DNA of 64,000 nucleotides. It comes from Candidatus Zixiibacteriota bacterium (GTDB taxonomy: Bacteria; Zixibacteria; MSB-5A5; SM23-73-2). Location: assembly GCA_030615745.1 (NCBI GenBank), contig JAUWYR010000004.1:15685-79684 (forward strand), written 5' to 3'. The translations under genes and the position numbers were made by a program. Below the pieces are notes generated by a model. That model searched no databases. It was not told the origin of the DNA and saw only the letters and a list, made by a program, of their open reading frames with translations. Below are positions 1 through 64,000 of this stretch, one piece after another (position 1 is the stretch's first letter; each line of letters opens with the position of its first letter).

Positions 1-201
1 AAAAGATTAGAGGAGATTGTTCAAAAATTAGAGGGAGGAGACCTATCCCTGGATGAGTCCCTTTCACTTTTTGAAGAGGGGATAAATCTTTCACGATTTT
101 GCACAAAAAAACTTGCTCAGGCAGAGAAAAAGGTGGAGAAGCTTTTAAAATTGGGAGAGGAGTTCAAATTAGAACCTCTGGATCTTGAAGAAGAGGAGTG
201 A
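1..201 (+). CDS. xseB: Exodeoxyribonuclease VII small subunit, C-terminal part
   Basis: The window opens inside this gene; 66 codons in frame 1 remain before TGA at 199-201. The visible protein has the XseB hallmarks: [19 protein letters not shown] followed by an acidic helix that ends in a run of glutamates. XseB is the small helical subunit that assembles in many copies on XseA to form exonuclease VII, which degrades single-stranded DNA in the cytoplasm. The gene abuts ispA: its stop lies one base before the ispA ATG. The order xseB-ispA-dxs is common in bacteria, which supports the call. The N-terminus is outside the window. Confidence 0.93.
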
Positions 202-202
202 A

Positions 203-1063
203 ATGGATTTCAAAAAATATCTTGAGGAAAAAAGAAAATTAGTTAACGAAACACTCGACACTTTTCTGCCCGAAGAAAAAGAGAAGCCAAAGATTATTCA
301 TAAGGCCATGAGATATTCAGTCTTTGCAGGTGGTAAAAGATTAAGACCGATCTTAGCAATAGCGGTATTTGAGCTTTTAGGGGGTAAAGGGAAAAAAATT
401 TTACCTTCTGCTTGTGCCTTAGAGCTTATCCACACCTATTCTTTGATCCACGATGACTTACCTTGTATGGATGACGATGACTTAAGAAGGGGTAAGCCCA
501 CTTTGCACAAGGTATTTGGAGAGGGGATAGCTGTTTTAGCAGGTGATGCTCTGCACGCCTTAGCTTTTGAGCTTTTGATCTCTACCAAAAGACCAGATGT
601 CGCCTTAGAAGTTGCAAAGGCTATCGGGACCAAAGGTATGATCGGAGGACAGGTTGCTGATCTTGAAGCTGAGGGAAAATCCAGAATAACGCTTCCTGAG
701 GTCAAATATATCCACCAACACAAAACAGGAGCTTTGATAAAAGGATCGGTTATGGCAGGTGCGCTCTTAGCAGATGCCTCTCCCAAAAAGCTTTCCAAAT
801 TATCTGAATTTGGTCAAAATATAGGCTTGGCTTTCCAGATAATAGATGATATATTAGATGTGATCGGTAAAGAGAGATTAGTCGGAAAGAAAATCAAAAA
901 AGATAAGCTCAAGGCTACTTATCCTAAACTTATAGGAGTGGAAAAATCAAAAAAAATGGCAGAAAAGCTCATCCAACAGGCTAAAGACCAGCTCGGTATA
1001 TTTAAAAGGAATGGAGCTATCTTAAAGAATTTAGCTGACTTTGTGGTGAATCGGAGCTTTTGA
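203..1063 (+). CDS. ispA: Polyprenyl (farnesyl/geranylgeranyl) diphosphate synthase
   Basis: Condenses IPP with allylic diphosphates to make the C15/C20 isoprenoid precursor. The first Asp-rich motif (DDLPCMDDDD, about residues 84-93) has the four-residue spacer typical of bacterial short-chain enzymes. The second motif is DDILD near residue 215. FAGGKRLRP near residue 42 binds IPP. I chose ATG 203 (286 aa) because GAGGAG sits just upstream at 193-198 and the preceding gene stops at 201; an in-frame TTG at 185 would overlap xseB. It overlaps the extended dxs frame by 4 bp, so translational coupling with dxs is likely. Whether the product is C15 or C20 cannot be told by eye. Confidence 0.93.
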   Translation: MDFKKYLEEKRKLVNETLDTFLPEEKEKPKIIHKAMRYSVFAGGKRLRPILAIAVFELLGGKGKKILPSACALELIHTYSLIHDDLPCMDDDDLRRGKPTLHKVFGEGIAVLAGDALHALAFELLISTKRPDVALEVAKAIGTKGMIGGQVADLEAEGKSRITLPEVKYIHQHKTGALIKGSVMAGALLADASPKKLSKLSEFGQNIGLAFQIIDDILDVIGKERLVGKKIKKDKLKATYPKLIGVEKSKKMAEKLIQQAKDQLGIFKRNGAILKNLADFVVNRSF

Positions 1064-1065
1064 AG

Positions 1066-3006
1066 ATGGAAAACCTTTTAGATAAAATCAACTCACCTGC
1101 GGACTTAAAAAAGATCCCTTTAGAAAAACTTCCCCAATTAGCTGAAAAGATAAGGGGAAAAATCATATCAGTTGTTTCAAAAAACGGAGGACACCTGTCC
1201 TCGAATTTAGGTGCGGTTGAACTGACGCTTGCCCTGCATTATGTGTTTGACTCGCCCAAGGATAAAATCGTCTGGGATGTGGGGCACCAGTGTTACACTC
1301 ATAAGCTTTTAACTGGAAGAAAAGAGAAATTTGAAACCATAAGAAAATACCTTGGACTTTCAGGATTTCCAAAAAAGGATGAATCAGAGCACGATGTTTT
1401 CGATGTTGGACATGCCTCTACATCCATCTCCTCCGCTCTTGGATTAGTCTGCGCAAGAGATTTAAAAGGGGAGGACTTTTCTGTAATTGCTGTTATCGGG
1501 GATGGAGCATTAAGTGGTGGATTGTCCTTTGAGGGACTTAACAATGCTGGAGCGCAGAAAAAAGACTTAATCGTGATCTTAAATGATAACTCCATGTTCA
1601 TATCAAAGAACGTGGGGGCTATGGCTAAATATCTGACTGACCTTTTGACTGATGAGAAGTATAACAAGCTCAAAGCAGAAGTTTGGGAGCTTGTGGGTAA
1701 GTTTAAACGAAGAGATAAGATCAGAGCTATGGTTCAGCAAGTTGAGGAGTCAGTGAAGGGTTTTTTAGTTCCCGGGATTATATTTGAGAAATTAGGTTTC
1801 AGATATTTCGGACCTATAGATGGGCATCACCTTCCTCAATTGATCAAGACATTATCCCATCTCAAGACTTTAAAAGGACCGATATTTCTTCATGTTCTGA
1901 CTAAAAAAGGGAAGGGATATAAATATGCTGAGGAGGATGCCCCCCGTTTTCATGGTATAGGCTCTTTTGACAAGGTAACTGGAAATTCCAACTCTGAGAA
2001 AGGAAGAAAGGCTTTCACCGATGTGTTCTCAGAAGCGATGGTGGAGATAGGAGAAAAAGATGAGAAAGTTGTTGCGATAACTGCTGCTATGTCTTTAGGC
2101 ACCGGACTTTACTCTTTTGCCCAGAAGTTCCCACAAAGATTTTTCGATGTTGGAATAGCAGAACAGCATGGCGCCGCATTCTCTGCTGGCTTAGCTCGTC
2201 AAGGCTTAAAGCCTGTTTTTGCGGTCTATTCAACATTTTTGCAAAGGGCTTTTGATCAGGTTATTCATGATATCGCCTTGCAAAATCTTCCGGTGACTTT
2301 AGCAATAGATAGAGCAGGAATAGTTGGTGAGGATGGACCCACTCATCACGGCTTTCTTGATTTATCATATCTTCGTGGAATTCCCAATTTTGTGATTGCC
2401 TCCCCCAAAGATGGAAAGGAGCTAAAGGATTTACTTTACACCGCAGTCAACTGGAAAAAATCTCCTTTTGCATTGAGGTATCCGAGATGTCCTGTTCCTG
2501 ATCAACCTGAAAAAGTCGGTATCGATCAAGAGAAAAGTTTTGGAAAGATAGAGGTGGGGAGCTGGGAGGTTTTGAGAGAGGGGAATGATATTTTGATCTT
2601 AGCCACAGGCTCTGTGGTTATTCCTTCGGTTGAGGCTTCTTTTAAACTCACAAAAGATTATATTGATGCCACTGTGGTAAATTGCAGGTTTATAAAACCT
2701 CTGGATGAGACCCTTCTTTTTTCACTTTTAAAAAAGCATGAATTTGTTTTAACAGTTGAGGAGAATTCGCTTCTGGGTGGATTTGGCTCTGCGATTTTGG
2801 AGTTTATCCAAAAAAACAGCTTAAATAATATCCATTTGAAAATGCTGGGAATTCCGGATAAATTCATCCAGCATGGTAAAAGGGGTCTCCTTTTAAAAGA
2901 TCTGGGGCTTGACCCTGATGGGATTTTTAAAGCTGTAAAAGAATTGTTAAAGACAAAAAGGGGGAAATTAAAGTTTCAGATCTCAAAACAAAACAAATTA
3001 AAATGA
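1066..3006 (+). CDS. dxs: 1-deoxy-D-xylulose-5-phosphate synthase
   Basis: Thiamine-diphosphate enzyme that joins pyruvate and glyceraldehyde-3-phosphate, the first step of the MEP isoprenoid pathway; it feeds ispA upstream. Visible: GHLSSNLG near residue 42, the TPP motif GDGALSGG near 145-152 with NDN downstream, and the transketolase-like central domain (GIAEQHG, RAGIVGEDGPTHHG). About 646 aa, the normal length. ATG 1066 is preferred because GGAG at 1053-1056 is well spaced; TTG 1060 is the alternative and would overlap ispA. Odd: around residue 485 the peptide VGIDQEK is encoded by a 19-bp word (2515-2533) that occurs identically in nadK and, almost entirely, in an intergenic region. The C-terminus overlaps nadK by 4 bp (ATGA). 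Confidence 0.95.
   Translation: MENLLDKINSPADLKKIPLEKLPQLAEKIRGKIISVVSKNGGHLSSNLGAVELTLALHYVFDSPKDKIVWDVGHQCYTHKLLTGRKEKFETIRKYLGLSGFPKKDESEHDVFDVGHASTSISSALGLVCARDLKGEDFSVIAVIGDGALSGGLSFEGLNNAGAQKKDLIVILNDNSMFISKNVGAMAKYLTDLLTDEKYNKLKAEVWELVGKFKRRDKIRAMVQQVEESVKGFLVPGIIFEKLGFRYFGPIDGHHLPQLIKTLSHLKTLKGPIFLHVLTKKGKGYKYAEEDAPRFHGIGSFDKVTGNSNSEKGRKAFTDVFSEAMVEIGEKDEKVVAITAAMSLGTGLYSFAQKFPQRFFDVGIAEQHGAAFSAGLARQGLKPVFAVYSTFLQRAFDQVIHDIALQNLPVTLAIDRAGIVGEDGPTHHGFLDLSYLRGIPNFVIASPKDGKELKDLLYTAVNWKKSPFALRYPRCPVPDQPEKVGIDQEKSFGKIEVGSWEVLREGNDILILATGSVVIPSVEASFKLTKDYIDATVVNCRFIKPLDETLLFSLLKKHEFVLTVEENSLLGGFGSAILEFIQKNSLNNIHLKMLGIPDKFIQHGKRGLLLKDLGLDPDGIFKAVKELLKTKRGKLKFQISKQNKLK
2515..2533 (+). repeat. 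Dispersed element family B, copy in dxs
   Basis: The 19-bp word gtcggtatcgatcaagaga lies inside dxs and reads VGIDQE. The same 19 bases occur in nadK at 3129-3147 in the same reading frame. An 18-base version occurs in the untranslated gap at 4715-4732. The right half (atcaagaga) is shared with family A elements elsewhere in the window, so A and B may be branches of one family. Confidence 0.6.
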
Positions 3007-3887
3007 AAAGCATAGGTATAATCGCTAATCCTAAAAAGCCGAAGGTAAAAAAGATAATAGAACAGATGATTTTGTGGGCTGAAAAAAATAAAATCGACTG
3101 CTATCTTTCCGATGAGCTAAAAGATTTGGTCGGTATCGATCAAGAGATTGGAAAAAAAGAAAAACTCTTACCTTTATCTTCACTCCCTGATAAATCAGAG
3201 GTTTTAATATCTTTGGGCGGGGATGGAACTATGCTCAAAACTGCGAGAACAGCGGGAGAAAAGTGTAATCCAATACTTGGAATAAATCTTGGAAGCTTAG
3301 GATTTATCACCGAGACAACGACAAACGATCTTGAGAAGACCTTAAATCGTTTGTTAAAAAAGGAATTCCAACTCGAAAAAAGAATGGTTTTGAAGGCGAA
3401 AATCGATTTGATGGACCAGCCATATGTTTTCGCTTTAAATGATGTAGTTTTGGACAAAGGAGGTGTTGCCAGATTAATTCAGATGCACCTTTACGACAAG
3501 GATGAGTTCGTCTGTTCATATTCTGCTGATGGATTAATAATCTCCACGCCCACCGGTTCAACCGCATATTCTTTAGCTTCAGGTGGACCGATAATAAATC
3601 CCAAAATAAACGCAATTATTGTTGCACCGATCTGCCCCCATACCCTTGCCTCCAGGCCAATCATCTTTTCAGAAAAAGGTAATTTGAAAATTGTTGTTGA
3701 ATGCGACCAGAGAGATGCTCTGCTCACCATAGATGGGCAGATCGCCAAAACATTAAAGTCTGGAACCTCGGTTTTAGTAAGCAAAGCAGAGCACACTGTT
3801 AATCTTATAAAATTTCCAGAATCTTCCTTTTACTCTGTTTTAAGAAAGAAGCTCCACTGGGGTGCAAGACCGAGGACAGAGGAGTAA
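3003..3887 (+). CDS. nadK: NAD kinase
   Basis: Phosphorylates NAD to NADP. Diagnostic GGDGTMLK is at residues 72-79. ILGINLGSLGFIT follows, and the NAD-site region includes SADGLIISTPTGSTAYSLA. The length of 294 aa is normal. The start ATG overlaps the dxs stop (ATGA), so the two are translationally coupled. Residues 43-48 (VGIDQE), in the variable stretch before GGDG, are encoded by a 19-bp word shared with dxs, consistent with a short dispersed element in a tolerant loop. The next gene is 170 bp away, so the ispA-dxs-nadK unit probably ends here. Confidence 0.95.
   Translation: MKSIGIIANPKKPKVKKIIEQMILWAEKNKIDCYLSDELKDLVGIDQEIGKKEKLLPLSSLPDKSEVLISLGGDGTMLKTARTAGEKCNPILGINLGSLGFITETTTNDLEKTLNRLLKKEFQLEKRMVLKAKIDLMDQPYVFALNDVVLDKGGVARLIQMHLYDKDEFVCSYSADGLIISTPTGSTAYSLASGGPIINPKINAIIVAPICPHTLASRPIIFSEKGNLKIVVECDQRDALLTIDGQIAKTLKSGTSVLVSKAEHTVNLIKFPESSFYSVLRKKLHWGARPRTEE
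3129..3147 (+). repeat. Dispersed element family B, copy in nadK
   Basis: The 19 bases are identical to dxs 2515-2533 and encode VGIDQE in the same frame. It lies in the N-terminal variable region of NadK, ahead of the catalytic GGDG motif. Confidence 0.6.
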
Positions 3888-4058
3888 TTTTTTTATAGAG
3901 GGAAAGATATAAAAAGGGGAAAGGACGCTTTTACAGGATAAAGAAAAATTAAAACCGCAGTAAAGTTTAAAAAGCAAAATTAAAAAATTTAAAAAAATAT
4001 TTATGAAAAGATGAAGATATTTTATGGTAATGCTCTGCAAAAGGTCAAAAAGTTCTAA

Positions 4059-4604
4059 ATGGCCATTAAAAAATCTGAAATTTTTCTAATTCCAAATCTT
4101 TTAACCCTTCTCCGCCTTATCTTACTCCCTTTTATCTTTTACTTCCTTTTAAAAAACACAACCAAAGATTTAATTTACGCCATAATACTTATGGGAATAG
4201 TATATTTTTCAGATATCTTCGATGGGTATTTAGCTCGAAAGCTGAATCAAAAGTCAGATTTCGGGAAGATTTTAGACCCGATTGTTGATAAAATAGTCAT
4301 CTTTTGCTTTGGTTTATATGTTCTTTTTTATAAAGGATTTCCGCTCTGGGCTTTTGTGTTAATATTGATTAAAGACATTTCAATTCTTTCTGGTGGTCTA
4401 TATCTTATCAAAAAGAAAAATGTAATTCCAACTCCTAATTTTTGGGGGAAATACACTGCCTCAGTCTTAGGAGTAGTTTTGTTTTTGTATATACTGGAAA
4501 TCGATTCTTTAAAAATTTTGGGTTTATGGATTGGTGTAGGAATGGTTCTGATTACAATTTTTACCTATGTAAAACTTTTTATTCATAGCATGCAAAAAAG
4601 TTAA
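4059..4604 (+). CDS. pgsA: CDP-alcohol phosphatidyltransferase (phosphatidylglycerophosphate synthase type)
   Basis: Integral membrane enzyme that transfers the phosphatidyl group from CDP-diacylglycerol to an alcohol, most likely glycerol-3-phosphate. The family signature DG-x2-AR-x8-G-x3-D-x3-D is intact at about residues 54-76 (DGYLAR...GKILDPIVD). Several hydrophobic helices flank it and IPNLLTLLRL is at the N-terminus, typical of PgsA. Length 181 aa is normal. The exact acceptor alcohol is inferred from overall similarity to PgsA. The start ATG follows an AT-rich gap with no strong ribosome site. Confidence 0.87.
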   Translation: MAIKKSEIFLIPNLLTLLRLILLPFIFYFLLKNTTKDLIYAIILMGIVYFSDIFDGYLARKLNQKSDFGKILDPIVDKIVIFCFGLYVLFYKGFPLWAFVLILIKDISILSGGLYLIKKKNVIPTPNFWGKYTASVLGVVLFLYILEIDSLKILGLWIGVGMVLITIFTYVKLFIHSMQKS

Positions 4605-4714
4605 AAGTCAAAGGTAAATCTTTTAGCTGATAATTTTTTTCAATAACAACAAGGATAATAATCTCTGAAGCTGAAAAAAAGTTTTTAAAAATTTTTTCAA
4701 ACGAAACTTTATTC

Positions 4715-4732
4715 TCGGTATCGATCAAGAGA
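4715..4732 (+). repeat. Dispersed element family B, intergenic copy
   Basis: The 18 bases tcggtatcgatcaagaga match the dxs and nadK copies but lie in the gap upstream of the small membrane protein gene. This shows that the word moves independently of protein sequence. Confidence 0.5.
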
Positions 4733-4771
4733 TAAGATTTTCGTAAGTTTTATCAAAAAAGGAGGATTTTT

Positions 4772-4954
4772 ATGTTTTATGGTCAACCCTGGTTTACATT
4801 TATAAACATTGGCAGAATGATTTTTTCATTAGTCCTTTTAGCATTAGTTATAATAATTCCCATCGTCATCTACAATCTCGGTTCCAAGCTCGATAAGATA
4901 AATCAGAAACTTGACTACATCGGGGAGCTTTTAAGAACACAGCAAAGGGCATAA
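4772..4954 (+). CDS. Small single-span membrane protein, unknown function
   Basis: A 60-residue protein with a strong ribosome site (aaaggagg, then ATG). Residues about 12-35 form one very hydrophobic helix (MIFSLVLLALVIIIPIVIY). A short amphipathic tail with a coiled-coil look follows (LDKINQKLDYIGELLR). I do not recognise a family; the layout resembles small membrane proteins that oligomerise through the tail. It stands alone between gaps of 167 and 244 bp, so it is probably monocistronic. The good ribosome site and coherent membrane-plus-helix design argue that it is real. Confidence 0.6.
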   Translation: MFYGQPWFTFINIGRMIFSLVLLALVIIIPIVIYNLGSKLDKINQKLDYIGELLRTQQRA

Positions 4955-5039
4955 GGTTATTTGAAAAACTGAATTTTTATATAAAATCCCCATTCTTACT
5001 CTCATGCGATTGTTATCTCTCTACTCAGCAAAGGGTAAG

Positions 5040-5096
5040 TTGGGATGGACTTTAAACTCCCTCTCCACAAGTGGAGAGGGAAAAGGGTGAGGAAAG
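5040..5096. repeat. Intergenic hairpin element
   Basis: The gap 4955-5198 contains a self-complementary stretch, cctctccacaagtggagagg with flanks, in the middle of otherwise unremarkable sequence. It is the first of many hairpin elements in the intergenic spaces of this window. It is too far from the preceding gene, and lacks a T-run, to be a convincing terminator. Confidence 0.45.
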
Positions 5097-5198
5097 ATCA
5101 TTCATATAAAAAATAACGCGAAAAGCTTTCAATAAAACAGTTGCGAAACTTGGCTAAAATACTTATCTTGATTTTGAAAATTAGATAAAGGAGAAGCT

Positions 5199-5864
5199 AT
5201 GAGAAAGACGATAATTTTTATTTTAGCTTTATTTTTTCTTTTTGCAATTTTTCAAACATCTTTTGGCAAAAAGGAAAAGACCGGGAAAGTTAAAGGGAAC
5301 GTTTTTACTGACAAAAAATTCGGATACCAGCTCACCTTTTTGGAAAACTGGAAGCTTTCAACTGAAAAAGAGCCCTCTCTGGTCCGGGCAACCTTGATGA
5401 AAAAAAACTACCAGGTTGACAGATCCACGAGATTCGGAGGGTATGAGGTAAACATCCCGACAATAATTATCTTAGCTGATACCACCTCCCTATCTCTGGA
5501 GGAGTTCAAAAATGCACTTCTGGAGGAGAGCAAAAAGATAAAGAATTTGGATAAGTATAGGCTGAAACTTGAGTTTTTAACCAACTCAGAGCTTTTGCAG
5601 GAAAGGGAGACCTTAGTCGATTCTATTCCAGCTTTTATTTTGACCTTTAAGAAAAGATATTTTAAGACCACTGTAGATGAAACCCGGGGTATAACTCCTG
5701 AGGGAACTGAAGTAATAGTTGAAGAGTTTATCGTCGGTCATATCGTTTTTTTCAAAAAGGAAAAAAATATTTTTTTGGTGCATTTTTCCTGTGAGCGACA
5801 ATTCATCGGACCGAATCATCGTGAATTTACCAATATTATGAATGGATGGGAATTTAAAGATTAA
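5199..5864 (+). CDS. Secreted protein of unknown function
   Basis: A 221-aa protein with a clear signal peptide (residues 1-23, MRKTIIFILALFFLFAIFQ, probable cleavage after SFG). The mature part starts with a region reminiscent of PsbP/DUF1795-type domains: a conserved FGYQLTFLENWKL strand motif, then alternating strands and helices. That resemblance is by eye only. A ribosome site (ataaaggagaagct) precedes the ATG. It is flanked by noncoding gaps, so it is probably a single gene. The product is likely periplasmic; no cysteine for lipidation is seen at the cleavage region. Confidence 0.7.
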   Translation: MRKTIIFILALFFLFAIFQTSFGKKEKTGKVKGNVFTDKKFGYQLTFLENWKLSTEKEPSLVRATLMKKNYQVDRSTRFGGYEVNIPTIIILADTTSLSLEEFKNALLEESKKIKNLDKYRLKLEFLTNSELLQERETLVDSIPAFILTFKKRYFKTTVDETRGITPEGTEVIVEEFIVGHIVFFKKEKNIFLVHFSCERQFIGPNHREFTNIMNGWEFKD

Positions 5865-5996
5865 AATCCTAAATTCTAAATTCTAAATTCAAAATTCAAA
5901 ATAGAATATAAGCCTTCTTAATTGATCAATCGATAAAATGCTTGCTGATTAACTTTTTAAGATTAAAGAAAATTTTTTAAAAAGTCCTCTTTTTGA

Positions 5997-6025
5997 TTGA
6001 CAATAACTCTTTCAGATATTAATTT
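5997..6025 (+). promoter_or_regulatory. Possible sigma70-type promoter for lapA
   Basis: TTGACA at 5997-6002 is a perfect -35 box. The best -10 is TAATTT at 6020-6025 with a 17-bp spacer, which is weak. It lies about 25 bp upstream of the lapA start. Position supports it; the poor -10 lowers confidence. Confidence 0.35.
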
Positions 6026-6049
6026 AGAAATTAAATCGAAGGAGGTTGT

Positions 6050-6355
6050 ATGTGGGCTGTAAGATTTTTTCTGATTATAGTGATTATCATCTTGGTCATT
6101 GGCTTCTCCATATATAATTCAGCTGAGACGGTCGATGTTAATCTATTTGGCAAGGTGTATATAGATGTTCCAATGATCTACCTTGCTTTCTGGGCATTTG
6201 TCATCGGTATGTTGATTTCATTTCTTTTAGGCATAACCCACTACCTCAAATTTCAATCTGAACTCAGAGAACAGAAAAAGGGAAACAAAAGCCTAATGGA
6301 GGAGATCACCACTTTAAGAAATATCCCCTTGGAGGAGGATATAGAGGAAAAATAG
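6050..6355 (+). CDS. lapA: LapA-domain (DUF1049) inner membrane protein
   Basis: A 101-aa protein with two membrane helices (about residues 4-23 and 43-66) separated by a short loop containing VDVNLFGKVYIDVP. The tail (FQSELREQKKGNKSLMEEITTLR) looks coiled-coil. This is the layout of LapA/YciS, which works with LapB in controlling LPS synthesis in Enterobacteria. A strong ribosome site (aaggagg) precedes the ATG. The next gene, 15 bp downstream, is a LapB-like TPR protein, the same neighbour order as in E. coli, which strengthens both calls. Confidence 0.8.
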   Translation: MWAVRFFLIIVIIILVIGFSIYNSAETVDVNLFGKVYIDVPMIYLAFWAFVIGMLISFLLGITHYLKFQSELREQKKGNKSLMEEITTLRNIPLEEDIEEK

Positions 6356-6370
6356 TTGGGAGGATAAAAA

Positions 6371-7516
6371 GTGGAATATGTGCTTAACTGGTGGATTTTA
6401 GCGGGTATAGTAATTGTTATTTTTGTTTTAATCCTTTTCTGGTTTGGTTCAAAAAGAAAAAAAGCCAAGCCAGCAGAAAAAATCTATATTGAAGGATTAA
6501 AAGCTTTGGTGTCTGGCGAGGACAGGATAGCTTTTCAAGAATTCAGGAAGGTTGTCGATTTAGATACGAATAACATCGATGCTTATCTTAAATTGGGGGA
6601 CCTTTTCAGAAAAAGAAAAAGGTTTGATCGAGCGCTTCAGATTCACAAACAGCTCCTTTTGCGGCATAATCTCACTTTTGAATCAAAAAAGGAGATAAAA
6701 AAAGCTATAGCCTCTGATTACATAGAATCTAAAGACTACAACCAGGCTTGCGCTGTTTTGGAGGATTTGTTGAAATCAGATGAAAAGGACTTCTGGGTGC
6801 TCTCGAAACTTTTAGCTGAATATGAGGAAAAAGAGGATTGGGAGAAAGCTTTCTACTTAAGAGAAAAATTTTTCAAAGACAAAAAAGAGAAAAGTCAGAA
6901 AATCTTAGCGCTTTATAAGGTCTTTATGGGTAAGAAATTAGCCTCTGAAAAAGAGTTCCACAAAGCAAGGATCTCTTATAAGGAGGCTTTGCATAAAGAT
7001 GTTGGCTGTGTTCCAGCCTTAATCTTTTTGGGCGATGCATACTATGAGGAGAAAAGGGTAGAGGAGGCGATTTCATCCTGGAAAAAGCTTTTGGAGATAG
7101 CGCCGAAGTCCTCTTATCTGGTTTTCGAAAAGCTCGAAAAAGCTTTATTCGAATTGGGAAACTACGGGGAGATAGAGAAAATCTATGACCTGGTATTAAG
7201 AAACGACCCCCAGAACATACAGGCGCTTTTCGCATTATCAATTTTAGATGAGAAAAGAGGGAGAAAATCTCAGGCAGAACAGAAACACCTGCAGATTTTA
7301 GACTCAGACCCTGATTTTTTACCTTCAAGGCTCAGCTTGATAAAGATATATCAGGATAAAGGGGAAAAAACTAAAGCTAAGGAGATGGTCGATTCTTTGT
7401 TTGATGACTTTTTTACCCAATCTGAGAAATTTTTCTGCGAGAGGTGTGGATATAGCTCAACTGAGCCTTTGTGGAGATGCCCTTCTTGTAAGGAGTGGAA
7501 TAGCTTCGGGATTTAA
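6371..7516 (+). CDS. lapB: LapB-like TPR protein with C-terminal rubredoxin-like zinc ribbon
   Basis: 381 aa. One N-terminal membrane helix (about residues 7-25) is followed by a long array of TPR helices, then a four-cysteine ribbon at the extreme C-terminus (CERCGY...CPSCKEW). This is the LapB/YciM architecture: a membrane-tethered TPR protein whose rubredoxin-like domain packs on the TPRs and, in E. coli, directs turnover of LpxC. GTG at 6371 is the start, supported by gggagg eight bases upstream. The adjacent lapA makes a two-gene operon. Control of LpxC in this organism is inference from E. coli. Confidence 0.82.
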   Translation: MEYVLNWWILAGIVIVIFVLILFWFGSKRKKAKPAEKIYIEGLKALVSGEDRIAFQEFRKVVDLDTNNIDAYLKLGDLFRKRKRFDRALQIHKQLLLRHNLTFESKKEIKKAIASDYIESKDYNQACAVLEDLLKSDEKDFWVLSKLLAEYEEKEDWEKAFYLREKFFKDKKEKSQKILALYKVFMGKKLASEKEFHKARISYKEALHKDVGCVPALIFLGDAYYEEKRVEEAISSWKKLLEIAPKSSYLVFEKLEKALFELGNYGEIEKIYDLVLRNDPQNIQALFALSILDEKRGRKSQAEQKHLQILDSDPDFLPSRLSLIKIYQDKGEKTKAKEMVDSLFDDFFTQSEKFFCERCGYSSTEPLWRCPSCKEWNSFGI

Positions 7517-7584
7517 AAAAATAGTTTTTTTATCCTCTATTTAAAAAAGTTTTAATAACTAAAGAAAGTATCCTTTCGGTTCAG

Positions 7585-10200
7585 ATGGAGAAGATAGGAA
7601 CCCCATTGATGAATCAATATTGTAAAATAAAATCTCTGTATCCACAAGAGATTTTGTTTTTCAGAATGGGGGATTTCTATGAGATGTTCGGAGAGGACGC
7701 CAAGATCGCATCAAAGATTTTGGGTATAGCTTTAACTTCACGGGCACATGGAAAATCGGAAAAAGTTCCTTTAGCTGGTGTCCCTTATCATTCAGCTGAA
7801 AAATATATATCACAATTATTAAGGGCCGGAAAGAAAGTGGTTATCTGTGAGCAAACAGAGGACCCCAAAACCGCAAAAGGGATTGTTAAAAGAGAGGTGG
7901 TTGAGCTTATCACCCCGGGAACAATAACCATCGATAGCCTTTTTGACTCGGATGAAAAAATTTTTTTAGCAAGCCTTACCTTTGATGAACAAAATGCTGG
8001 TCTGGCAGTTTTAGACCTTTCCACAGGCGAGTTCAAAGTTGAGGAGGATTCTTTTCAGAAAGTAGTGGAGAAAATAAACGCGATAAAGCCAAAGGAGATA
8101 CTTCTGCCTCAAAGACTCTCTGAGAAAAAATCACTTGAGCTTGAAGATTTAAAAAATCAAGCGACCCTTACCTTTCTTGATGATTACAAGTTCAGCTATG
8201 ATTATGCTTATCAAACCATCACCAGCCACTTCAAGACAGCATCTCTGGATGGCTTTGGGATCTCGGATTTAAACTTGGGAATCTCGTCTGCTGGAAGCAT
8301 CCTTTCTTATCTTGAGCAGACCAAAAAGACTTTCCTTTTGCACATCAATAAGATAACAAAGGCATCTTATGATGAGTGTATGTTTTTGGACTTCACCACC
8401 TTGAGAAATCTGGAGATATTTTCTCCTTTCAGCTCAACTGATTCAAAGGATTTTTCTTTTAAGAAAAATAGTCTATTCCACATTCTGAATAAGACCAAAA
8501 CCGCGATGGGAGCAAGGCTTTTAAAGGAATGGTTGAAAGCTCCCCTTTATAATGTGGAAAAGATAAAACAAAGGCAAAACTCAGTATCTGAGCTTTTGGA
8601 AAAAAGGGATAAAACGTTTGATCTTACAAAACTTTTAGACAAAATCCAGGATATAGAGAGGCTTGCTGGAAAGCTCGGTTATGGTAAAGCCAATCCAAAA
8701 GACCTTGTCGCACTGGGTTTGTCTTTGAAAAATGTTCCGGAGATTAAAAATCTTTTAAAAGAGTTTAACTCCGCTCTTTTGAAAAACATAAAAGAAAAAC
8801 TACCCGATACCTCTGAGATAGTCGATCTGATCCAATCCTCAATTGTGGATGACCCTCCTTCGGTTTTAACTGAGGGTGGAATTATAAAAAAAGGATACAG
8901 CCAAAAGCTTGATGAGTTAAAAGAAAAGATAAAAACATCCAGGGATTGGATAGCCACCCTTCAACAGACCGAGAGGGAAAAAACAAAAATCCCTACACTT
9001 AAGGTTGGTTTTAACCGGGTGTTCGGATATTATATAGAGATCACCAAGCGCCATCTTTCCAAGGTTCCAGAGGGGTATATACGAAAGCAGACTCTAATAA
9101 ATGCTGAGAGATTTGTCACCGAGGAGTTGAAAAAAAGGGAAGAGATAATCTTAGGTGCTGAGGAGAAAATCTTTGAACTCGAGCATGATCTTTTTTTAGA
9201 GATAAGGTCTAAGGTTGCAAAAAAAATTAAGGATATTCAGAAAACCTCTGAATACTTAGCCACTTTAGATATCTTGTTAAGTTTTAAGGAGGTGGTTTTA
9301 AATTATCGTTATGTTCGTCCTGAAATCGATTTAAGTGATGATATAATAATCGAGGATGGGAGACATCCGATTCTTGAACATCTGCTCGAAAAAGGATTTG
9401 TTCCAAATGATACAATAATCAATTCAGACGAAAAGATTCACATCATAACCGGACCGAATATGGCTGGAAAGTCAACCTATTTGAGGCAGGTTGGACTTAT
9501 AGTGCTTTTGGCTCAAGTTGGCTGTTTTGTTCCAGCTAAGAAAGCAAAAGTAGGTCTGGTGGACAGAATATTCACCAGGGTGGGTGCCTTGGATAGTATC
9601 GCAACAGGCAAAAGCACATTTTTGGTGGAGATGAACGAAACAGCCAATATATTAAACAATGCCACCTCGAAAAGCTTAATCCTTTTGGATGAGATCGGTA
9701 AGGGAACATCAACTTTTGATGGGCTTTCCATTGCCTGGGCTACAACTGAGTATATCCACTATCATCCCAAGCTTTGTTCCAGGACTTTAGTTGCAACCCA
9801 TTTCCACGAGTTAACTGAGTTAGCCAAACTTCTTCCAAAGGTAAGAAACTATCAGATAAAGGTTAAGGAATGGAAAGATGAGATAATATTTTTAAGAAAG
9901 ATCGTCCCCGGAGGATGCGATGACTCATTCGGAATTTATGTGGCAAAATTAGCTGGAGTTCCAAAGGAGGTCCTGGAAAGGTCAAGGGAGATATTGTTGA
10001 AATTAGAAGGAGAGGAGCTTTCTTACAAGAGGGTTTCAAAACCAGGGGCTTTCTCGCAAAAAAAATCTTATCAGTTAAGTATTTTTTCAGCTAAGGATAA
10101 CGAACTTGCTCAGGATTTGAAGAAAATTAATATAAATAAGTTGACACCTCTGGAGGCTTTGAATAAGTTGGAGGAGTTGAAGAGGAAAGCGGAAGAATAA
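7585..10200 (+). CDS. mutS: DNA mismatch repair protein MutS
   Basis: Recognises mispaired bases and loops. The N-terminus has FFRMGDFYEMF, containing the Phe-x-Glu mismatch-reading motif. The C-terminal ABC-type ATPase has Walker A GPNMAGKST at residues 623-631, ILLDEIGKGTS (Walker B region) and VATHFHEL. At 871 aa it is full length. mutS and mutL, normally neighbours, are here separated by about 2.4 kb holding a four-helix gene and a KAP ATPase gene, both of which look acquired. The stop TAA overlaps the beginning of a gaatgacggatgaa-type oligomer tract. Confidence 0.97.
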   Translation: MEKIGTPLMNQYCKIKSLYPQEILFFRMGDFYEMFGEDAKIASKILGIALTSRAHGKSEKVPLAGVPYHSAEKYISQLLRAGKKVVICEQTEDPKTAKGIVKREVVELITPGTITIDSLFDSDEKIFLASLTFDEQNAGLAVLDLSTGEFKVEEDSFQKVVEKINAIKPKEILLPQRLSEKKSLELEDLKNQATLTFLDDYKFSYDYAYQTITSHFKTASLDGFGISDLNLGISSAGSILSYLEQTKKTFLLHINKITKASYDECMFLDFTTLRNLEIFSPFSSTDSKDFSFKKNSLFHILNKTKTAMGARLLKEWLKAPLYNVEKIKQRQNSVSELLEKRDKTFDLTKLLDKIQDIERLAGKLGYGKANPKDLVALGLSLKNVPEIKNLLKEFNSALLKNIKEKLPDTSEIVDLIQSSIVDDPPSVLTEGGIIKKGYSQKLDELKEKIKTSRDWIATLQQTEREKTKIPTLKVGFNRVFGYYIEITKRHLSKVPEGYIRKQTLINAERFVTEELKKREEIILGAEEKIFELEHDLFLEIRSKVAKKIKDIQKTSEYLATLDILLSFKEVVLNYRYVRPEIDLSDDIIIEDGRHPILEHLLEKGFVPNDTIINSDEKIHIITGPNMAGKSTYLRQVGLIVLLAQVGCFVPAKKAKVGLVDRIFTRVGALDSIATGKSTFLVEMNETANILNNATSKSLILLDEIGKGTSTFDGLSIAWATTEYIHYHPKLCSRTLVATHFHELTELAKLLPKVRNYQIKVKEWKDEIIFLRKIVPGGCDDSFGIYVAKLAGVPKEVLERSREILLKLEGEELSYKRVSKPGAFSQKKSYQLSIFSAKDNELAQDLKKININKLTPLEALNKLEELKRKAEE

Positions 10201-10250
10201 TGAAGAATGACGGATGAAGAATGATTAATGACGAATGACGGATGACGAAT
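10201..10250. repeat. Left flank of the four-helix gene: degenerate gaatgacg tract
   Basis: An imperfect tandem tract built on atgacgaatga/gatgaaga words. It begins at the mutS stop and runs to the start of the four-helix gene. Its complement is seen right after that gene (10625-10654; both ends share gatgacgaat in inverted form), so the gene is bracketed by imperfect inverted repeats. Confidence 0.55.
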
Positions 10251-10625
10251 ATGGCGGTTTATAAAAAGTTTGAGGATTTGCCTGTGTGGATTTTGGCGAA
10301 GGATTTGGCGGTAAAAATATATCAGGTGAGCAAGGGAGAAAAATTTCGTAAGGATTATGCTTTGGTTGACCAGATTCGAAGGGCATCTATTTCTATTTCG
10401 AGTAATATCGCTGAGGGGTTTGAAAGGGGATCGAAAAAAGAATTTATTCAATTTCTCTATATAGCCAAGGGTTCTTTAGGTGAAGTGAGAAGTCAATTGC
10501 AAGTTTGCTTTGAACTGGGTTATATGAATGAGCAAAACCTGAAAACTCTTTTATTGCAGAGTTATGACCTCTCGAATCAATTAGGTGCTTTTATTTCATC
10601 AATTAAGAAGAGGATTAGAATTTAA
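10251..10625 (+). CDS. Four-helix bundle protein (23S rRNA intervening-sequence type)
   Basis: 124 aa, entirely helical, with the family words FEDLPVW near the start, DQIRRASISISSNIAEGFERGS in the centre and a LGEVRSQL helix after it. The family (TIGR02436/S23) was first found encoded inside intervening sequences of 23S rRNA genes and occurs widely as stand-alone copies; its function is unsettled. Start: ATG 10251 (MAVYKKFEDLPVW) fits the family; ATG 10242 is possible. It sits between imperfect inverted repeats directly downstream of mutS, recalling the hairpin-borne intervening sequences. Its last four codons and stop lie in a 65-bp direct repeat that recurs before mutL. Confidence 0.88.
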   Translation: MAVYKKFEDLPVWILAKDLAVKIYQVSKGEKFRKDYALVDQIRRASISISSNIAEGFERGSKKEFIQFLYIAKGSLGEVRSQLQVCFELGYMNEQNLKTLLLQSYDLSNQLGAFISSIKKRIRI

Positions 10626-10675
10626 TTCGTCATCATTCATCAATCATTCGTCATAATTTAAGGATGAAAAATAAG
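10611..10675 (+). repeat. 65-bp direct repeat, left copy bracketing the KAP gene
   Basis: 64 of 65 bases match 12563-12627 (the single difference is at 10618, g versus a). The repeat includes the last codons and stop of the four-helix gene and the start with the first four codons of mutL (MKNK). At 10675 the identity with mutL ends and unrelated sequence begins. This left copy therefore contains a dead copy of the mutL start. Confidence 0.92.
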
Positions 10676-10715
10676 CTTATCATATTACTCGCAGTTGACA
10701 GGAGGTTGGTTAAAA

Positions 10716-12440
10716 ATGGGGAATAAAAAACAAAAGCCTGCAAAAATCTTGTTGGATGTTCCTGTTGATGATGGGGTTTTAGGTTTTGATAATTATAGGG
10801 ATGCTTTGATAAATATTATCAAAAGCTCCGAACCAAGGTTCACTATTGGAATCTTCGGTGGCTGGGGAACTGGGAAGACTACTTTGATGAAGATGATGAA
10901 GAAAAAGTTGGATGATGAGGGAGAGGCTACGGTTTGGTTTAATCCCTGGGAATATGAGAAAGAGGAGCATTTGATAATTCCATTATTGCAAACAATTAAT
11001 TTTGAGCTTAAAGATAAGAAACTACTAAATCCTCAAACACTTAAAAAGTTTGGCAAAGCTATACTTGCTTTAACCTCTGGCTTTACCGCAAAAATACCGG
11101 TAATTGGAGTGGAACTTAGCCCTAAAGATGCTATAGAATCTTACCAGAAACTTTTCGAAAGTAAAAACCTTTCATCCCTTTATTTTGACCTTAAGCAACA
11201 GTTGAAGGATATCATTAAAGAACTTAAAGAAAAAGAGAAATCAAGAATGATAATCTTTGTTGATGACCTCGATAGATGTTTACCAGATAGGGCACTTCAG
11301 GTGTTAGAATCAGTGAAATTATTTTTGGATGCAGAAGGTTATGTTTTTGTATTGGGTTTAGACCGCAGTATCATTGAAAAGTGTGTTAACAGAAAATATG
11401 GCGAAAACTCAGGAATTAGTGGGACTGACTATATAAAGAAGATGATTCAGGTTCCTTTTAATTTACCTGGATTAAGGGAGCAGGAAGTTAAGGCTTATGT
11501 TAAACGATTACGAGACGAGATAAAAGGGACAGACGTAGAGGTATATGTTGAAAAGTATATTGACATAATTTCTAAAGGAATGGAGGCGAATCCGAGGGAG
11601 ATAAAAAGATTTATAAATAATTTCATTTTAATAAATCAAATAAGCGCAGGAGAAACAGAGCCCGATAAGTTATTAGTTTTGTTAATAATCCAGTTCAGAT
11701 GGGAGGGATTTTACAATGCACTAGCTGAATATAAGACAGATTTTCTGGCTTCGGTACTAGCATATACGGAGGAAGATAGAGACGTAAAATCTGAGCAGGG
11801 AAGAAAACAATTCCTAGAGCACTGGGGATACTTAGAGTTATTAGAAAAGACCTTAGATGATGACTTAAACTCTTTTTTGAAGGGGGAAGGTAAAATCTTA
11901 TTCGGAATCCAAGATTTAGACCCCTATATCCATTTTTCCAAAGCTGCAAAGATACCTGAAGCAGAAGTAAAAGCTCTTACAAAAGAAAAGTTAATTTCTT
12001 TATTAAGAAATGGAAGAATAGATGAGTTTAATAAAATTCGTCCACGCCCGACAGTAGATTTGGCAGGAGCTGATCTGAGCGGAACTCATTTAAGTGAAGC
12101 TAATCTGAGAGGAGCTAATCTGAGAGAAGCTAAGATGAGCGAATCTGATCTGCGCGGAGCCAATCTAGCGGAAGCAGATATAGGGAAAGCCCGCTTTTGG
12201 CGATCTAATCTAAGCGGAGCTGATTTAAATAGAATCATAATTGATGATTACACTATTTTTTTCAAAACAATCATTGAGAATGTCAAGAATCTATCGGAAG
12301 AAATAAGAGAGACATTAGATATTGAAATAGAAGACGGTGTTGAAAAAGCTACAAGCAAAGGGCTTTTCGAGAAAAAGGCGAAGGAAGAAAAGGTAGAATC
12401 GTCGGATATGAAATCTGACGCTACGAAAGAAAAATCATAA
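10716..12440 (+). CDS. KAP-family P-loop ATPase with C-terminal pentapeptide repeats
   Basis: 574 aa. Walker A (GGWGTGKTT) is near residues 48-56. Walker B (IIFVDDLDRC, about 178-187) is followed by a KAP-typical region (LESVKLFL, VLGLDR) and NPREIKRFINNF, a KAP/STAND-like sensor helix. The usual transmembrane insertion between the Walker motifs is not evident; only AILALTSGF and IPVIGVEL are hydrophobic. Residues about 447-507 are eleven pentapeptides of A(D/N)LxX type, forming a quadrilateral beta helix; a charged tail follows. The KAP family includes plasmid PifA, which blocks phage T7, so a defence role is a reasonable guess, not shown. ATG 10716 has caggagg upstream. The gene lies between 65-bp direct repeats separating mutL from its old neighbour. 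Confidence 0.85.
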   Translation: MGNKKQKPAKILLDVPVDDGVLGFDNYRDALINIIKSSEPRFTIGIFGGWGTGKTTLMKMMKKKLDDEGEATVWFNPWEYEKEEHLIIPLLQTINFELKDKKLLNPQTLKKFGKAILALTSGFTAKIPVIGVELSPKDAIESYQKLFESKNLSSLYFDLKQQLKDIIKELKEKEKSRMIIFVDDLDRCLPDRALQVLESVKLFLDAEGYVFVLGLDRSIIEKCVNRKYGENSGISGTDYIKKMIQVPFNLPGLREQEVKAYVKRLRDEIKGTDVEVYVEKYIDIISKGMEANPREIKRFINNFILINQISAGETEPDKLLVLLIIQFRWEGFYNALAEYKTDFLASVLAYTEEDRDVKSEQGRKQFLEHWGYLELLEKTLDDDLNSFLKGEGKILFGIQDLDPYIHFSKAAKIPEAEVKALTKEKLISLLRNGRIDEFNKIRPRPTVDLAGADLSGTHLSEANLRGANLREAKMSESDLRGANLAEADIGKARFWRSNLSGADLNRIIIDDYTIFFKTIIENVKNLSEEIRETLDIEIEDGVEKATSKGLFEKKAKEEKVESSDMKSDATKEKS

Positions 12441-12444
12441 TGGA

Positions 12445-12540
12445 GTCAATGTAGGGACGGTCCTCGTGGCTGTCCGCCTAAGGATTCGGACAGGGACCCC
12501 CCGCCAGAGGCGGGGGATTTCGCTATGCTCAACAAACCCT
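12445..12540. repeat. Composite intergenic hairpin element downstream of the KAP gene
   Basis: Nested palindromic words: a gtccg/cggac pair, then ccccgccagaggcgggg, then a gggatttcgctatgctcaacaaaccc segment. The reverse complement of that last segment matches, with two differences, the gggtttgttgagcgaagcgaaatccc segment near 19806-19831. The KAP-associated segment therefore carries the same class of dispersed element as other gaps in this chromosome. Confidence 0.6.
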
Positions 12541-12562
12541 GTCCTTACGTAAAACCAAAAAA

Positions 12563-12627
12563 AGGATTAAAATTTAATTCGTCATCATTCATCAATCATT
12601 CGTCATAATTTAAGGATGAAAAATAAG
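12563..12627 (+). repeat. 65-bp direct repeat, right copy at the mutL start
   Basis: Matches 10611-10675 with one mismatch. Here the repeat runs directly into the functional mutL reading frame. The inserted interval between the two copies is 10676-12562. Confidence 0.92.
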
Positions 12628-14376
12628 ATCACCATACTTCCCCAAGATTTGGTTAACAAAATCGCTGCTGGTGAGGTGGTGGAGCGTCCGGCATCTGTTG
12701 TCAAGGAGCTGGTTGAGAATTCGATCGATGCTAAGGCTAAAAGTATTAAGGTGAAAATAAGATTCGGCGGGGTGAAATTAATAGAAGTTACAGATGATGG
12801 GGAAGGGATGAATCCTGAGGATGCGGAGCTTTCTTTAAAAAGACATGCGACAAGCAAGATAAAAGAAAAAGACGACCTTTATAATATAAAAACCTTAGGT
12901 TTCAGAGGGGAAGCTCTACCATCCATTGCCTCTGTTTGCTTTTTGGAACTTTTAACAAGACAAAAAGATGCACTTTCAGGAACTTTTCTAAGCTTAGAAG
13001 CAGGTATGATAAAACAAAAAAAAGAGATCGGCGCGCCTTGTGGAACATCTGTAACTGTAAAAGAGCTTTTTTATAATACCCCTGCAAGGCTTAAGTTTTT
13101 AAAATCCAAACTCACTGAAACCAAACATATAATCGACCTTATACAGAATTATGCCTTAGCATATCCATCTCTATTATTTGAGCTCGAATCTGACCAGAGA
13201 ACTCTTCTGAATTTACCAGCTTCAATTTTAAAACAGAGAATAGCTGACATCTGGGGAAATGATCTGAAATCAAAATTGGTAGAGATGGAAAAAGAAAGGT
13301 CCGACCCTGAGATTTTCGGATTTTTAGGAAAGCCTGAACTCACAAGGTCTAATCGTTCTGAAATACGCATTTTCGTTAACAGAAGACCTGTGGTCTCAAG
13401 GGTCTTAAATCATGCTATACAATCGGGATATAGAGACCTTCTTCCACAGGGGAAATTTCCCTTTGCTTTTGCCTTTTTCGAGATAGACCCGGAAAAGATC
13501 GATGTGAACGTTCATCCAACAAAAAGGGAGATCAAATTCTCAAATGAACATCAAATCTACAATCTGCTATATTTGAAAGTGAAAAAGTCACTTAAGAGTT
13601 TTCAGACTATCCCTTCATACAATCTTTCATCTGAAAAATTGGTATCTGAAAAGTCCGAAAAAGCTAAAGTTGGAGAAAAAATAATTGATTATAGCACAAA
13701 AATGCAAAAACCCGACTTTATTCAGGAAAAGATAATTGATAAAATCTATCCTGCTGAAAAAAGGAAAGAAATTGAGCCAGAAGAAAAAACAACTTTTCAG
13801 AAAATTTGGCAAATCTTTGATCAATATATATTGGTCCAGAACGAAGATGAGTTATGGATTATCGACCAGCACGCAGCACATGAGAGGATACTTTATGAAG
13901 AAATAAGTGAGAATATAGGCAAAAGTGGTCTATTATCACAAAAGCTGCTTTTTCCAGAGACACTTGAGCTCTCTCCAAAAGAGTTTTTGATCTACCGGGA
14001 AAATTCCGATATTTTACTAAAGTTAGGATTTGAGGTGGAGCTTTTCGGTAAGAACAGCCTTTTAATTTCTGGGGTTCCATCTCTTTTAAAAAACCGGTCT
14101 GAAAAAAACTTTTTCTGTGAGCTTTTATCTGAGCTGGATGAAAATTTAAAAAAAGAAGGGGACAGGATAAAATCGGTTGCTAAAGCTTTTGCCTGTAAAT
14201 CAGCGATAAAATCAGGCCTGAGGCTTTCTTATGAGGAGATAAAAACACTTTACCAGAGTCTTTTATCAACAAAAAATCCCTTCAGTTGTCCTCATGGCAG
14301 ACCAACCATTATAAAAATATCACTTGAAGAGCTCGATAAAAAGTTTATGCGAAGCATTCTTCGAAAAAGAACCTGA
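12616..14376 (+). CDS. mutL: DNA mismatch repair protein MutL (endonuclease type)
   Basis: GHKL ATPase partner of MutS. N-terminal motifs: IAAGEVVERP, ENSIDA, DDGEGM and LGFRGEAL. The C-terminal domain carries the metal-dependent nicking motif DQHA-x2-E-x4-E (DQHAAHERILYE, about residues 416-427) plus ACKSA and CPHGRP. It should therefore nick DNA itself, which fits organisms without MutH. 586 aa. The start and first four codons lie in a 65-bp repeat copied upstream of the KAP gene. The last residues (MRSILRKRT) extend past the usual end and are encoded by a 17-bp dispersed element (14349-14365). Confidence 0.96.
   Translation: MKNKITILPQDLVNKIAAGEVVERPASVVKELVENSIDAKAKSIKVKIRFGGVKLIEVTDDGEGMNPEDAELSLKRHATSKIKEKDDLYNIKTLGFRGEALPSIASVCFLELLTRQKDALSGTFLSLEAGMIKQKKEIGAPCGTSVTVKELFYNTPARLKFLKSKLTETKHIIDLIQNYALAYPSLLFELESDQRTLLNLPASILKQRIADIWGNDLKSKLVEMEKERSDPEIFGFLGKPELTRSNRSEIRIFVNRRPVVSRVLNHAIQSGYRDLLPQGKFPFAFAFFEIDPEKIDVNVHPTKREIKFSNEHQIYNLLYLKVKKSLKSFQTIPSYNLSSEKLVSEKSEKAKVGEKIIDYSTKMQKPDFIQEKIIDKIYPAEKRKEIEPEEKTTFQKIWQIFDQYILVQNEDELWIIDQHAAHERILYEEISENIGKSGLLSQKLLFPETLELSPKEFLIYRENSDILLKLGFEVELFGKNSLLISGVPSLLKNRSEKNFFCELLSELDENLKKEGDRIKSVAKAFACKSAIKSGLRLSYEEIKTLYQSLLSTKNPFSCPHGRPTIIKISLEELDKKFMRSILRKRT
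14349..14365 (-). repeat. Dispersed element family D, copy in the 3' end of mutL
   Basis: gcgaagcattcttcgaa is the exact reverse complement of ttcgaagaatgcttcgc, found in truB (27924-27940) and in the gap before smpB (39263-39279). It encodes part of the extra C-terminal tail of MutL. The word is itself nearly palindromic (ttcgaag...cttcg). Confidence 0.6.
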
Positions 14377-14384
14377 ATTTTATT

Positions 14385-15302
14385 ATGGATAAGGTTTTGG
14401 TTATCACCGGTCCAACTGGTGTTGGTAAAACCAAAGTCTCAATTGAAGTTGCCGATATATTAAAAGGTGAGATAATTTCTTGCGATTCAAGGCAGATTTA
14501 TCGAGGAATGGATATTGGCACAGCCAAACCCAGAAAAGACCAAAGAAAAAAAGTTTTACATCATCTTTTAGACCTTGCCTTTCCAGACCAGAAATTCTCA
14601 GCAGCAGATTATGCAAAAGAGGCAAAAAAGAAAATAAAGGATGTGATAAAAAAAGGGAAAATCCCTGTAGTTGTCGGAGGTTCTGGATTATATCTTAGGG
14701 CACTTTGCAAAGGATTTTTTAAAGGTCCTAAAGGGGATGAAAGAATTAGACGAAAACTGAAAAAAGAAATGGAAAGCTTTGGTAAAAATTATCTTTACCT
14801 GAAGCTAAAACAAATCGATCCGGAGGCTGCTTTAAGAATACATCCAAATGATGAACATAGAATCATAAGAGCTCTGGAAGTATATGAACTCACAGGTAAA
14901 AAGATCTCCCAGTTTCAAAAAGAAGGGGAGTATGAGCCAGAGGAGTTTAAATTTATTAAGTTCGGTCTAACTTTAAAAAGGGATAAGCTATACCAAAGAA
15001 TCGACCAGAGAGTTGACCAGATGATAAAAGATGGTCTTTTAGAAGAAGTAAAACAGTTGAAAAAGATGGGTTATTCTCCTGAACTTTTGCCCCTCAGGAC
15101 TTTTGGTTATAAGGAGTTATTTTCTTATCTTGGGGGGAAAATCGATCTGGAAGAAGCAATTGAACTGATTAAACTTAACACTCATCATTATGCAAAAAGA
15201 CAGATCACCTGGTTCAAAAAGGAAAAAGATATAATTTGGCTCGATGCAGAGAAAAACAATTTGGTATCTGAGATCGTTCAAATATTTTCAAAAAATGCTT
15301 GA
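14385..15302 (+). CDS. miaA: tRNA dimethylallyltransferase
   Basis: Adds the dimethylallyl group to A37 of tRNAs reading UNN codons. P-loop GPTGVGKTK is at residues 8-16. CDSRQIYRGMDIGTAKP follows (substrate Asp and Arg), then VVGGSGLYLRAL and, near the C-terminus, GYKEL with the YAKRQ(I/T)TWF signature. Length 305 aa is normal. It lies 8 bp after mutL in the widespread mutS-mutL-miaA order. It uses DMAPP from the same isoprenoid route as dxs and ispA. Its stop overlaps a promoter for the next gene. Confidence 0.96.
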   Translation: MDKVLVITGPTGVGKTKVSIEVADILKGEIISCDSRQIYRGMDIGTAKPRKDQRKKVLHHLLDLAFPDQKFSAADYAKEAKKKIKDVIKKGKIPVVVGGSGLYLRALCKGFFKGPKGDERIRRKLKKEMESFGKNYLYLKLKQIDPEAALRIHPNDEHRIIRALEVYELTGKKISQFQKEGEYEPEEFKFIKFGLTLKRDKLYQRIDQRVDQMIKDGLLEEVKQLKKMGYSPELLPLRTFGYKELFSYLGGKIDLEEAIELIKLNTHHYAKRQITWFKKEKDIIWLDAEKNNLVSEIVQIFSKNA

Positions 15303-15327
15303 CACTATTTTTGAATTTATATATATA
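15299..15327 (+). promoter_or_regulatory. Promoter of the LysM transglycosylase gene
   Basis: TTGACA at 15299-15304 overlaps the miaA stop. TATATA follows in an AT-alternating stretch (best at 15322-15327, 17-bp spacer; 15320-15325 is also possible). The coding start is 15357, with aaggagaa just upstream. Confidence 0.6.
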
Positions 15328-15356
15328 TCAACAAGTTATCTTTTAAGGAGAAGAAA

Positions 15357-17507
15357 ATGATAAAAAAAGCCTTATTTTTCCTTCTTATACTTGTGATTTT
15401 TGGTGGATGTTCAAGGCAAGCTATAAAGCCAAATGTTTTAACCCCTCCTGCCAAAAAAGATATAACTTTTGAAAAAGACACAGATACCTTATCCCTTTTG
15501 GACCAGATGTTTTTTTTGCAATTGAAGGAGGCAGAAAACTATTATGCCTTGGGAGTAAGAGCTAATCAAGAGAGTGAGTGGGAAAAGGCTCAAGAAAACT
15601 TCGAGAAGGCTTTAGAGATAATATCAAATTTGAGTCTTGATGGGGATGCTGAGTCCAAATGGAGCACCAGAATAGATAAGCTTTTGCATGAGATCTCAGC
15701 AGACTATAAGATAACATTATTATATTTGGGTGCTCTTTCATCTGATGCTTCAATTTCTGCTTTTGTTGAGAGGTTTAAGGATATTCATAACTTCAAAAAA
15801 TTAAGAGAGGAATATAAACCCAAAAAACCCTCTATTGAAGAAAAGACCATAATAACCTATGATATGCCAATATTCTTAAATGAACAGGTGGAAAACTGCA
15901 TTCTCTATTTCCAGACCATAGCGCGAGAACCTTTTAAAAAATATCTGGCAAGGTCTGGAAAGTATATACCCTTAATGTCGGAGATCATAAAAGAAAAAGA
16001 ATTGCCTCATGATTTAGTCTATCTTCCTTTGATCGAGTCCGGATTTAATCCAAAAGCCTATTCCTGGGCACATGCAGTAGGTCCCTGGCAATTCATACGT
16101 TCAACCGGAAGAATATATGGTCTTAGAAGAAACCACTGGTATGATGAGCGCAGAGACTTCGTCAAATCGACCTATGCTGCCTGTGACTATCTAAAATTCC
16201 TCTATGGCAAGTTCGGAAACTGGCTTCTGGCTTTAGCCGCTTACAACGGAGGGGAAGGTAGGGTAGCAAAACAGATAAAAAGACAGAAGACCAAAGATTT
16301 TTGGAAACTGAGTTTGAAAAAACAGACCCGAAACTATGTTCCTTTATACATAGCTGCTACTATAATCGCCAAAAATCCTCAAGAATACGGGTTTTCTGTG
16401 GAATATGAAGACCCTTTGGAGTTCGATGTTGTTAAAGTGAATAAAGTCATAGATTTGAAAGTAGTTGCTGATGCTTTAAATGTCTCTTTAGATACGATAA
16501 AGGAGCTAAATCCAAAGCTTTTGAGAGGAGTTACACCTCCCGGCTATAAGAATTTCCCATTGAGGATTCCCAGGGGAGCAAGAAACCTTTTTGTTCAGAA
16601 ATATGACAGTATCCCTGAAAAAGACCTTTATGTTTTACATAAGATAAAGTGGGGAGAGACAGTATCTTCCATAGCAAAAAAATATGGTGTATCTCCTTTC
16701 AGCATCATCGAGACTAATAATCTGTCCAGAAGATACAAAATTTATGCTGGCGATTATCTTAAGATACCCAGATTCAAAAGCAAAGGCTCAAGAAAAAAAC
16801 CCTCCGACTTTAAGTATACGTTCGATTCCAAAGGGCAGAAAATCTACACGGTGAAAAAGGGAGATACTCTCACAGAGATTGCACAAGCTTTTGGAACTAC
16901 CACAAAAAAATTAGCCTCTTTTAACAGAATAAAAATAAAAAATCCTATCTATCGTGGTCAAAAACTTAGGATTCCAACTTCGTTTGAGTCTAATTATAAG
17001 GTCAATTCAATAGGAGAAAAAGTTTACGCTGTGAAAAGGGGAGATACGCTCTCAAAGATTGCCCGAGCTTTTGGGACTACTCCAGAAAAATTAGCCTCAT
17101 ATAATGGAATAAATATAAAAGACCCTATCTATCGTGGTCAGAAACTTAGGATTCCAACTTCCTCCGGAAAAATTGTGGTTTATACAGTTAAAAAAGGGGA
17201 GACCCTTTGGGACATAGGCAATAAGTTCAAGGTTACTCCCTATGAAATAGCGCAGATTAATGATATAAAGGAAAAAAATTATATAAAGGAAGGGCAGAAG
17301 TTAAAAATTCCATCGAATGGGAAAGGTTATACTTCAAAACAGAGCTCAGATGGCAAAGTTATCTTTTATATGGTCAAAAGGGGTGATAGCTTGTGGAAAA
17401 TCGCCAGACTTTTCGGGGTATCCTTGAAAAACCTTTTGAGCTGGAATACCATAGCTGACCCAAAATCGATTAGAGCAGGGGATAAGATAAAGATTTATCT
17501 GAGATAA
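15357..17507 (+). CDS. mltD: Lytic transglycosylase lipoprotein with five LysM domains (MltD type)
   Basis: Cleaves peptidoglycan glycan strands. The N-terminus is a lipoprotein signal (LVIFGGCS, lipid-bearing Cys about residue 19). A helical spacer follows, then an SLT domain with catalytic Glu in LIESGFNP (Glu227), AVGPWQF, and LALAAYNGGEGRV. Five LysM repeats occupy about residues 425-716; repeats 2 and 3 are nearly identical in protein and DNA (about 16830-17160), suggesting recent duplication. MltD of E. coli has fewer LysM units. 716 aa. Outer-membrane anchoring is inferred from the lipobox. It has its own promoter and is followed 26 bp later by sppA. Confidence 0.93.
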   Translation: MIKKALFFLLILVIFGGCSRQAIKPNVLTPPAKKDITFEKDTDTLSLLDQMFFLQLKEAENYYALGVRANQESEWEKAQENFEKALEIISNLSLDGDAESKWSTRIDKLLHEISADYKITLLYLGALSSDASISAFVERFKDIHNFKKLREEYKPKKPSIEEKTIITYDMPIFLNEQVENCILYFQTIAREPFKKYLARSGKYIPLMSEIIKEKELPHDLVYLPLIESGFNPKAYSWAHAVGPWQFIRSTGRIYGLRRNHWYDERRDFVKSTYAACDYLKFLYGKFGNWLLALAAYNGGEGRVAKQIKRQKTKDFWKLSLKKQTRNYVPLYIAATIIAKNPQEYGFSVEYEDPLEFDVVKVNKVIDLKVVADALNVSLDTIKELNPKLLRGVTPPGYKNFPLRIPRGARNLFVQKYDSIPEKDLYVLHKIKWGETVSSIAKKYGVSPFSIIETNNLSRRYKIYAGDYLKIPRFKSKGSRKKPSDFKYTFDSKGQKIYTVKKGDTLTEIAQAFGTTTKKLASFNRIKIKNPIYRGQKLRIPTSFESNYKVNSIGEKVYAVKRGDTLSKIARAFGTTPEKLASYNGINIKDPIYRGQKLRIPTSSGKIVVYTVKKGETLWDIGNKFKVTPYEIAQINDIKEKNYIKEGQKLKIPSNGKGYTSKQSSDGKVIFYMVKRGDSLWKIARLFGVSLKNLLSWNTIADPKSIRAGDKIKIYLR

Positions 17508-17533
17508 CCTGTCCGATCAGGAAAGGAGTATTT

Positions 17534-18418
17534 TTGGCTAAAAAGAAAGACATTATAGTAGGTGTAATTATCGGGTTAAGCTTTTTGATCTTTATCCTGA
17601 TTTTGCTTTTAGGTGTTTCAAGTCTCTATACAGATCGAGATATTTATTTTGGTGGGTTTGGTAAAAAAGTAGCGATAATAGATATATTTGGAGTAATCTC
17701 TTCCTCTGATGATGTGGTAAGGCAGTTAAAAAAATACAGGGATGATTCCTCTGTTCCCTCCATTGTTTTGAACATAGACAGTCCTGGTGGTGGTATAGCT
17801 GCATCCCAGGAGATATTTGAGGAGATAAAGAAGGTAAGACAAAAGGGTAAAAAGGTTGTTGCTTCGATGAGGTCTGTGGCTGCATCAGGTGGTTATTATA
17901 TAGCCTGTGCAGCTGACACCATCGTGGCAAATCCCGGGACGATCACAGGATCAATAGGGGTGATATTCGAATTTCCTGTTGCTGAGAAGCTTTTTAAAAA
18001 GATAGGAGTTGAGTTTGAAGTTGTCAAATCTGGCGAGGTTAAGGATATGGGAACTTTCACTCGACCCATGACCAAAAAGGAAAGAGAGCTCCTTCAGTCA
18101 GTTATTGATGATGCCTATTATCAATTCGTAGATGTGTTGGTAAAGATGAGAAATCTACCTGAAAAAGAGGTTTTGAAAATCGCGGATGGTAGAATTTTCA
18201 CCGGGTCTCAGGCTAAAAAACTTGGATTGATCGATGTTTTGGGTAATTTTGAGGATGCCATAAGGATTGCTGGTGAGATGGGAGGGATTGAAGGTCCACC
18301 AAAGATTATCAAGGAGAGAAAAAGAAAACTTACAATTTTTGATCTCTTAACTAAAAATTTTAGTAATCTTTTAAGTCAAGAGAACTTTGCTCCAAAATTT
18401 GAATATATATTCAAGTAG
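17534..18418 (+). CDS. sppA: Signal peptide peptidase SppA (short form)
   Basis: Membrane-bound serine protease that degrades cleaved signal peptides. One N-terminal membrane helix (about 7-30) is followed by a ClpP-like domain. Nucleophile Ser118 lies in SVAASGGYY and the general base is Lys170 in SGEVKDMG. The 52-residue spacing between them equals that of B. subtilis SppA. GSIGVI is also conserved. At 294 aa it is the half-length Bacillus/archaeal form, not the 600-aa E. coli one. The start is TTG 17534, with aggag well placed upstream. Confidence 0.93.
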   Translation: MAKKKDIIVGVIIGLSFLIFILILLLGVSSLYTDRDIYFGGFGKKVAIIDIFGVISSSDDVVRQLKKYRDDSSVPSIVLNIDSPGGGIAASQEIFEEIKKVRQKGKKVVASMRSVAASGGYYIACAADTIVANPGTITGSIGVIFEFPVAEKLFKKIGVEFEVVKSGEVKDMGTFTRPMTKKERELLQSVIDDAYYQFVDVLVKMRNLPEKEVLKIADGRIFTGSQAKKLGLIDVLGNFEDAIRIAGEMGGIEGPPKIIKERKRKLTIFDLLTKNFSNLLSQENFAPKFEYIFK

Positions 18419-18428
18419 GTGAAAAGGG

Positions 18429-18650
18429 TTGCCAATTTTCGAATATAGATGCAAATCATGTGATCATAGATTTGAAGTTCTCATACGTTCTTCTAATGAA
18501 AAAAACCCTGTTTGTCCTCTCTGCAAAGAAGAGGTGGAAAGGATTTTCTCAGTTTTCGGTTTTTCAAAAGGAAAAAGATTTATATCTTCTTCTGTGAAGA
18601 CATCTTGCGGAAGTTGCATAACCAAAAGATGTGACAGTTGTGGAATTTAA
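18429..18650 (+). CDS. FmdB/CxxC_CxxC_SSSS-family zinc ribbon protein
   Basis: 73 aa beginning MPIFEYRCKSCDHRFE, the signature of the FmdB-type regulatory ribbon. A second pair, CPLC, gives a four-Cys zinc site. Unusually, the C-terminus adds four more cysteines (CGSCITKRCDSC), which could bind a second metal. TTG start with a gaaaaggg ribosome-site-like sequence. It lies 10 bp after sppA, in the same unit. The family function is poorly defined: a regulator in a methylotroph, probably other roles elsewhere. Confidence 0.85.
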   Translation: MPIFEYRCKSCDHRFEVLIRSSNEKNPVCPLCKEEVERIFSVFGFSKGKRFISSSVKTSCGSCITKRCDSCGI

Positions 18651-18680
18651 AGTAAATCAAAAATTAAAAGGAGGTAAAAA

Positions 18681-18965
18681 GTGACGAAAGCAGATTTAGT
18701 TGAAAGGGTTACAGAAAAAACAGGACTTACAAGAACCGATGTTGCGGTGGTAGTGGATGGTCTTTTGGAAACAATAAAGAGTGCCATGGAGGAAGGAAAC
18801 AATATCGAGCTCAGAGGATTTGGCACTTTTAAAATCAAGACAAGAAAGGCAAGAAAAGCCAGAAACCCGAGGACCGGTGAGGAGGTGCCGGTGCCTGACC
18901 GTAAGGTCCCCGTTTTTAAGCCATCTAACGAATTCAAGAATTTAATTACTAAGCAACCTTTGTAA
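18681..18965 (+). CDS. HU/IHF-family DNA-bending protein
   Basis: 94 aa, normal for the family. T-K-A-D-L-V opens helix 1; GFGTFKIKTRKARKARNPRTG is the beta-arm region with the intercalating Pro environment (RNPRTGEEV). It dimerises and bends DNA in the nucleoid. GTG start at 18681 with a very strong ribosome site (aaaaggagg), expected for an abundant protein. HU versus IHF subunit cannot be decided from the sequence alone. Confidence 0.94.
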   Translation: MTKADLVERVTEKTGLTRTDVAVVVDGLLETIKSAMEEGNNIELRGFGTFKIKTRKARKARNPRTGEEVPVPDRKVPVFKPSNEFKNLITKQPL

Positions 18966-18975
18966 AAGGGGTGAA

Positions 18976-19071
18976 ATGCCGAGCGGTAAAAAAAGAAAAA
19001 GACTGAAGATAAAGACCCACAAAAGAAAAAAAAGGCTAAGAAGGGATCGGCACAAAAAGAAAAAAAGATAA
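18976..19071 (+). CDS. 31-residue AURKAIP1/COX24-like basic protein (probable small ribosomal protein)
   Basis: ATG 18976 to TAA 19069-19071. The peptide opens MPSGKKRKRLKIKTHKRKKR and is almost wholly Lys/Arg/His. It matches the short bacterial AURKAIP1/COX24-domain proteins, related to mitochondrial mS38 and mycobacterial bS22, which sit on the small ribosomal subunit. A gtgaa sequence 10 bp after the HU stop precedes it, and its stop overlaps the next gene (TAATG). It is easily missed because of its size. Ribosomal location is inferred from those relatives. Confidence 0.8.
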   Translation: MPSGKKRKRLKIKTHKRKKRLRRDRHKKKKR

Positions 19072-19556
19072 TGAGAATTTTTGTCATCTCCGACACCCAT
19101 GTGCCTGAAAGAGCTAAAGGACTCCCAGAGAAATTTCTATCGTTATTAAAACCAGATGACTTTATCTTTCATGCAGGTGATTTCACCACTCTGGATACTC
19201 TAAAAAAGCTGGAGAAAAAAGCAAAAACAATAGCAGTGCACGGAAATATGGATGATCCGGAGATTAAAAAATCTTTGCCCGAGAAGAGAGTGGAAGTTAT
19301 TGCTGGAAGAAAAATAGGACTTATTCACGGGTTTGGAGGACCTCTTGGTATACCTAAAAGGGTTTATCAGGAGTTTAATGAGAAACCGGATGTGATTCTT
19401 TTTGGTCATTCTCATAACCCCTATCACAAGAAAATAGATGGGACCCTCCTTTTCAATCCGGGAAGCTTATCTGGAAACCTTTTTTCCTGGAAAAAATCAT
19501 ACGGTATCCTGAAGATTGAACAGGACAAAATATGGGGAGAGATTATTTATATCTGA
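19071..19556 (+). CDS. YfcE/MJ0936-type metallophosphoesterase
   Basis: 161 aa with all calcineurin-fold metal motifs: SDTHV near residue 7, HAGDFT, GNMDD, HGFG and FGHSHNP. The family comprises small Mn- or Ni-dependent phosphodiesterases whose physiological substrate is mostly unknown. The start codon overlaps the stop of the 31-aa gene, so it is translationally coupled. It closes a unit that probably begins at the LysM transglycosylase. Confidence 0.88.
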   Translation: MRIFVISDTHVPERAKGLPEKFLSLLKPDDFIFHAGDFTTLDTLKKLEKKAKTIAVHGNMDDPEIKKSLPEKRVEVIAGRKIGLIHGFGGPLGIPKRVYQEFNEKPDVILFGHSHNPYHKKIDGTLLFNPGSLSGNLFSWKKSYGILKIEQDKIWGEIIYI

Positions 19557-19611
19557 GAGGAGGGGCAGGGTAAACTAAAAACTATGAACTAACAGCTATC
19601 TACTAAAAAAA

Positions 19612-19684
19612 GCCCCTGTAGCTCAGTTGGATAGAGCAGCGGCCTCCGGAGCCGCGTGCACCCGTTCGAGTCGGGTCAGGGGTA
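19612..19684 (+). tRNA. tRNA-Arg (anticodon CCG)
   Basis: A complete cloverleaf of 73 nt. The acceptor stem is seven pairs with a G:U first pair. D-arm GCTCAGTTGGATAGAGC; anticodon stem GCGGC/GCCGC with loop CTCCGGA (anticodon CCG at 19646-19648); T-arm with GTTCGAGTC. No CCA is encoded. It reads CGG codons. Confidence 0.95.
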
Positions 19685-19980
19685 GGATGAAAGTTTAAAA
19701 TTAAAAATTTAAAGTTCAAAATTAAAAGAAACGGGTATTAGAAAAGACAGGTTATAGGTTATAGGTCATAGGTTGTAGGTGTTAGGGAAATAAATGTATG
19801 GGCGGGGTTTGTTGAGCGAAGCGAAATCCCGATTTATCGGGGTCCCCGCCTGAAAAAAACAGGTCATAGGTTATAGGTGGTAGGTGATAGGAAAATAAAT
19901 GTAGGGGCGGGGTTTATCCCCGCCCGAGGAAACTGAAAATGTAGAAAGTTTTAAAAAACATTTGAGCGAAAAGTTAAATC
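19685..19980. repeat. Repeat-filled gap between tRNA-Arg and proS
   Basis: No gene seen. From left: an aaatttaaag tract; a taggttataggtcataggt tandem-like tract (19740-19790); a hairpin element of ggcggggttt...ccccgcc type (about 19801-19852) holding a nested cccgatttatcggg stem; a second ataggt tract; then a simpler hairpin ggggcggggtttatccccgccc (about 19905-19926). Tract plus hairpin occur twice in the same order, as if a composite unit had duplicated and its hairpin part changed. Confidence 0.65.
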
Positions 19981-21726
19981 ATGAAATGGTCTGAAACCTA
20001 CATTCCGACTTTAAGAGAGTTTCCAGCTGAGGCTGAGATCATCTCACATAAGCTTCTGATCAAGGCTGGGTATATCAGAAAATTAACCTCCGGGGTGTAT
20101 AACTATCTTCCACTTATGCAATCAGTCCTTTTAAAAATCACAAACATTGTCAGAGAGGAGATGAACAAATCCGGTGCCCAGGAGATTTTAATGCCGGTTT
20201 TGCATCCAGCTGAGCTCTGGCAGAAATCTGGAAGATGGGAGACCGTTGGTAAAGAACTGATGAGAATGAGGGATAGACATCAGAGGGATCTGGTCTTAGG
20301 AGGAACTCATGAGGAAGTTGTAACAAATTTGATAAAGGGAGAGATACGCTCCTACCGTCAACTCCCTGTAAATTTATATCAGATTCAAACTAAATTCAGA
20401 GATGAGATAAGACCGAGGTTCGGCTTGATGAGAGGAAGGGAATTTCTGATGAAGGATGCCTATACCTTTGATGCGAATGAGAAAAGCTTCAATATAAGTT
20501 ATCAGAAGATGGTAGATGCCTACTTTAAGATTTTCAAAAGATGCGGTTTGGAAACCAAGATGGTTGAATCGGACACTGGAGCAATGGGAGGAAAAGCCGC
20601 TCATGAATTTATGGTGATAGTTGATACCGAAGGAGGCGAAAACATCATCTTTTATTGTGACAGGTGCGACTACTCAGCAAATATTGACAAAGCGAGCTCT
20701 TTTGATTTGAAAGAGATAAAATCCGAAGGATTCACAGAAAAAGAAACTTTCAAAAAAATGGAGAAAGTCCATACTCCAGATAAAAAGACGATCGAGGAGG
20801 TAACTTTATTTTTAAATCAGCCACCGGAGAAACTTGTTAAAACTTTAATATATAGAGCGGATGGAAATTTAGTTGCCGCATTGATAAGGGGAGACAAGGA
20901 GATAAATGAGGTGAAATTGAAAAATGCGCTCGGATGTATCCAGTTGGAGATGGCTGACTCCGAATCAATCAAAAAATTAACGAAAGCAGAAGTTGGATTC
21001 TCAGGTCCTGTGGGTCTGAAAGGTGTAAAAATGATAGTGGATGAGCAGATACCAAACCTTTTCAACTTCGTTACCGGAGCAAATCAAAATGATTACCACC
21101 TTGTAAACGTCAATTCAGAAAGGGATTTTAAAATCGACCAGGTAGCTGATATAAAAACCGCAAAGGAGGGCGAGGGTTGTCCAAAATGTAAAAAAGGTAG
21201 ACTTAAAACTGATAGGGGAATTGAGGTTGGGAATACATTCATGCTCGGAACAAAATATAGCCAGTCCCTGGGAGCCACTTTTATAGATAAAGATGGAAAA
21301 GAGAAACCATTTATTATGGGCTCCTATGGTGTGGGGATAACTCGAACAGCTCAGGCTGCTGTGGAAAAATATCACGACGAAAAGGGGATAATCTGGCCAG
21401 TTTCAATTGCTCCTCTGCATATAAATATTCTTCCAGTGAATATCCAGGACCAAACACAAAAAAATGTTGCCTTCGATATCTATCAAAGGATGAAAGAAAA
21501 TAAAATGGAGGTTCTAATAGATGATAGGGATGAAAGGGCAGGGGTTAAGTTCAACGATTCTGATCTGATCGGTCTACCCCTGAGGATAACAGTAGGAGAA
21601 AAATATCTTAAAAAGAAAAAAGTAGAGCTTACACTAAGAGGAAAAAACGAAACTTTATTTTGCCCAAAAGAGGAGGTTTTAGAAAAGAGCAAAAAGATTT
21701 TAGAAAAACTAAAGGCTGTGTTTTAA
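19981..21726 (+). CDS. proS: Prolyl-tRNA synthetase (bacterial type with editing domain)
   Basis: 581 aa, full length. Class II motifs: motif 2 region TKFRDEIRPRFGLMRGREF and motif 3 GSYGVGITR. Between them is the YbaK-like editing insertion (about residues 240-385), which clears Ala-tRNAPro. Unusually visible are two CxxC pairs, YCDRCDYSA before the insertion and GCPKCKKG after it, which could hold zinc. The C-terminal anticodon-binding domain contains DDRDERAGVKF. No clear ribosome site. It is isolated from the following nusA-type operon by a palindrome and a promoter. Confidence 0.96.
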   Translation: MKWSETYIPTLREFPAEAEIISHKLLIKAGYIRKLTSGVYNYLPLMQSVLLKITNIVREEMNKSGAQEILMPVLHPAELWQKSGRWETVGKELMRMRDRHQRDLVLGGTHEEVVTNLIKGEIRSYRQLPVNLYQIQTKFRDEIRPRFGLMRGREFLMKDAYTFDANEKSFNISYQKMVDAYFKIFKRCGLETKMVESDTGAMGGKAAHEFMVIVDTEGGENIIFYCDRCDYSANIDKASSFDLKEIKSEGFTEKETFKKMEKVHTPDKKTIEEVTLFLNQPPEKLVKTLIYRADGNLVAALIRGDKEINEVKLKNALGCIQLEMADSESIKKLTKAEVGFSGPVGLKGVKMIVDEQIPNLFNFVTGANQNDYHLVNVNSERDFKIDQVADIKTAKEGEGCPKCKKGRLKTDRGIEVGNTFMLGTKYSQSLGATFIDKDGKEKPFIMGSYGVGITRTAQAAVEKYHDEKGIIWPVSIAPLHINILPVNIQDQTQKNVAFDIYQRMKENKMEVLIDDRDERAGVKFNDSDLIGLPLRITVGEKYLKKKKVELTLRGKNETLFCPKEEVLEKSKKILEKLKAVF

Positions 21727-21791
21727 TTAAAAATAGCAAAGAAAAATTGAAAATATTACGTATAAATAAATTAATTTAAATCAGTTTTTTG

Positions 21792-21820
21792 TTGCATTTT
21801 TGAACTTAAGCTTTTATATT
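21792..21820 (+). promoter_or_regulatory. Promoter for the rimP-nusA-infB operon
   Basis: TTGCAT at 21792-21797, 17-bp spacer, TATATT at 21815-21820. The predicted start point (about 21827) falls at the beginning of the perfect palindrome 21825-21852, so the transcript would begin with a hairpin ahead of rimP. Confidence 0.5.
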
Positions 21821-21824
21821 TTAA

Positions 21825-21852
21825 AAAAGAGTGGGAAGCTTCCCACTCTTTT
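21825..21852. terminator. Perfect palindrome between proS and rimP (terminator or 5' leader hairpin)
   Basis: aaagagtgggaagcttcccactcttt is self-complementary over its whole length, with A-rich and T-rich ends. It can act as a rho-independent terminator in both directions. A promoter-like sequence ends five bases before it, so it might instead be a hairpin at the very 5' end of the rimP operon mRNA. Confidence 0.6.
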
Positions 21853-21882
21853 ACCTAATAGTTAAAAGTCAGGTTAAACAAA

Positions 21883-22332
21883 ATGAAAGAACTTGAGGAT
21901 AAAATAAAAAAGTCACTTTTACCATTGATTGAAAAAGAAGGTTTCGATTTAGTCGATCTTGAGTTAAAAGGACTTGCCCCTACATCTATTTTAAGGGTTT
22001 ATGTTGATAGAGCTGGAGGGATAACTTTAAATGAGTGTGCTAAGCTTTCAGGGAAGCTCTCTGATTACTTAGACTTAGAGGATTTAATCCCTCACCATTA
22101 CACATTAGAGGTCTCCTCACCGGGATTGGACCGACCATTGACTTCAGAGGGCGATTTCAAAAGGAAGATCGGGGAGAAAGTGAAAGTTTTCCTTAAATCT
22201 CCATTAGAGGAAAAAATCGAGTTTGAGGGGAAAATAGTGAACTTTCAAGATAAAAAAGTTTTTCTGGATAAGGGAGAGGAAATAAAGGTTATTCCTTTTG
22301 AAAAAATCGAAAAAGCTAAAATTGTCTTTTAG
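21883..22332 (+). CDS. rimP: Ribosome maturation factor RimP
   Basis: 149 aa. Contains GFDLVDLELKG, LRVYVDR-GGITLNECAKLS and LEVSSPGLDRPL, the defining words of RimP (formerly YhbC/P15A). It helps assemble the 30S subunit. First gene of the conserved rimP-nusA-infB order; nusA begins 9 bp after its stop. Confidence 0.95.
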   Translation: MKELEDKIKKSLLPLIEKEGFDLVDLELKGLAPTSILRVYVDRAGGITLNECAKLSGKLSDYLDLEDLIPHHYTLEVSSPGLDRPLTSEGDFKRKIGEKVKVFLKSPLEEKIEFEGKIVNFQDKKVFLDKGEEIKVIPFEKIEKAKIVF

Positions 22333-22341
22333 GGAGGGAAA

Positions 22342-23601
22342 ATGGATACCTACGAGATTTTAGAGGCACTAACTCAGATAACTAAAAGTAAAAACATAGA
22401 TATGGAGTTTGTGATCGAGACCTTAGAGCAAAGTCTTTTGTCTGCAGCCAAGAAGAAATTTGGAGATTCCGACAACATAGAGGTAGAAGTTGACACAAAA
22501 ACCGGTGAAATCGAGATGTATGCTTTAAAGAAAGTTGTGGAACAGGTCTCAGATCCAAACCAAGAGATCTCTTTACCCCAGGCTCAAGAAATCAATCATC
22601 AGGTCAAATTGGATGAAAAAGTCAAGGTGCCAATAAGTTTTGATGAATTTGGAAGAAACGCTATTCTTACCGCTAAGCAGATCATGATTCAGAGAGTCAG
22701 GGAAGCAGAAAGGGATAAAATATATGAGGAATATAAGGATAAAATAGGAATAGTTGTTACCGGCTCTGTTCAACAGGTTAACAAGGGTAACATAATAGTC
22801 AATTTGGGGAAAGCAGAGGCGCTCCTTCCTCCCAAAGAGCAAATTCAAAAGGAACGCTATCGCCAGGGTGATAGAATAAGAGCTTATATTTTGAATGTTG
22901 AGAAAAGCTCTCGTGGTCCCCAGATAATTTTGTCCAGGACTCATCCCGATCTTTTAAAAAAATTGTTTGAGCTTGAGGTTCCTGAGATTTTCGAAAGGAT
23001 AATCGAGATAAAAGCAATTGTCAGAGAACCTGGAGAAAGAGCCAAAATCGCTGTTAGCTCAATAGATGATCGAGTGGATCCAGTTGGCGCTTGTGTTGGG
23101 ATTAAGGGAGCAAGGGTTCAGAGCATAGTCAGAGAACTCAACAATGAGAGAATAGATATTATCCTTTGGCATCCTGACCCTCAAACTTTTGTCACCAGAG
23201 CATTATCCCCTGCTAAGATTGCAAAAATCGACGTCTTTCCTGAAAAAGAGGAGATGGCCGTGGTGGTTGAAGATGATATGTTATCCTTAGCTATTGGAAG
23301 GGGTGGACAAAATGCGAGATTGGCTGCCAAACTAACTGGCTGGAAGATAAATATTCTGAGTGTCACTGAGTATAAAGAAGAAAGAAAGCTTGGAGAAGAA
23401 CCAAAAATGAAGATTTCTCTTCTGTCTGGCATTGGAAAAAAATTGGAGGAGAAGTTAGCAAAAGCAAAGATCGAAACCATTCAGGATCTCGCAAAGACAG
23501 ATGTTAAAACTTTGTCTGAAATCGAAGGAATTGGTAAAAAGAAAGCAGAATCTTTGATAGAGAAAGCTCAGGAATATATGACCACAAAGCCAGTGAGCTA
23601 A
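22342..23601 (+). CDS. nusA: Transcription termination/antitermination factor NusA
   Basis: 419 aa: N-terminal RNA-polymerase-binding domain (1-120), S1 domain (about 130-200, GSVQQVNKGNIIVNLG), two KH domains (GACVGIKGARV and AIGRGGQNARLA), and a C-terminal helix-hairpin-helix domain (LSGIGKKLEEKLAKA, LSEIEGIGKKKAESL). The C-terminal acidic repeats of E. coli NusA are absent; this is the shorter common form. Strong ribosome site agggagg. Confidence 0.97.
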   Translation: MDTYEILEALTQITKSKNIDMEFVIETLEQSLLSAAKKKFGDSDNIEVEVDTKTGEIEMYALKKVVEQVSDPNQEISLPQAQEINHQVKLDEKVKVPISFDEFGRNAILTAKQIMIQRVREAERDKIYEEYKDKIGIVVTGSVQQVNKGNIIVNLGKAEALLPPKEQIQKERYRQGDRIRAYILNVEKSSRGPQIILSRTHPDLLKKLFELEVPEIFERIIEIKAIVREPGERAKIAVSSIDDRVDPVGACVGIKGARVQSIVRELNNERIDIILWHPDPQTFVTRALSPAKIAKIDVFPEKEEMAVVVEDDMLSLAIGRGGQNARLAAKLTGWKINILSVTEYKEERKLGEEPKMKISLLSGIGKKLEEKLAKAKIETIQDLAKTDVKTLSEIEGIGKKKAESLIEKAQEYMTTKPVS

Positions 23602-23651
23602 GATAAGAGTAAAAGCTTTCGAAAAAATTACAAAAGGTAAATTAAAAGATT

Positions 23652-25883
23652 ATGGTCAAAAAAAGAGTCCACCAAATAGCTAAAGAATATAAAGTCTCCA
23701 GTGAGGCTTTGCTTTCGATTTTGAGGGAGTTGGGTTTTAAAGTTAGGTCTCACATGAGCGTGGTGGATGATAAAATGGCTTTAGCTGTTGAGAAGAAATT
23801 CGAACAGGAGAAAGAAGCTGTTAAAAAGGAGTATGCCTGGAAAAGGCAAAAAAAAGAGGAAAGGGAGAAAAGAGAAGAGCTTTACAAAAAGATTGAGAAA
23901 ATAAAATCGAGACTGAAAGCTAAAGAACTGGAATTGAAGAGAAAAGAGGGGATAAAGAGATTTGATAAAAGGAAAGATACAAGAATAAGGTTTAAAAAGC
24001 CAAAGAAGTTTGTTGATAAAAAGCAAGTCAAACAAAGTGTTAAAAAGACATTTGCTCAGATCGAATCTTTCAAAAAAATCAAAAGATATAGAAAGAAGAC
24101 CACGGAGGAGCTTGGGGTTGAGGAGCCGACTAATGTTATCCAGGTAAGCGAGTACGCCTCTGTAGCAGAGCTGGCAAGTCTGTTGGGAGTTAAGCCAGCA
24201 GAACTTATTGCAAAACTCTTGGAGCTGGGTGTTATCGCCAGCATGAACCAGAGGCTCGATATGGACACTATCCAAACAGCGGCCTTGGAGTTCGGATATA
24301 ATGTTGAAGAGGTAAAAGAGGTGGGGATAGAGGAGGAGGAGGAAAAGGAAGATGGGAAGGATTTATTATCTCGCGCACCGGTTATAACTATAATGGGGCA
24401 TGTTGATCATGGGAAAACTTCCCTTCTGGATTACATCAGAAAGAGCAATATAATTGCCGGGGAATCAGGGGGTATTACCCAGCACATTGGCGCTTACGAG
24501 GTGAATTCGTCTAAAGGGAAAATAACCTTTCTTGATACACCGGGCCATGAGGCATTTACAGCCATGAGAGCAAGAGGGGCTCAGATAACTGACATCGTGG
24601 TTTTAATGGTGGCTGTGGATGATGGAGTTATGCCTCAGACAACAGAGGCAATAGACCATGCAAAAGCAGCAGGGGTTCCAATTATAGTTGCGATTAACAA
24701 AATGGATCTACCTGGAGCAGATTCAGAGATGGTGAAAAATCAGCTCTCCAAACAGGGGCTTGTTCCCGAGGAGTGGGGTGGAAAGGCAATAATAGTGGAG
24801 ACATCTGCAAAAACAGGAATGGGAGTGGATAAGCTTTTGGAGATGATTTTGCTTCAAGCCGAGATGATGGAGTTAAAGGCTAATCCCAATCGTCGTGCCC
24901 AGGGGGTGGTGGTCGAATCGAGACTGGACCGTGGAAGAGGTCCTATCGCAACTGTCCTAATCCAGAAGGGGACCTTAAAAAATGGAGACCCTTTTGTTAC
25001 TGGAATTTATTATGGAAAGGTGAGAGCCATGTTAGATGACAAGGGTATACAACTTACCTCTGCTGGACCTGCCCAACCTGTTTTGATTTTAGGTGCCTCA
25101 GGAGTTCCACAGGCTGGGGATAGTTTTATTGTCACTGAATCGGATCAGGAGGCAAAAGAGCTGAGCCTGAAAAGAATGAGGCTTTACCGGGAAAAAGAAC
25201 TAAGAAGAAAAAAGCAAATTAGTTTACCCACTCTCAAAGAGCACGCTGTTGAGGAAGGGGTTAAAGAATTGAAATTGATCATCAAGGCAGATGTGGTGGG
25301 CTCAATTGAGGCGCTCTCCGATTGTTTGGAAAAACTCTCTGTCCCTGATCTCAAGGTGAATATAATCCATAAAGGAACTGGCGCAGTAAACGAATCTGAT
25401 GTCTTGCTTGCAGCTGCCTCTGATGCAGTTGTTATCGGATTTCATATTCGACCAGATATGCGGGCTAAAGAGGCAGCCCAAAGGGAAAAAGTTGATATAA
25501 GGCTTTATGATGTGATCTATGAAATTGAAAAGGAGATAAAAGCTGCTTTAGAGGGGATGCTGGAACCTGAGATAAAAGAGGTGATAACCGGAACCGCTGA
25601 GGTAAGGGAAATCTTCAGGATCCCAAAAGTTGGACAGGTGGCAGGATGCTATGTACAGGAAGGGAGTTTAATAAGAGGTGATAAAGTCAGGGTGATAAGA
25701 GATGGAGTGGTGATCTACGACAGCACCCTCTCATCTTTGAGAAGGTTTAAAGATGATGTGAAAGAAGTCACCTCGGGTTTTGAATGTGGAGTTAAAGTGG
25801 AGAACTTCGAGGATTTAAAGCCGGACGACATTTTAGAAAGCTATCAAATTGTTAAAATAGCTAAGAAGTTGGAAGAGGCATGA
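23652..25883 (+). CDS. infB: Translation initiation factor IF-2
   Basis: 743 aa. A short N-terminal IF2-N domain (KRVHQIAKEYKVSSEALL) and a strongly charged Lys/Arg/Glu helix (about 55-150) replace the long variable domain of E. coli. A second IF2-N module follows, then the GTPase: GHVDHGKT, DTPGHEAF, NKMD and SAKTG, then domains II, III and the fMet-tRNA-binding C2 domain. Delivers initiator tRNA to the 30S subunit. Its stop is one base before a possible GTG start of the next gene. Confidence 0.97.
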   Translation: MVKKRVHQIAKEYKVSSEALLSILRELGFKVRSHMSVVDDKMALAVEKKFEQEKEAVKKEYAWKRQKKEEREKREELYKKIEKIKSRLKAKELELKRKEGIKRFDKRKDTRIRFKKPKKFVDKKQVKQSVKKTFAQIESFKKIKRYRKKTTEELGVEEPTNVIQVSEYASVAELASLLGVKPAELIAKLLELGVIASMNQRLDMDTIQTAALEFGYNVEEVKEVGIEEEEEKEDGKDLLSRAPVITIMGHVDHGKTSLLDYIRKSNIIAGESGGITQHIGAYEVNSSKGKITFLDTPGHEAFTAMRARGAQITDIVVLMVAVDDGVMPQTTEAIDHAKAAGVPIIVAINKMDLPGADSEMVKNQLSKQGLVPEEWGGKAIIVETSAKTGMGVDKLLEMILLQAEMMELKANPNRRAQGVVVESRLDRGRGPIATVLIQKGTLKNGDPFVTGIYYGKVRAMLDDKGIQLTSAGPAQPVLILGASGVPQAGDSFIVTESDQEAKELSLKRMRLYREKELRRKKQISLPTLKEHAVEEGVKELKLIIKADVVGSIEALSDCLEKLSVPDLKVNIIHKGTGAVNESDVLLAAASDAVVIGFHIRPDMRAKEAAQREKVDIRLYDVIYEIEKEIKAALEGMLEPEIKEVITGTAEVREIFRIPKVGQVAGCYVQEGSLIRGDKVRVIRDGVVIYDSTLSSLRRFKDDVKEVTSGFECGVKVENFEDLKPDDILESYQIVKIAKKLEEA

Positions 25884-25887
25884 GGTG

Positions 25888-26166
25888 ATGGTAGGAACTC
25901 TTCTAATCGACATTCATTTTCCTGAAAGTAGCTCATTAAAAGCCAAAAGACAACACTTGAGAAGGATAAAGGACAAGCTCAGAAACAAACTTAATGTATC
26001 GGTGGCGGAAGTTGGTAATAACGATCTTTGGCAAAGGACTATCATGGGAGTGTGTGTTATAGCAAATGAAAAAAGATTTGCTAACGAGATTTTGTCAAAA
26101 GCGGTTAAGCAGGTCTCTGAGGAAAATGGGATTGTTATCTTAAATTATTCAATGGAATTTTATTAA
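25888..26166 (+). CDS. DUF503/YlxP-family protein
   Basis: 92 aa. Matches the DUF503 pattern: a first strand GTLLIDIHFPESSSLKAKRQ, then RNKLNVSVAEVG-NDLWQ and a final NYSMEFY strand. The family is nearly always found between infB and rbfA, as here; YlxP of Gram-positives is thought to aid ribosome maturation, though the evidence is limited. ATG 25888 is chosen; GTG 25885 is an equally open alternative. Confidence 0.88.
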   Translation: MVGTLLIDIHFPESSSLKAKRQHLRRIKDKLRNKLNVSVAEVGNNDLWQRTIMGVCVIANEKRFANEILSKAVKQVSEENGIVILNYSMEFY

Positions 26167-26168
26167 AG

Positions 26169-26534
26169 ATGACTCTTAGAAGAAAGGAGAGGGTGGAAGA
26201 CCAGATCAAAAAAGAGGTCTCAAAGATTATCGGTCAGAATCTTAAAGACCCGCGAGCTGGTTTTATCACAATAACCTCGGTGGAACTATCCTCAGATCTG
26301 AGATTTGCTAAAATCTTTTTTACAGTCTTAGGAGATGAAAAAGAGAAGGAGGACTCAGAGAAGGCGCTTACAAGCGCTACTAAATTCGTTCAACAGAAGA
26401 TGGCTACGAGGATAAGGTTGAAATATACTCCTCAGATTGTCTTCAGATATGACCACACACTTGAGCAGGCTTTAAGAATAGAAAAGATCTTATCTAAGAT
26501 ACAAAATGAGAAAAGGAAAAAGATTAGAGACTAA
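26169..26534 (+). CDS. rbfA: Ribosome-binding factor A
   Basis: 121 aa with a KH-type fold: RVEDQIKKEVSKII, LKDPRAGFITITSVELSSDL, AKIFFTVLGD and TPQIVFRYDHTLEQALRIEKIL are family hallmarks. It acts late in 30S maturation. Its 3' end overlaps nrnA by 29 bp if the latter starts at 26506, indicating tight coupling. Confidence 0.95.
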   Translation: MTLRRKERVEDQIKKEVSKIIGQNLKDPRAGFITITSVELSSDLRFAKIFFTVLGDEKEKEDSEKALTSATKFVQQKMATRIRLKYTPQIVFRYDHTLEQALRIEKILSKIQNEKRKKIRD

Positions 26535-27585
26535 AGAAATTCTTAAAAAAATCGAGCAAAGCAAAAAGATACTTATAACATCACACACAGATCCAGATGG
26601 AGATTCTTTCTGTTCACAGCTTGCTTTAGCTAATTTTTTGGATAGTCTTGGCAAGACCTATGAAATTTTTAACCAGGGAGAAATCTCGAGCAAATATCTT
26701 TTTTTAGATGAGAAAAGAAGAATAAAAAACAAATCTCTTGATGCATACGCAAAAACAGTTCAAAATCTTTTATCTTCTCCTAAAGATTATGATTTAGTTA
26801 TATTCATTGAGTGCTCTAATCTGGATCGAGTTGGGTGGGTTAAAAATTTGATACCAGAGGATAGTTTTTTGATAAACATAGACCATCACCGGGATAACAC
26901 CTTTTTCGGCAGTATAAATTATGTTGACCCAAAAGCTTCTGCTACCGGTGAGATGATCTATGATATTATGAAAACCTTTGGATTTTCTTTTGATAAAAAA
27001 ACTGCTGAGTTAATCTATGTAGCTATAATGACCGATACAGGAAGATTCAAATACTCCAATACCACTCCCAAATCTCTGAGGGTATGTGCTGATTTGTTAG
27101 GATATGGAGTGGACATTCGCTTTTTAACAGAAAAGATCTATTTCAATTTTTCTGAACCTGCTTTGAGGCTTTTAGGAACTACTTTGGAAAACTTAGAGCT
27201 TTTCGCAGGTAATAAAATATCTTTTTTGACCATTACTTATCCTATGCTGGAAAAGTTTAAAGTCCCACATCAGGATATTGATGGGTTTGTTGAATTTTCG
27301 TTATCTTTAGAAGATAGTAAAGTTGGAGCACTTTTTTTGGAGACAAAAAAGGGGTTCGCTCAAGTGAGCTTGAGGTCTTGTGATTTTATGGATGTTTGCC
27401 AAATAGCTAAAAGCTTTGGTGGAGGAGGTCACAAAAACGCATCAGGTTTTTTATCTGAGGGAAAAATCGATGTGGTTAAAAGAAAAGTTTTAGATTCCCT
27501 TTTAAAAAAGCTTAAGGAGAAATCCTCAAGCTTCTCTAAAAAAAAGATGTCATACAAAATCGAAAATCGAAAAGAAAAAAGATGA
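26506..27585 (+). CDS. nrnA: DHH-family phosphoesterase, NrnA-like (oligoribonuclease/pAp phosphatase)
   Basis: 359 aa. DHH domain: SHTDPDGDS near residue 25, IDHHRDN (the DHH motif) near 126 and TDTGRFKYSN. DHHA1 domain: FGGGGHKNASGF near residue 308. NrnA enzymes degrade nanoRNA and dephosphorylate pAp; this gene lies in the usual rbfA-nrnA-truB context. Residues about 77-82 (SLDAYA) are encoded by an exact copy of the family A 17-bp word. The start overlaps rbfA and no better start is visible. Confidence 0.9.
   Translation: MRKGKRLETKEILKKIEQSKKILITSHTDPDGDSFCSQLALANFLDSLGKTYEIFNQGEISSKYLFLDEKRRIKNKSLDAYAKTVQNLLSSPKDYDLVIFIECSNLDRVGWVKNLIPEDSFLINIDHHRDNTFFGSINYVDPKASATGEMIYDIMKTFGFSFDKKTAELIYVAIMTDTGRFKYSNTTPKSLRVCADLLGYGVDIRFLTEKIYFNFSEPALRLLGTTLENLELFAGNKISFLTITYPMLEKFKVPHQDIDGFVEFSLSLEDSKVGALFLETKKGFAQVSLRSCDFMDVCQIAKSFGGGGHKNASGFLSEGKIDVVKRKVLDSLLKKLKEKSSSFSKKKMSYKIENRKEKR
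26734..26750 (+). repeat. Dispersed element family A, copy in nrnA
   Basis: tctcttgatgcatacgc, an exact match to the copies at 40600 and 61228 and, in reverse, at 33538 and 40353. It encodes SLDAYA in NrnA. Confidence 0.75.
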
Positions 27586-28601
27586 CTCAGAATTTAGCTA
27601 AAAAGACAAATGCTTTTTCCTTACGTAACTCTACGGGTCTTTTTAATGGAAAAAAAATTCTTGATGGTCTTTTGATAGTAAACAAAAAAAGGGGTCCCAC
27701 CTCTTTTGATGTCGTCCAAAAGTTGCGTAATATACTAAATTACAAAAGGATAGGACATACAGGGACACTCGACCCCTTTGCCTCAGGTGTATTGGTTTGT
27801 TGTCTTGGCAAGGGAACAAAAATTGTCCAGTTTATAACTTTTTGGGAAAAAGAATATATCGCAAAGATTAAGTTAGGTGAACAGACCGATACATACGACT
27901 CTCAGGGAAAGATTGTGAAAAAATTCGAAGAATGCTTCGCAAATGAGGGATTTGTGCTCGAAGAAAATAAAATACAAAGTGTGATAGATTCTTTTAAAGG
28001 TGAAATTTGGCAAACTCCTCCTTTGTATTCAGCAATAAAATATAAGGGAAAAAAACTGTACCAATTTGCAAGAGAGGGAAAAGAGGTTAAAATTAAAAAA
28101 AGAAAAGTAAAAATTGAAAATATTGAGATTTTAAAGATAAAGCTCCCCTTTGTTTGGATAAAAGTAAGGTGTTCTAAAGGAACCTATATCAGGAGCTTAG
28201 GTTTTGATATTGGTAAAAAGTTAGGTTGCGGAGCATATCTAATTTCTCTATGTCGAACCAAGGTGGGTCCATTTGAGCTAAAAGATTCTTTCACTCTCGA
28301 TGCAATAAGAAAAATAAAAGATGAGGGTAAATTGAACAAAATCGTTGTCTCTATGGAAAAAGCACTCGAAAATCTCCCATCTCTTGTGGTCTCAGATGAG
28401 AACAAATTCAAAATAAAGCATGGTCAAGACCTTAAAGTAAAGGATATAAAATCTGTGAAAAAAGATTTCTCAAAAAAAGATAGGGTGGTTTTAAAGGATG
28501 GCTCTGGGAAAATCTTGGCAATAGGGGAAAGTCTGGTCTCCTCTGAAGAGATCTCAGATGAACAAAAAGTAATTTTTAGATACATGAGGGTAGTTGTTTG
28601 A
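27582..28601 (+). CDS. truB: tRNA pseudouridine-55 synthase
   Basis: 339 aa. Catalytic Asp in GHTGTLDPFASGVL; G-LLIVNKKRGPTSFDVV at the N-terminus; YSAIKYKGKKLYQFAREG and CSKGTYIRSL downstream. It makes pseudouridine 55 in tRNA T-loops. The start ATG overlaps the nrnA stop (ATGA). The first 27 or so residues precede the normal start of the fold, a short extension with no homology I can name. Around residues 115-120 the word EECFAN is encoded by a family D element (27924-27940). Confidence 0.94.
   Translation: MTQNLAKKTNAFSLRNSTGLFNGKKILDGLLIVNKKRGPTSFDVVQKLRNILNYKRIGHTGTLDPFASGVLVCCLGKGTKIVQFITFWEKEYIAKIKLGEQTDTYDSQGKIVKKFEECFANEGFVLEENKIQSVIDSFKGEIWQTPPLYSAIKYKGKKLYQFAREGKEVKIKKRKVKIENIEILKIKLPFVWIKVRCSKGTYIRSLGFDIGKKLGCGAYLISLCRTKVGPFELKDSFTLDAIRKIKDEGKLNKIVVSMEKALENLPSLVVSDENKFKIKHGQDLKVKDIKSVKKDFSKKDRVVLKDGSGKILAIGESLVSSEEISDEQKVIFRYMRVVV
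27924..27940 (+). repeat. Dispersed element family D, copy in truB
   Basis: ttcgaagaatgcttcgc; the match extends to 20 bases with 39263-39282 in the gap before smpB. In reverse it forms the tail of mutL. It encodes FEECFA in TruB. Confidence 0.6.
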
Positions 28602-29659
28602 TGGAGGTCATTTTCGACATAACAAAAATCGATTCATCTTTTTTCAAAAGACCGGTGGTAACTTTAGGGACATTCGATGGAGTCCATCTCGGGCATCAGT
28701 TAATAATAAGAAAAGTGGTTGAAAAGGCAAAAAAGAAAAAGAAAAAAAGCGTTCTGGTCACCTACGAGCCACATCCTCAATGGATTATTGACCCAGAAAC
28801 TGCCCCTTTTATTCTTACAACCCTTGATGAAAAATTATTGTTTCTCGAAAAATTAGGGCTGGACCTGACCATAGTGGTTAATTTTGATAAAAACTTTTCA
28901 AAAACCTCAGCTGAAGAATTCATAAAAAAGATTTTGGTGGAAAAATTAAATATAGGTGAATTGGTGGTTGGATATGACCACGCATTTGGAAAAAACAGAA
29001 AGGGACGCCTGCCACTTTTGAAAAAGAAAGCTAAGGAGTATCGATTTGGATTGGAGGTTATCTCTCCTATTAAAAATGACGATTTACCCATAAAAAGCAC
29101 AAAAATAAGATTTGAACTCAAATCAGGGGACTTTCAAAAAGCTGTTAAGATGTTGGGTCACGCTTATCCGATCTTGGGTAAAAAAGTGGAGGGCAAAGGC
29201 AGAGGATATAAGCTCGGCTTTCCCACCATAAATCTAAAGGTTCCTGAAAGAAAGCTTCTCCCTCAAGACGGGGTCTTTTCAGCAGAGGTGAAAATTAAAG
29301 AGGAGTTTTATCGGGGAATGGTTTATTACGGGAAAAGTCCTACTTTTGAATACAAATCAAAATCTTTGGAAGTGAATATATTCGACTTCGAACCAGAAGA
29401 AGATGTTGAAAAAGTCTTCCTTTCTCTTTTTGACTGGATTAGACCTGATATCAAATTCGATAATTTAGATGCATTAAAAAGAAAGCTTAAAGAGGATGAG
29501 AAAAAAGTCAAAAGATTACTTATGCGAAGCCTTAGGAGTCCTTCGGACATTTCGTCAAGATGTCGTCAAGACTCTTCGAGCTTCGCACATACGAAAAGAA
29601 AAAATTTAAAAGGAGGTTTTTTTGCCAATAGAGAAACAAAGAAGACAAAAGCTTGTTGA
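28598..29659 (+). CDS. ribF: Bifunctional riboflavin kinase/FAD synthetase with repeat-derived tail
   Basis: Makes FMN and FAD. FAD-synthetase half: [13 protein letters not shown] near residue 24 and [13 protein letters not shown]. Kinase half: [13 protein letters not shown] near residue 207 and DGVFSAEV. The normal fold ends near residue 308 (KRLLMRSLR). The reading frame continues another 45 codons through a palindromic element (about 29522-29600) and on into rpsO, overlapping it by 38 bp. The tail, rich in Ser/Arg/Lys, is probably an accident of element insertion that removed the original stop. It overlaps truB by 4 bp at the start. Confidence 0.93.
29522..29600. repeat. Composite palindromic element at the 3' end of ribF
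   Basis: Contains gtccttcggac, a cgtcaagatgtcgtcaagac duplication and actcttcgagcttcgcacat. The word actcttcgagc is shared with the 36-bp family C element, and the opening atgcgaagc matches family D. It is translated as the start of the aberrant RibF tail. Confidence 0.5.
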
Positions 29660-29891
29660 AGAATTTCAACATCACCAAAAAGATACCGGCTCTCCTGAGA
29701 TTCAGATTGCTTTATTAACTGAGAAAATCTCTGCGTTAACCGAACATCTCAAAGCCTCTCCCAAGGATTTCAGTTCGAGAAGGGGGCTTTTGAAGATGGT
29801 TGGAAAAAGGAGAAGGCTTTTGGATTATTTAAAAAAGAATGAGCTTGAAAGTTATAAAAAGATTATAGAGAAGCTGAACATCAGAAAATAG
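29622..29891 (+). CDS. rpsO: 30S ribosomal protein S15
   Basis: 89 aa. Contains [22 protein letters not shown] and the [11 protein letters not shown] region that contacts 16S rRNA near h20-h22. Start is TTG 29622: the family begins [15 protein letters not shown] here and aggagg lies five bases upstream. The order rpsO-pnp is conserved in bacteria. The upstream ribF frame runs into this gene. Confidence 0.96.
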
Positions 29892-29905
29892 AGGTATTTG
29901 AATAA

Positions 29906-32008
29906 ATGAATGAGACAAAAAAGATCGACTTAGAAGGAAAAAAACTTATCTTTGAGACCGGGCGGATGGCGAAGCAAGCAGATGGAGCTTGCCTGGTAAA
30001 ACTTGGTGACACTATGGTCTTAGCTACCGCAGTGGTAGATAAAGAGGAAAAAGAGGAAAACAAGTTCAGGGGATTTTTCCCTCTGACTGTTGATTACAGA
30101 GAGAAGGCTTATGCTGCTGGCAAAATACCTGGAGGATTTTTCAAAAGGGAGGGAAGACCTTCTGAAAAAGAGATCTTATCCTCAAGACTTATTGACCGCT
30201 CCTTAAGACCTCTTTTTCCTGAAGGCTATCATAAAGAGGTTCAGGTAGTAGCGATGGTCTTATCATCTGATCAGGAAAATGATGGAGACATTTTGGGAAT
30301 CAATGGTGCCTCTATCGCATTATCCCTTTCATCTATTCCTTTCTGCGGACCGATTGGAGCTGTAAGAATCGGAAGAGTAAGTCATAAATATGTGATAAAC
30401 CCAACTTTCTCAGAGCTGGAGCAAAGCGATATGAATATTGTTGCCGCGGGAACAGAGGAGAGCATAATAATGGTTGAAGGCTTTTGTAATGAGGTATCAG
30501 AGGATGAGTTCTTTTTTGCATTAGAATTATCTTTTCAACAGATAAAAAAGATCATCGAGACACAGAAAGAGTTGATTTCAAGTTGTGGTCAGCCTAAAGA
30601 AAAAGTGAAAAAAATGCTCATCGAAGAAGACCTTAAGAAAACGCTTAAAGAAATGTCTTTGGATCAAATAAAAAAAGCCAATCATACAGGTGATAAGAAC
30701 ACTCGTCAAGAGATATTGGAAAATCTTTTCGAATCGATTAAAGAGAAGTTAGCTTCATCTTTTCCAGAAAAAGAAGCTGAGATATCCTATATTTTGACAG
30801 AACTGGAAAGAGAAGAACTTCGAAGGATGATATTAGAGGAGAGGCTGAGGTCAGATGGAAGGGACTACGATACTATAAGACCCATAACTTGTGAGGTAGG
30901 GGTTTTGCCTCGCGCACATGGGTCAGCATTATTTACTCGGGGTCAAACCCAGTCTCTTGTTGCAACTACCCTCGGCACAAAAATCGATGAACAGATAGTA
31001 GATGACCTCGAAGGTGAATCGAGTAAAAGCTATATGCTACATTACAATTTTCCTCCTTTTTCGGTAGGGGAGGTTAGATACCTTCGAGCTCCTCAAAGAA
31101 GGGAGATCGGACATGGGGCTTTAGCTGAAAGAGCTATTCAACCGATGATTCCAAAGGAGGAGGTATTTCCATATACCATTCGTGTCGTTTCAGATATTCT
31201 GGAATCAAATGGCTCCTCCTCCATGGCAACAGTTTGCGGTGGCTCTTTATCTCTGATGGATGCCGGTATTCCAATCAAAGCCCCGGTAGCAGGAATCGCT
31301 ATGGGTCTTTTGAAAAAGGAAGAAAAGGTGGTTATTCTCACCGACATCTTAGGTGTTGAGGACCATTTTGGAGATATGGACTTCAAGGTGGCTGGAAGCA
31401 GACAGGGGATAACAGCTTTTCAGATGGATATAAAAATATCTAAAATTGAGCTTGCTATTTTAAGAAAGGCTCTTTCTAAAGCTAAGGATGCATACTTGTT
31501 CATCTTGGATGTTATGGAAAAAACGATTTCTGAGCCGAGGGAAAACCTCTCGGTCTATGCTCCGCGAATAATCATTTTTAAGATAAAATCAGATAAGATC
31601 GGAGACGTGATAGGTCCTGGAGGGAAAACGATAAGAGGAATAATTAAGCAAACCGGTGCAAAAATTGACATTGAAGATGATGGCTCAATATTTATAGCTA
31701 CCCCTGACCAGAAGGCAGCAGAACTGGCTCACGATTTAATTCTGAGACTGGTGGAAGAGCCCGAGATCGGGAAAGTCTATACTGGAAAGGTGAAAAGGAT
31801 TTTACCATTTGGGGCTTTGGTGGAGATACTCCCCGGACAGGAGGGTTTAGTCCATATATCTGAATTGGACCATAAAAGGGTATACAAGGTCGAGGACGTT
31901 ATTAATTTAGGTGATGAGGTTAAGGTTAAGATTTTAGGAATAGAGCCAGATGGAAAAATCAAGCTTTCAAGAAAGGCATGTCTCAGACCATCATCTATCA
32001 AGAGATAA
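29906..32008 (+). CDS. pnp: Polyribonucleotide nucleotidyltransferase
   Basis: Phosphorolytic 3'-5' exoribonuclease, core of the RNA degradosome. Two RNase PH domains (FFPLTVDYREKAYAAGKIPG and, in the second, DLEGESSKSYMLHYNFPPFS, GSRQGITAFQMDIK), a helical linker, the KH domain (GDVIGPGGKTIRGI) and the S1 domain (GKVKRILPFGALVEIL, EGLVHISEL). 700 aa. The usual acidic or basic tail after S1 is absent: the protein stops at a TAA lying in an atcaagagataa sequence like those of families A and B. Confidence 0.97.
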   Translation: MNETKKIDLEGKKLIFETGRMAKQADGACLVKLGDTMVLATAVVDKEEKEENKFRGFFPLTVDYREKAYAAGKIPGGFFKREGRPSEKEILSSRLIDRSLRPLFPEGYHKEVQVVAMVLSSDQENDGDILGINGASIALSLSSIPFCGPIGAVRIGRVSHKYVINPTFSELEQSDMNIVAAGTEESIIMVEGFCNEVSEDEFFFALELSFQQIKKIIETQKELISSCGQPKEKVKKMLIEEDLKKTLKEMSLDQIKKANHTGDKNTRQEILENLFESIKEKLASSFPEKEAEISYILTELEREELRRMILEERLRSDGRDYDTIRPITCEVGVLPRAHGSALFTRGQTQSLVATTLGTKIDEQIVDDLEGESSKSYMLHYNFPPFSVGEVRYLRAPQRREIGHGALAERAIQPMIPKEEVFPYTIRVVSDILESNGSSSMATVCGGSLSLMDAGIPIKAPVAGIAMGLLKKEEKVVILTDILGVEDHFGDMDFKVAGSRQGITAFQMDIKISKIELAILRKALSKAKDAYLFILDVMEKTISEPRENLSVYAPRIIIFKIKSDKIGDVIGPGGKTIRGIIKQTGAKIDIEDDGSIFIATPDQKAAELAHDLILRLVEEPEIGKVYTGKVKRILPFGALVEILPGQEGLVHISELDHKRVYKVEDVINLGDEVKVKILGIEPDGKIKLSRKACLRPSSIKR

Positions 32009-32034
32009 GATTTGGGCTTTATATAATAGGCTTT

Positions 32035-32070
32035 TCCGAAGGATTTCCGAAGGACTCTTCGAGCATAGAA
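32035..32070 (+). repeat. 36-bp dispersed element family C, copy upstream of the M16 peptidase
   Basis: Identical over 36 bases to 42260-42295 in murI. It contains a duplicated tccgaagga word and ends cttcgagcatagaa. It lies between pnp and the ATG at 32072, so it forms the entire leader of the peptidase start. Confidence 0.8.
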
Positions 32071-32071
32071 T

Positions 32072-33367
32072 ATGAAAACGAAATTCGATGGAAAGTATAA
32101 TAAAACGATATTGCAAAATGGGATAAGGGTTGTCTCTGAGAAGATCCCCTGGGTTAGTTCTGTTTGTGTTGGTGCATGGGTTGATGTAGGGTCAAGAGAT
32201 GAAAATCAGAAAGAAGGCGGATTGTCTCATTTAATTGAGCATATGCTTTTTAAGGGGACTAAAAAAAGGTCAGCAAAACAGATTGCCTTAGCCTTGGAGT
32301 CGATAGGAGGAAGTCTCAATGCTTTTACAGGGAGGGAGAACACCTGCTATTATGCTAAGGTCTTGGATGAGAATCTTGATTCAGCAATTGACCTCTTATC
32401 TGACATTTTAAAAAACCCTCTTTTCGACCCGGTTGATTTCAAAAAGGAAAAAAGAGTGATAATAGAGGAGATCAAAGACGCTGAGGATACTCCATCTGAT
32501 CTGGTCTTTGACCTTTTTATGGAGGCTTTGTGGAAGAATCAAACCTTAGGAAAACCGATTTTAGGAACTGTGGAAAGTGTAAAAAGAATTAAAAGAACAA
32601 ACCTCTTAGCATATTTTAAACGCAATTATATTCCACCTAAAATAGTTGTTTGTGCCTCAGGAAACCTAAGTCATAAAAATTTAGTCAGGATGGTGAGAAA
32701 AAAGTTTGATAAAAATTTTAGAGCTTTTTCTTTTCACCGAACTGACCCAAAGATAGAAAAAAAGCCCATACCTTATACCCGGAAGATGGTAACTGAGAAA
32801 GGGATTGCCCAAACTCATATCTGTATTGGATTCCCTGCTTTTGATTTCAACCATCCACAAAAATATCCAGCTTTAGTTTTGAGCAATATCTTGGGTGGAG
32901 GAATGAGTTCTCGCCTTTTCCAAACAGTTAGGGAGAAATTAGGACTTGTTTATAATATATATAATTTTTTCGACTTCTATTTTGATTCAGGAACATTCGG
33001 TGTATATCTCGGAACCAACCAGGAGGATATCCAGATGGCAGTGAAGGCGGTTTTGAGGGAATTTTCCAAAATAAAAAATGACAGATTGCCAAAGACAGAA
33101 CTTAAGAATGCTAAATATCAGCTAAAGGGTAATCTGATATTGGGAGCTGAGAGCATCTCTTATCGGATGAGTAGATTAGCTCGTCATGAGCTATATTCTC
33201 AAGATTACTGGAGTTTGAAAAAATCTATCTTGGCTATTGAAGGGGTAAAAGCAAAAGAAGTAAAAGAGGTTGCTGAAAAGATCTTAGACTCTGATAAAGT
33301 CTGCATAACCATTTTGGGTCCGGTAAAAACAGGGGTGATAAAAAAAATAGATTGGGGACTTTTTTAA
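32072..33367 (+). CDS. M16-family zinc metallopeptidase (processing peptidase type)
   Basis: 431 aa. The inverted zinc motif HLIEH is at residues 53-57, with the distal metal Glu in VIIEEIKDAED near residue 131. The second half has the inactive-domain signature NILGGGMSSRLFQTVREKLGLVYNI. Relatives include B. subtilis YmxG (MlpA) and the mitochondrial processing peptidase beta subunit; the position directly after pnp is typical. The substrate is unknown. The start ATG follows the 36-bp family C element, with no good ribosome site at normal spacing. Confidence 0.92.
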   Translation: MKTKFDGKYNKTILQNGIRVVSEKIPWVSSVCVGAWVDVGSRDENQKEGGLSHLIEHMLFKGTKKRSAKQIALALESIGGSLNAFTGRENTCYYAKVLDENLDSAIDLLSDILKNPLFDPVDFKKEKRVIIEEIKDAEDTPSDLVFDLFMEALWKNQTLGKPILGTVESVKRIKRTNLLAYFKRNYIPPKIVVCASGNLSHKNLVRMVRKKFDKNFRAFSFHRTDPKIEKKPIPYTRKMVTEKGIAQTHICIGFPAFDFNHPQKYPALVLSNILGGGMSSRLFQTVREKLGLVYNIYNFFDFYFDSGTFGVYLGTNQEDIQMAVKAVLREFSKIKNDRLPKTELKNAKYQLKGNLILGAESISYRMSRLARHELYSQDYWSLKKSILAIEGVKAKEVKEVAEKILDSDKVCITILGPVKTGVIKKIDWGLF

Positions 33368-33381
33368 CTTCTATTCAGAAA

Positions 33382-34386
33382 ATGAAACCTATTTTATTTC
33401 CCCTTTTTTTTCTTTTAATTTTAAGTTTATCACTTTTTTTTATCTGGAGAATTGTGTATGCGCGTATGCGTCAAGAGACCGAAGGTCAAGAGACATCAAG
33501 AGAAAGGTTTAAATCCCAACAATTTTCATCCGAAAATGCGTATGCATCAAGAGATAAAAATAATATTTTACTCTATCATAAAATAGAAGATAAGTGGGAG
33601 TGGGGAATCACCCGACAAAGGATAAGCCAATTTGAAAAGCAGATGAAATTTCTTTATAAGCAGGGTTATAAATTGATGAGGTTGGACCTGTCCGGTCAGG
33701 AAAAAAATTTCACTAATGACTTTGATTCTGAGAACAAAAAGATTTTTTTGACCTTTGATGATGGTTATGAATCTGTCTATACTCATGCTTTTCCTATTCT
33801 TGAGAAGTTTGGTTTTTCTGCAACTGTTTTTCTTATCACAGGATGGGTAGGAAAAAAGAATTTGTGGGATATAAACTGGGGGAAAAAGTTTAATCACCTC
33901 TCTTGGTCACAGATAGAAGAGCTTAAAAAATTCGGATTTAATTTTGGTTCTCATACTGTGAATCATCCTGATCTAACTAAACTTAATGGAAAAGAAGTTG
34001 AATATGAGCTTTTGAATTCAAAAAATATGATAGAAGATAGGTTAGGGGAGAGGGTTGAGTTTTTATCCTATCCATTTGGAAAATATAATAGATCAGTTCA
34101 AAGAATTGCTGAAGATATTGGTTATAAAAACGCGTTCACTATTTGCTCTGGACCAAAAAAATTTTCCGACCCATATGCTTTAGGACGATTAGGGATCTAT
34201 CTTTTTGATTCGAGCTTGACTTTACATATAAAATTGAACCAAACACCAATTTTTTGGATAGAGGATATGAAAGGAAGGATAATTAACCAATTTGCCAATG
34301 GGACAACTCTTTTCAAGTCAAAACCAAAATACGATTTTTGCTTAAAAAGTGAAAAGCCTAAAAGTATCTTCGTAAAAAAGGTATGA
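33382..34386 (+). CDS. Membrane-anchored polysaccharide deacetylase (NodB fold)
   Basis: 334 aa from ATG 33382; an in-frame TTG at 33352 would overlap the peptidase gene by 16 bp. An N-terminal membrane helix (PILFPLFFLLILSLSLFFIW) is followed by a linker and the NodB domain: FLTFDDGYES (metal Asp pair), SHTVNHPDL (H-x3-H metal site) and LSYPFGKY. It probably removes acetyl groups from a cell-wall or exopolysaccharide sugar. The linker is unusual: it is built largely from two family A elements (33462-33503 and 33538-33554), giving RMRQETEGQETSRE and NAYASRD. Confidence 0.88.
   Translation: MKPILFPLFFLLILSLSLFFIWRIVYARMRQETEGQETSRERFKSQQFSSENAYASRDKNNILLYHKIEDKWEWGITRQRISQFEKQMKFLYKQGYKLMRLDLSGQEKNFTNDFDSENKKIFLTFDDGYESVYTHAFPILEKFGFSATVFLITGWVGKKNLWDINWGKKFNHLSWSQIEELKKFGFNFGSHTVNHPDLTKLNGKEVEYELLNSKNMIEDRLGERVEFLSYPFGKYNRSVQRIAEDIGYKNAFTICSGPKKFSDPYALGRLGIYLFDSSLTLHIKLNQTPIFWIEDMKGRIINQFANGTTLFKSKPKYDFCLKSEKPKSIFVKKV
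33462..33503 (-). repeat. Dispersed element family A, long 42-bp form in the deacetylase gene
   Basis: Its reverse complement begins tctcttgatg and ends catacgc, the two halves of the 17-bp word. Between them are tctcttgaccttcgg and a further tctcttgacg unit. It is in frame and gives 14 codons of the linker after the membrane helix. The 32-bp form at the smpB end equals this copy minus one 10-bp unit. Confidence 0.7.
33538..33554 (-). repeat. Dispersed element family A, short copy in the deacetylase gene
   Basis: gcgtatgcatcaagaga, the exact reverse complement of the 17-bp word. With the flanking bases, 23 bases are shared with 40600 and 61228. It is read here in a third frame as NAYASRD. 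It lies 34 bp from the long copy in the same gene. Confidence 0.75.
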
Positions 34387-34730
34387 AAATGAGAGCATTT
34401 TTCTTGCGGTGGTTTGTTTTGAGCCTGGCAATTTTTATCGTTGCTAACATAACTAATCTTATATATATTAACAATTTAAAAACTTTGATCTTGGGAAGCT
34501 TGATTTTGGGCATTCTTAACGTGTTCCTTAAGCCGATTTTGATTTTTTTCACTTTGCCTTTGAGCATAATGACTTTAGGTCTTTTCATACTGATTATTAA
34601 TGGAGTTGTTCTTTATCTGGTCTCTTTTTTGGTCTCTGGTTTTGAAATTCAAAGTTTTGGAAAAGCTTTTTTAGCAGCTTTTTTGATAACGATATTGGGT
34701 GCCTTTATTAATTGGATAGTCAAAGACTGA
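34383..34730 (+). CDS. Phage-holin-4-like (PF04020-type) membrane protein
   Basis: 115 aa with four predicted membrane helices and the family words FLKPILIFFTLPLSIMTLGLF and VVLYLVSFLVSGFEI. The name is historical; these small membrane proteins occur throughout bacterial chromosomes and no function is established. Its ATG overlaps the stop of the deacetylase gene (ATGA), so it is co-translated with it. Confidence 0.85.
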   Translation: MKMRAFFLRWFVLSLAIFIVANITNLIYINNLKTLILGSLILGILNVFLKPILIFFTLPLSIMTLGLFILIINGVVLYLVSFLVSGFEIQSFGKAFLAAFLITILGAFINWIVKD

Positions 34731-34767
34731 ACATAAGAAGGTAAGATGGGTCTACGATTTCTACACA

Positions 34768-34832
34768 GATTCTAAGGTATCGGAGCCATAAAGGCTCCGC
34801 TAAGCGTAGCAGAGGGTTTATCCCTCTGAGAA
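34768..34832. repeat. Intergenic hairpin pair before asnS
   Basis: Two adjacent stem-loops: ggagccataaaggctcc and agagggtttatccctct, joined by gctaagcgtagc. The second has the tttat loop also seen in the element near 19905. It lies in the short gap just upstream of the asnS start. Confidence 0.55.
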
Positions 34833-34836
34833 AAAG

Positions 34837-36135
34837 ATGATAAGCCATTGTTACATTGAAGATATTGGGACGCACCTTGGAGGGGAGATTTTGCTTAAGG
34901 GTTGGTTATACAACAAGCGCTCCAAAGGTAAGATACATTTTCTCTTGGTGCGAGATGGAACAGGAATTATTCAATGTGTAATGAGTGAGGGAGAGGTTTC
35001 CGAAGATGTCTTCAACACTTATGATAAGTTAACTCAGGAGTCATCCCTTGAGGTCAAGGGTAAGGTGAGGGAGGATAAGCGTGCTCCTGGAGGATATGAG
35101 CTGGAGTTATCTGATATTAAAATCATTCAGATCGCCGAAGATTATCCTATTACACCCAAATCCCATGGAACAGCATTTTTGATGGATCACCGTCACCTGT
35201 GGTTAAGATCAAAACGTCAGCATGCAATTTTAAAAATAAGAAACGAGCTGGTGTTTGCGATAAGGGATTTCTTTTACCGCAATAAGTTCATTCTCGTTGA
35301 TGCTCCGATTCTAACCGGCGCAATTGGGGAGACCGCCTCAACATTGTTCGAGACCCAATATTACGACGAAGGCAAAGCTTATCTTGCTCAGACAGGTCAA
35401 CTATATAATGAAGCAGCTTGCATGGCTTTTGGCAAAATATATTGTTTTGGACCAACTTTCAGGGCGGAAAAATCTAAGACCAGACGTCATCTAACAGAGT
35501 TCTGGCAGGTTGAGGCTGAGATGGCATATTATGAGCAGGAGGACAATTTAGAACTTCAAGAAAAATTGGTGGAATACATTATAAGTTGGGTCTTGAAAAA
35601 AAATAAAAAGGAGCTTGAACTCTTAGAAAGGGATCTTTCAAAACTTGAGAAAATAATTGCTCCATTTCCTAAGATTTTATATGATGACGCAGTAAAAATT
35701 TTAAAAAAAGAGGGAGGCGATATAGAGTGGGGTTCTGATTTGGGTGGGGATGATGAGACGATATTATCTAATATGTATGAAAAGCCGGTTTTCGTATGTA
35801 ATTATCCTAAAAAGGCCAGGGCATTTTATATGAAGCCCCATCCGGAAAGAGAGGATCTGGTATTGTGCGCTGATCTTCTGGCTCCAGAGGGATATGGTGA
35901 GATAATCGGAGGTTCGCAGAGAAACGATGATTACGATAGCCTGGTTCAAAGGATAAAAGAGGAAAATCTCCCTTTAGATGCATATGAATGGTTTCTGGAC
36001 TTAAGAAAATATGGCTCTGTTCCTCATTCTGGTTTCGGATTAGGAGTTGAGAGGACTTTAGCCTGGATATGTAAGCTTCCACATATAAGGGAGTCGATAC
36101 CATTTCCGAGGATGCTTTATCGACTATATCCTTAG
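34837..36135 (+). CDS. asnS: Asparaginyl-tRNA synthetase
   Basis: 432 aa class IIb synthetase: OB-fold anticodon domain ([24 protein letters not shown]), then the catalytic core with [27 protein letters not shown] (motif 2), GGSQR and [12 protein letters not shown] (motif 3). The absence of the long AspRS-specific insertion and the [11 protein letters not shown] wording indicate AsnRS rather than AspRS. Direct charging of tRNA-Asn implies that Gln-dependent amidation is not needed for Asn here. Stop 36135 is 32 bp before leuS. Confidence 0.93.
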
Positions 36136-36167
36136 AAGATTGAATTAAAAGAGATAAAAGGATTAAA

Positions 36168-38621
36168 ATGCAAATGTATCCTTTTAAAGAAATAGAGGAG
36201 AGGTGGCAGAAAAGATGGGAAAAGCAAAAGCTCTACCTTACCCCTGATCCTCCCAAGAAGAAATATTACATGCTGGTTATGTTCGCCTATACCTCTGGTG
36301 ATATTCACATAGGTCATTTCAGAAATTACATAATAGGTGATGTGATTGCCAGATACAAGACGATGAATGGATTCGATGTTCTGCATCCGTTTGGATGGGA
36401 CGCTTTTGGTCTTCCAGCAGAGGAGGCGGCAATAAAACACGGTGTTAATCCAGAGGAGTGGGCTTTAAAAAATATAGAGGTCTCAAGAAAGACTATACAG
36501 AAAAGCGGGGTATCTTTTGATTGGGAAAGGGAGGTCATAACCTGCCTTCCTGATTACTACAAATGGACTCAATGGATGTTTCTGAGACTTTATGAGAATA
36601 ACTTAGCTTATCGAGGTAAATCATTTGTGAATTGGTGTCCACATTGCAATACTGTTTTAGCTAATGAGCAGGTTGTCGGGAGGAGGTGCTGGAGATGTGA
36701 ACATGAGGTTACCAAAAAGGAGCTTTCGCAATGGTTTTTTAAAATCACCGCCTACATCCAGAGATTACTTTCTGATCTTTTTAAGCTTAAAGACTGGCCC
36801 GAACCAATAAAAATAATGCAAAGAAACTGGATCGGTAAATCAGAGGGGACAGAGATAGATTTCACAATAGAAGGAACTGGCGAGAAAATCTCTGTTTTCA
36901 CCACACGATCTGATACTATATATGGAGTTACATTTATGGCAATCTCTCCGGAAAATCCCCTTTTGCAAAAATTAAATATTGAGCCCAAATACAAAAAAGA
37001 TGTTGATGATTATATAAGAAAATCTGCTTTTAGAAATGAGGCTGAAAGAGTTTCTGCAGCAGAAAAAGATGGTGTTTTCACTGGAAGATTTGCTATAAAC
37101 CCACTCTCTGGTGAAAAGATACAGTTATGGGTAGCGGATTACGTGGTAGGCACCTATGGAACTGGAATCGTGATGGGTGTTCCAGGACATGACCAGAGAG
37201 ATTTCGAGTTCTGTAAAAAGTATAAAATCCCCATAAAAGTAGTTATACAGCCAAAGGGTCTTACTTTTTCTCCCAATAAGATGAAAAAGGCATACGTTGA
37301 ACCGGGAGTGATGGTCAACTCAGACAGATTCAATGGACTTTGGTCTGAAAAGGGAATTGAGAAGATAACAGAATATGTAGAATTAAAAAAACTTGGGAGG
37401 AAAAAAATAAATTATAAGCTGAGAGACTGGCTTATCTCTCGTCAGAGATTTTGGGGAGCGCCAATTCCTATGATTCACTGCGAAAAATGCGGGATGGTTC
37501 CTGTGCCTGAAAAAGATTTGCCTGTTCTTTTGCCTAAAAGTAACATAGACTTTTTTCCAAAAGGCAGGTCTCCTTTAGCTGATGTGGATGAGTTTATCAA
37601 GACTACCTGCCCTAAGTGTAAAGGTAAAGCTAAAAGAGACCCTGACACGATGGATACGTTTGTCTGTTCCTCCTGGTATCTTTTCAGATACACTGATCCT
37701 AAAAATAAAAACCAGCCTTTTGCAAAAAAGAAAGTTTCCCGGTGGTTGCCAGTGGATAAATACATCGGAGGTGCAGAACATGCAACAGGTCATCTTTTGT
37801 ATTTCAGATTCTTTACCAAGTTTTTACACGACATCGGGTATTTGTCAGTCGATGAGCCAGCAATTGAGCTTTTTAACCATGGGATGGTTTTGGATTCAAA
37901 AGGTGAGGTGATGTCAAAATCGAAGGGAAATGCAGTTTCTCCGATCGATTTGATGAACCAGAAAGGTGTAGATGTTTCAAGAATTGCGGTCTATTTTGCT
38001 GCCCCTTCTGAGAAGGAGATATTGTGGACAGGCGAAGGGATTACAGGTGCATCGAGATTTCTGAATAAAATTTATAATTTAGCACAAAAAGTTAAGCCAA
38101 AAGACTTAAATTATAATATCAAGTTTAATGACTTAACTGATACTGAAAAAACAACTTACAGAAAATTACATCAGACGATAAAAAAGGTTAATGAAGACAT
38201 AGAGACTCTACAATTTAACACTGCTATTGCTTCTATGATGGAGTTTTTGAACCTGTTTAGCTCAATATCTTCTGATTCAAGGATTTATACCTATTGTCTT
38301 AAGAATTTAATCCAGCTTTTAGCTCCATTTGCTCCACATTTAGCAGAGGAGTTATGGGAGAAATTGGGTTTTAAACAGAGTGTTTTCAAATCCAAATGGC
38401 CCGCTTATGATAAAGACGCAGTGATCGAAGAATTAGTTACTATCGTAGTTCAGGTAAATGGCAAGCTCAGGACGTCTTTTGAGGTTCCATTGAATACTGA
38501 TAAGGAGAAGATCGAGAGAATAGCTTTGGAGAATGAGAAAATTAAGAAATTTACTAAGGATAAAAGGGTTTTAAAGACTATTTTTATTCCTAATAAATTG
38601 ATAAATCTGGTGGTGGGGTAG
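36168..38621 (+). CDS. leuS: Leucyl-tRNA synthetase
   Basis: 817 aa, class Ia. HIGH box in GDIHIGHFRNY near residue 46; KMSKS box VMSKSKGNAVSP near residue 582. The CP1 editing domain (about 225-415) contains TTRSDTIYGVTF and GTGIVMGVPGHDQRDFEF. Two zinc-type cysteine clusters are seen: WCPHCNTV...CWRCE near 160 and CEKCG...CPKCKG near 440-490. The C-terminal anticodon domain follows. Fits the bacterial enzyme in length and order. Confidence 0.97.
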   Translation: MQMYPFKEIEERWQKRWEKQKLYLTPDPPKKKYYMLVMFAYTSGDIHIGHFRNYIIGDVIARYKTMNGFDVLHPFGWDAFGLPAEEAAIKHGVNPEEWALKNIEVSRKTIQKSGVSFDWEREVITCLPDYYKWTQWMFLRLYENNLAYRGKSFVNWCPHCNTVLANEQVVGRRCWRCEHEVTKKELSQWFFKITAYIQRLLSDLFKLKDWPEPIKIMQRNWIGKSEGTEIDFTIEGTGEKISVFTTRSDTIYGVTFMAISPENPLLQKLNIEPKYKKDVDDYIRKSAFRNEAERVSAAEKDGVFTGRFAINPLSGEKIQLWVADYVVGTYGTGIVMGVPGHDQRDFEFCKKYKIPIKVVIQPKGLTFSPNKMKKAYVEPGVMVNSDRFNGLWSEKGIEKITEYVELKKLGRKKINYKLRDWLISRQRFWGAPIPMIHCEKCGMVPVPEKDLPVLLPKSNIDFFPKGRSPLADVDEFIKTTCPKCKGKAKRDPDTMDTFVCSSWYLFRYTDPKNKNQPFAKKKVSRWLPVDKYIGGAEHATGHLLYFRFFTKFLHDIGYLSVDEPAIELFNHGMVLDSKGEVMSKSKGNAVSPIDLMNQKGVDVSRIAVYFAAPSEKEILWTGEGITGASRFLNKIYNLAQKVKPKDLNYNIKFNDLTDTEKTTYRKLHQTIKKVNEDIETLQFNTAIASMMEFLNLFSSISSDSRIYTYCLKNLIQLLAPFAPHLAEELWEKLGFKQSVFKSKWPAYDKDAVIEELVTIVVQVNGKLRTSFEVPLNTDKEKIERIALENEKIKKFTKDKRVLKTIFIPNKLINLVVG

Positions 38622-39698
38622 AGGCAAAACCAGGGATTTTTGATGATTGATGATTAATGAAGATTTTTAAATTGCGAGGTGAGTTTACATAATGTTTATT
38701 ATAAGACCTTTTATGGTTCGCTTTATCTTGAGTTCTTAAAAGATAAAGTTCGCATTCCTTCTTTTTTAGAGGGAAACTTTTGTTCGCTTTTTTTAGCCTG
38801 GTCAAATGGAAGAAATTTTAAAACCCAGTTCCCTGACGTTAGGAGGATTCCATTATGAAGTCATTATCTGTAAAAGGAGCCGGCAGAGCTTCCCAGAAAT
38901 CCCAGCCCACGTATGTCAAACTCTTAATGGAATGCGAACCTTTCAGGTTTGCCTTTCCTTATAGTTTTTCTTAAAAGTAAAGCTGAAGCTTTACACTCCA
39001 TATCTCACCTTATAGATTTGGTTTTTTCAGAAATCTCTTATTTTAAGATTATGTGGGTTATTGACTTAAACTAAAACTTTAAGTCATAATAATATATTAT
39101 CTGGAGTGCAACAACTTGTTGTTGCAACTCTATGCGAAAACAAGTTTTCGCACTACCTAAGAGAAAAGCAGAGCAAGGGTGCTCTGCGCTATGAGGTTTT
39201 GTGTTTTTTGAACAGACAGGAATGTCTGTTCTACCTTCGGTTATTTTTTAACATCGGGCATGTTCGAAGAATGCTTCGCAAAGCCCGACGCTACATTTAA
39301 AAAAATTTATCAAACACAAAAATTGGGATTACTAACTATCTTTGCAAACGTTTTTTATTTTTCAGCAAACCTCTCCCCTATCAGACCTAAACTAAAACTT
39401 TAAGTCGAACGTCGGGTATGAAACCCGACGCTACGCTTAAATTTTCTGTGCTGGTCAAGTCCCCTGACTCGACCAGAAAATCTCTGTTCCGCGGGGATGT
39501 TATCTCTGGCCAGCCAGGCATCCCCGCAAATAAATTCTGGGTGGATGATAACATCCGCCCAGAACAAAGAAATATATGTACGTAATCTTTTGTCCCTAAA
39601 TCCTTTTTTTAGGAACAATTATTATTAATTAGTATATAAGTATATGATATGCTCAAATTTCCTTGCAACATGATTTTCATTTTGATATATTAAAAAAG
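38622..39698. repeat. 1-kb repeat-rich gap between leuS and smpB
   Basis: Apart from a doubtful 39-codon frame (38855-38974) I see no gene. The region is crowded with short hairpins: gtaaagctgaagctttacactcc (38977-38999); gtgcaacaacttgttgttgcaac then gcgaaaacaagttttcgc (about 39105-39153); gaacagacaggaatgtctgttc (39209-39230); a family D word (39263-39279) within cgggcatg...gcccg; cgtcgggtatgaaacccgacg (39409-39429); gcggggatg...catccccgc (about 39491-39527); and ttctgggtggatg-ataa-catccgcccagaa (39535-39564). The stretch therefore looks like an accumulation site for the dispersed hairpin elements. Confidence 0.7.
38855..38974 (+). CDS. Doubtful 39-residue peptide
   Basis: ATG 38855 to TAA 38972-38974, preceded at ideal distance by aggagg (38841-38846), the only strong ribosome site in this 1-kb gap. 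The peptide starts MKSLSVKGAGRASQKSQPTY and is unlike anything I recognise. The 3' end runs up to a repeated hairpin. It could be a real small protein, a leader peptide or the remnant of a lost gene. Confidence 0.25.
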   Translation: MKSLSVKGAGRASQKSQPTYVKLLMECEPFRFAFPYSFS

Positions 39699-40169
39699 AT
39701 GGAAAAAAAAGAAGAGATAAAAATAGTAGCGACTAACAGGAAGGCTCATCACGACTATACTATAGTTGAGACCTATGAGGCTGGGTTGGAACTAAAGGGG
39801 AGCGAGGTTAAATCTTTAAGGGAAGGTAAAGTCTCTTTGAGGGACTCCTTTGCCAGGATAGTTGATGAACAGCTACATTTATTAAATATGCACATAAGCT
39901 CCTATGAGAAGGCATCTAAGTTTGGACATGATCCAAAAAGAACAAAAAAATTGTTGATGCATAAAAGGGAAATAAAAAGACTTATGGGCAAAACTTTTGA
40001 AAAGGGATACACCTTAGTCCCTTTAAAAATCTACTTTAAAGGAAGTTTTGCCAAGGTGGAATTAGCCCTAGTCACTGGTAAAAGAAAATATGATAAAAGG
40101 AGAGCCCTGGCTGAAAAAGAGGCTAAAAGAAAAATAGAAAGAGCCTTTAAAGAGAGACAAATCTCTTGA
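39699..40169 (+). CDS. smpB: SsrA (tmRNA)-binding protein SmpB
   Basis: 156 aa from ATG 39699. KIVATNRKAHHDYTIVETYEAGLELKGSEVKSLR is the classic N-terminal barrel wording (only its first part quoted matters: NRKAHHDY and GSEVKSLR). HISSYEKASKFGHDPKRTKKLL and KRKYDKRRALAEKEAKRKIER are the tmRNA-binding and decoding tail. It rescues stalled ribosomes with tmRNA, which is not seen in the window. An upstream in-frame TTG (39663) would add 12 atypical residues. The stop TGA lies inside a family A element, so the last residues (QIS) are element-derived. Confidence 0.95.
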   Translation: MEKKEEIKIVATNRKAHHDYTIVETYEAGLELKGSEVKSLREGKVSLRDSFARIVDEQLHLLNMHISSYEKASKFGHDPKRTKKLLMHKREIKRLMGKTFEKGYTLVPLKIYFKGSFAKVELALVTGKRKYDKRRALAEKEAKRKIERAFKERQIS

Positions 40170-40193
40170 TGTCTCTTGACCTTCGGCATACGC
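40162..40193 (+). repeat. Dispersed element family A, 32-bp form at the smpB stop
   Basis: Begins tctcttgatg and ends catacgc, with tctcttgaccttcgg between. It equals the 42-bp form in the deacetylase gene less one 10-bp unit. The smpB stop codon (TGA) is the tga of the first unit. Confidence 0.7.
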
Positions 40194-40200
40194 AAATAAG

Positions 40201-41667
40201 ATGGCAAAAAAAGTAGCTTTTTTAACAATCTTTTTAGTGTCGTCGTTTGCCTTTACATCTTTATCCCAAAGCATTTATGAACTTTCAAACTTACCTAAAG
40301 TAAAAATAGATAAAGTTGATTATGTTTGTTTAGATGAAGTTGTCCGGGTTTTGCGTATGCATCAAGAGATAGGTGGTAAGATTTATCAGGATGAAAAAGA
40401 GGGAAAAGCGATATGGTATTATAAGGGTCAAAGATTGGAATTTACACCCTTTTCCCCTTACGTTTTAATTGATAACTCAATCTATGATCTTTTGTTCGAG
40501 GTAAAATTAAAGAAAGGGGAAATCTTTGTTCCTCAAAAAAATTTCTTTTCCCTTTTAAAAGAGTTAAAAAAGCAAAGCAAAAAATTCAAGGAAAACTTAT
40601 CTCTTGATGCATACGCATTTTCAAAACCCTCTTATCTTGAGTATAACATCACAGATATTTTTGCATCTAAAAAGCTCAATGGAATTTTAATCGAGATATT
40701 TATTTCCTATCCCATAAATTATGAGGTTTTTAAAAGTGAGAATAACTGTATCAACATTTTCTTCTATGAGGGGAAAATCGACACCGGTTATTTTAATTTC
40801 AAAGAAATTCCAAGTATAATAAAAAAGATAACGGCTTATCAATACGGAAACTCAGTCCAGGTCTCCTTATGGACGAAAAAGTCCTTTCATACACTATCCC
40901 ACAATCTGGAATCTTTTCCTTTTCGTATTCAAATCTCCTTGGAGGATACAACCGAGATTGCTAAAAGTGCACAAGATGATCTAATCGACGTGGTGGTCAT
41001 TGACCCAGGTCATGGTGGGGTCGATTTTGGATTTTTTGGTCAAAGGAGTCTTTGGGAAAAAGATATCACTTTAGATATAGCCTTAAGGTTAAAAAAGCTT
41101 TTAGAGAAAGAAACTGATTTAAAAGTTGTCCTTACAAGAGATTATGATGTTTTTATTCCTCTTAAAAAAAGAGCAAGAATAGCAAATAAAGAGGGTGGAG
41201 ACCTGTTAATAAGCATTCACTGTGAATTTTCTGAGGACGAAAATGAATCTGGATTTGAAATCTTCTTTTTCGGAGAGTCTCAAAAAGATAAAGAAACGAC
41301 TTTAACTTTTAAAGAGGATTTAGAAAAAACCAATGAAATTTTTTCTGATTCGATTTTTATTCTCCCTGACACCACCCAATACCTGTTCTTTGAACAGTCA
41401 AAAAATTTAGCTTTTATAGTTTGTGAGGAGATGGAAAAAAAACTTAAAATGTTTTCAAAGGGAATTTTTCAAGAAAAGTTTTTAGTTTTGAAAAAAGCCT
41501 ATATGCTTGGAATTTTAGTTAATTGTGGATTTATCTCCAATCCAGATGAGGAAAAGCTTTTGGCACAAAGTCCTTTTAGAGAAAAAATTGCAGAGGCTCT
41601 GTTTTTTGGAATAATGAGGTTTAAAATTGAGGGTGAGCACGAAAAAAGCTATGAAGCTAAAAGATGA
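40201..41667 (+). CDS. N-acetylmuramoyl-L-alanine amidase (Amidase_3) with altered active site
   Basis: 488 aa. A signal peptide (1-23) is followed by an N-terminal beta-rich region resembling copper-amine-oxidase-N/AMIN modules. The Amidase_3 domain starts near residue 265: DPGHGG (zinc His), SLWEKD (zinc Glu) and SIHCEF in place of SIHxNx (zinc His). The last motif, normally LVExGFxSN with the catalytic Glu, reads ILVNCGFISN, so that Glu is Asn here. Zinc binding seems intact but activity is doubtful. Two family A elements lie in the N-terminal half (40353, 40600), giving LRMHQEI and SLDAYA. It overlaps the murI region slightly at the 3' end. Confidence 0.85.
   Translation: MAKKVAFLTIFLVSSFAFTSLSQSIYELSNLPKVKIDKVDYVCLDEVVRVLRMHQEIGGKIYQDEKEGKAIWYYKGQRLEFTPFSPYVLIDNSIYDLLFEVKLKKGEIFVPQKNFFSLLKELKKQSKKFKENLSLDAYAFSKPSYLEYNITDIFASKKLNGILIEIFISYPINYEVFKSENNCINIFFYEGKIDTGYFNFKEIPSIIKKITAYQYGNSVQVSLWTKKSFHTLSHNLESFPFRIQISLEDTTEIAKSAQDDLIDVVVIDPGHGGVDFGFFGQRSLWEKDITLDIALRLKKLLEKETDLKVVLTRDYDVFIPLKKRARIANKEGGDLLISIHCEFSEDENESGFEIFFFGESQKDKETTLTFKEDLEKTNEIFSDSIFILPDTTQYLFFEQSKNLAFIVCEEMEKKLKMFSKGIFQEKFLVLKKAYMLGILVNCGFISNPDEEKLLAQSPFREKIAEALFFGIMRFKIEGEHEKSYEAKR
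40353..40369 (-). repeat. Dispersed element family A, first copy in the amidase gene
   Basis: gcgtatgcatcaagaga, exact reverse complement of the 17-bp word, read as RMHQE. It is the same orientation and frame as the accB copy (relative to transcription) and opposite to the second copy in this gene. Confidence 0.75.
40600..40616 (+). repeat. Dispersed element family A, second copy in the amidase gene
   Basis: tctcttgatgcatacgc read as SLDAYA, as in nrnA. The match extends to 23 bases (through attttc) with the accB and deacetylase copies. Confidence 0.75.
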
Positions 41668-42502
41668 AAAAAAAATAGGGATATTCGACTCAGGTGTGGG
41701 TGGTTTAACTGTTGCTCGCGAGATTCTTAAAATCCTCCCCTTTGAACAGATAATCTATTTTGGCGATACTGCGCGTTGCCCATATGGTCCGAGATCGAAA
41801 AAAATTGTCAGGGAATTTTCATTGCAGAATGTGAATTTTTTATTATCTCAAAATGTTAAATTCATCGTAGTGGCTTGTAATACTTCCTCAGCTTTGGCTT
41901 TGGATTTTTTAAAAAAAAGGTTTGAAATTCCCATGATGGGAGTTATCGAGCCAGGAGCAAAAGGAGCAGTCGAGGCAACTAAAAATAAAAAGGTAGGGGT
42001 GATCGGAACTTTAGGAACAATTTCATCTGGTTCTTATGTTAAAGCTATTCATAAAATGGACAAAAAGATTATAATTTATCCTCTGTCCTGCCCTCTTTTT
42101 GTCAGCTTGACTGAGGAGGGTTTTATTAACAAAAAAGCGACCTATCTTATCGCTGAGGAATACTTGAAGCCTTTGAAGAAAAAAAGAATCGATACTTTGA
42201 TCTTAGGATGCACCCACTATCCTTTGTTAAAAGGGGTTATAAGAAATGCGATGAAAAAATCCGAAGGATTTCCGAAGGACTCTTCGAGCATAGAAAATGT
42301 AACGTTGATCGACTCAGCTGAAAAGACAGCTTTGGATGTCAAAAGGTTTTTATTAGAAAAAGACCTTTTAAGAAAATCTGATAAAGAACCTTCTCATAAA
42401 TTTTTTGTCTCAGACCAGCCGGATAAATTCAAAAAACTCGGACAAAGATTTTTAGGGAAAAAGATAAAAAGGGTTGAATTAGTGGACATAAACAAATACT
42501 AA
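41651..42502 (+). CDS. murI: Glutamate racemase
   Basis: Makes D-glutamate for peptidoglycan. 283 aa from ATG 41651, which gives the standard MKLKDEKKIGIFDSGVGG start; GTG 41633 or TTG 41627 are possible and would overlap the amidase gene further. Catalytic cysteines lie in VACNTSSA and LGCTHYPLL, with FGDTARCPYG between strand motifs. After LLKGVIRNAMKK exactly 12 codons (SEGFPKDSSSIE, residues 204-215) are supplied by a 36-bp element found again at 32035. The normal sequence then resumes with VTLIDSAEKTA. This is an in-frame insertion in a surface loop. Confidence 0.95.
   Translation: MKLKDEKKIGIFDSGVGGLTVAREILKILPFEQIIYFGDTARCPYGPRSKKIVREFSLQNVNFLLSQNVKFIVVACNTSSALALDFLKKRFEIPMMGVIEPGAKGAVEATKNKKVGVIGTLGTISSGSYVKAIHKMDKKIIIYPLSCPLFVSLTEEGFINKKATYLIAEEYLKPLKKKRIDTLILGCTHYPLLKGVIRNAMKKSEGFPKDSSSIENVTLIDSAEKTALDVKRFLLEKDLLRKSDKEPSHKFFVSDQPDKFKKLGQRFLGKKIKRVELVDINKY
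42260..42295 (+). repeat. 36-bp dispersed element family C, in-frame copy in murI
   Basis: 36 bases identical to 32035-32070. It begins exactly on a codon boundary of murI (codon 204) and adds 12 codons. The flanking MurI sequence matches the family without it. Confidence 0.85.
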
Positions 42503-42505
42503 ATT

Positions 42506-43093
42506 ATGAAAATAGTTTTAGCCACAAATAATCAACATAAAATAAAAGAGATAAAAGAAATTTTAAAAGATCCCAATTTAGAGATTTTAACCCTTGCTGA
42601 TTTTCCTGATTTTCCAAAGCCAGAGGAAACCGGAAAGACCTTTGAGGAAAATGCAACTATTAAAGCAAAGTCAGTCTATGATTTTACAAAAATTGCCTCG
42701 ATTGCTGATGATTCAGGGTTAGAGGTGGACGCTTTAAATAATATGCCGGGAATTTTATCCGCAAGATTTGCAGGGGAGGGTTGTAGTTATGAAGATAACA
42801 ATTTAAAGCTTTTAAATTTGATGAAAGATATTCCCTGGGACAAAAGGAGTGCAACTTTTGTTTGCGTTGTGGCAATAGCTTACGATTTTAAAAATATAAA
42901 AATTGTTGAGGGGAAAGTCAAAGGTGTAATCGCACAGAAACAGATGGGAAAAAATGGCTTCGGCTACGACCCTTTGTTTTATTATCCTCCATTGAGTAAA
43001 ACATTTGCTCAACTTGCGCTTGATGTGAAAAACGAAATAAGCCACAGGGCAATTGCATTCAGAAAGGCCAAAAAACTTCTATCTTCTTTTTAA
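42506..43093 (+). CDS. rdgB: XTP/dITP pyrophosphatase (RdgB/HAM1)
   Basis: 195 aa. LATNNQHKIKEI at the N-terminus, the catalytic SIADDSGLEVDAL near residue 68, PGILSARFAGEG, and GFGYDPLFYYP with SHRAIAFRKA at the end. Removes non-canonical purine nucleotides (dITP, XTP) from the pool. It lies 3 bp after murI; the murI-rdgB pairing is common. Confidence 0.95.
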   Translation: MKIVLATNNQHKIKEIKEILKDPNLEILTLADFPDFPKPEETGKTFEENATIKAKSVYDFTKIASIADDSGLEVDALNNMPGILSARFAGEGCSYEDNNLKLLNLMKDIPWDKRSATFVCVVAIAYDFKNIKIVEGKVKGVIAQKQMGKNGFGYDPLFYYPPLSKTFAQLALDVKNEISHRAIAFRKAKKLLSSF

Positions 43094-43433
43094 AATCAAA
43101 TTTCCAAATGAGGTTTTGAGTAAAACCAAAGTTTTGCACTCAAGGAAAGATAACATAAAGCTTGTAAGCACGAATTCATTCGTGCATTTTATTTGCACAG
43201 ATAGAATCTGTGCCTACAAATCTAACTTCTTTTCAAAAGCAGATTTATAAGTGAGGTTTTCAGGTAAAGCTAAAGCTTTACACTCCAAAAAGATAGACTG
43301 AGTTTTTTGTTTTTCTGAAAAGATAAAACTTTCTTGACAACTATCCTAAATCTTTTATATTTTTAACCGTAATAAATGGGTGGGGTGGTGGGGTTCTAAT
43401 ACCTAATACCTACCACCTAACACCTAAAAGAAC
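43094..43433. repeat. Repeat-rich gap between rdgB and the tRNA cluster
   Basis: No gene seen. It holds gtaaaaccaaagttttgcactc (about 43122-43143), gcacgaattcattcgtgc (43168-43185), gcacagatagaatctgtgcctacaaatc (43195-43222, whose reverse complement recurs exactly at 62656-62683; shown here in two parts for reference), gtaaagctaaagctttacactcca (43264-43287), a promoter at 43334, and a taatacctaatacctaccaccta tract (about 43398-43425) that is the opposite-strand form of the taggt tracts after tRNA-Arg(CCG). Confidence 0.65.
43334..43361 (+). promoter_or_regulatory. Promoter of the tRNA Pro-Arg-His cluster
   Basis: TTGACA at 43334-43339, 16-bp spacer, TATATT at 43356-43361. It lies about 70 bp upstream of tRNA-Pro. 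The 16-bp spacing matches the promoters at 44648, 48233 and 62540. Confidence 0.7.
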
Positions 43434-43510
43434 CGGGGTGTAGCGCAGTCTGGTAGCGCACATGGTTTGGGACCATGGTGTCGGAGGTTCAAATCCTCTC
43501 ACCCCGACCA
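43434..43510 (+). tRNA. tRNA-Pro (anticodon TGG)
   Basis: 77 nt including an encoded CCA. Acceptor CGGGGTG/CACCCCG; anticodon stem CATGG/CCATG with loop TTTGGGA, anticodon TGG; T-loop GTTCAAATC. It reads CCA and, by wobble, other proline codons. It is charged by ProS in this window. Confidence 0.96.
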
Positions 43511-43603
43511 GAGAAAGTTGGAAAACAGCAAACTGTTCACAGCTAACAGTAGAAAGTTTCGTAAAAACTGTGAACTGTTAACCGTTTACTGTGAACAGAA
43601 ACT

Positions 43604-43677
43604 GCCCCCGTAGCTCAGTTGGATAGAGCATCTGCCTTCTAAGCAGAGGGTCGCCTGTTCGAGTCAGGCCGGGGGTA
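43604..43677 (+). tRNA. tRNA-Arg (anticodon TCT)
   Basis: 74 nt. Acceptor GCCCCCG with a G:U first pair as in the other tRNA-Arg; anticodon stem TCTGC/GCAGA, loop CTTCTAA, anticodon TCT (AGA codons, very common in these genes). No encoded CCA. It is flanked by acagtaaac-type oligomer tracts. Confidence 0.96.
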
Positions 43678-43768
43678 GCTGGAGTAAGTAAACAGAAAAC
43701 AGTATACGGTAAACAGTAAAAGATTTTTTTCTGTATACTGTTTACTGTGAACTGTCTACTGACAACAC

Positions 43769-43846
43769 GGTGGGTGTAGCTCAGTTGGTTAGAGCACCAG
43801 GTTGTGGCCCTGGTGGTCGCGGGTTCAAGTCCCGTCATCCACCCCA
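43769..43846 (+). tRNA. tRNA-His (anticodon GTG), also a recombinase attachment end
   Basis: 78 nt counting the extra G at -1 and the encoded CCA. Acceptor GTGGGTG/CATCCAC; anticodon stem CCAGG/CCTGG, loop TTGTGGC, anticodon GTG. Its last 12 nt (43835-43846), read on the other strand, are the final three codons and stop of a truncated serine recombinase. This marks the tRNA 3' end as the boundary of an integrated element. Confidence 0.95.
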
Positions 43847-44572
43847 TTTTTCAGTTTTGTTCCCTTCGGCTAATAAGTCGAAGGGCTTTCTGTATGTGGG
43901 ATAAAGAGTTCCGTCAATTACTTGACAGTTCGAAAGTAGAAAATTGAGAAGTTTCCTTTTCTCTGGGGCTTCTTGCTTCTGATATAGAAAATACGCTTTG
44001 CTGGCGAGTTCTAAGATTTTGATTCCCTCATCGAAGTAGCTTTTATTGGCATTTTGATGACATTGAATTTCGGATAGTATTCTTGACTGCTCCTCTATCC
44101 ATTGTTCTGATTTTCTGTTCCAGAATTCCTCTGTGATTTTACCTTCGAGTTTGTCCTCATAGGCTTGGTCAAGCTTTTGTTGAAGTTTTTTATGCCGTAA
44201 GGTGAGCTTGCCTATCATCTCATCGTGATATGCTTTCTCGTCAACGTGACTTGCTTTTAAGGCTTCTTTGATCCATTCCAGTTTTGCATCATCGATTACT
44301 ATTTTTTTAACCACCTGACCAAGTTTGTCCTCAAGTAACTCTTCCCGGATATATGCTTTCTCACATTTTCCCTTGGAACCGGTGCAGTGATAGTAGATGT
44401 ATCTATTCTTCTGTATTTCTGCGGTGATGGAACAACCGCAGCGTCCACAGGTCAAAAGTCCAACAAAGGCGAAATTCCTCTTTTTCGGCTTGGGCTTATT
44501 GTGGTTTTTGAATACTTCCTGAACTTTTTCGAAAAGCTTTTTAGTTATGATCGGTGGATGCTTGCCTGAATA
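43835..44572 (-). pseudogene. Truncated serine site-specific recombinase (C-terminal half only)
   Basis: The open frame runs from codon 44572 (after a TGA at 44573-44575) to the stop at 43835-43837: 245 residues. It starts mid-family with YSGKHPPIITKKLFEKVQ, the recombinase domain linker. The zinc ribbon follows (CGRCGCS...YYHCTGSKGKC), then the long coiled-coil C-terminal region. The N-terminal resolvase catalytic domain with its nucleophile serine is missing, so it cannot recombine DNA. A shorter reading from ATG 44455 is possible but starts inside the zinc ribbon. The last codons (W-G-G-stop) come from the antisense of tRNA-His. Confidence 0.82.
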
Positions 44573-44647
44573 TCAAAAGCGCTAAAGTCATGATAACAGA
44601 TTTATTTTAAGAGAATGGGATTATTTTATTTCGGTCACTTTTTTTAC

Positions 44648-44675
44648 TTGACAAAAATTGTGGTTGTATTATATT
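44648..44675 (+). promoter_or_regulatory. Promoter of the dockerin-bearing repeat protein gene
   Basis: TTGACA at 44648-44653, 16-bp spacer, TATATT at 44670-44675. It leaves an 80-nt leader before the ATG at 44762, which has aaggagg upstream. Confidence 0.75.
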
Positions 44676-44761
44676 TTAATAAAGAGAGCAAGTCATTTTA
44701 ACAATAAACTTTATAAGAATTGAATGGCGCAAACCTTGAAAAAACAAGGAGGCGATTTTAA

Positions 44762-46414
44762 ATGAAGAAAAAACTTCTTGTCGTTCTTTTGTGTTTGACT
44801 TTCCTGCTTATCTTTCCGGGACTGGCAAAAGCTCAGTTCGGTTCGATTTCTGGGAAAGTAACAGATGAAGAGACTGGGTTTCCTATCATGGGAGCTCACG
44901 TTTGGGCAAGAGCAGATACTACCCAACCGGGGGGATATGGATTCGGTATAACCGATACTTTAGGATTGTATGTAATTGACAGTCTCGATGCTGGAGAATT
45001 TCTGGTCTCGTCTTCTGCCCTGGGATATGAAGACGAGAATTATCCTGAATCCGTGATTGTGGCAGCTGCTGAGAATACGCCAGATATCGATTTTGCTCTC
45101 ACCCCTGCAGAAGCGACCGGTTCTATTTCCGGGATGGTTACAGATGGAGAAACCGGTCTCCCACTTCCTATGGCTCACGTCTGTGCTTATGGTAGTACTC
45201 ATGTCGAAGGGGATGCTTGGACGGACACTGCCGGATATTATCTCATACAGAACCTTGTCGCTGGACAGTATATAGTAGGAGTTCATAAGAACGGATATGA
45301 AGATGAGGTCTATCCCGAATCGGTGACTGTTGAGGAGGGGCAGAATATACCTGATATAGATTTCGCTTTGACCCCCATAGGTGAATATGGTTCAATTTCA
45401 GGTTGGGTAACAGACGAACAGACAGCACTCCCACTTCCCATGGCTCATGTCTGGGCATATGATAGCGTTGCTCGCTTCGGAGAGGATAGTTGGACCGATA
45501 CAGCTGGATACTATCTCATACAAAACCTAACAGCTGGGCAGTATGCAGTTGGAGCTCATAAGAGTGGATACGAAATTGGGTTTTATCCGGAATTGGTTGC
45601 TGTTGAGGAGGGACAGAATACGCCTGATATAGATTTCGCTTTGACTCCAACAGGTGAGTACGGCTCAATTATAGGCTGGGTCGGTGATGAAGAGACCGGT
45701 CTCCCCATTATCATGGCTTACCTGAGAGCCATAGGTTTGGATGATGAAATTTGCGGGGAGGCTTGGAGCGATACCAGCGGTCAATACGGAATCTTAGATC
45801 TTCCCCCCGGGATTTACCGCGTCGTGGTCAGCAAAGATGGTTATGCTCCAGAAACCTATCCTGATTCGGTAATTGTGGTTGCCGGGCAGAATACACCCCA
45901 TATTGATTTTTCTCTGACTCCAATAGGTGAGTACGGATCAATTTCTGGGAGGGTTACCGATGAAGAGACTGGTCTTCCGATCAGCATGGCTTATCTTTTA
46001 GCCATAGGCTTGGATAACTGGTGTTATGCAGAGGCCTGGAGTGATACCAGCGGTTATTATACTATCCAATACCTGTGTACTGGCATTTACCAGGTCAACG
46101 TGCATGTAATAGGCTATATTCCAGAAAGCTATCCCGATTCAGTGATGGTGTTAGCTGGTGAAAATACCTCAGACATCGACTTTGCTCTTACATCTATTTA
46201 TTTTGGTGATGTTACTGGAGATGGAAATATCAACCTTACTGACGCTATCTATCTGGCAAATTATTGTCTAAAAGCTGGTCCTGCTCCTGAACCTTTAGAA
46301 GCCGGAGAGGTCAACTGCGACGACGAAATAAATTTATCAGATGTGATATACTTGGCGAACTATTTGTTGAAAGGTGGACCCGCTCCACACCATTGCGGAA
46401 ACTATCAATTTTAG
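44762..46414 (+). CDS. Secreted protein: five carboxypeptidase-regulatory-like repeats plus dockerin-like domain
   Basis: 550 aa. Signal peptide 1-25 (ends GLAKA-Q). Five tandem units of about 93 residues, each starting GSISG-VTDEETGLP, continuing with AWTDT-GYY and closing with NTPDIDFALTP: CarboxypepD_reg-like beta sandwiches. After them (about 480-550) come two dockerin-type calcium loops, GDVTGDGNINLTDAIYLANY and the shorter NCDDEINLSDVIYLANYLLK. The repeats are also similar in DNA, so unequal exchange is likely. Probably a cell-surface or exported structural or adhesive protein. Its cohesin partner is not in this window. Own promoter; monocistronic. Confidence 0.85.
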   Translation: MKKKLLVVLLCLTFLLIFPGLAKAQFGSISGKVTDEETGFPIMGAHVWARADTTQPGGYGFGITDTLGLYVIDSLDAGEFLVSSSALGYEDENYPESVIVAAAENTPDIDFALTPAEATGSISGMVTDGETGLPLPMAHVCAYGSTHVEGDAWTDTAGYYLIQNLVAGQYIVGVHKNGYEDEVYPESVTVEEGQNIPDIDFALTPIGEYGSISGWVTDEQTALPLPMAHVWAYDSVARFGEDSWTDTAGYYLIQNLTAGQYAVGAHKSGYEIGFYPELVAVEEGQNTPDIDFALTPTGEYGSIIGWVGDEETGLPIIMAYLRAIGLDDEICGEAWSDTSGQYGILDLPPGIYRVVVSKDGYAPETYPDSVIVVAGQNTPHIDFSLTPIGEYGSISGRVTDEETGLPISMAYLLAIGLDNWCYAEAWSDTSGYYTIQYLCTGIYQVNVHVIGYIPESYPDSVMVLAGENTSDIDFALTSIYFGDVTGDGNINLTDAIYLANYCLKAGPAPEPLEAGEVNCDDEINLSDVIYLANYLLKGGPAPHHCGNYQF

Positions 46415-47034
46415 CTTTGGGGAAGTTTTGATCAATTACCAATGCTGTGAAAAGGTTTTAAAGATTAAGCAATCATAAAAAGCCTTTAGATTTTTGTTGA
46501 ATTTTACACGCACAAGGGTTCCCTTATTCAAAAAGAAAGGGGCAGGGGGTGGACATACCCCCTCCGACGATTGAGATTATATAGATTCCAACAGCTGAGA
46601 AGTATCAGGTATCTGTTCTTCTGTTGTTGCCAAATAAGTTCTAAGACCGTCCACTACTCCACCCTTTGTTTTAATTGAACTCAGATTTTTGTGTATTTTT
46701 ATGGATTATTAAATTGCTACACCGCACCCTTTGATCCTTAGAGAAAAAAATATAGGCAAAGTCCTCTTCAAAAAACTTTTCAAGCCGACCATCTCATTTC
46801 TCTTGAAAAAATGTCTTGATTTATATTCTTTAGTAGGGATCGAGCAAAGTTTAGCTAAAACGTAACCAAGACTTTTTCTGGATTTTTTCATAATCTTTGA
46901 TTATCTATGCAACAATTCATCTAAACTCAGAGTATATAGAATTTAAAGCGGAATGATCTCCATTCTGCGCAAGACTTGAACTCGATAAAAAGAGGTATTT
47001 TGTGGAAAAGCACTAAAAGCCTAAAGGAGCTGTT
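46415..47034. other. 620-bp gap with no convincing gene
   Basis: AT-rich sequence after the dockerin protein. It contains gggggtggacataccccc (about 46545-46562), a hairpin too far from the gene to be its terminator. A 60-codon minus-strand frame (46709-46891) has no ribosome site and no recognisable family. No promoter could be assigned with confidence for the gene at 47035. Confidence 0.5.
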
Positions 47035-47928
47035 ATGAAAAAGTATTTTGTATTTTTAGTGATATTTTTAATCATCAATGTTCATAATTCCTTGGCTTCT
47101 TATTTAAATATCACTTTTCGGGGTATTGGTTTAAGTATAGGAAATTCAAAGAAAGCGAATGGAATACGTTTGAATTTTGTTGATAATGAGGTTGAAAAAA
47201 TAAATGGTCTCAACTTAACGTTATGGAAGCCAAAAGATAACTCAGATGCTATAATGAATGGTTTTGCCTTGGGAGTAATAGGACCAGAAGTCAAGGATAT
47301 AAACGGTCTTGCCTTGGGTGGAGTTGGAGTGGTCACAGAAAAGATGAATGGTGTTTCTTTTGGGTTAATTGGAGTTACGTCCACGGAAATAAATGGAATA
47401 ACAATTGGAGGTATCGGGGTGGCAAATGATAACTTAAAGGGAATAGCAATCGGAGGGATCGGAGTGGCAAATCAAGACGTCAATGGAATAACAGTTGGTG
47501 GTGTCGGGGTAGCAAACCAGAACTTAAATGGAATAGCGATAGGTGGTATTGGTGTGGCAAATCAAGATGTGGATGGGATAGCAATAGGAGGGATCGGAGT
47601 GGCAAATCAAGACCTGAATGGGATAGCCATCGGTGGTATTGGGGTAGGTAGCCAGAATGTAAATGGAATAGTAATCGGAGGGGTAGGGGTAGGGGCACAG
47701 GACATAACAGGTTTTGTATTCGGAGGAGTACATGTGAAGTCTAATAGTTTAACTGGCTTAGGAATAGGAGGATACTGCAAGCTAAAAGAAAACCTGAATG
47801 GCGTTTCTATTGGAATATTTAATTATACCAGACATCTTGAGGGTGTGCAAATCGGTATTCTTAATTACTGTGGAAACAACCCGAAGCCTTTGAGATTATT
47901 GCCGATTATCAATGTGCATATTGATTGA
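47035..47928 (+). CDS. Secreted beta-solenoid protein of NGIAIGGIGVANQ repeats (LA_2272-like)
   Basis: 297 aa with a signal peptide (1-21, SLA-S). From about residue 60 to 260 it is a run of 14-20-residue repeats with consensus NGIAIGGIGVANQD; the central six copies are nearly identical. The spacing and the Gly/Ile alternation suggest a regular beta solenoid, as in LA_2272-type surface repeat proteins of Leptospira. The last 40 residues depart (GVSIGIFNYTRHLEGVQIGI, then NYCGNNPKPLRLLP). The ribosome site aaaggag is good. Probably outer-surface; function unknown. Confidence 0.75.
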   Translation: MKKYFVFLVIFLIINVHNSLASYLNITFRGIGLSIGNSKKANGIRLNFVDNEVEKINGLNLTLWKPKDNSDAIMNGFALGVIGPEVKDINGLALGGVGVVTEKMNGVSFGLIGVTSTEINGITIGGIGVANDNLKGIAIGGIGVANQDVNGITVGGVGVANQNLNGIAIGGIGVANQDVDGIAIGGIGVANQDLNGIAIGGIGVGSQNVNGIVIGGVGVGAQDITGFVFGGVHVKSNSLTGLGIGGYCKLKENLNGVSIGIFNYTRHLEGVQIGILNYCGNNPKPLRLLPIINVHID

Positions 47929-48350
47929 AGGCGTGGATTTCACCTTGTTATAATAGACAATATTAGATAGCCACTGTCTATTCAAAACCCTAACTTTAAT
48001 TAGTTGTGTCAGGAGCTTTACTCCTGACACAACCCAAAAATGGAGTGTAATCATTTATGATTGCAGGGATACCGTTTTGGTGGGATGCATTCCTTTCTTT
48101 CGTTTGTCAGCATTAGGAAATCCCGACGACAACCAGCCTTAGTAATTCCTATACTCAAGGCATCAAAAAGTTCCTTAAAATTTTGAGGGGTTGATGTTCG
48201 GTTCCGATTCCCAATTCAAATGAATATTAATATTGACTTTTAGAAAGAACCAATTATACTTAGCCTAATCAAGAAGGTGGCTTTAGCTTTGAATAATGTG
48301 GTTTTCTCAGTTGGTTTTATATTTAACTTAAATTTCTTTGGAGGTAAGTT
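47929..48350. other. 422-bp gap: hairpins, a decayed frame and a promoter
   Basis: Holds gtgtcaggagctttactcctgacac (48006-48030, hairpin), tgtaatcatttatgattgca (about 48048-48067), and on the minus strand a 50-codon open stretch (ending near 48056) that reads KELFDALSIGITKAGCRRDF. The stretch has no start or ribosome site and looks like the remnant of a gene. The promoter at 48233-48260 serves the next gene. Confidence 0.5.
48233..48260 (+). promoter_or_regulatory. Promoter of the SBBP/dockerin protein gene
   Basis: TTGACT at 48233-48238, 16-bp spacer, TATACT at 48255-48260; an approximately 85-nt leader precedes the TTG start at 48351 (ribosome site ggaggt). Confidence 0.7.
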
Positions 48351-49961
48351 TTGCCTAAAATTAAGTCAAGACCTCGATATAGAAAGGCACTAACACCTGC
48401 ACTCATTATTTGTTTTATAATCGCGGTAATCCTGATTATAGTTTTCAATAAAGCTTTTTTTCAACCGGTATTTAAAAGAGAGGTTACTATTAAACCTGAG
48501 TATCTTGAAAATGAAAGTGAGGAATTGTGGGTTTCCAGATATAACGGACCAGCAGATGGTAATGATTGGGCTAAGGCTCTGGTGGTGGATGGGTTCGGCA
48601 ATATCTACGTGACTGGAGAAAGCGAAGGTAAGACCACAGGTAAGGATGTTGCCACCATAAAGTACAATGGAAAAGGAGATACCTTATGGGTAAAAAGATA
48701 CAATGGACCCGTAAATGGCGACGATTGGGGTGCTTTCTTAGCCATAGATGAATCTGGAAACGTCTATCTGGCTGGGGGAAGCGAAGGAGAGGGGACAGGT
48801 CTTGATTATCTCACCATAAAATATACCCCTTCCGGAGAGGTTATCTGGATGAAAAGGTATAATGGTTCTGGAAACTCATCTGACAGAGCTTCAGCTTTGG
48901 CCATAGACGACTCCGGAAACGTTTACCTTACCGGCGAAAGCGAGGGGGAAGGCTCAGGCTTTGACTATGCCACTTTGAAGTATGACAAAAATGGTGAGGT
49001 TGTTTGGGTCAGAAGATATAATGGGTCTGAAAACGGAAATGACTGCGCTTATGCTTTAGCTGTTGACGCTTATGGCAATGTTTACCTGACCGGTTACAGC
49101 TATGGGGGGTCAACGAGATCCGACTATCTTACCTTAAAATATAATACTTCGGGTGATCTCCTGTGGGTTAAAAGATTCGATGGATCCCAAAACTCTGTTG
49201 ACAGAGCTTATGCTTTAGCTGTGGGTATCTCCGGAGATGTATATGTAACCGGATATAGTCATGGAGACCAAACAGACAAAAACATTCTTACGATAAAGTA
49301 CAATTCTTACGGAAAGCTACTCTGGGCGAAAAGATACAATGGATCGGCCAATGGATTGGACCGGACTCATGCCTTAACTTTGGACAGCTCTGGTAATGTC
49401 TATGTAGCTGGACAGAGCCACGGTGTGGTTACCGGCTCTGATTTTGTTACTATTAAATATAATCCTTCAGGCGATACTCTCTGGGTGAGAATATACGAAG
49501 GTCCTGGAAACCACAACGATTGGGATTTAGCTCATGCTATGGCAGTAGATGATTTTGGCAGCATCTATGTTACCGGCGAGAGTCAGGGGACCGGAACAGA
49601 TCACGACTACGCCACGATAAAGTACGATCTCTCTGGTAATCTCCTCTGGGTTAGAAGATATAATCAGCCCTCTATTGATAATGCTTTTGCCTTAGCTGTA
49701 GATCCCTCTGGTAACGTCTATGTGACCGGATTCAGCTACGGCCCCGGGACCACTTCTGATTATGCCACTATCAAATATGGGCAGTTTATAAGAGGAGATG
49801 TCAATGGAGATAAAACGATAGATTTAGCTGATGCAATCTACTTAGCAAACTATTTACTTAAAGGCGGAGGCCAACCACCTGTCCCGATTTCTCGAGCTAA
49901 TGCCAACGGGGATGATGCTGTCAACCTATTGGATGTGATACACATAGTGAGCTATTATTAG
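48351..49961 (+). CDS. Surface-anchored SBBP beta-propeller with dockerin-like tail
   Basis: 536 aa, TTG start with ttggaggtaag upstream. A single N-terminal membrane helix (about 16-36) has no obvious cleavage site, suggesting a signal anchor. Eight repeats of about 52 residues follow with consensus LWVKRYNGS-NG-D-A-ALAVD-SGNVYVTG-S-G-T-SDYATIKYN-SGD, the seven-bladed-propeller-related SBBP repeat. The end (about 480-536) has two dockerin-like loops: GDVNGDKTIDLADAIYLANY and a second with NANGDDAVNLLDVIHI. It shares its tail type with the protein at 44762, suggesting a common sorting or attachment role. Confidence 0.85.
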   Translation: MPKIKSRPRYRKALTPALIICFIIAVILIIVFNKAFFQPVFKREVTIKPEYLENESEELWVSRYNGPADGNDWAKALVVDGFGNIYVTGESEGKTTGKDVATIKYNGKGDTLWVKRYNGPVNGDDWGAFLAIDESGNVYLAGGSEGEGTGLDYLTIKYTPSGEVIWMKRYNGSGNSSDRASALAIDDSGNVYLTGESEGEGSGFDYATLKYDKNGEVVWVRRYNGSENGNDCAYALAVDAYGNVYLTGYSYGGSTRSDYLTLKYNTSGDLLWVKRFDGSQNSVDRAYALAVGISGDVYVTGYSHGDQTDKNILTIKYNSYGKLLWAKRYNGSANGLDRTHALTLDSSGNVYVAGQSHGVVTGSDFVTIKYNPSGDTLWVRIYEGPGNHNDWDLAHAMAVDDFGSIYVTGESQGTGTDHDYATIKYDLSGNLLWVRRYNQPSIDNAFALAVDPSGNVYVTGFSYGPGTTSDYATIKYGQFIRGDVNGDKTIDLADAIYLANYLLKGGGQPPVPISRANANGDDAVNLLDVIHIVSYY

Positions 49962-50244
49962 AGAGTAAACGTTAAACGGAAAATAGAAAACAGTTAAAGA
50001 TGAAAGAAATCCAATTGTTGGTGCAGGGGTTTAACCCCTGCACCAGCTTTTGTGACCATACTCGAACAACTCTTTGCAAATTTCAAACAGTTGCGTCAAA
50101 AGCTTTTCTCCTGACGCTTAAAAAGGTGTCAGGACTGAGAGATCCTGACACAACACAAAATCATCCAAAGAACCCACCCTTATTAATTTTTCTTGTGTTT
50201 TCTCTGTTGGTCTTAAGACCAACAGAGAACTAAAATTTTTTAAC
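49962..50244. repeat. Hairpin cluster between convergent genes
   Basis: Four hairpins in 200 bp: gtgcaggggtttaacccctgcac (about 50021-50043), a gcgtcaaaagcttttctcctgacgc unit (about 50093-50117), gtgtcaggactgagagatcctgacac (about 50128-50153) and ctctgttggtcttaagaccaacagag (about 50202-50227). The last may serve as a terminator for the flanking convergent genes, though it lacks a T-run. Stem sequences differ in every case. Confidence 0.6.
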
Positions 50245-51234
50245 TCACGAAAACAATTTTACAAGAAAGTAAAGAAAAGCGGCTATTGCTCCTGAGGCCG
50301 GGATGGTGATGACCCAGGCAACCACAATATTTTTAACTATCCCCCATCTCACCGCGGATAGCTTTTGAGAGGAGCCCGAGCCCATAATCGCTGTTGAGAT
50401 CACATGGGTTGTGCTGATAGGAATTCCGAACCAGGATATTCCAGCGATAACCGTTGCTGCAGATGTTTCAGCTGAGAACCCATGAACTGGTTGGAGTTTG
50501 AACACTTTTGTTCCCATGGTCTTGATCACCTTCCACCCACCCAAACTGGTTCCTAAAGCCATGGCAAACGCACATGCTATCATAACCCAGAGTGGAACCT
50601 TAAATGCGTCTAGTGCTCCATAGCTTACCAAAGCCATAGTTATGATACCCATAGCGTTCTGAGCATCATTCATCCCGTGAGAAAAGGACATCCAGGCAGC
50701 GGATAATATCTGAAATTTTTTGAAATAATTGTTGACCTTTCTTGGATTCGACCTTTGGAAAAGCCATGATATAACAACGATCAATAAAATCCCTCCTAAA
50801 AACCCAAAAACAGGAGAAAGAATCATCGCAATTGCAATTTTTTTAATTCCACCTATCATTATAATTTTAAACCCTGCCTCAACGATGCCTACGCCTAAAA
50901 GTCCTCCTATTAAAGAATGGGTAACACTGACGGGAATACCGGAAAAGCTTGCAAGACCGGTCCAGAAACTGGCACCTAACAATGCCACTAAGACCATAAC
51001 CAGATTCACATAAGAGGGATCAATCACCCCCTTCCCTATTGTAGCAGCAACTGCAGTATGGGATAAAGCACCAAAAAAATTCAAAGCCCTTGCCATGAAA
51101 ATTGCACTTCGTGGGGAAAGCGCTTTGGTGGAAATGGTTGTGGCTATGGCATTAGCACAATCATTAAAACCATTAAAGAAATCGTAGACTAACGCCGCAA
51201 AGATTATAGCTAAAAGTAAAACAAACTCAGGCAC
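50245..51234 (-). CDS. pit: PiT-family inorganic phosphate transporter
   Basis: 329 aa with about ten membrane helices and the two PiT signature halves: DFFNGFNDCANAIATTIS near residue 18 and SHGMNDAQNAMGII near 185. Low-affinity, cation-coupled phosphate (or metal-phosphate) uptake. It overlaps the upstream DUF47 gene by 8 bp, the standard pairing. At 329 aa it is the short PiT form. Confidence 0.93.
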   Translation of the reverse strand: MPEFVLLLAIIFAALVYDFFNGFNDCANAIATTISTKALSPRSAIFMARALNFFGALSHTAVAATIGKGVIDPSYVNLVMVLVALLGASFWTGLASFSGIPVSVTHSLIGGLLGVGIVEAGFKIIMIGGIKKIAIAMILSPVFGFLGGILLIVVISWLFQRSNPRKVNNYFKKFQILSAAWMSFSHGMNDAQNAMGIITMALVSYGALDAFKVPLWVMIACAFAMALGTSLGGWKVIKTMGTKVFKLQPVHGFSAETSAATVIAGISWFGIPISTTHVISTAIMGSGSSQKLSAVRWGIVKNIVVAWVITIPASGAIAAFLYFLVKLFS

Positions 51235-51853
51235 TTTTTACTACCACACTCTCTATAGCTACTGCGATATTCTCACAATGGTCAGCTGCTGTTTCCAGAC
51301 GACCATATATCTCTTTCCATTTTATTGCCATCCTCCAATCCGGCTCACTATCTAATAGCTCTGCTGTTGCTTTTCTGGTGATCTCATCTGCTTGATTTTC
51401 TAAAGAATTAATCTCAATAAAGAAGGGCAAAAGATTCTCTAAATGCTCTAAATCTGATATTGCTTTCTCTATTTGCTCAACCGCTTTATATATGATATTG
51501 ATCAATTCAATACATTCAGGAGTGAGCTTTTCTATTTTGAAAAAATAAAGCCTCGCAGAGATACCTTCAATTGCATCCAGAACATCGTCGAGCTCAGATG
51601 CTAAAATATGAATATCCTCCCTGTCTATTGGGGTGATAAATGTCTGATTTAATTTCTTTATGATCTCATGAATGATTCTGTCCCCCTCGTGCTCTATCTC
51701 TTTTATCCTCTTAACCTTCGCTTCAACATCAGTGTAATCATCTGCAAGACTTTTTAAAGTCTTAGCCCCCTCCAAAAGATTTTTCGCAGATTTTCTGAGT
51801 AGCTCAAAAAATTTCTCCTCTTTAGGTAGAAGTCTTGGAAGTTTTATCATCAA
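51227..51853 (-). CDS. DUF47/PhoU-like phosphate transport accessory protein
   Basis: 208 aa, all helical. Contains KRIKEIEHEGDRIIHEI and TPIDREDIHILASELDDVLD, the PhoU-type E/DxxxD metal-binding helices; duplicated in the C-terminal half with ENQADEITR. Proteins of this family (TIGR00153) accompany Pit transporters and probably control them. Start ATG 51853, with aggagaag on the minus strand upstream. Translationally coupled to pit. Confidence 0.9.
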   Translation of the reverse strand: MMIKLPRLLPKEEKFFELLRKSAKNLLEGAKTLKSLADDYTDVEAKVKRIKEIEHEGDRIIHEIIKKLNQTFITPIDREDIHILASELDDVLDAIEGISARLYFFKIEKLTPECIELINIIYKAVEQIEKAISDLEHLENLLPFFIEINSLENQADEITRKATAELLDSEPDWRMAIKWKEIYGRLETAADHCENIAVAIESVVVKSA

Positions 51854-51919
51854 ATCTTCTCCTTAGCTAAAATTTAAGAACTGAATATAATAAAAAACTT
51901 CAAAAATCCAAAAGTTTTT

Positions 51920-53701
51920 TTATTTTTTTAAAAAAGTTAAAAGTTTTTTTATAAGCTTCTCCTTAGTAAAAATCTCAGATTCAATTTTAAATCCAGCTTT
52001 TTGTAATTTTTTAACCAGCTCCAGAATTCTTGGAGACTTTAGCCCGTAAAAGCCTAAATTCTTTAGATCTTCAAAAAAATTCTCTTTTTTACAAAAACAA
52101 ACTAACCTCCCTGTGCTTAATAACATAATCTTTTTTGCAAGCTCTGCTACCAGATCGATGTCGTGAGAGATAAGGATTAAGGTCTTTCTTTTTGAGGAGA
52201 GCTTTTTCAAAAGATTTTTTATATCTTCTATTCCTCTGAGGTCAAGTCCACAGGTGGGTTCATCCAGAATCAAAACTTCTGGGTCCAGTGCTAAAATTCC
52301 AGCAATGGCAACTTTTCTTTTCTCACCGTCAGATAAAGAATATGGGGAGCGAAAAGCGAACTTTTCGAAATCGAGCCCAACTAATAATAAGGACTCTTTT
52401 ACTCTATTTTTAATTTTTCCATCAGGCAAATTTATGTTCTTTGGACCAAAAGCAACATCTTCGAAAACTGTCTCCTCAAAAAGTTGAAGCTCTGGAAACT
52501 GAAAGGATAAACCCACAATCTTTCGAAGCTTTTTAAAATCTATATTTTTCTTTGCATATTTTTTCGAAAGACTTATGTTGTCAACAATAACTTCCCCTTC
52601 AGTTGGAAATAGGAGCGCATTCAGATGTTGAACTAAAGTTGACTTTCCTGACCCTGTAGGACCAATAATTCCTAAAAAGTCACCTTTTTCGATTTCGAAG
52701 CTGACATTATCCAAGGCTCTTTTCTCTTGTGGAAGCTTTTGGTCATAAACAAAGCTTAAATTTTTAGATTGAATAATCTTAAAAAAAGACTCTTTTTTTT
52801 TAACTTTAGATTCTTTTGTTGAAAAAACTTCAAGTGTTTGTTGAACTTCTGAAAAGTTATTTTTCAGGCTTTTTAACTCATCTACCAAACCATCAACATC
52901 GTGCACCTTTTTTTTAAATTTGATTCCAAATTTGTTAAGCTCAAAAAGAATCTCTTGTGTCAAAGGGACTCCCAGTCCAATCTTTTTTAATTCTTCTATT
53001 TTGCTAAAAACCTCATCATAGCCTCCATCCAGAAAGATTTTTCCTTGGTCTAAGACCAATATCCTCTGAGCAGACATTGCCTCCTCTGGAAATTGGGTGA
53101 TGTGAAAGATGGTAAGCTTTTTTTTAAGGAGGCTTTTTTCGAATAAATTCTTAACAAGAATATTAAACTCCTCCCTTCCTTTTGGGTCTAAAAGGGAGGT
53201 CGGTTCATCCAGAACAAGATATTTAGGGCGCATAGCTAAAACTGATGCTAAAGCAACCTTCTGTTTTTCCCCTCCTGAGAGTTTATGAGGAGAATGTCTT
53301 TTTAGCTTTTCAAGATTGAATGTTGAAAGTGCCCACCCTACCCTTTGTTTTATCTCTTGATGGGACAAAGCTAAATTCTCCAATCCGAAAGCTATCTCTC
53401 TTTCAACAGTTGTGGAGATGAACTGATTATCCGGATTTTGAAATACCATCCCTACCAGAAGCCTTATTCTTTTCTGATCCTCTTTACTTACAGTATCCAA
53501 GCCATCCACAAAAACCTTTCCCTTTGAGGGTAAAAGCAAAGCATTCAAAAGCCTTGCCAGGGTAGTCTTGCCTGAGCCATTTGGACCAATTATTGCAACA
53601 AATTCACCCTCATTAAACTTCAGATCGATATTATCCAAAGCTAAAAGGAGGCTATCCTTATCCAATTTATATTGAAATGAGACATCCCTTAGTTCAATCA
53701 T
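51920..53701 (-). CDS. Fused double ATPase of an energy-coupling factor (ECF/CbiO-type) transporter
   Basis: 593 aa with two complete ABC ATPase halves. First: GPNGSGKTTLARL near 39, LSGGEKQKVALAS and LVLDEPTSLLDP. Second: GPTGSGKSTLV near 352, LSDGEKRKVAIAG (signature with Asp for the second Gly) and LILDEPTCGLDL. The wording fits EcfA1/EcfA2 rather than general ABC importers. Usually these are two genes next to ecfT; here they are one polypeptide and no EcfT or S component lies within this window. It would energise vitamin or metal uptake with partners encoded elsewhere. Confidence 0.88.
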   Translation of the reverse strand: MIELRDVSFQYKLDKDSLLLALDNIDLKFNEGEFVAIIGPNGSGKTTLARLLNALLLPSKGKVFVDGLDTVSKEDQKRIRLLVGMVFQNPDNQFISTTVEREIAFGLENLALSHQEIKQRVGWALSTFNLEKLKRHSPHKLSGGEKQKVALASVLAMRPKYLVLDEPTSLLDPKGREEFNILVKNLFEKSLLKKKLTIFHITQFPEEAMSAQRILVLDQGKIFLDGGYDEVFSKIEELKKIGLGVPLTQEILFELNKFGIKFKKKVHDVDGLVDELKSLKNNFSEVQQTLEVFSTKESKVKKKESFFKIIQSKNLSFVYDQKLPQEKRALDNVSFEIEKGDFLGIIGPTGSGKSTLVQHLNALLFPTEGEVIVDNISLSKKYAKKNIDFKKLRKIVGLSFQFPELQLFEETVFEDVAFGPKNINLPDGKIKNRVKESLLLVGLDFEKFAFRSPYSLSDGEKRKVAIAGILALDPEVLILDEPTCGLDLRGIEDIKNLLKKLSSKRKTLILISHDIDLVAELAKKIMLLSTGRLVCFCKKENFFEDLKNLGFYGLKSPRILELVKKLQKAGFKIESEIFTKEKLIKKLLTFLKK

Positions 53702-53916
53702 TTAATCGAAATATAGGGTAATCGAAAAATGAAGTCAAATGAAAAGAAGATTCAGAACACCTCTTGTGGATGATAACATCCACAAGGAGCAGAAAATAAC
53801 TTTTAACTTTAACTTTGAGAATAAAAAAACAATCCTTTATGCTTATTCAGTGAAGGATTAAGTTACAACTAATTTTGTAGCCCCACCTTGCCCCAAGGTG
53901 GGGCTTAGTTAATAAA
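53702..53916. repeat. Gap with two hairpin elements
   Basis: Contains cttgtggatg-ataa-catccacaag (53763-53786) and gccccaccttgccccaaggtggggc (53882-53906). The first shares its core gtggatgataacatcc with 39541-39556, but its outer stem is different and still fully paired: a compensatory pattern. Confidence 0.65.
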
Positions 53917-53949
53917 CAAAGGACTGGATCAAAATGACCCAGTCCTTTG
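53917..53949 (-). terminator. Hairpin terminator of the small basic protein gene
   Basis: caaaggactgg and ccagtcctttg pair around a short loop, 21 bp downstream (minus strand) of the 64-residue protein gene, followed by a tttgttta stretch in that direction. It likely ends the long pepP-gcvPB transcription unit. Confidence 0.6.
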
Positions 53950-53969
53950 AAAAGCAAACTCAAAGCTTC

Positions 53970-54164
53970 CTACCATCTTCTTCTTTTGGCTTTTTTAACC
54001 TTCTTAGCCTTCTTACCCTTTTTGGGTTTACCAGCAGTTTTGCAGAAGTTGCACATCTTCTTTCCGCCAGTTCCCCCAATTCTGTTCTTTTTCCCTACAG
54101 CTTTACCAACAGGGCAAGTGGGAAGGGTATGATAGACCTTTGATCTTTTTGAATGGTATGCCAA
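53970..54164 (-). CDS. 64-residue basic protein with a His/Cys metal-site pattern
   Basis: TTG start at 54164 with a perfect aggaggtg upstream on the minus strand. The middle (VYHTLPTCPVGKAVGKKNR...KKMCNFC) has the H-x4-C-...-C-x2-C spacing seen in Ada-like metal-binding domains, a likely zinc site. The last 17 residues are almost all Lys/Arg, suggesting nucleic-acid or ribosome binding. I know no named family. It lies 73 bp after gcvPB and before a terminator, so it may be the last gene of that unit or stand alone. Confidence 0.7.
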   Translation of the reverse strand: MAYHSKRSKVYHTLPTCPVGKAVGKKNRIGGTGGKKMCNFCKTAGKPKKGKKAKKVKKAKRRRW

Positions 54165-54237
54165 CTTTTTTCACCTCCTTTTGTTTTTTAAGATTCAAAA
54201 ATTTTGGCAAACCTAAAAAGAAAAGTTTGCCAAAACC

Positions 54238-55698
54238 TCATTTTGGGTTCTTTTCCCATCTTACATCGAGCTCCCTCGAAGCTTTTACCTCATCAAGTCT
54301 CAAAACAGGGGTATTATGAGGAGCGGACTTTACTAACTCTGGATTTTCCTCCACCTCCTTAGCGATCTTTATCATAAACTCGATAAACTCATCTAAACTT
54401 TCCTTGCTTTCAGACTCAGTTGGCTCAATCATCAAAGCCTCAGAAACTATCAGGGGGAAATAGATTGTGGGAGGATGCACACCATAATCCAAAAGCCTTT
54501 TTGCAATATCTAAAGTCCTCACTCCCTTTTCTTTCTGCTTTATTCCAGAAAGGACAAACTCATGCATGCAGAAACTTTTGTATGGAAGATAAAAGAATTT
54601 TTCTAAGGTTGCCATAAGATAGTTGGCGTTGATAATCGAGGTCTCAGAGATATTCTTTAATCCCGGTGCACCACACGCTCTGATATAAGCATAAGCCTTA
54701 ACTAAAACACCGAAGTTTCCATAGAATGCTTGGATTTTACCAATTGAAAAAGGAAGATTGTAATTTAAAAAATACCTTTCTTTTTTGTTTTTTCTTTTTT
54801 CAACAACAGGAACAGGCAAAAAACAAGCTAAATTTCTTTTGACTCCTAAAGGACCAGAACCAGGTCCTCCACCACCATGCGGGGTGGAAAAGGTTTTGTG
54901 CAAATTGAAATGAACTATATCGAACCCCATATCTCCGGGCCTGACTATTCCCATCAAGGCATTTAGATTTGCTCCATCCATATATAACAAAGCTCCAGCA
55001 TCATGAACAATCTTTTCGATCCTTTCAATCTGGGATTCGAAAAGACCTAAGGTATTAGGATTTGTCAACATAAAAGCTGCAACATCCTCATCTGTAAGCT
55101 TTTTCAACTCCTCGACATCCACCAGACCTTTTCCGTTCGATTTCACCTGAACTGGAAGATAGCCAGAGGTTACAACCGAGGCTGGATTGGTCCCATGGGC
55201 TGAGTCAGGAATGATCACTTTTGATCTTTTTTGTTTGTTTTTTCTATGGTAAGCAGAGGTGATAAGGAGTCCAGCGAGTTCACCCTGAGCTCCGGCTGAA
55301 GGCTGTAAAGTAATAGAATCTACTCCTCCAATCTCTTTTAAATACTCTGATAATTCGTACATCAACTTTAAAGCGCCTTGAACTGTTTCTTCTGGTTGTA
55401 GGGGATGAATATCGGAAAAACCCGCAAGTTTTGCTACATCCTCATCTACCTTAGGATTGTATTTCATTGTGCAGGACCCTAAAGGATAAAACCTTTTATC
55501 CACATGATGGTTAAGAATAGAAAGCCTGGTAAAATGCCTGACAACATCTACCTCTGAGACCTCGGGCAGACATAAATTTTTCCTTATTTTTTCCTGAGGC
55601 AGAATATCTGAGATCTCTTTTTGTGGCACATCTATCTCCGGTAATGAATAGCCACATCTACCTTGTGATGAAAGCTCAAATATAAGTTTTTCTGGCAT
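54238..55698 (-). CDS. gcvPB: Glycine dehydrogenase (decarboxylating) subunit 2
   Basis: PLP half of the split P-protein of the glycine cleavage system. The PLP lysine is in [16 protein letters not shown]. Other hallmarks: [20 protein letters not shown], and ANLNALMG. 486 aa from ATG 55698 ([20 protein letters not shown]), the family start. An in-frame ATG at 55758 lies inside the upstream gene and would add 20 atypical lysine-rich residues. It works with GcvPA encoded upstream; a thioredoxin/TPR gene separates the two. Confidence 0.94.
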
Positions 55699-55715
55699 TT
55701 TTTGCTCAAATTTTT

Positions 55716-56585
55716 CTAATTTTTTTCTTTGAGTTTTTTTATCCTTTTTTCCACCCACTCTCTTTCGCTTTCTTTTATTTTTGGATGCTCTTTTAAGAAT
55801 TTCTCATAAAGCTTCAAAGCCTTAGTTGTATCTCCCATCTTTTCATAAATATAGGGAATATATTCCTCTGCCTCTAATCTAAGGTTGGATTCAGGAAAAT
55901 CTTTTGAAAAACTTTGAAATTTTACCATTGCATCTTTATACTCTTTTTCCCTGTAATGAATATAAGCTAAGTTAAAAAGCGCACTATCTGTTTTCCCCCA
56001 ATAGTTTTTTGAATCCAGATCATTTATTTTTCTAAAAAGTCTTTTAGCCTCATCATATCTTTTTCGATCCATATATTTTTCTCCAATTTTCAGAAGAAGC
56101 ACAACATCGGTAGAATCTTTTTTTAGCTTTTTCTCTAAATCAGCTAACGTGCCCCTACCTAAAAGATATGATTTTACGTTTTTAAAAAACTCTCTTGGGG
56201 AAAGGTAACCAACAATCCTTTCGATCTCCTCACCAGAGGATTTTAAAAGAATAACAGTCGGATAAGCACTCACTTTATATTCTTCTACAAGTAAAGAATC
56301 TTTTTTCGCATCTATTTTAACGAAGACAAAATCTAATGATAAAGAGATTACATCTCTATCTGTAAAGGTCGAATCATCCAATCTTTTACACCATTTGCAA
56401 TCCTTTCTGTAAAAATCTACTAAAAGCTTTTTTTTCTCCTCATTTGCTAATTTAAAGCCTTCTTCAAGTGAAGTATTCCACTCGATTTTCTCAGGAATCT
56501 TTTTTACACAGGATGGGAAAAATAAGATTAAAAAACTCAAAACAAAAAACAGAGAAAATCTTTTAGGCATCTTTTCCATCTTCAT
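55716..56585 (-). CDS. Thioredoxin-fold/TPR lipoprotein between gcvPA and gcvPB
   Basis: 289 aa. A lipoprotein signal (FLILFFPSC, Cys about residue 27) is followed by a thioredoxin-like domain with the active-site pair CKWC near residue 63 and cis-Pro in SAYPTVILL, then three or four TPRs (about 155-285). This is an exported disulfide or chaperone-like protein, not a glycine-cleavage enzyme. It is packed between gcvPA (2 bp gap if ATG 56585 is used) and gcvPB, yet should act outside the cytoplasm. Internal ATGs at 56579 and 56570 are possible starts. Confidence 0.82.
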
Positions 56586-56587
56586 TT

Positions 56588-57928
56588 TTAAATCAGTTTT
56601 TTTAACTCTTCAACAAAATAATCTATTTGCTCTTTTGTCCTTTTCTCGGTAACAGATATCAAAAGGCAGTTTTCCAAACCCAACTTAGATTTTTTTAGAT
56701 CGATTCCAGCTAAGATTTTTCTTTTAAGAAGCTCTTTTATGATTTTTTCGGGTGGAAAAGGAGTTTGGACAACGAATTCTTTGAAAAAAGGGGAGTTAAA
56801 TTTCATCTTGAATCCATCTAATTCTTCTATCCTTAAAGCTGTATAGTGGCTTTTTTGTAAACATAACTCTGCTACTTTTCTCAGCCCTGATTTTCCCAGA
56901 AGTGAAAGGTAAACACAGGAGGCAAGTGCGCACAGAGCTTGATTGGTGCAGATATTCGAGGTCGCCCTCTCCCTTCTTATGTGTTGCTCCCTTGTTTGTA
57001 AAGTCATAACGAATCCCCTTTTTCCCTCTTGGTCTTGGGTCGCTCCGATTATTCTACCCGGCATTCTTCGGATAAGACCTTTTTTAGCAGTAAAAAAGCC
57101 TAAAAAAGGTCCGCCGAAGCTTTGCCTGTTTCCTAAGCTTTGACCCTCCCCAACTGCTATATCAGCTTTATATTCACCTGGTGGCTTCAAGATTCCGAGT
57201 GAGATGGGATCGCACACCATAATCAAAAGCGCACCAGAAGAGTGGACTGAAGGTTCAACCTCTTCGACATTTTCTAAAAGCCCAAAAAAATTAGGATTCT
57301 GGACTACAACGCATGCTGTTTTTTCTGAGACAGTCTTTTTTAAATCATCTAAGTCAACTATACCACCTTTGTTTTTCCTCAAATTGATTTTTAGATCAAG
57401 CCTTTGAGTATATGTTTTTAGAACATCAATATAAAAAGGATTTACAGAGTCGAAAATTATGACCTCTTCTCTTTTAGTTTGTGAGTGAGCAAGAAGTGCA
57501 GCTTCAGCTGTTGCTGAAGCGCAATCATACATCGATGCATTGGAAACCTCCATCTCTGTGAGCTCACAGATAAGGGATTGATACTCATAGATGGGTTGAA
57601 GTGTGCCCTGACTAACCTCTGCCTGATAAGGTGTATAGGCAGTATAGAATTCAGCACGAGAGATAATATGCTCCACAACACTTGGAATAAAATGGTCGTA
57701 AGCTCCACCTCCTAAAAAACTTATTAGCTTTTCTGTGGATTTGTTTTCTTCGGATAATTCTTTAAGATGAGTTTTTAGTTCAAGCTCTGATTTTGGAGGC
57801 GGTAGACTCAATTCCCTTTTTAATCTTAAAGACTCGGGGATTGATTCTAAAAGCTTTTCAAAACTTTCCACCCCTATTTTTTCAAGCATCTTCTTTTTAT
57901 CTTCAAAAGTATGGGGAACGTAATCCAT
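56588..57928 (-). CDS. gcvPA: Glycine dehydrogenase (decarboxylating) subunit 1
   Basis: 446 aa. YVPHTFEDKKKMLEKIGV at the start, then FLGGGAYDHFIPSVV, TAYTPYQAEVSQGTLQ and MYDCASATAEA, all typical of GcvPA. It pairs with GcvPB to form the PLP decarboxylase that loads the aminomethyl group onto GcvH. The gene starts 19 bp after gcvH. gcvT, the aminomethyltransferase, is not in the window. Confidence 0.95.
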   Translation of the reverse strand: MDYVPHTFEDKKKMLEKIGVESFEKLLESIPESLRLKRELSLPPPKSELELKTHLKELSEENKSTEKLISFLGGGAYDHFIPSVVEHIISRAEFYTAYTPYQAEVSQGTLQPIYEYQSLICELTEMEVSNASMYDCASATAEAALLAHSQTKREEVIIFDSVNPFYIDVLKTYTQRLDLKINLRKNKGGIVDLDDLKKTVSEKTACVVVQNPNFFGLLENVEEVEPSVHSSGALLIMVCDPISLGILKPPGEYKADIAVGEGQSLGNRQSFGGPFLGFFTAKKGLIRRMPGRIIGATQDQEGKRGFVMTLQTREQHIRRERATSNICTNQALCALASCVYLSLLGKSGLRKVAELCLQKSHYTALRIEELDGFKMKFNSPFFKEFVVQTPFPPEKIIKELLKRKILAGIDLKKSKLGLENCLLISVTEKRTKEQIDYFVEELKKLI

Positions 57929-57947
57929 TTTCTCTCGATTAAATTAA

Positions 57948-58331
57948 TTATTTTGCTTCAAGAAGTTTTTTGTACTCCTCTTCTGATAAAAGAGAGTCAA
58001 GCTCAGAAGGGTTTTCAGGTTTAACTTTTATGAACCATCCCTCTCCATAAGGATCTTTATTTATAAGGTTAGGCTCAATTTCAAGTCTTTTGTTCATCTC
58101 AACTACCTCACCACTCAAAGGGGCGAAAAGGTCTGAGACAGCCTTAACCGCCTCTATGACTCCAAAGGGCTTCATCTGCTCAAGTTTGGTTCCAATCTCT
58201 GGAAGCTCCACAAAGACAATATCTCCTAATTCACCCTGAGCATAATCTGTTATGCCAATTTTTGCAAACTCCCCTTCGAGTTTAACCCATTCATGCTCTC
58301 TGGTATATTTCAGATCCTTTCTTATCTCCAT
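57948..58331 (-). CDS. gcvH: Glycine cleavage system H protein
   Basis: 127 aa. The lipoyl lysine lies in [18 protein letters not shown], near residue 63. [23 protein letters not shown] is the canonical N-terminal strand set. It carries the aminomethyl group between P, T and L proteins. The start ATG has aaagga upstream; its 5' end is overlapped by the accC frame by 41 bp. Confidence 0.96.
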
Positions 58332-59691
58332 GGTCTTTCCTTTCTATTTTCTCTTTAAATAAATTCTCAACAAAGGAGGTGTCATATTTTCCGCTTATAA
58401 ACTTTTGATTTGAAAAAATCTTTTTGTGAAAAGGTATGGTGGTCTTGACCCCTTCTATGATGAATTCATCTAATGCCCGCCTAATTTTTAAAATCGCCTC
58501 CTCCCTTGTTCTCCCCAAGGCGATAAGCTTGGCGATCAAAGAGTCATAAAAAGGGGGAATCCGATATTTTGCGTAGGCATGGGTATCCACCCTTATCCCA
58601 TGACCACCAGGAAGATGGAAACTTTTGATCTCCCCGGGGTCTGGTAAAAAATCTCTGTCAGGATCTTCTGCATTGATTCTGCACTCAATAGCATGACCTT
58701 TGATCTTGATGCTATCCTGGGTGTATCCGAGCCTCTCCTTAAAGGCAATTTTGATCTGCTCTTTTATCAGGTCTATGTCAACAACCTCCTCGGTCACCGG
58801 ATGTTCCACCTGAATTCGAGCATTTATCTCCATGAAATAAAAACTTTTCTCTGAGTCTAATAAGAACTCAACAGTTCCAGCGCTCTCATACCCGATCCAT
58901 TTTCCACCACGCACTGCAGACTCACCAATCTTTTTCCTGAGATCAGAATCGATCCCTGGGGATGGTGATTCCTCCACAAGCTTCTGATACCTTCTCTGGA
59001 TTGAGCAGTCCCTCTCACCTAAATAGATTAGATTTCCAAAAGAGTCACCTAAAATTTGAACCTCAATATGTCTTGGAGAAGTGAGCAACTTTTCAATGTA
59101 GACCTCAGGTTTTCCGAAGGCTGCTTTTGCCTCGAGTTGAGCCATCTCGAATCCCTTTTTCAGTTCCTCCTTATTATGCGCCAGTCTCATCCCCTTTCCT
59201 CCACCACCAAAGGTGGCTTTGATTATAACAGGATAACCAATTTCCTCAGAGATCTGGTAGGCTTCAGAAAGTTCTTTCACTATCCCATCACTGCCCGGGA
59301 TAGTGGGCACAGAAGCTTCCTTCATCTTCTTTTTAGCTAAAGCTTTATCACCAGCCATTCTGATTATCTCAGAAGGAGGACCAATGAACTTCAGGTTACA
59401 GGATTCGCAGATCTCAGCGAAATCAGCATTCTCTGCCAAAAAGCCATACCCAGGATGAACCGCATCCGCATTTGTTACCTCCGCTGCGCTGATTATCCTT
59501 TTTGGATCCAAGTAGGAGTTTTGAGCCTTAGAAGGACCTATACATACGTCCTCATCTGCGAATCTAACATGGAGGGAACTTCTATCAGCCTCAGAATAAA
59601 CAGCAACAGTGTTTATTCCAAGCTCCTTGCATGCCCTGATGACACGCAGGGCAATCTCACCCCGATTAGCTATCAGTACCTTTTTAAACAA
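58291..59691 (-). CDS. accC: Acetyl-CoA carboxylase biotin carboxylase subunit
   Basis: 466 aa. [17 protein letters not shown] start, ATP-grasp loop [10 protein letters not shown] near residue 165, biotin/bicarbonate-site words [26 protein letters not shown], and [15 protein letters not shown]. It carboxylates biotin on AccB for fatty-acid synthesis. The last 14 or so residues ([14 protein letters not shown]) exceed the usual end and are read across the gcvH start, suggesting a lost stop. accB lies upstream but separated by pilT. Confidence 0.95.
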
Positions 59692-59719
59692 AAGCTCCTT
59701 TCAAAGCCTCCTTGAAGTT

Positions 59720-60844
59720 TTAGATCTTTTTCTTTTGTTTTGTCAGGTCGAACTCTTTCCAGCCTCTATCAGAGGCTCCGGTGATTCCTTCCAGTCTCAA
59801 GTCAAAATCGTCCGGATTGGTAGCCTGTGACATAGCCTCCTCATAGGAGATGAGCCCTCTTTTGTAAAGATCCATAATCGATTGATCAAAAGACTGCATT
59901 CCGTATTGAATTGCGCCTGACTCGATCAGCTCCGAAATTAAGGGAGTTTTCAGCGTATCCATAATATATTCCTTCACAGATGCAGTGTTAACTAAGACTT
60001 CCACAGCTGGAACTCTTCCTGGACCATCGGATCTGGGCAGAAGCCTCTGACACACTATTGCTTTCAAAGTTGCTACTAAAAGCATCCGGATCTGCTGATG
60101 TTGATGAGGCGGATAAAAAGAGATTATTCTGCTTATTGTCTCAACAGCATTCAAGGTATGCAAAGTGGTTAAAACCAAATGCCCGGTATCTGCTGCGGTC
60201 AAAGCAATTGACATTGTTTCTATATCTCTTATCTCTCCAATCAATATCACATCTGGGTCCTGACGGAAAGCTTGTCTTAAAGCGGTGACAAAGGATTCTG
60301 TATCACCACCTATTTCACGTTGAGAGATTACACTTTTTTTGTTCCGAAACATAAACTCAATAGGATCCTCAATGGTCAAGATGTTTTCCCTTCTATTCAT
60401 ATTTATCTCCTCTATTATCGTGGCTAAGGTGGTGGATTTACCTGAGCCGGTTGTGCCGGTAAGGATGATAAGCCCTCTTTTGTTATTAGCCAGGCTTTTT
60501 ACCACTGGCGGGAGATTAAGTTCCTCAAAAGAGGGAATTTCTAATCGGACCGACCTCATCGCAATCCCCACAGTTCCTCTCTGCCGATAGAAATTCACTC
60601 TAAAACGACCCATTCCAGAAACACTTAATGCCAGATCAAGCTCATTTTTTACTAAAAAATTTTGTTTCTGCTGTTGACTTAAAATCTGATCAGTTATCTT
60701 CTCAATATCATCAACACTTAAAGCTTTAGAGTTGATTTCCTGAAGAAGACCATCTACCCTCAATGTAGGAGGTAAACCAACCCTTAGATGTAGGTCAGAA
60801 GCTTTTTTTTCGATCATTTCGGTCAACATCTCTTTAAGATTCAT
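59720..60844 (-). CDS. pilT: Type IV pilus retraction ATPase PilT-like
   Basis: 374 aa. N-terminal PAS-like domain (KKASDLHLRVGLPPTLRVDG), then the secretion ATPase: Walker A GTTGSGKSTTLA near residue 130, Asp box, Walker B ILIGEIRD with the preceding RQDPD, and His box LTTLHTLNAVE. The length and absence of a cysteine-rich N-terminus fit PilT/PilU rather than PilB. No other pilus gene is in the window. It lies between accB (100 bp upstream) and accC (28 bp downstream), interrupting the normal accBC pair. Confidence 0.92.
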   Translation of the reverse strand: MNLKEMLTEMIEKKASDLHLRVGLPPTLRVDGLLQEINSKALSVDDIEKITDQILSQQQKQNFLVKNELDLALSVSGMGRFRVNFYRQRGTVGIAMRSVRLEIPSFEELNLPPVVKSLANNKRGLIILTGTTGSGKSTTLATIIEEINMNRRENILTIEDPIEFMFRNKKSVISQREIGGDTESFVTALRQAFRQDPDVILIGEIRDIETMSIALTAADTGHLVLTTLHTLNAVETISRIISFYPPHQHQQIRMLLVATLKAIVCQRLLPRSDGPGRVPAVEVLVNTASVKEYIMDTLKTPLISELIESGAIQYGMQSFDQSIMDLYKRGLISYEEAMSQATNPDDFDLRLEGITGASDRGWKEFDLTKQKKKI

Positions 60845-60943
60845 TTTTATCCCCTTTCTTTTTGGTAACTTTTACCATTTTTATTAATCGACCTTATTTT
60901 GAGATTGGTTTACTCTCATTTACCAAAACAAGGGGATAAAAAA

Positions 60944-61420
60944 TCATGCTGGTTCTATTAAGATTAAAGCCTGTCCGTATTCCACTGGTTTTCCATTCTC
61001 AACTAAAATCTTTGTAACCCTTCCAGCTACCTCTGATTCTATCTCATTCATCAGCTTCATAGCCTCAATAATGCAAACAACCTGACCCACTGTGATCATC
61101 TGATTCAAATCCACGTAAGGCTTTGCATCCGGTGCTGGTGCCCTGTAAAAAGTTCCCACCATTGGAGATTTGATTGGGATTAAGTGGTCTTTATCTTTTG
61201 GTTCTGTGATTTTTTTCTCTAATTCTTTCTCTTGATGCATACGCATTTTCTCTTCAACAGGTATTTGGATAACATCTTTGGATTCAAGGTTTGCTGGATT
61301 GTTTTGACGTGGCAGGCGCTTAGTTATCCTCACCTTTCTTCCCCAGCTCGACACCTCCAACTCCTCGATATCGCTTTCCTCGACCAGTTTTATTAGTTTT
61401 CTTATTTTTGATTCTCGCAT
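60944..61420 (-). CDS. accB: Biotin carboxyl carrier protein of acetyl-CoA carboxylase
   Basis: 158 aa. The biotin lysine is in CIIEAMKLMNEIE near residue 122. The N-terminal dimer region (IRKLIKLVEESDIEELEV) precedes a variable linker. PIKSPMVGTFYRAPAPDAKPYV opens the biotinyl domain. In the linker the peptide RMHQE is encoded by a family A element (61228-61244). The gene begins 26 bp after pepP on the same strand. Confidence 0.95.
   Translation of the reverse strand: MRESKIRKLIKLVEESDIEELEVSSWGRKVRITKRLPRQNNPANLESKDVIQIPVEEKMRMHQEKELEKKITEPKDKDHLIPIKSPMVGTFYRAPAPDAKPYVDLNQMITVGQVVCIIEAMKLMNEIESEVAGRVTKILVENGKPVEYGQALILIEPA
61228..61244 (+). repeat. Dispersed element family A, copy in accB
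   Basis: tctcttgatgcatacgc on the plus strand; accB reads the reverse complement as RMHQE, the same translation as the amidase copy at 40353. It lies in the flexible linker of BCCP, a region free to vary in length. Confidence 0.75.
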
Positions 61421-61446
61421 CCTATCACCCCTTTTGAGCTTTTAGG

Positions 61447-62517
61447 TTAAATCTCTATAAGATTTTTTGGAGAGTGAGTTAAAACCTCGCACCCGGATCT
61501 GGTAATCAGAATATCATCCTCAATTCTAACACCACCCCAATTGGGAATGTATATTCCTGGCTCAATGGTTATCGCCATTCCTTGCTTTAAGAGCTCTCGG
61601 CTTTTTGCATTGACCTGAGGGTAATCGTGCACTAAAAGGCCAATCCCATGACCCAGTCCATGCCCAAAATATTTGCCAAAACCTGCTTTTTTAATCACAT
61701 CACGAGCCATTTTGTCGAGCTCAAAACATTTAAGTTTTGGCTTTGCGAACTTGATTGCCTTTTGTTGAGAGGAAAGGACTGTTTTGTAAATCTTTTTGAA
61801 TTTCTTAGAAGCTTTCCCCACCATGACTGTTCTTGTCATATCAGACACATATCCATCGACAATTGCTCCAAAATCCAGAGTAACTGGCTCGTTTTGTTTT
61901 ATCTTCTTTTTCGAGGCTTTGCCATGAGGTAAAGCTGACCTTTTACCTGATGCAACAATGGTATCGAAGGCAACACCATCTGCTCCTTGTTTTCTTATCA
62001 TGTATTCTATCTCAGCTGCTAAATCGATCTCGGTTATCCCTGGTTGAATAAACCCTAATATTTGAGAAAACACCTGGTCTGTTATAGCTGTTGCTTTTTT
62101 TATTTTTTCTATTTCCTGAGGTTCTTTTTGTATCAAAATCGACTCAACTAAATCTTCTGTTGGAATCAAGAGAACATCAGGCAGAATAGATTTAACCCGC
62201 AGGTAGTTGTTACAGTTTAAGTTTTTCGACTCGAATCCTAACTTAATCTTTTTTCCTTTGAGCTCTTTTAACTTAGGTAAATCATCGAATAGATCCCTTG
62301 AACCTAAAAAAATCTTTGATCCTTTCACCTCCTTTTTTGATTGATCCTTGTATCTGAAGTCAGTTAAAAAGACAGAACTTTTGGGTGTTATCACAAGTAT
62401 TCCATTGGACCCCGAATATCCTGAGAGGTATCTAACGTTGGAAAGGGTGGTGATAACAAAAGCATCTAAGTTTTCTTCTTTTAATTTTTGTTGAACTTTT
62501 TTTATTCTATCCTTCAT
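61447..62517 (-). CDS. pepP: Xaa-Pro aminopeptidase (M24 family)
   Basis: 356 aa. Creatinase-type N-terminal domain, then the pita-bread domain with all five metal ligands: DFGAIVDGYVSDMTRT (two Asp), GHGLGHGIGLLVHD (His), TIEPGIY (Glu) and GVRIEDDILIT (Glu). It removes N-terminal residues before proline. First gene of the unit driven by the promoter at 62540-62567; accB follows at 26 bp. In many bacteria pepP is followed by efp and accBC; here efp is absent. Confidence 0.93.
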   Translation of the reverse strand: MKDRIKKVQQKLKEENLDAFVITTLSNVRYLSGYSGSNGILVITPKSSVFLTDFRYKDQSKKEVKGSKIFLGSRDLFDDLPKLKELKGKKIKLGFESKNLNCNNYLRVKSILPDVLLIPTEDLVESILIQKEPQEIEKIKKATAITDQVFSQILGFIQPGITEIDLAAEIEYMIRKQGADGVAFDTIVASGKRSALPHGKASKKKIKQNEPVTLDFGAIVDGYVSDMTRTVMVGKASKKFKKIYKTVLSSQQKAIKFAKPKLKCFELDKMARDVIKKAGFGKYFGHGLGHGIGLLVHDYPQVNAKSRELLKQGMAITIEPGIYIPNWGGVRIEDDILITRSGCEVLTHSPKNLIEI

Positions 62518-62843
62518 TTTTGTTCCATCAGTTTTACATAGGATAACACTTTGTTTTTTTATGTCAAGTAAAAAATTGCATAGTATACACAGAGTGTCAT
62601 ATCTTTTTGTTTTTAATTGCTGACTATAGCTTTAAAAATTTTTTTAAATGGTCTGGATTTGTAGGCACAGATTCTATCTGTGCTTAAAAATAATGCGAGT
62701 GTAAAGCCCCGCCTGAGGCGGGATCTACGACTTCAGCTTTACTTGTCAACCTGAAGGTTGACACTCCGGAAGATTTTCAAATGTTGTCAGGGATTACCTC
62801 CTTACAGTGCTACAATGCATACAGAAAATTTTGGCAAAAAAAA
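62518..62843. repeat. 326-bp gap: pepP promoter and hairpin elements
   Basis: Besides the promoter it holds gcacagattctatctgtgc (62665-62683), whose 28-base extension matches 43195-43222 in reverse orientation, the cccgcctgaggcggg stem (about 62708-62722), and gtcaacctgaaggttgac (about 62745-62762) followed by actcc, the same ending as hairpins near 38977 and 43264. No gene seen. Confidence 0.65.
62540..62567 (-). promoter_or_regulatory. Promoter of the pepP-accB-pilT-accC-gcv unit
   Basis: On the minus strand TTGACA (62567-62562), 16-bp spacer, TATCCT (62545-62540), about 22 bp before the pepP ATG. Downstream genes follow with short gaps or overlaps, so one transcript could reach gcvPB. Confidence 0.72.
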
Positions 62844-63347
62844 TCACTTGTCTTTACAATCTCTTGATCTTTGATATCTTTCAATAATGGTCTGAATAAT
62901 CTTTTTAGTGGACTTCCCCTCTATCTCCTGAATTGTAAAAACCTCTCCCCCGCTCTCCTCTACTATTTCCTTTCCCACGATATTTTCCTTTTCCCAGTCA
63001 CCACCCTTAATCAGAACATCAGGGACTAAATTTTTTATCAACTGCTCTGGTGTTTCCTGGTCAAAAATGCACACATAGTCAACGCAACCAAGAGCAGACA
63101 AAACAAAAGCTCTGTCTTCTTCAGGAACAATCGGACGTCTTTCTCCTTTTATTTTTTTTACAGATTCATCCGAATTCAACCCCACAATCAAAATATCACC
63201 TAATTTTTTCGCCTCCTCTAAATATTCTATATGTCCCCGGTGTAGAATATCAAAACACCCATTGGTGAAGATAACCTTTTTCTTTTCCTTTTTCGCCCTC
63301 TCCCTTATTTTTAGCAAAGTATCTAAATCGACAATTTTGTTTTTCAT
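62844..63347 (-). CDS. rfaE2: D-glycero-beta-D-manno-heptose 1-phosphate adenylyltransferase
   Basis: 167 aa cytidylyltransferase-like fold: TNGCFDILHRGH (the HxGH-type nucleotide site, near residues 25-36), RRPIVPEEDRAFVLSAL and LIKGGDWEKENIVG. Makes ADP-heptose for the LPS inner core. In many bacteria it is fused to the kinase (HldE); here the two are separate genes, with the kinase end visible at the window edge. Indicates an LPS-bearing outer membrane. Confidence 0.93.
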   Translation of the reverse strand: MKNKIVDLDTLLKIRERAKKEKKKVIFTNGCFDILHRGHIEYLEEAKKLGDILIVGLNSDESVKKIKGERRPIVPEEDRAFVLSALGCVDYVCIFDQETPEQLIKNLVPDVLIKGGDWEKENIVGKEIVEESGGEVFTIQEIEGKSTKKIIQTIIERYQRSRDCKDK

Positions 63348-63585
63348 TTTTTATTATTGATATGAAAATAAGGTAGCCGCAACCTTTAGGTTGCGTAAAC
63401 TATCTGAAATCATAATTCAAGGAATCGCAGACTGAAGTCTACGGCTACCGATTTTAATTTTACTTTGTATCTTTTGTTCCTGCGGGAATCAGATTTCCCG
63501 CTGGTGCTTTGGGTTCGGGAATTCCAATTCCCGAACCAACTGAAAAATTGATCAATCGCTACAGACCAGATGTAGTTTAAAATTT
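63348..63585. repeat. Gap with four hairpin elements between the two heptose genes
   Basis: gcaacctttaggttgc (about 63379-63394), gcagactgaagtctacggc (about 63426-63445), gcgggaatcagatttcccgc (about 63482-63501) and ggttcgggaattccaattcccgaacc (about 63511-63536). Again each stem differs, and each has a short A/T-containing loop. No gene seen. Confidence 0.6.
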
Positions 63586-64000
63586 TTATTCCACAAACCC
63601 CCTCACATCCTCTAAAAGCTGTTCTTTTGTCACCTGGGCAGCTCCTAATTCACCAACAGCTATGCCTGCTGCATGGTTGGATAAAAAGGATGCCTCCTTG
63701 AAATCTGCTCCAGAAGCTAAAGCTGAGATGAAGGTGGAGATAACGGTATCACCTGCTCCGGTGATATCAAATACTTTTTTGGCTTTTGTGAGAAAATGGG
63801 TGAGAGTGTTATCTTTCTCGAACAGGGTCATTCCTTTTTTTCCTCTGGTGATGAGCAACGAATCTGTTTCTAAATTTCTTAGAAGTCTCCATCCCACCTC
63901 CTTTAAGGTCTTTTCATCTTTAATCCTTTTCCCTGCTACAAAGCTTGCCTCATGATGGTTCGGGGTGATAACGGTTACTTTTTTATAGTTCATGAAATGG
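63586..64000 (-). CDS. rfaE1: PfkB-family heptose 7-phosphate kinase, C-terminal part
   Basis: 138 codons remain inside the window; the frame stays open to the edge (two codons beyond the ATG at 63993), so the 5' part is missing. TPNHHEASFVAG, LLITRGKKGMTLF, and the PfkB signature DITGAGDTVISTFISAL (catalytic Asp of GAGD) are present. With rfaE2 next door the substrate is most likely D-glycero-D-manno-heptose 7-phosphate; another sugar kinase is possible on this fragment alone. The two genes would make ADP-heptose together. Confidence 0.88.
   Translation of the reverse strand, partial: HFMNYKKVTVITPNHHEASFVAGKRIKDEKTLKEVGWRLLRNLETDSLLITRGKKGMTLFEKDNTLTHFLTKAKKVFDITGAGDTVISTFISALASGADFKEASFLSNHAAGIAVGELGAAQVTKEQLLEDVRGFVE

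Follow-up and report, generated by a model that had tools for sequence, protein, structure and literature searches.

The 64-kb window, the whole stretch of DNA that was analysed, carries nrnA-like, polysaccharide-deacetylase, amidase and accB ORFs, each containing at least one copy of a short repeated word (Table 1). The earlier note had recorded five exact copies of a 17-bp word, at 26734 (+), 33538 (-), 40353 (-), 40600 (+) and 61228 (+), and judged them to exceed chance. All five were found at these positions, and another copy, with one mismatch, lies at 33462 (-), making six. When dinucleotide shuffles were searched with ≤3 mismatches, the mean was 0.11 copies and six were never reached. 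Depending on frame and orientation, the word is translated as SLDAYA, RMHQE or NAYASRD, as had been described. A match at 30696 is due to chance, and the sister species, Zixibacteria SM23_73_2 (DNA about 75% identical), has identical residues there.

Table 1. Positions of 18-nt elements and of their nested composites in the 64-kb window.
Feature	Position	Strand	Context
TCTCTTGATCGATACCGA subfamily copy	2516..2533	-	within ORF
TCTCTTGATCGATACCGA subfamily copy	3130..3147	-	within ORF
TCTCTTGATCGATACCGA subfamily copy	4715..4732	-	intergenic
Second-family 18-nt element TTCGAAGAATGCTTCGCA	14348..14365	-	
Second-family 18-nt element TTCTGTGAATCCTTCGGA	20722..20739	-	
18-bp element TCTCTTGATGCATACGCA, read SLDAYA	26734..26751	+	nrnA-like ORF 26506-27585
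Second-family 18-nt element TTCGAAGAATGCTTCGCA	27924..27941	+	
51-bp nested composite TCTCTTGATG [TCTCTTGACCTTCGG] [TCTCTTGACGCATACGCG] CATACACA	33453..33503	-	polysaccharide-deacetylase ORF 33352-34386
Inner 18-bp element TCTCTTGACGCATACGCG, C-G outer pair variant	33461..33478	-	the one-mismatch copy at 33462
18-bp element, read NAYASR	33537..33554	-	polysaccharide-deacetylase ORF 33352-34386
Second-family 18-nt element TTCGAAGAATGCTTCGCA	39263..39280	+	lies in longer repeat
33-bp nested composite TCTCTTGATG[TCTCTTGACCTTCGG]CATACGCA	40162..40194	+	ORF 39663-40169 stops at the first TGA of the composite
18-bp element, adds RMHQEI	40352..40369	-	amidase ORF 40201-41667
18-bp element, read SLDAYA	40600..40617	+	amidase ORF 40201-41667
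18-bp element (antisense), read RMHQE	61228..61245	+	accB ORF 60944-61420, variable linker

Across the 2.28-Mb genome, the 17-mer occurs in 42 exact copies, not five, and a reversed-pattern control returned 0. The claim that it always lies inside genes holds for the five copies in the window, all of which are in ORFs, but fails genome-wide, where 32 of the 42 exact copies are in ORFs. The base following the 17-mer is A in every copy, and exact repeats show sharp edges at a length of 18, giving a unit of 18 bp, or six codons. The frame problem posed by a 17-bp word is gone because 18 is a multiple of three.

The unit of the first family consists of TCTCTTGA followed by a mini-hairpin with a 3-bp stem, for which the predicted DNA fold has an energy of -0.2 to -1.6 kcal/mol. 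A whole-genome pattern search found about 116 copies matching this hairpin pattern (control, 0), and one match in the sister species. The family splits into about 18 subfamilies with covarying stems, in which 98.4% of cells are paired and 17 double changes occur; stem covariation is 0.737, compared with ≤0.076 in slid controls. Furthermore, 19 of the 92 distinct 10-mers found after TCTCTTGA form perfect stems (p=4e-16). The elements are singlets and have no GTAG. Six of seven 17-nt forms, which have a TTC loop, are intergenic, an observation on few cases that agrees with frame selection.

Another family of 18-nt elements, TTCNNNGAATSCTTCGSA, numbers 52 copies and shows an insertion-site preference like that of the first, bringing both families together to about 170 copies in the genome. 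Element heads are either TCTCTTGA or TTCNNNGAA. Tandem or nested copies are seen as 33- and 51-bp composites, with 17 nested 33-mers in the 842 kb sampled. Nested copies interrupt other copies, and the nested form has 15 nt rather than 18 nt; the coding gain per insertion is 6, 11 or 17 codons. In a contig 64 paralogue of the longer repeat at 39263..39280, a first-family element lies at the edge.

Insertions follow a target consensus of C-N-W-A to the left of the element and N-A-W to its right. First-family flanks have C at -4 in 70/106 cases, A at -1 in 83/106 and A at +2 in 68/106; second-family flanks have C at -4 in 22/33, with A and T equal at -1. The element's own 3′ end, C-N-N-A at positions 15-18, resembles the left target. 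In copies with A instead of T at element position 9, the preference for A at base -1 shifts towards T (p=9e-5), and guide-like pairings of G7 with C(-4) and C15, and of T9 with A(-1) and A18, fit the data; in the second family the picture is mixed, and the relation between -1 and position 9 is partial.

About 62% of family members lie in called ORFs, a proportion that, like the others given here, rests on about 842 kb of stretches picked around matches (pattern searches covered the whole genome). Against a target-weighted expectation of about 81%, the genic share is slightly low, and genes are not specifically targeted. The frame containing TGA is used by 0/72 unique in-ORF copies, with about 12% of genic sites expected, and none of the remaining copies interrupts an ORF of ≥150 codons in this frame. 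Insertions into genes occur in all the other frames, and avoidance of the TGA frame implies that the elements are translated. A role as an RNA-level regulatory element was ruled out because both gene strands carry copies. Orientation relative to replication is 30/94, against an expected fraction of 0.354; the raw 30:64 strand bias, considered as a sign of movement in single-stranded form, disappeared in a model that took account of target composition and of the forbidden TGA frame.

In-frame entry into unrelated housekeeping genes, followed by translation, is the behaviour of Rickettsia palindromic elements, which are likewise mobile repeats, and the parallel drawn in the earlier note stands to this extent. 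That the elements belong to the same family, or are a direct counterpart under selection for entering genes, is nevertheless very improbable. The present elements have 18 bp, a 3-bp hairpin, unrelated sequence and a host in another phylum, compared with about 150 bp and larger palindromes in Rickettsia (PMC10969869); size and sequence exclude membership, and the genic share below the target-weighted expectation argues against selection for entry into genes.

Comparison with the sister species bears on whether the elements moved or arose in place. At orthologous sites, blocks of 18, 33 or 51 bp are cleanly absent from sister DNA, and there is no target duplication. Clean 18-bp gaps are found at C23:1302, C30:18783, C33:25465 and C33:25579 (the last a second-family site), and a clean 33-bp gap at C43:26711; the 51-bp composite is absent as a block in two orthologue pairs. 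At C40:56704 and C40:56917 the net gap is 18 bp, with less tidy placement. In the window, the sister nrnA orthologue is missing exactly the six residues SLDAYA, and its deacetylase orthologue is without the 17 codons of the 51-bp composite. Amidase orthologues from other genera are without exactly six residues, which makes the elements insertions: the RMHQEI added by the copy at 40352..40369 is missing from six of them. The copy at 40600..40617 sits where orthologues have a longer gap. At the accB site the sister gap spans 10 residues and is not clean.

The high copy number and the location of most copies in genes might suggest conservation of a protein motif, or selection for a DNA word (Chi, uptake or binding site), with copies arising in place by mutation. 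The probability of this is negligible: frames and peptides vary between copies, whole blocks rather than point variants distinguish the orthologues, subfamilies covary and nested copies split others. The clean 18-, 33- and 51-bp gaps, together with the varying frames, rule out such a word or motif.

The pattern is limited to one species in a set of 132 phylum genomes; exact 18-mers in Lachnoclostridium, Campylobacterales, Alphaproteobacteria and a viral contig are single copies, at about the chance number for such collections. As judged from comparison with one sister species, and with no serious evidence against it, the 18-nt elements are mobile and have multiplied recently in a single Zixibacteria species. 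The clean in-frame gaps in orthologues uphold the core idea of the earlier note, a mobile element whose copies, once inserted into genes, are translated in several frames.

Three RAYT genes in the genome score over the NCBIfam cut-off (NF047646). None of the three has 18-mers beside it: the contig 17 RAYT is adjoined by a different, REP-like hairpin (TGGAGTG...), and the contig 25 RAYT has another repeat on its flanks. The sister species has six Y1 genes, yet almost no elements. It is proposed that a single-strand-acting enzyme, most likely a Y1 HUH transposase of the RAYT type, would work in trans, with cuts following the C-N-N-A of the left target and the terminal C-N-N-A of the element, and that the freed 18-mer would be joined to a new C-N-W-A site. 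Base pairs of G7 with C(-4)/C15, and of position 9 with base (-1), may play the part of the IS200/IS605 guide. The proposal assigns the host no benefit; the element would be a parasite harmless enough for coding sequence to tolerate.

An RNA intermediate and a reverse transcriptase, as suggested for the cyanobacterial SDRs, would also suit tiny hairpin elements with nested copies. This route is unlikely, as no match to the reverse transcriptase family RVT_1 (PF00078) was found in this genome (98.55% complete) or in the sister genome, the insertion target is sharp in sequence, and duplication and tail are absent. Movement by another enzyme, such as an IS110-like DEDD recombinase, a tyrosine recombinase acting on folded single strands or one of unknown type, is a possible if doubtful alternative. 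The absence of target duplication suits several recombinase classes, and the contig 17 and contig 25 RAYTs seem tied to other repeats; on the other side, C-N-N-A at both the left target and the element 3′ end, with a motif 5′ of a hairpin, is the layout of IS200/IS605 (PMC8266576). A RAYT-type HUH transposase is the favoured though unproven mover, and the recently multiplied 18-nt element is probably mobilised by such an enzyme in trans. Against a RAYT mechanism stand the repeats next to the RAYT genes, which are not 18-mers, the short and weakly folding stem, the missing GTAG, the singlet arrangement, the absence of a replication bias, the partial nature of the -1/position-9 relation and the six Y1 genes of the nearly element-free sister species.

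The 18-nt unit ranks among the smallest known mobile elements. More tentatively, it may be the smallest known transposition unit, a hairpin cassette of single-stranded DNA that an HUH enzyme would move in trans by reading the C-N-N-A common to target and 3′ end. It might then also constitute a genome-wide system of six-residue protein insertion, which genes would tolerate because the unit equals six codons and five of six frames are open.

To our knowledge, the movement of DNA pieces shorter than 30 nt has been an open question since the cyanobacterial SDRs. Here, one genome displays unit, target, covariation, empty sites and protein effect, as well as three candidate enzymes. An element sized in whole codons can spread in coding sequence nearly as often as the available sites predict, and core proteins, AccB among them, gain short peptides in this way.

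Mitochondrial hairpin elements (double-hairpin elements, GC clusters and byps) are also very short and mobile, and some are genic; they are longer than the present elements and organellar. Ribosomes skip byps, whereas avoidance of the TGA frame implies that the 18-mers are translated. Like non-autonomous IS200/IS605 elements, the 18-mers insert 3′ of a fixed short left-flank target without target duplication and have a terminal motif at the right end, and hairpin recognition may be analogous. They differ in totalling 18 nt, in having no left and right end hairpins and, contrary to the expectation for this type, in showing no orientation bias to replication beyond target composition.

RAYTs cut near a hairpin at CT or CA (PMC8266576). 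As in REP/RAYT systems, a short conserved word lies 5′ of a small hairpin, copies are many and RAYT genes (three) are present. Unlike REPs, which are largely extragenic, the elements are mostly genic, occur as singlets rather than inverted pairs and have neither GTAG nor GGAG as a head on the 5′ side of the palindrome, and no RAYT gene is flanked by an 18-mer.

The closest known system, likened here by description, appears to be the cyanobacterial SDRs. Elhai et al. 2008 (Genome Res 18:1484) reportedly described SDR1-8 of Nostoc punctiforme and relatives as dispersed repeats of 21-27 nt, with hairpins showing compensatory changes and copies nested inside copies, and are said to have proposed an RNA route. 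That study is cited in PMC2884548 and PMC4390886; SDR5 has a precise insertion point inside HIP1 (PMC4390886). The 18-mers share with SDRs a dispersed repeat of <30 nt, sharp edges, compensatory hairpin changes, nesting and a precise insertion point. They differ in host (Zixibacteria, not Nostocales), in words, in length (18 nt, or 15 nt in the nested form), in target (CNWA/NAW, not HIP1) and in that no reverse transcriptase was found, and also in that empty sites have been shown in a sister species and in-frame coding insertion has been measured.

All five exact copies of a 17-bp word reported in the earlier note were recovered from the window, together with a sixth, with one mismatch, at 33462; with as many as three mismatches allowed, shuffled window sequences matched 0.11 times on average and in no case six times. 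The genome-wide count proposed in that note came to 42 exact copies, far above the window's five, and rose to 113 once three mismatches or fewer were tolerated (2.28 Mb, 74 contigs, 98.55% complete). The reversed 17-mer, searched as a control over the whole genome, gave no matches. The sister species (candidate division Zixibacteria bacterium SM23_73_2, record LJUW01000104) carries one copy, and no expansion of the element outside the present species was found among 132 genomes of the phylum.

Within the sampled stretches, the base after every exact 17-mer is A, and the unit is therefore the 18-bp TCTCTTGATGCATACGCA, as foreseen by the suggestion that the true unit takes in flanking bases. It consists of TCTCTTGA and the hairpin TGC-ATAC-GCA, and its general form has 116 copies in the genome. 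Stem subfamilies are altered on both sides (TCG..CGA, TCC..GGA, CGC..GCG, TAC..GTA, TCA..TGA and TGG..CCA); in a comparison of 21 distinct variants, pairing holds in 98.4% of pair cells, double changes number 17, and the covariation score is 0.737 versus at most 0.076 with a slid partner. There is also a second family of the same length, TTCNNNGAATSCTTCGSA, with 52 copies; read off the sequences, it shares T1, G7, A8, T13, C15 and A18 with the first. Its eight copies in the sister species all lie within one longer repeat and are thus not independent insertions. An exact-repeat scan by length showed both units to be sharp-edged at 18 nt.

The 18-nt elements are almost certainly mobile. Orthologous DNA of the two species is about 75% identical, and the clean gaps that the earlier note proposed to look for are present in the sister species (table), from which a 51-bp composite of nested copies is also absent at two places. 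The gap at C23:1302 has boundaries that allow no shift, which makes this an insertion of 18 bp without target duplication. In protein alignments, NrnA of the sister species is short by exactly SLDAYA and its deacetylase by 17 residues at the composite. Exactly six residues are absent at RMHQEI in six amidase orthologues from other genera, so the present lineage has gained them. In accB, the element lies in a variable linker, where the gap against the orthologue is not clean. Within the main subfamily, relatives at one mismatch included, only about six copies carry stray changes, against a divergence of about a quarter of bases between the species, and amplification is recent.

Gaps in the sister species at element sites, from orthologous DNA alignment (contig:position)
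Site	Gap	Remark
C23:1302	18 bp, clean	
C30:18783	18 bp, clean	
C33:25465	18 bp, clean	
C33:25579	18 bp, clean	second family
C43:26711	33 bp, clean	
C40:56704	net 18 bp	placement less tidy
C40:56917	net 18 bp	placement less tidy

Insertions share a common target. Across the first family's 106 unique contexts, C occupies −4 in 70, A occupies −1 in 83 and +2 in 68, and T occupies +3 in 61; the second family has C at −4 (22/33), T at −2 (21/33), A at +2 (20/33) and A or T at −1. The 3′ end of nearly all 18-nt elements, C15-N-N-A18, matches the left target C-N-W-A, a resemblance that would explain head-to-tail tandems; three copies stand in a row at C34:40205-40258. Nesting is frequent: in 17 places an 18-mer is split after its base 10 by the 15-mer TCTCTTGACCTTCGG, whose hosts comprise four loop types and which in four places is bordered by an extra 18-mer.

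Genic counts were taken from about 842 kb of sampled DNA, 84% coding. The claim that copies always lie inside genes does not extend beyond the window: of 153 elements gathered automatically, one of them a chance match, 95 are fully within called ORFs and another 10 extend across the end of one. By unique context, 72 of 106 are inside ORFs and 6 partly so; 81% of sites were expected to be genic from target preference. One of the element's six frames contains TGA, and of the 72 unique copies inside ORFs not one uses it, versus 12% of genic sites expected. Because the ORF caller is blind to TGA-frame insertions, the remaining copies were tested by joining their flanks, and no ORF of at least 150 codons was restored in that frame. 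The other frames are uneven (p=0.003), with SLDAYA and RMHQE over-represented and LLMHT and CVCIKR scarce, as would be expected if the peptide is made. A composite provides the stop codon of ORF 39663-40169 of the window.

In single-strand transposition by Y1 HUH enzymes, cleavage sites are chosen by bases 5′ of a hairpin (PMC8266576). The element's layout appears to be of this type: a fixed left target stays in the flank, its motif recurs at the element's 3′ end, and a conserved motif precedes the hairpin. Under the IS608 rule, the partners of G7 would be C(−4) and C15, and those of base 9 would be base (−1) and A18. In support of such pairing, the −1 base shifts from A towards T where base 9 is A, not T (p=9e-5), though only in part. 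Three Y1 genes are present in the genome, each classed by NCBIfam as a REP-associated tyrosine transposase (RAYT), and no RVT_1 reverse transcriptase was found in it. None of the three Y1 genes is flanked by 18-mers and two adjoin other repeats, which counts against the HUH mechanism, as does the loss, under a proper null, of an apparent replication-strand bias of the elements. An HUH enzyme is tentatively proposed as the driver, at an even chance or somewhat less; mobility and HUH driver, taken as one combined statement, were considered reasonably probable.

A REP-like hairpin, TGGAGTG-TCAAGC-TTTA-GCTTGAC, adjoins the contig 17 RAYT gene (locus L150, near 1159) and occurs at 29 places in the sample, several copies holding other hairpins inserted in the loop, e.g. 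CCCTGGCCGGGCAGGC. The repeat AAATGCAGCAACAAC, on both sides of the contig 25 RAYT gene (locus L152, 1382 and 2036), is likely its cognate REP. The palindrome GGATGTTATCATCC has 19 copies within larger inverted arms (39543 and 53768 in the window and 17 other sampled places); the sharp-edged 17-nt hairpin TCCCTGGCCGGGCAGGC has 18 and the perfect 22-bp palindrome CTGTTGGTCTTAAGACCAACAG 10, on several contigs. The ends of contigs 12, 32, 33, 37, 42 and 54 have in common a repeated segment with the first-family elements TCTCTTGATCCTTCGGA and TCTCTTGATCGATACCGA; its contig 12 copy resembles a helix-turn-helix transposase gene. At about 48000-52000 of the window, GC skew turns from positive to negative and most genes change strand, as at a replication terminus.

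The parallel drawn earlier with Rickettsia palindromic elements holds for behaviour but not for membership, as those are about 150 bp (PMC10969869) and unrelated to the 18-bp elements. The nearest kind is the very small mobile repeats of Nostoc, the small dispersed repeats (SDRs). Reportedly, these are 21-27 nt long (Elhai, 2008). Compared with SDRs by description, drawn partly from PMC2884548 and PMC4390886, the 18-nt elements belong to another phylum, are shorter, and have a defined target and empty sites in a sister species.
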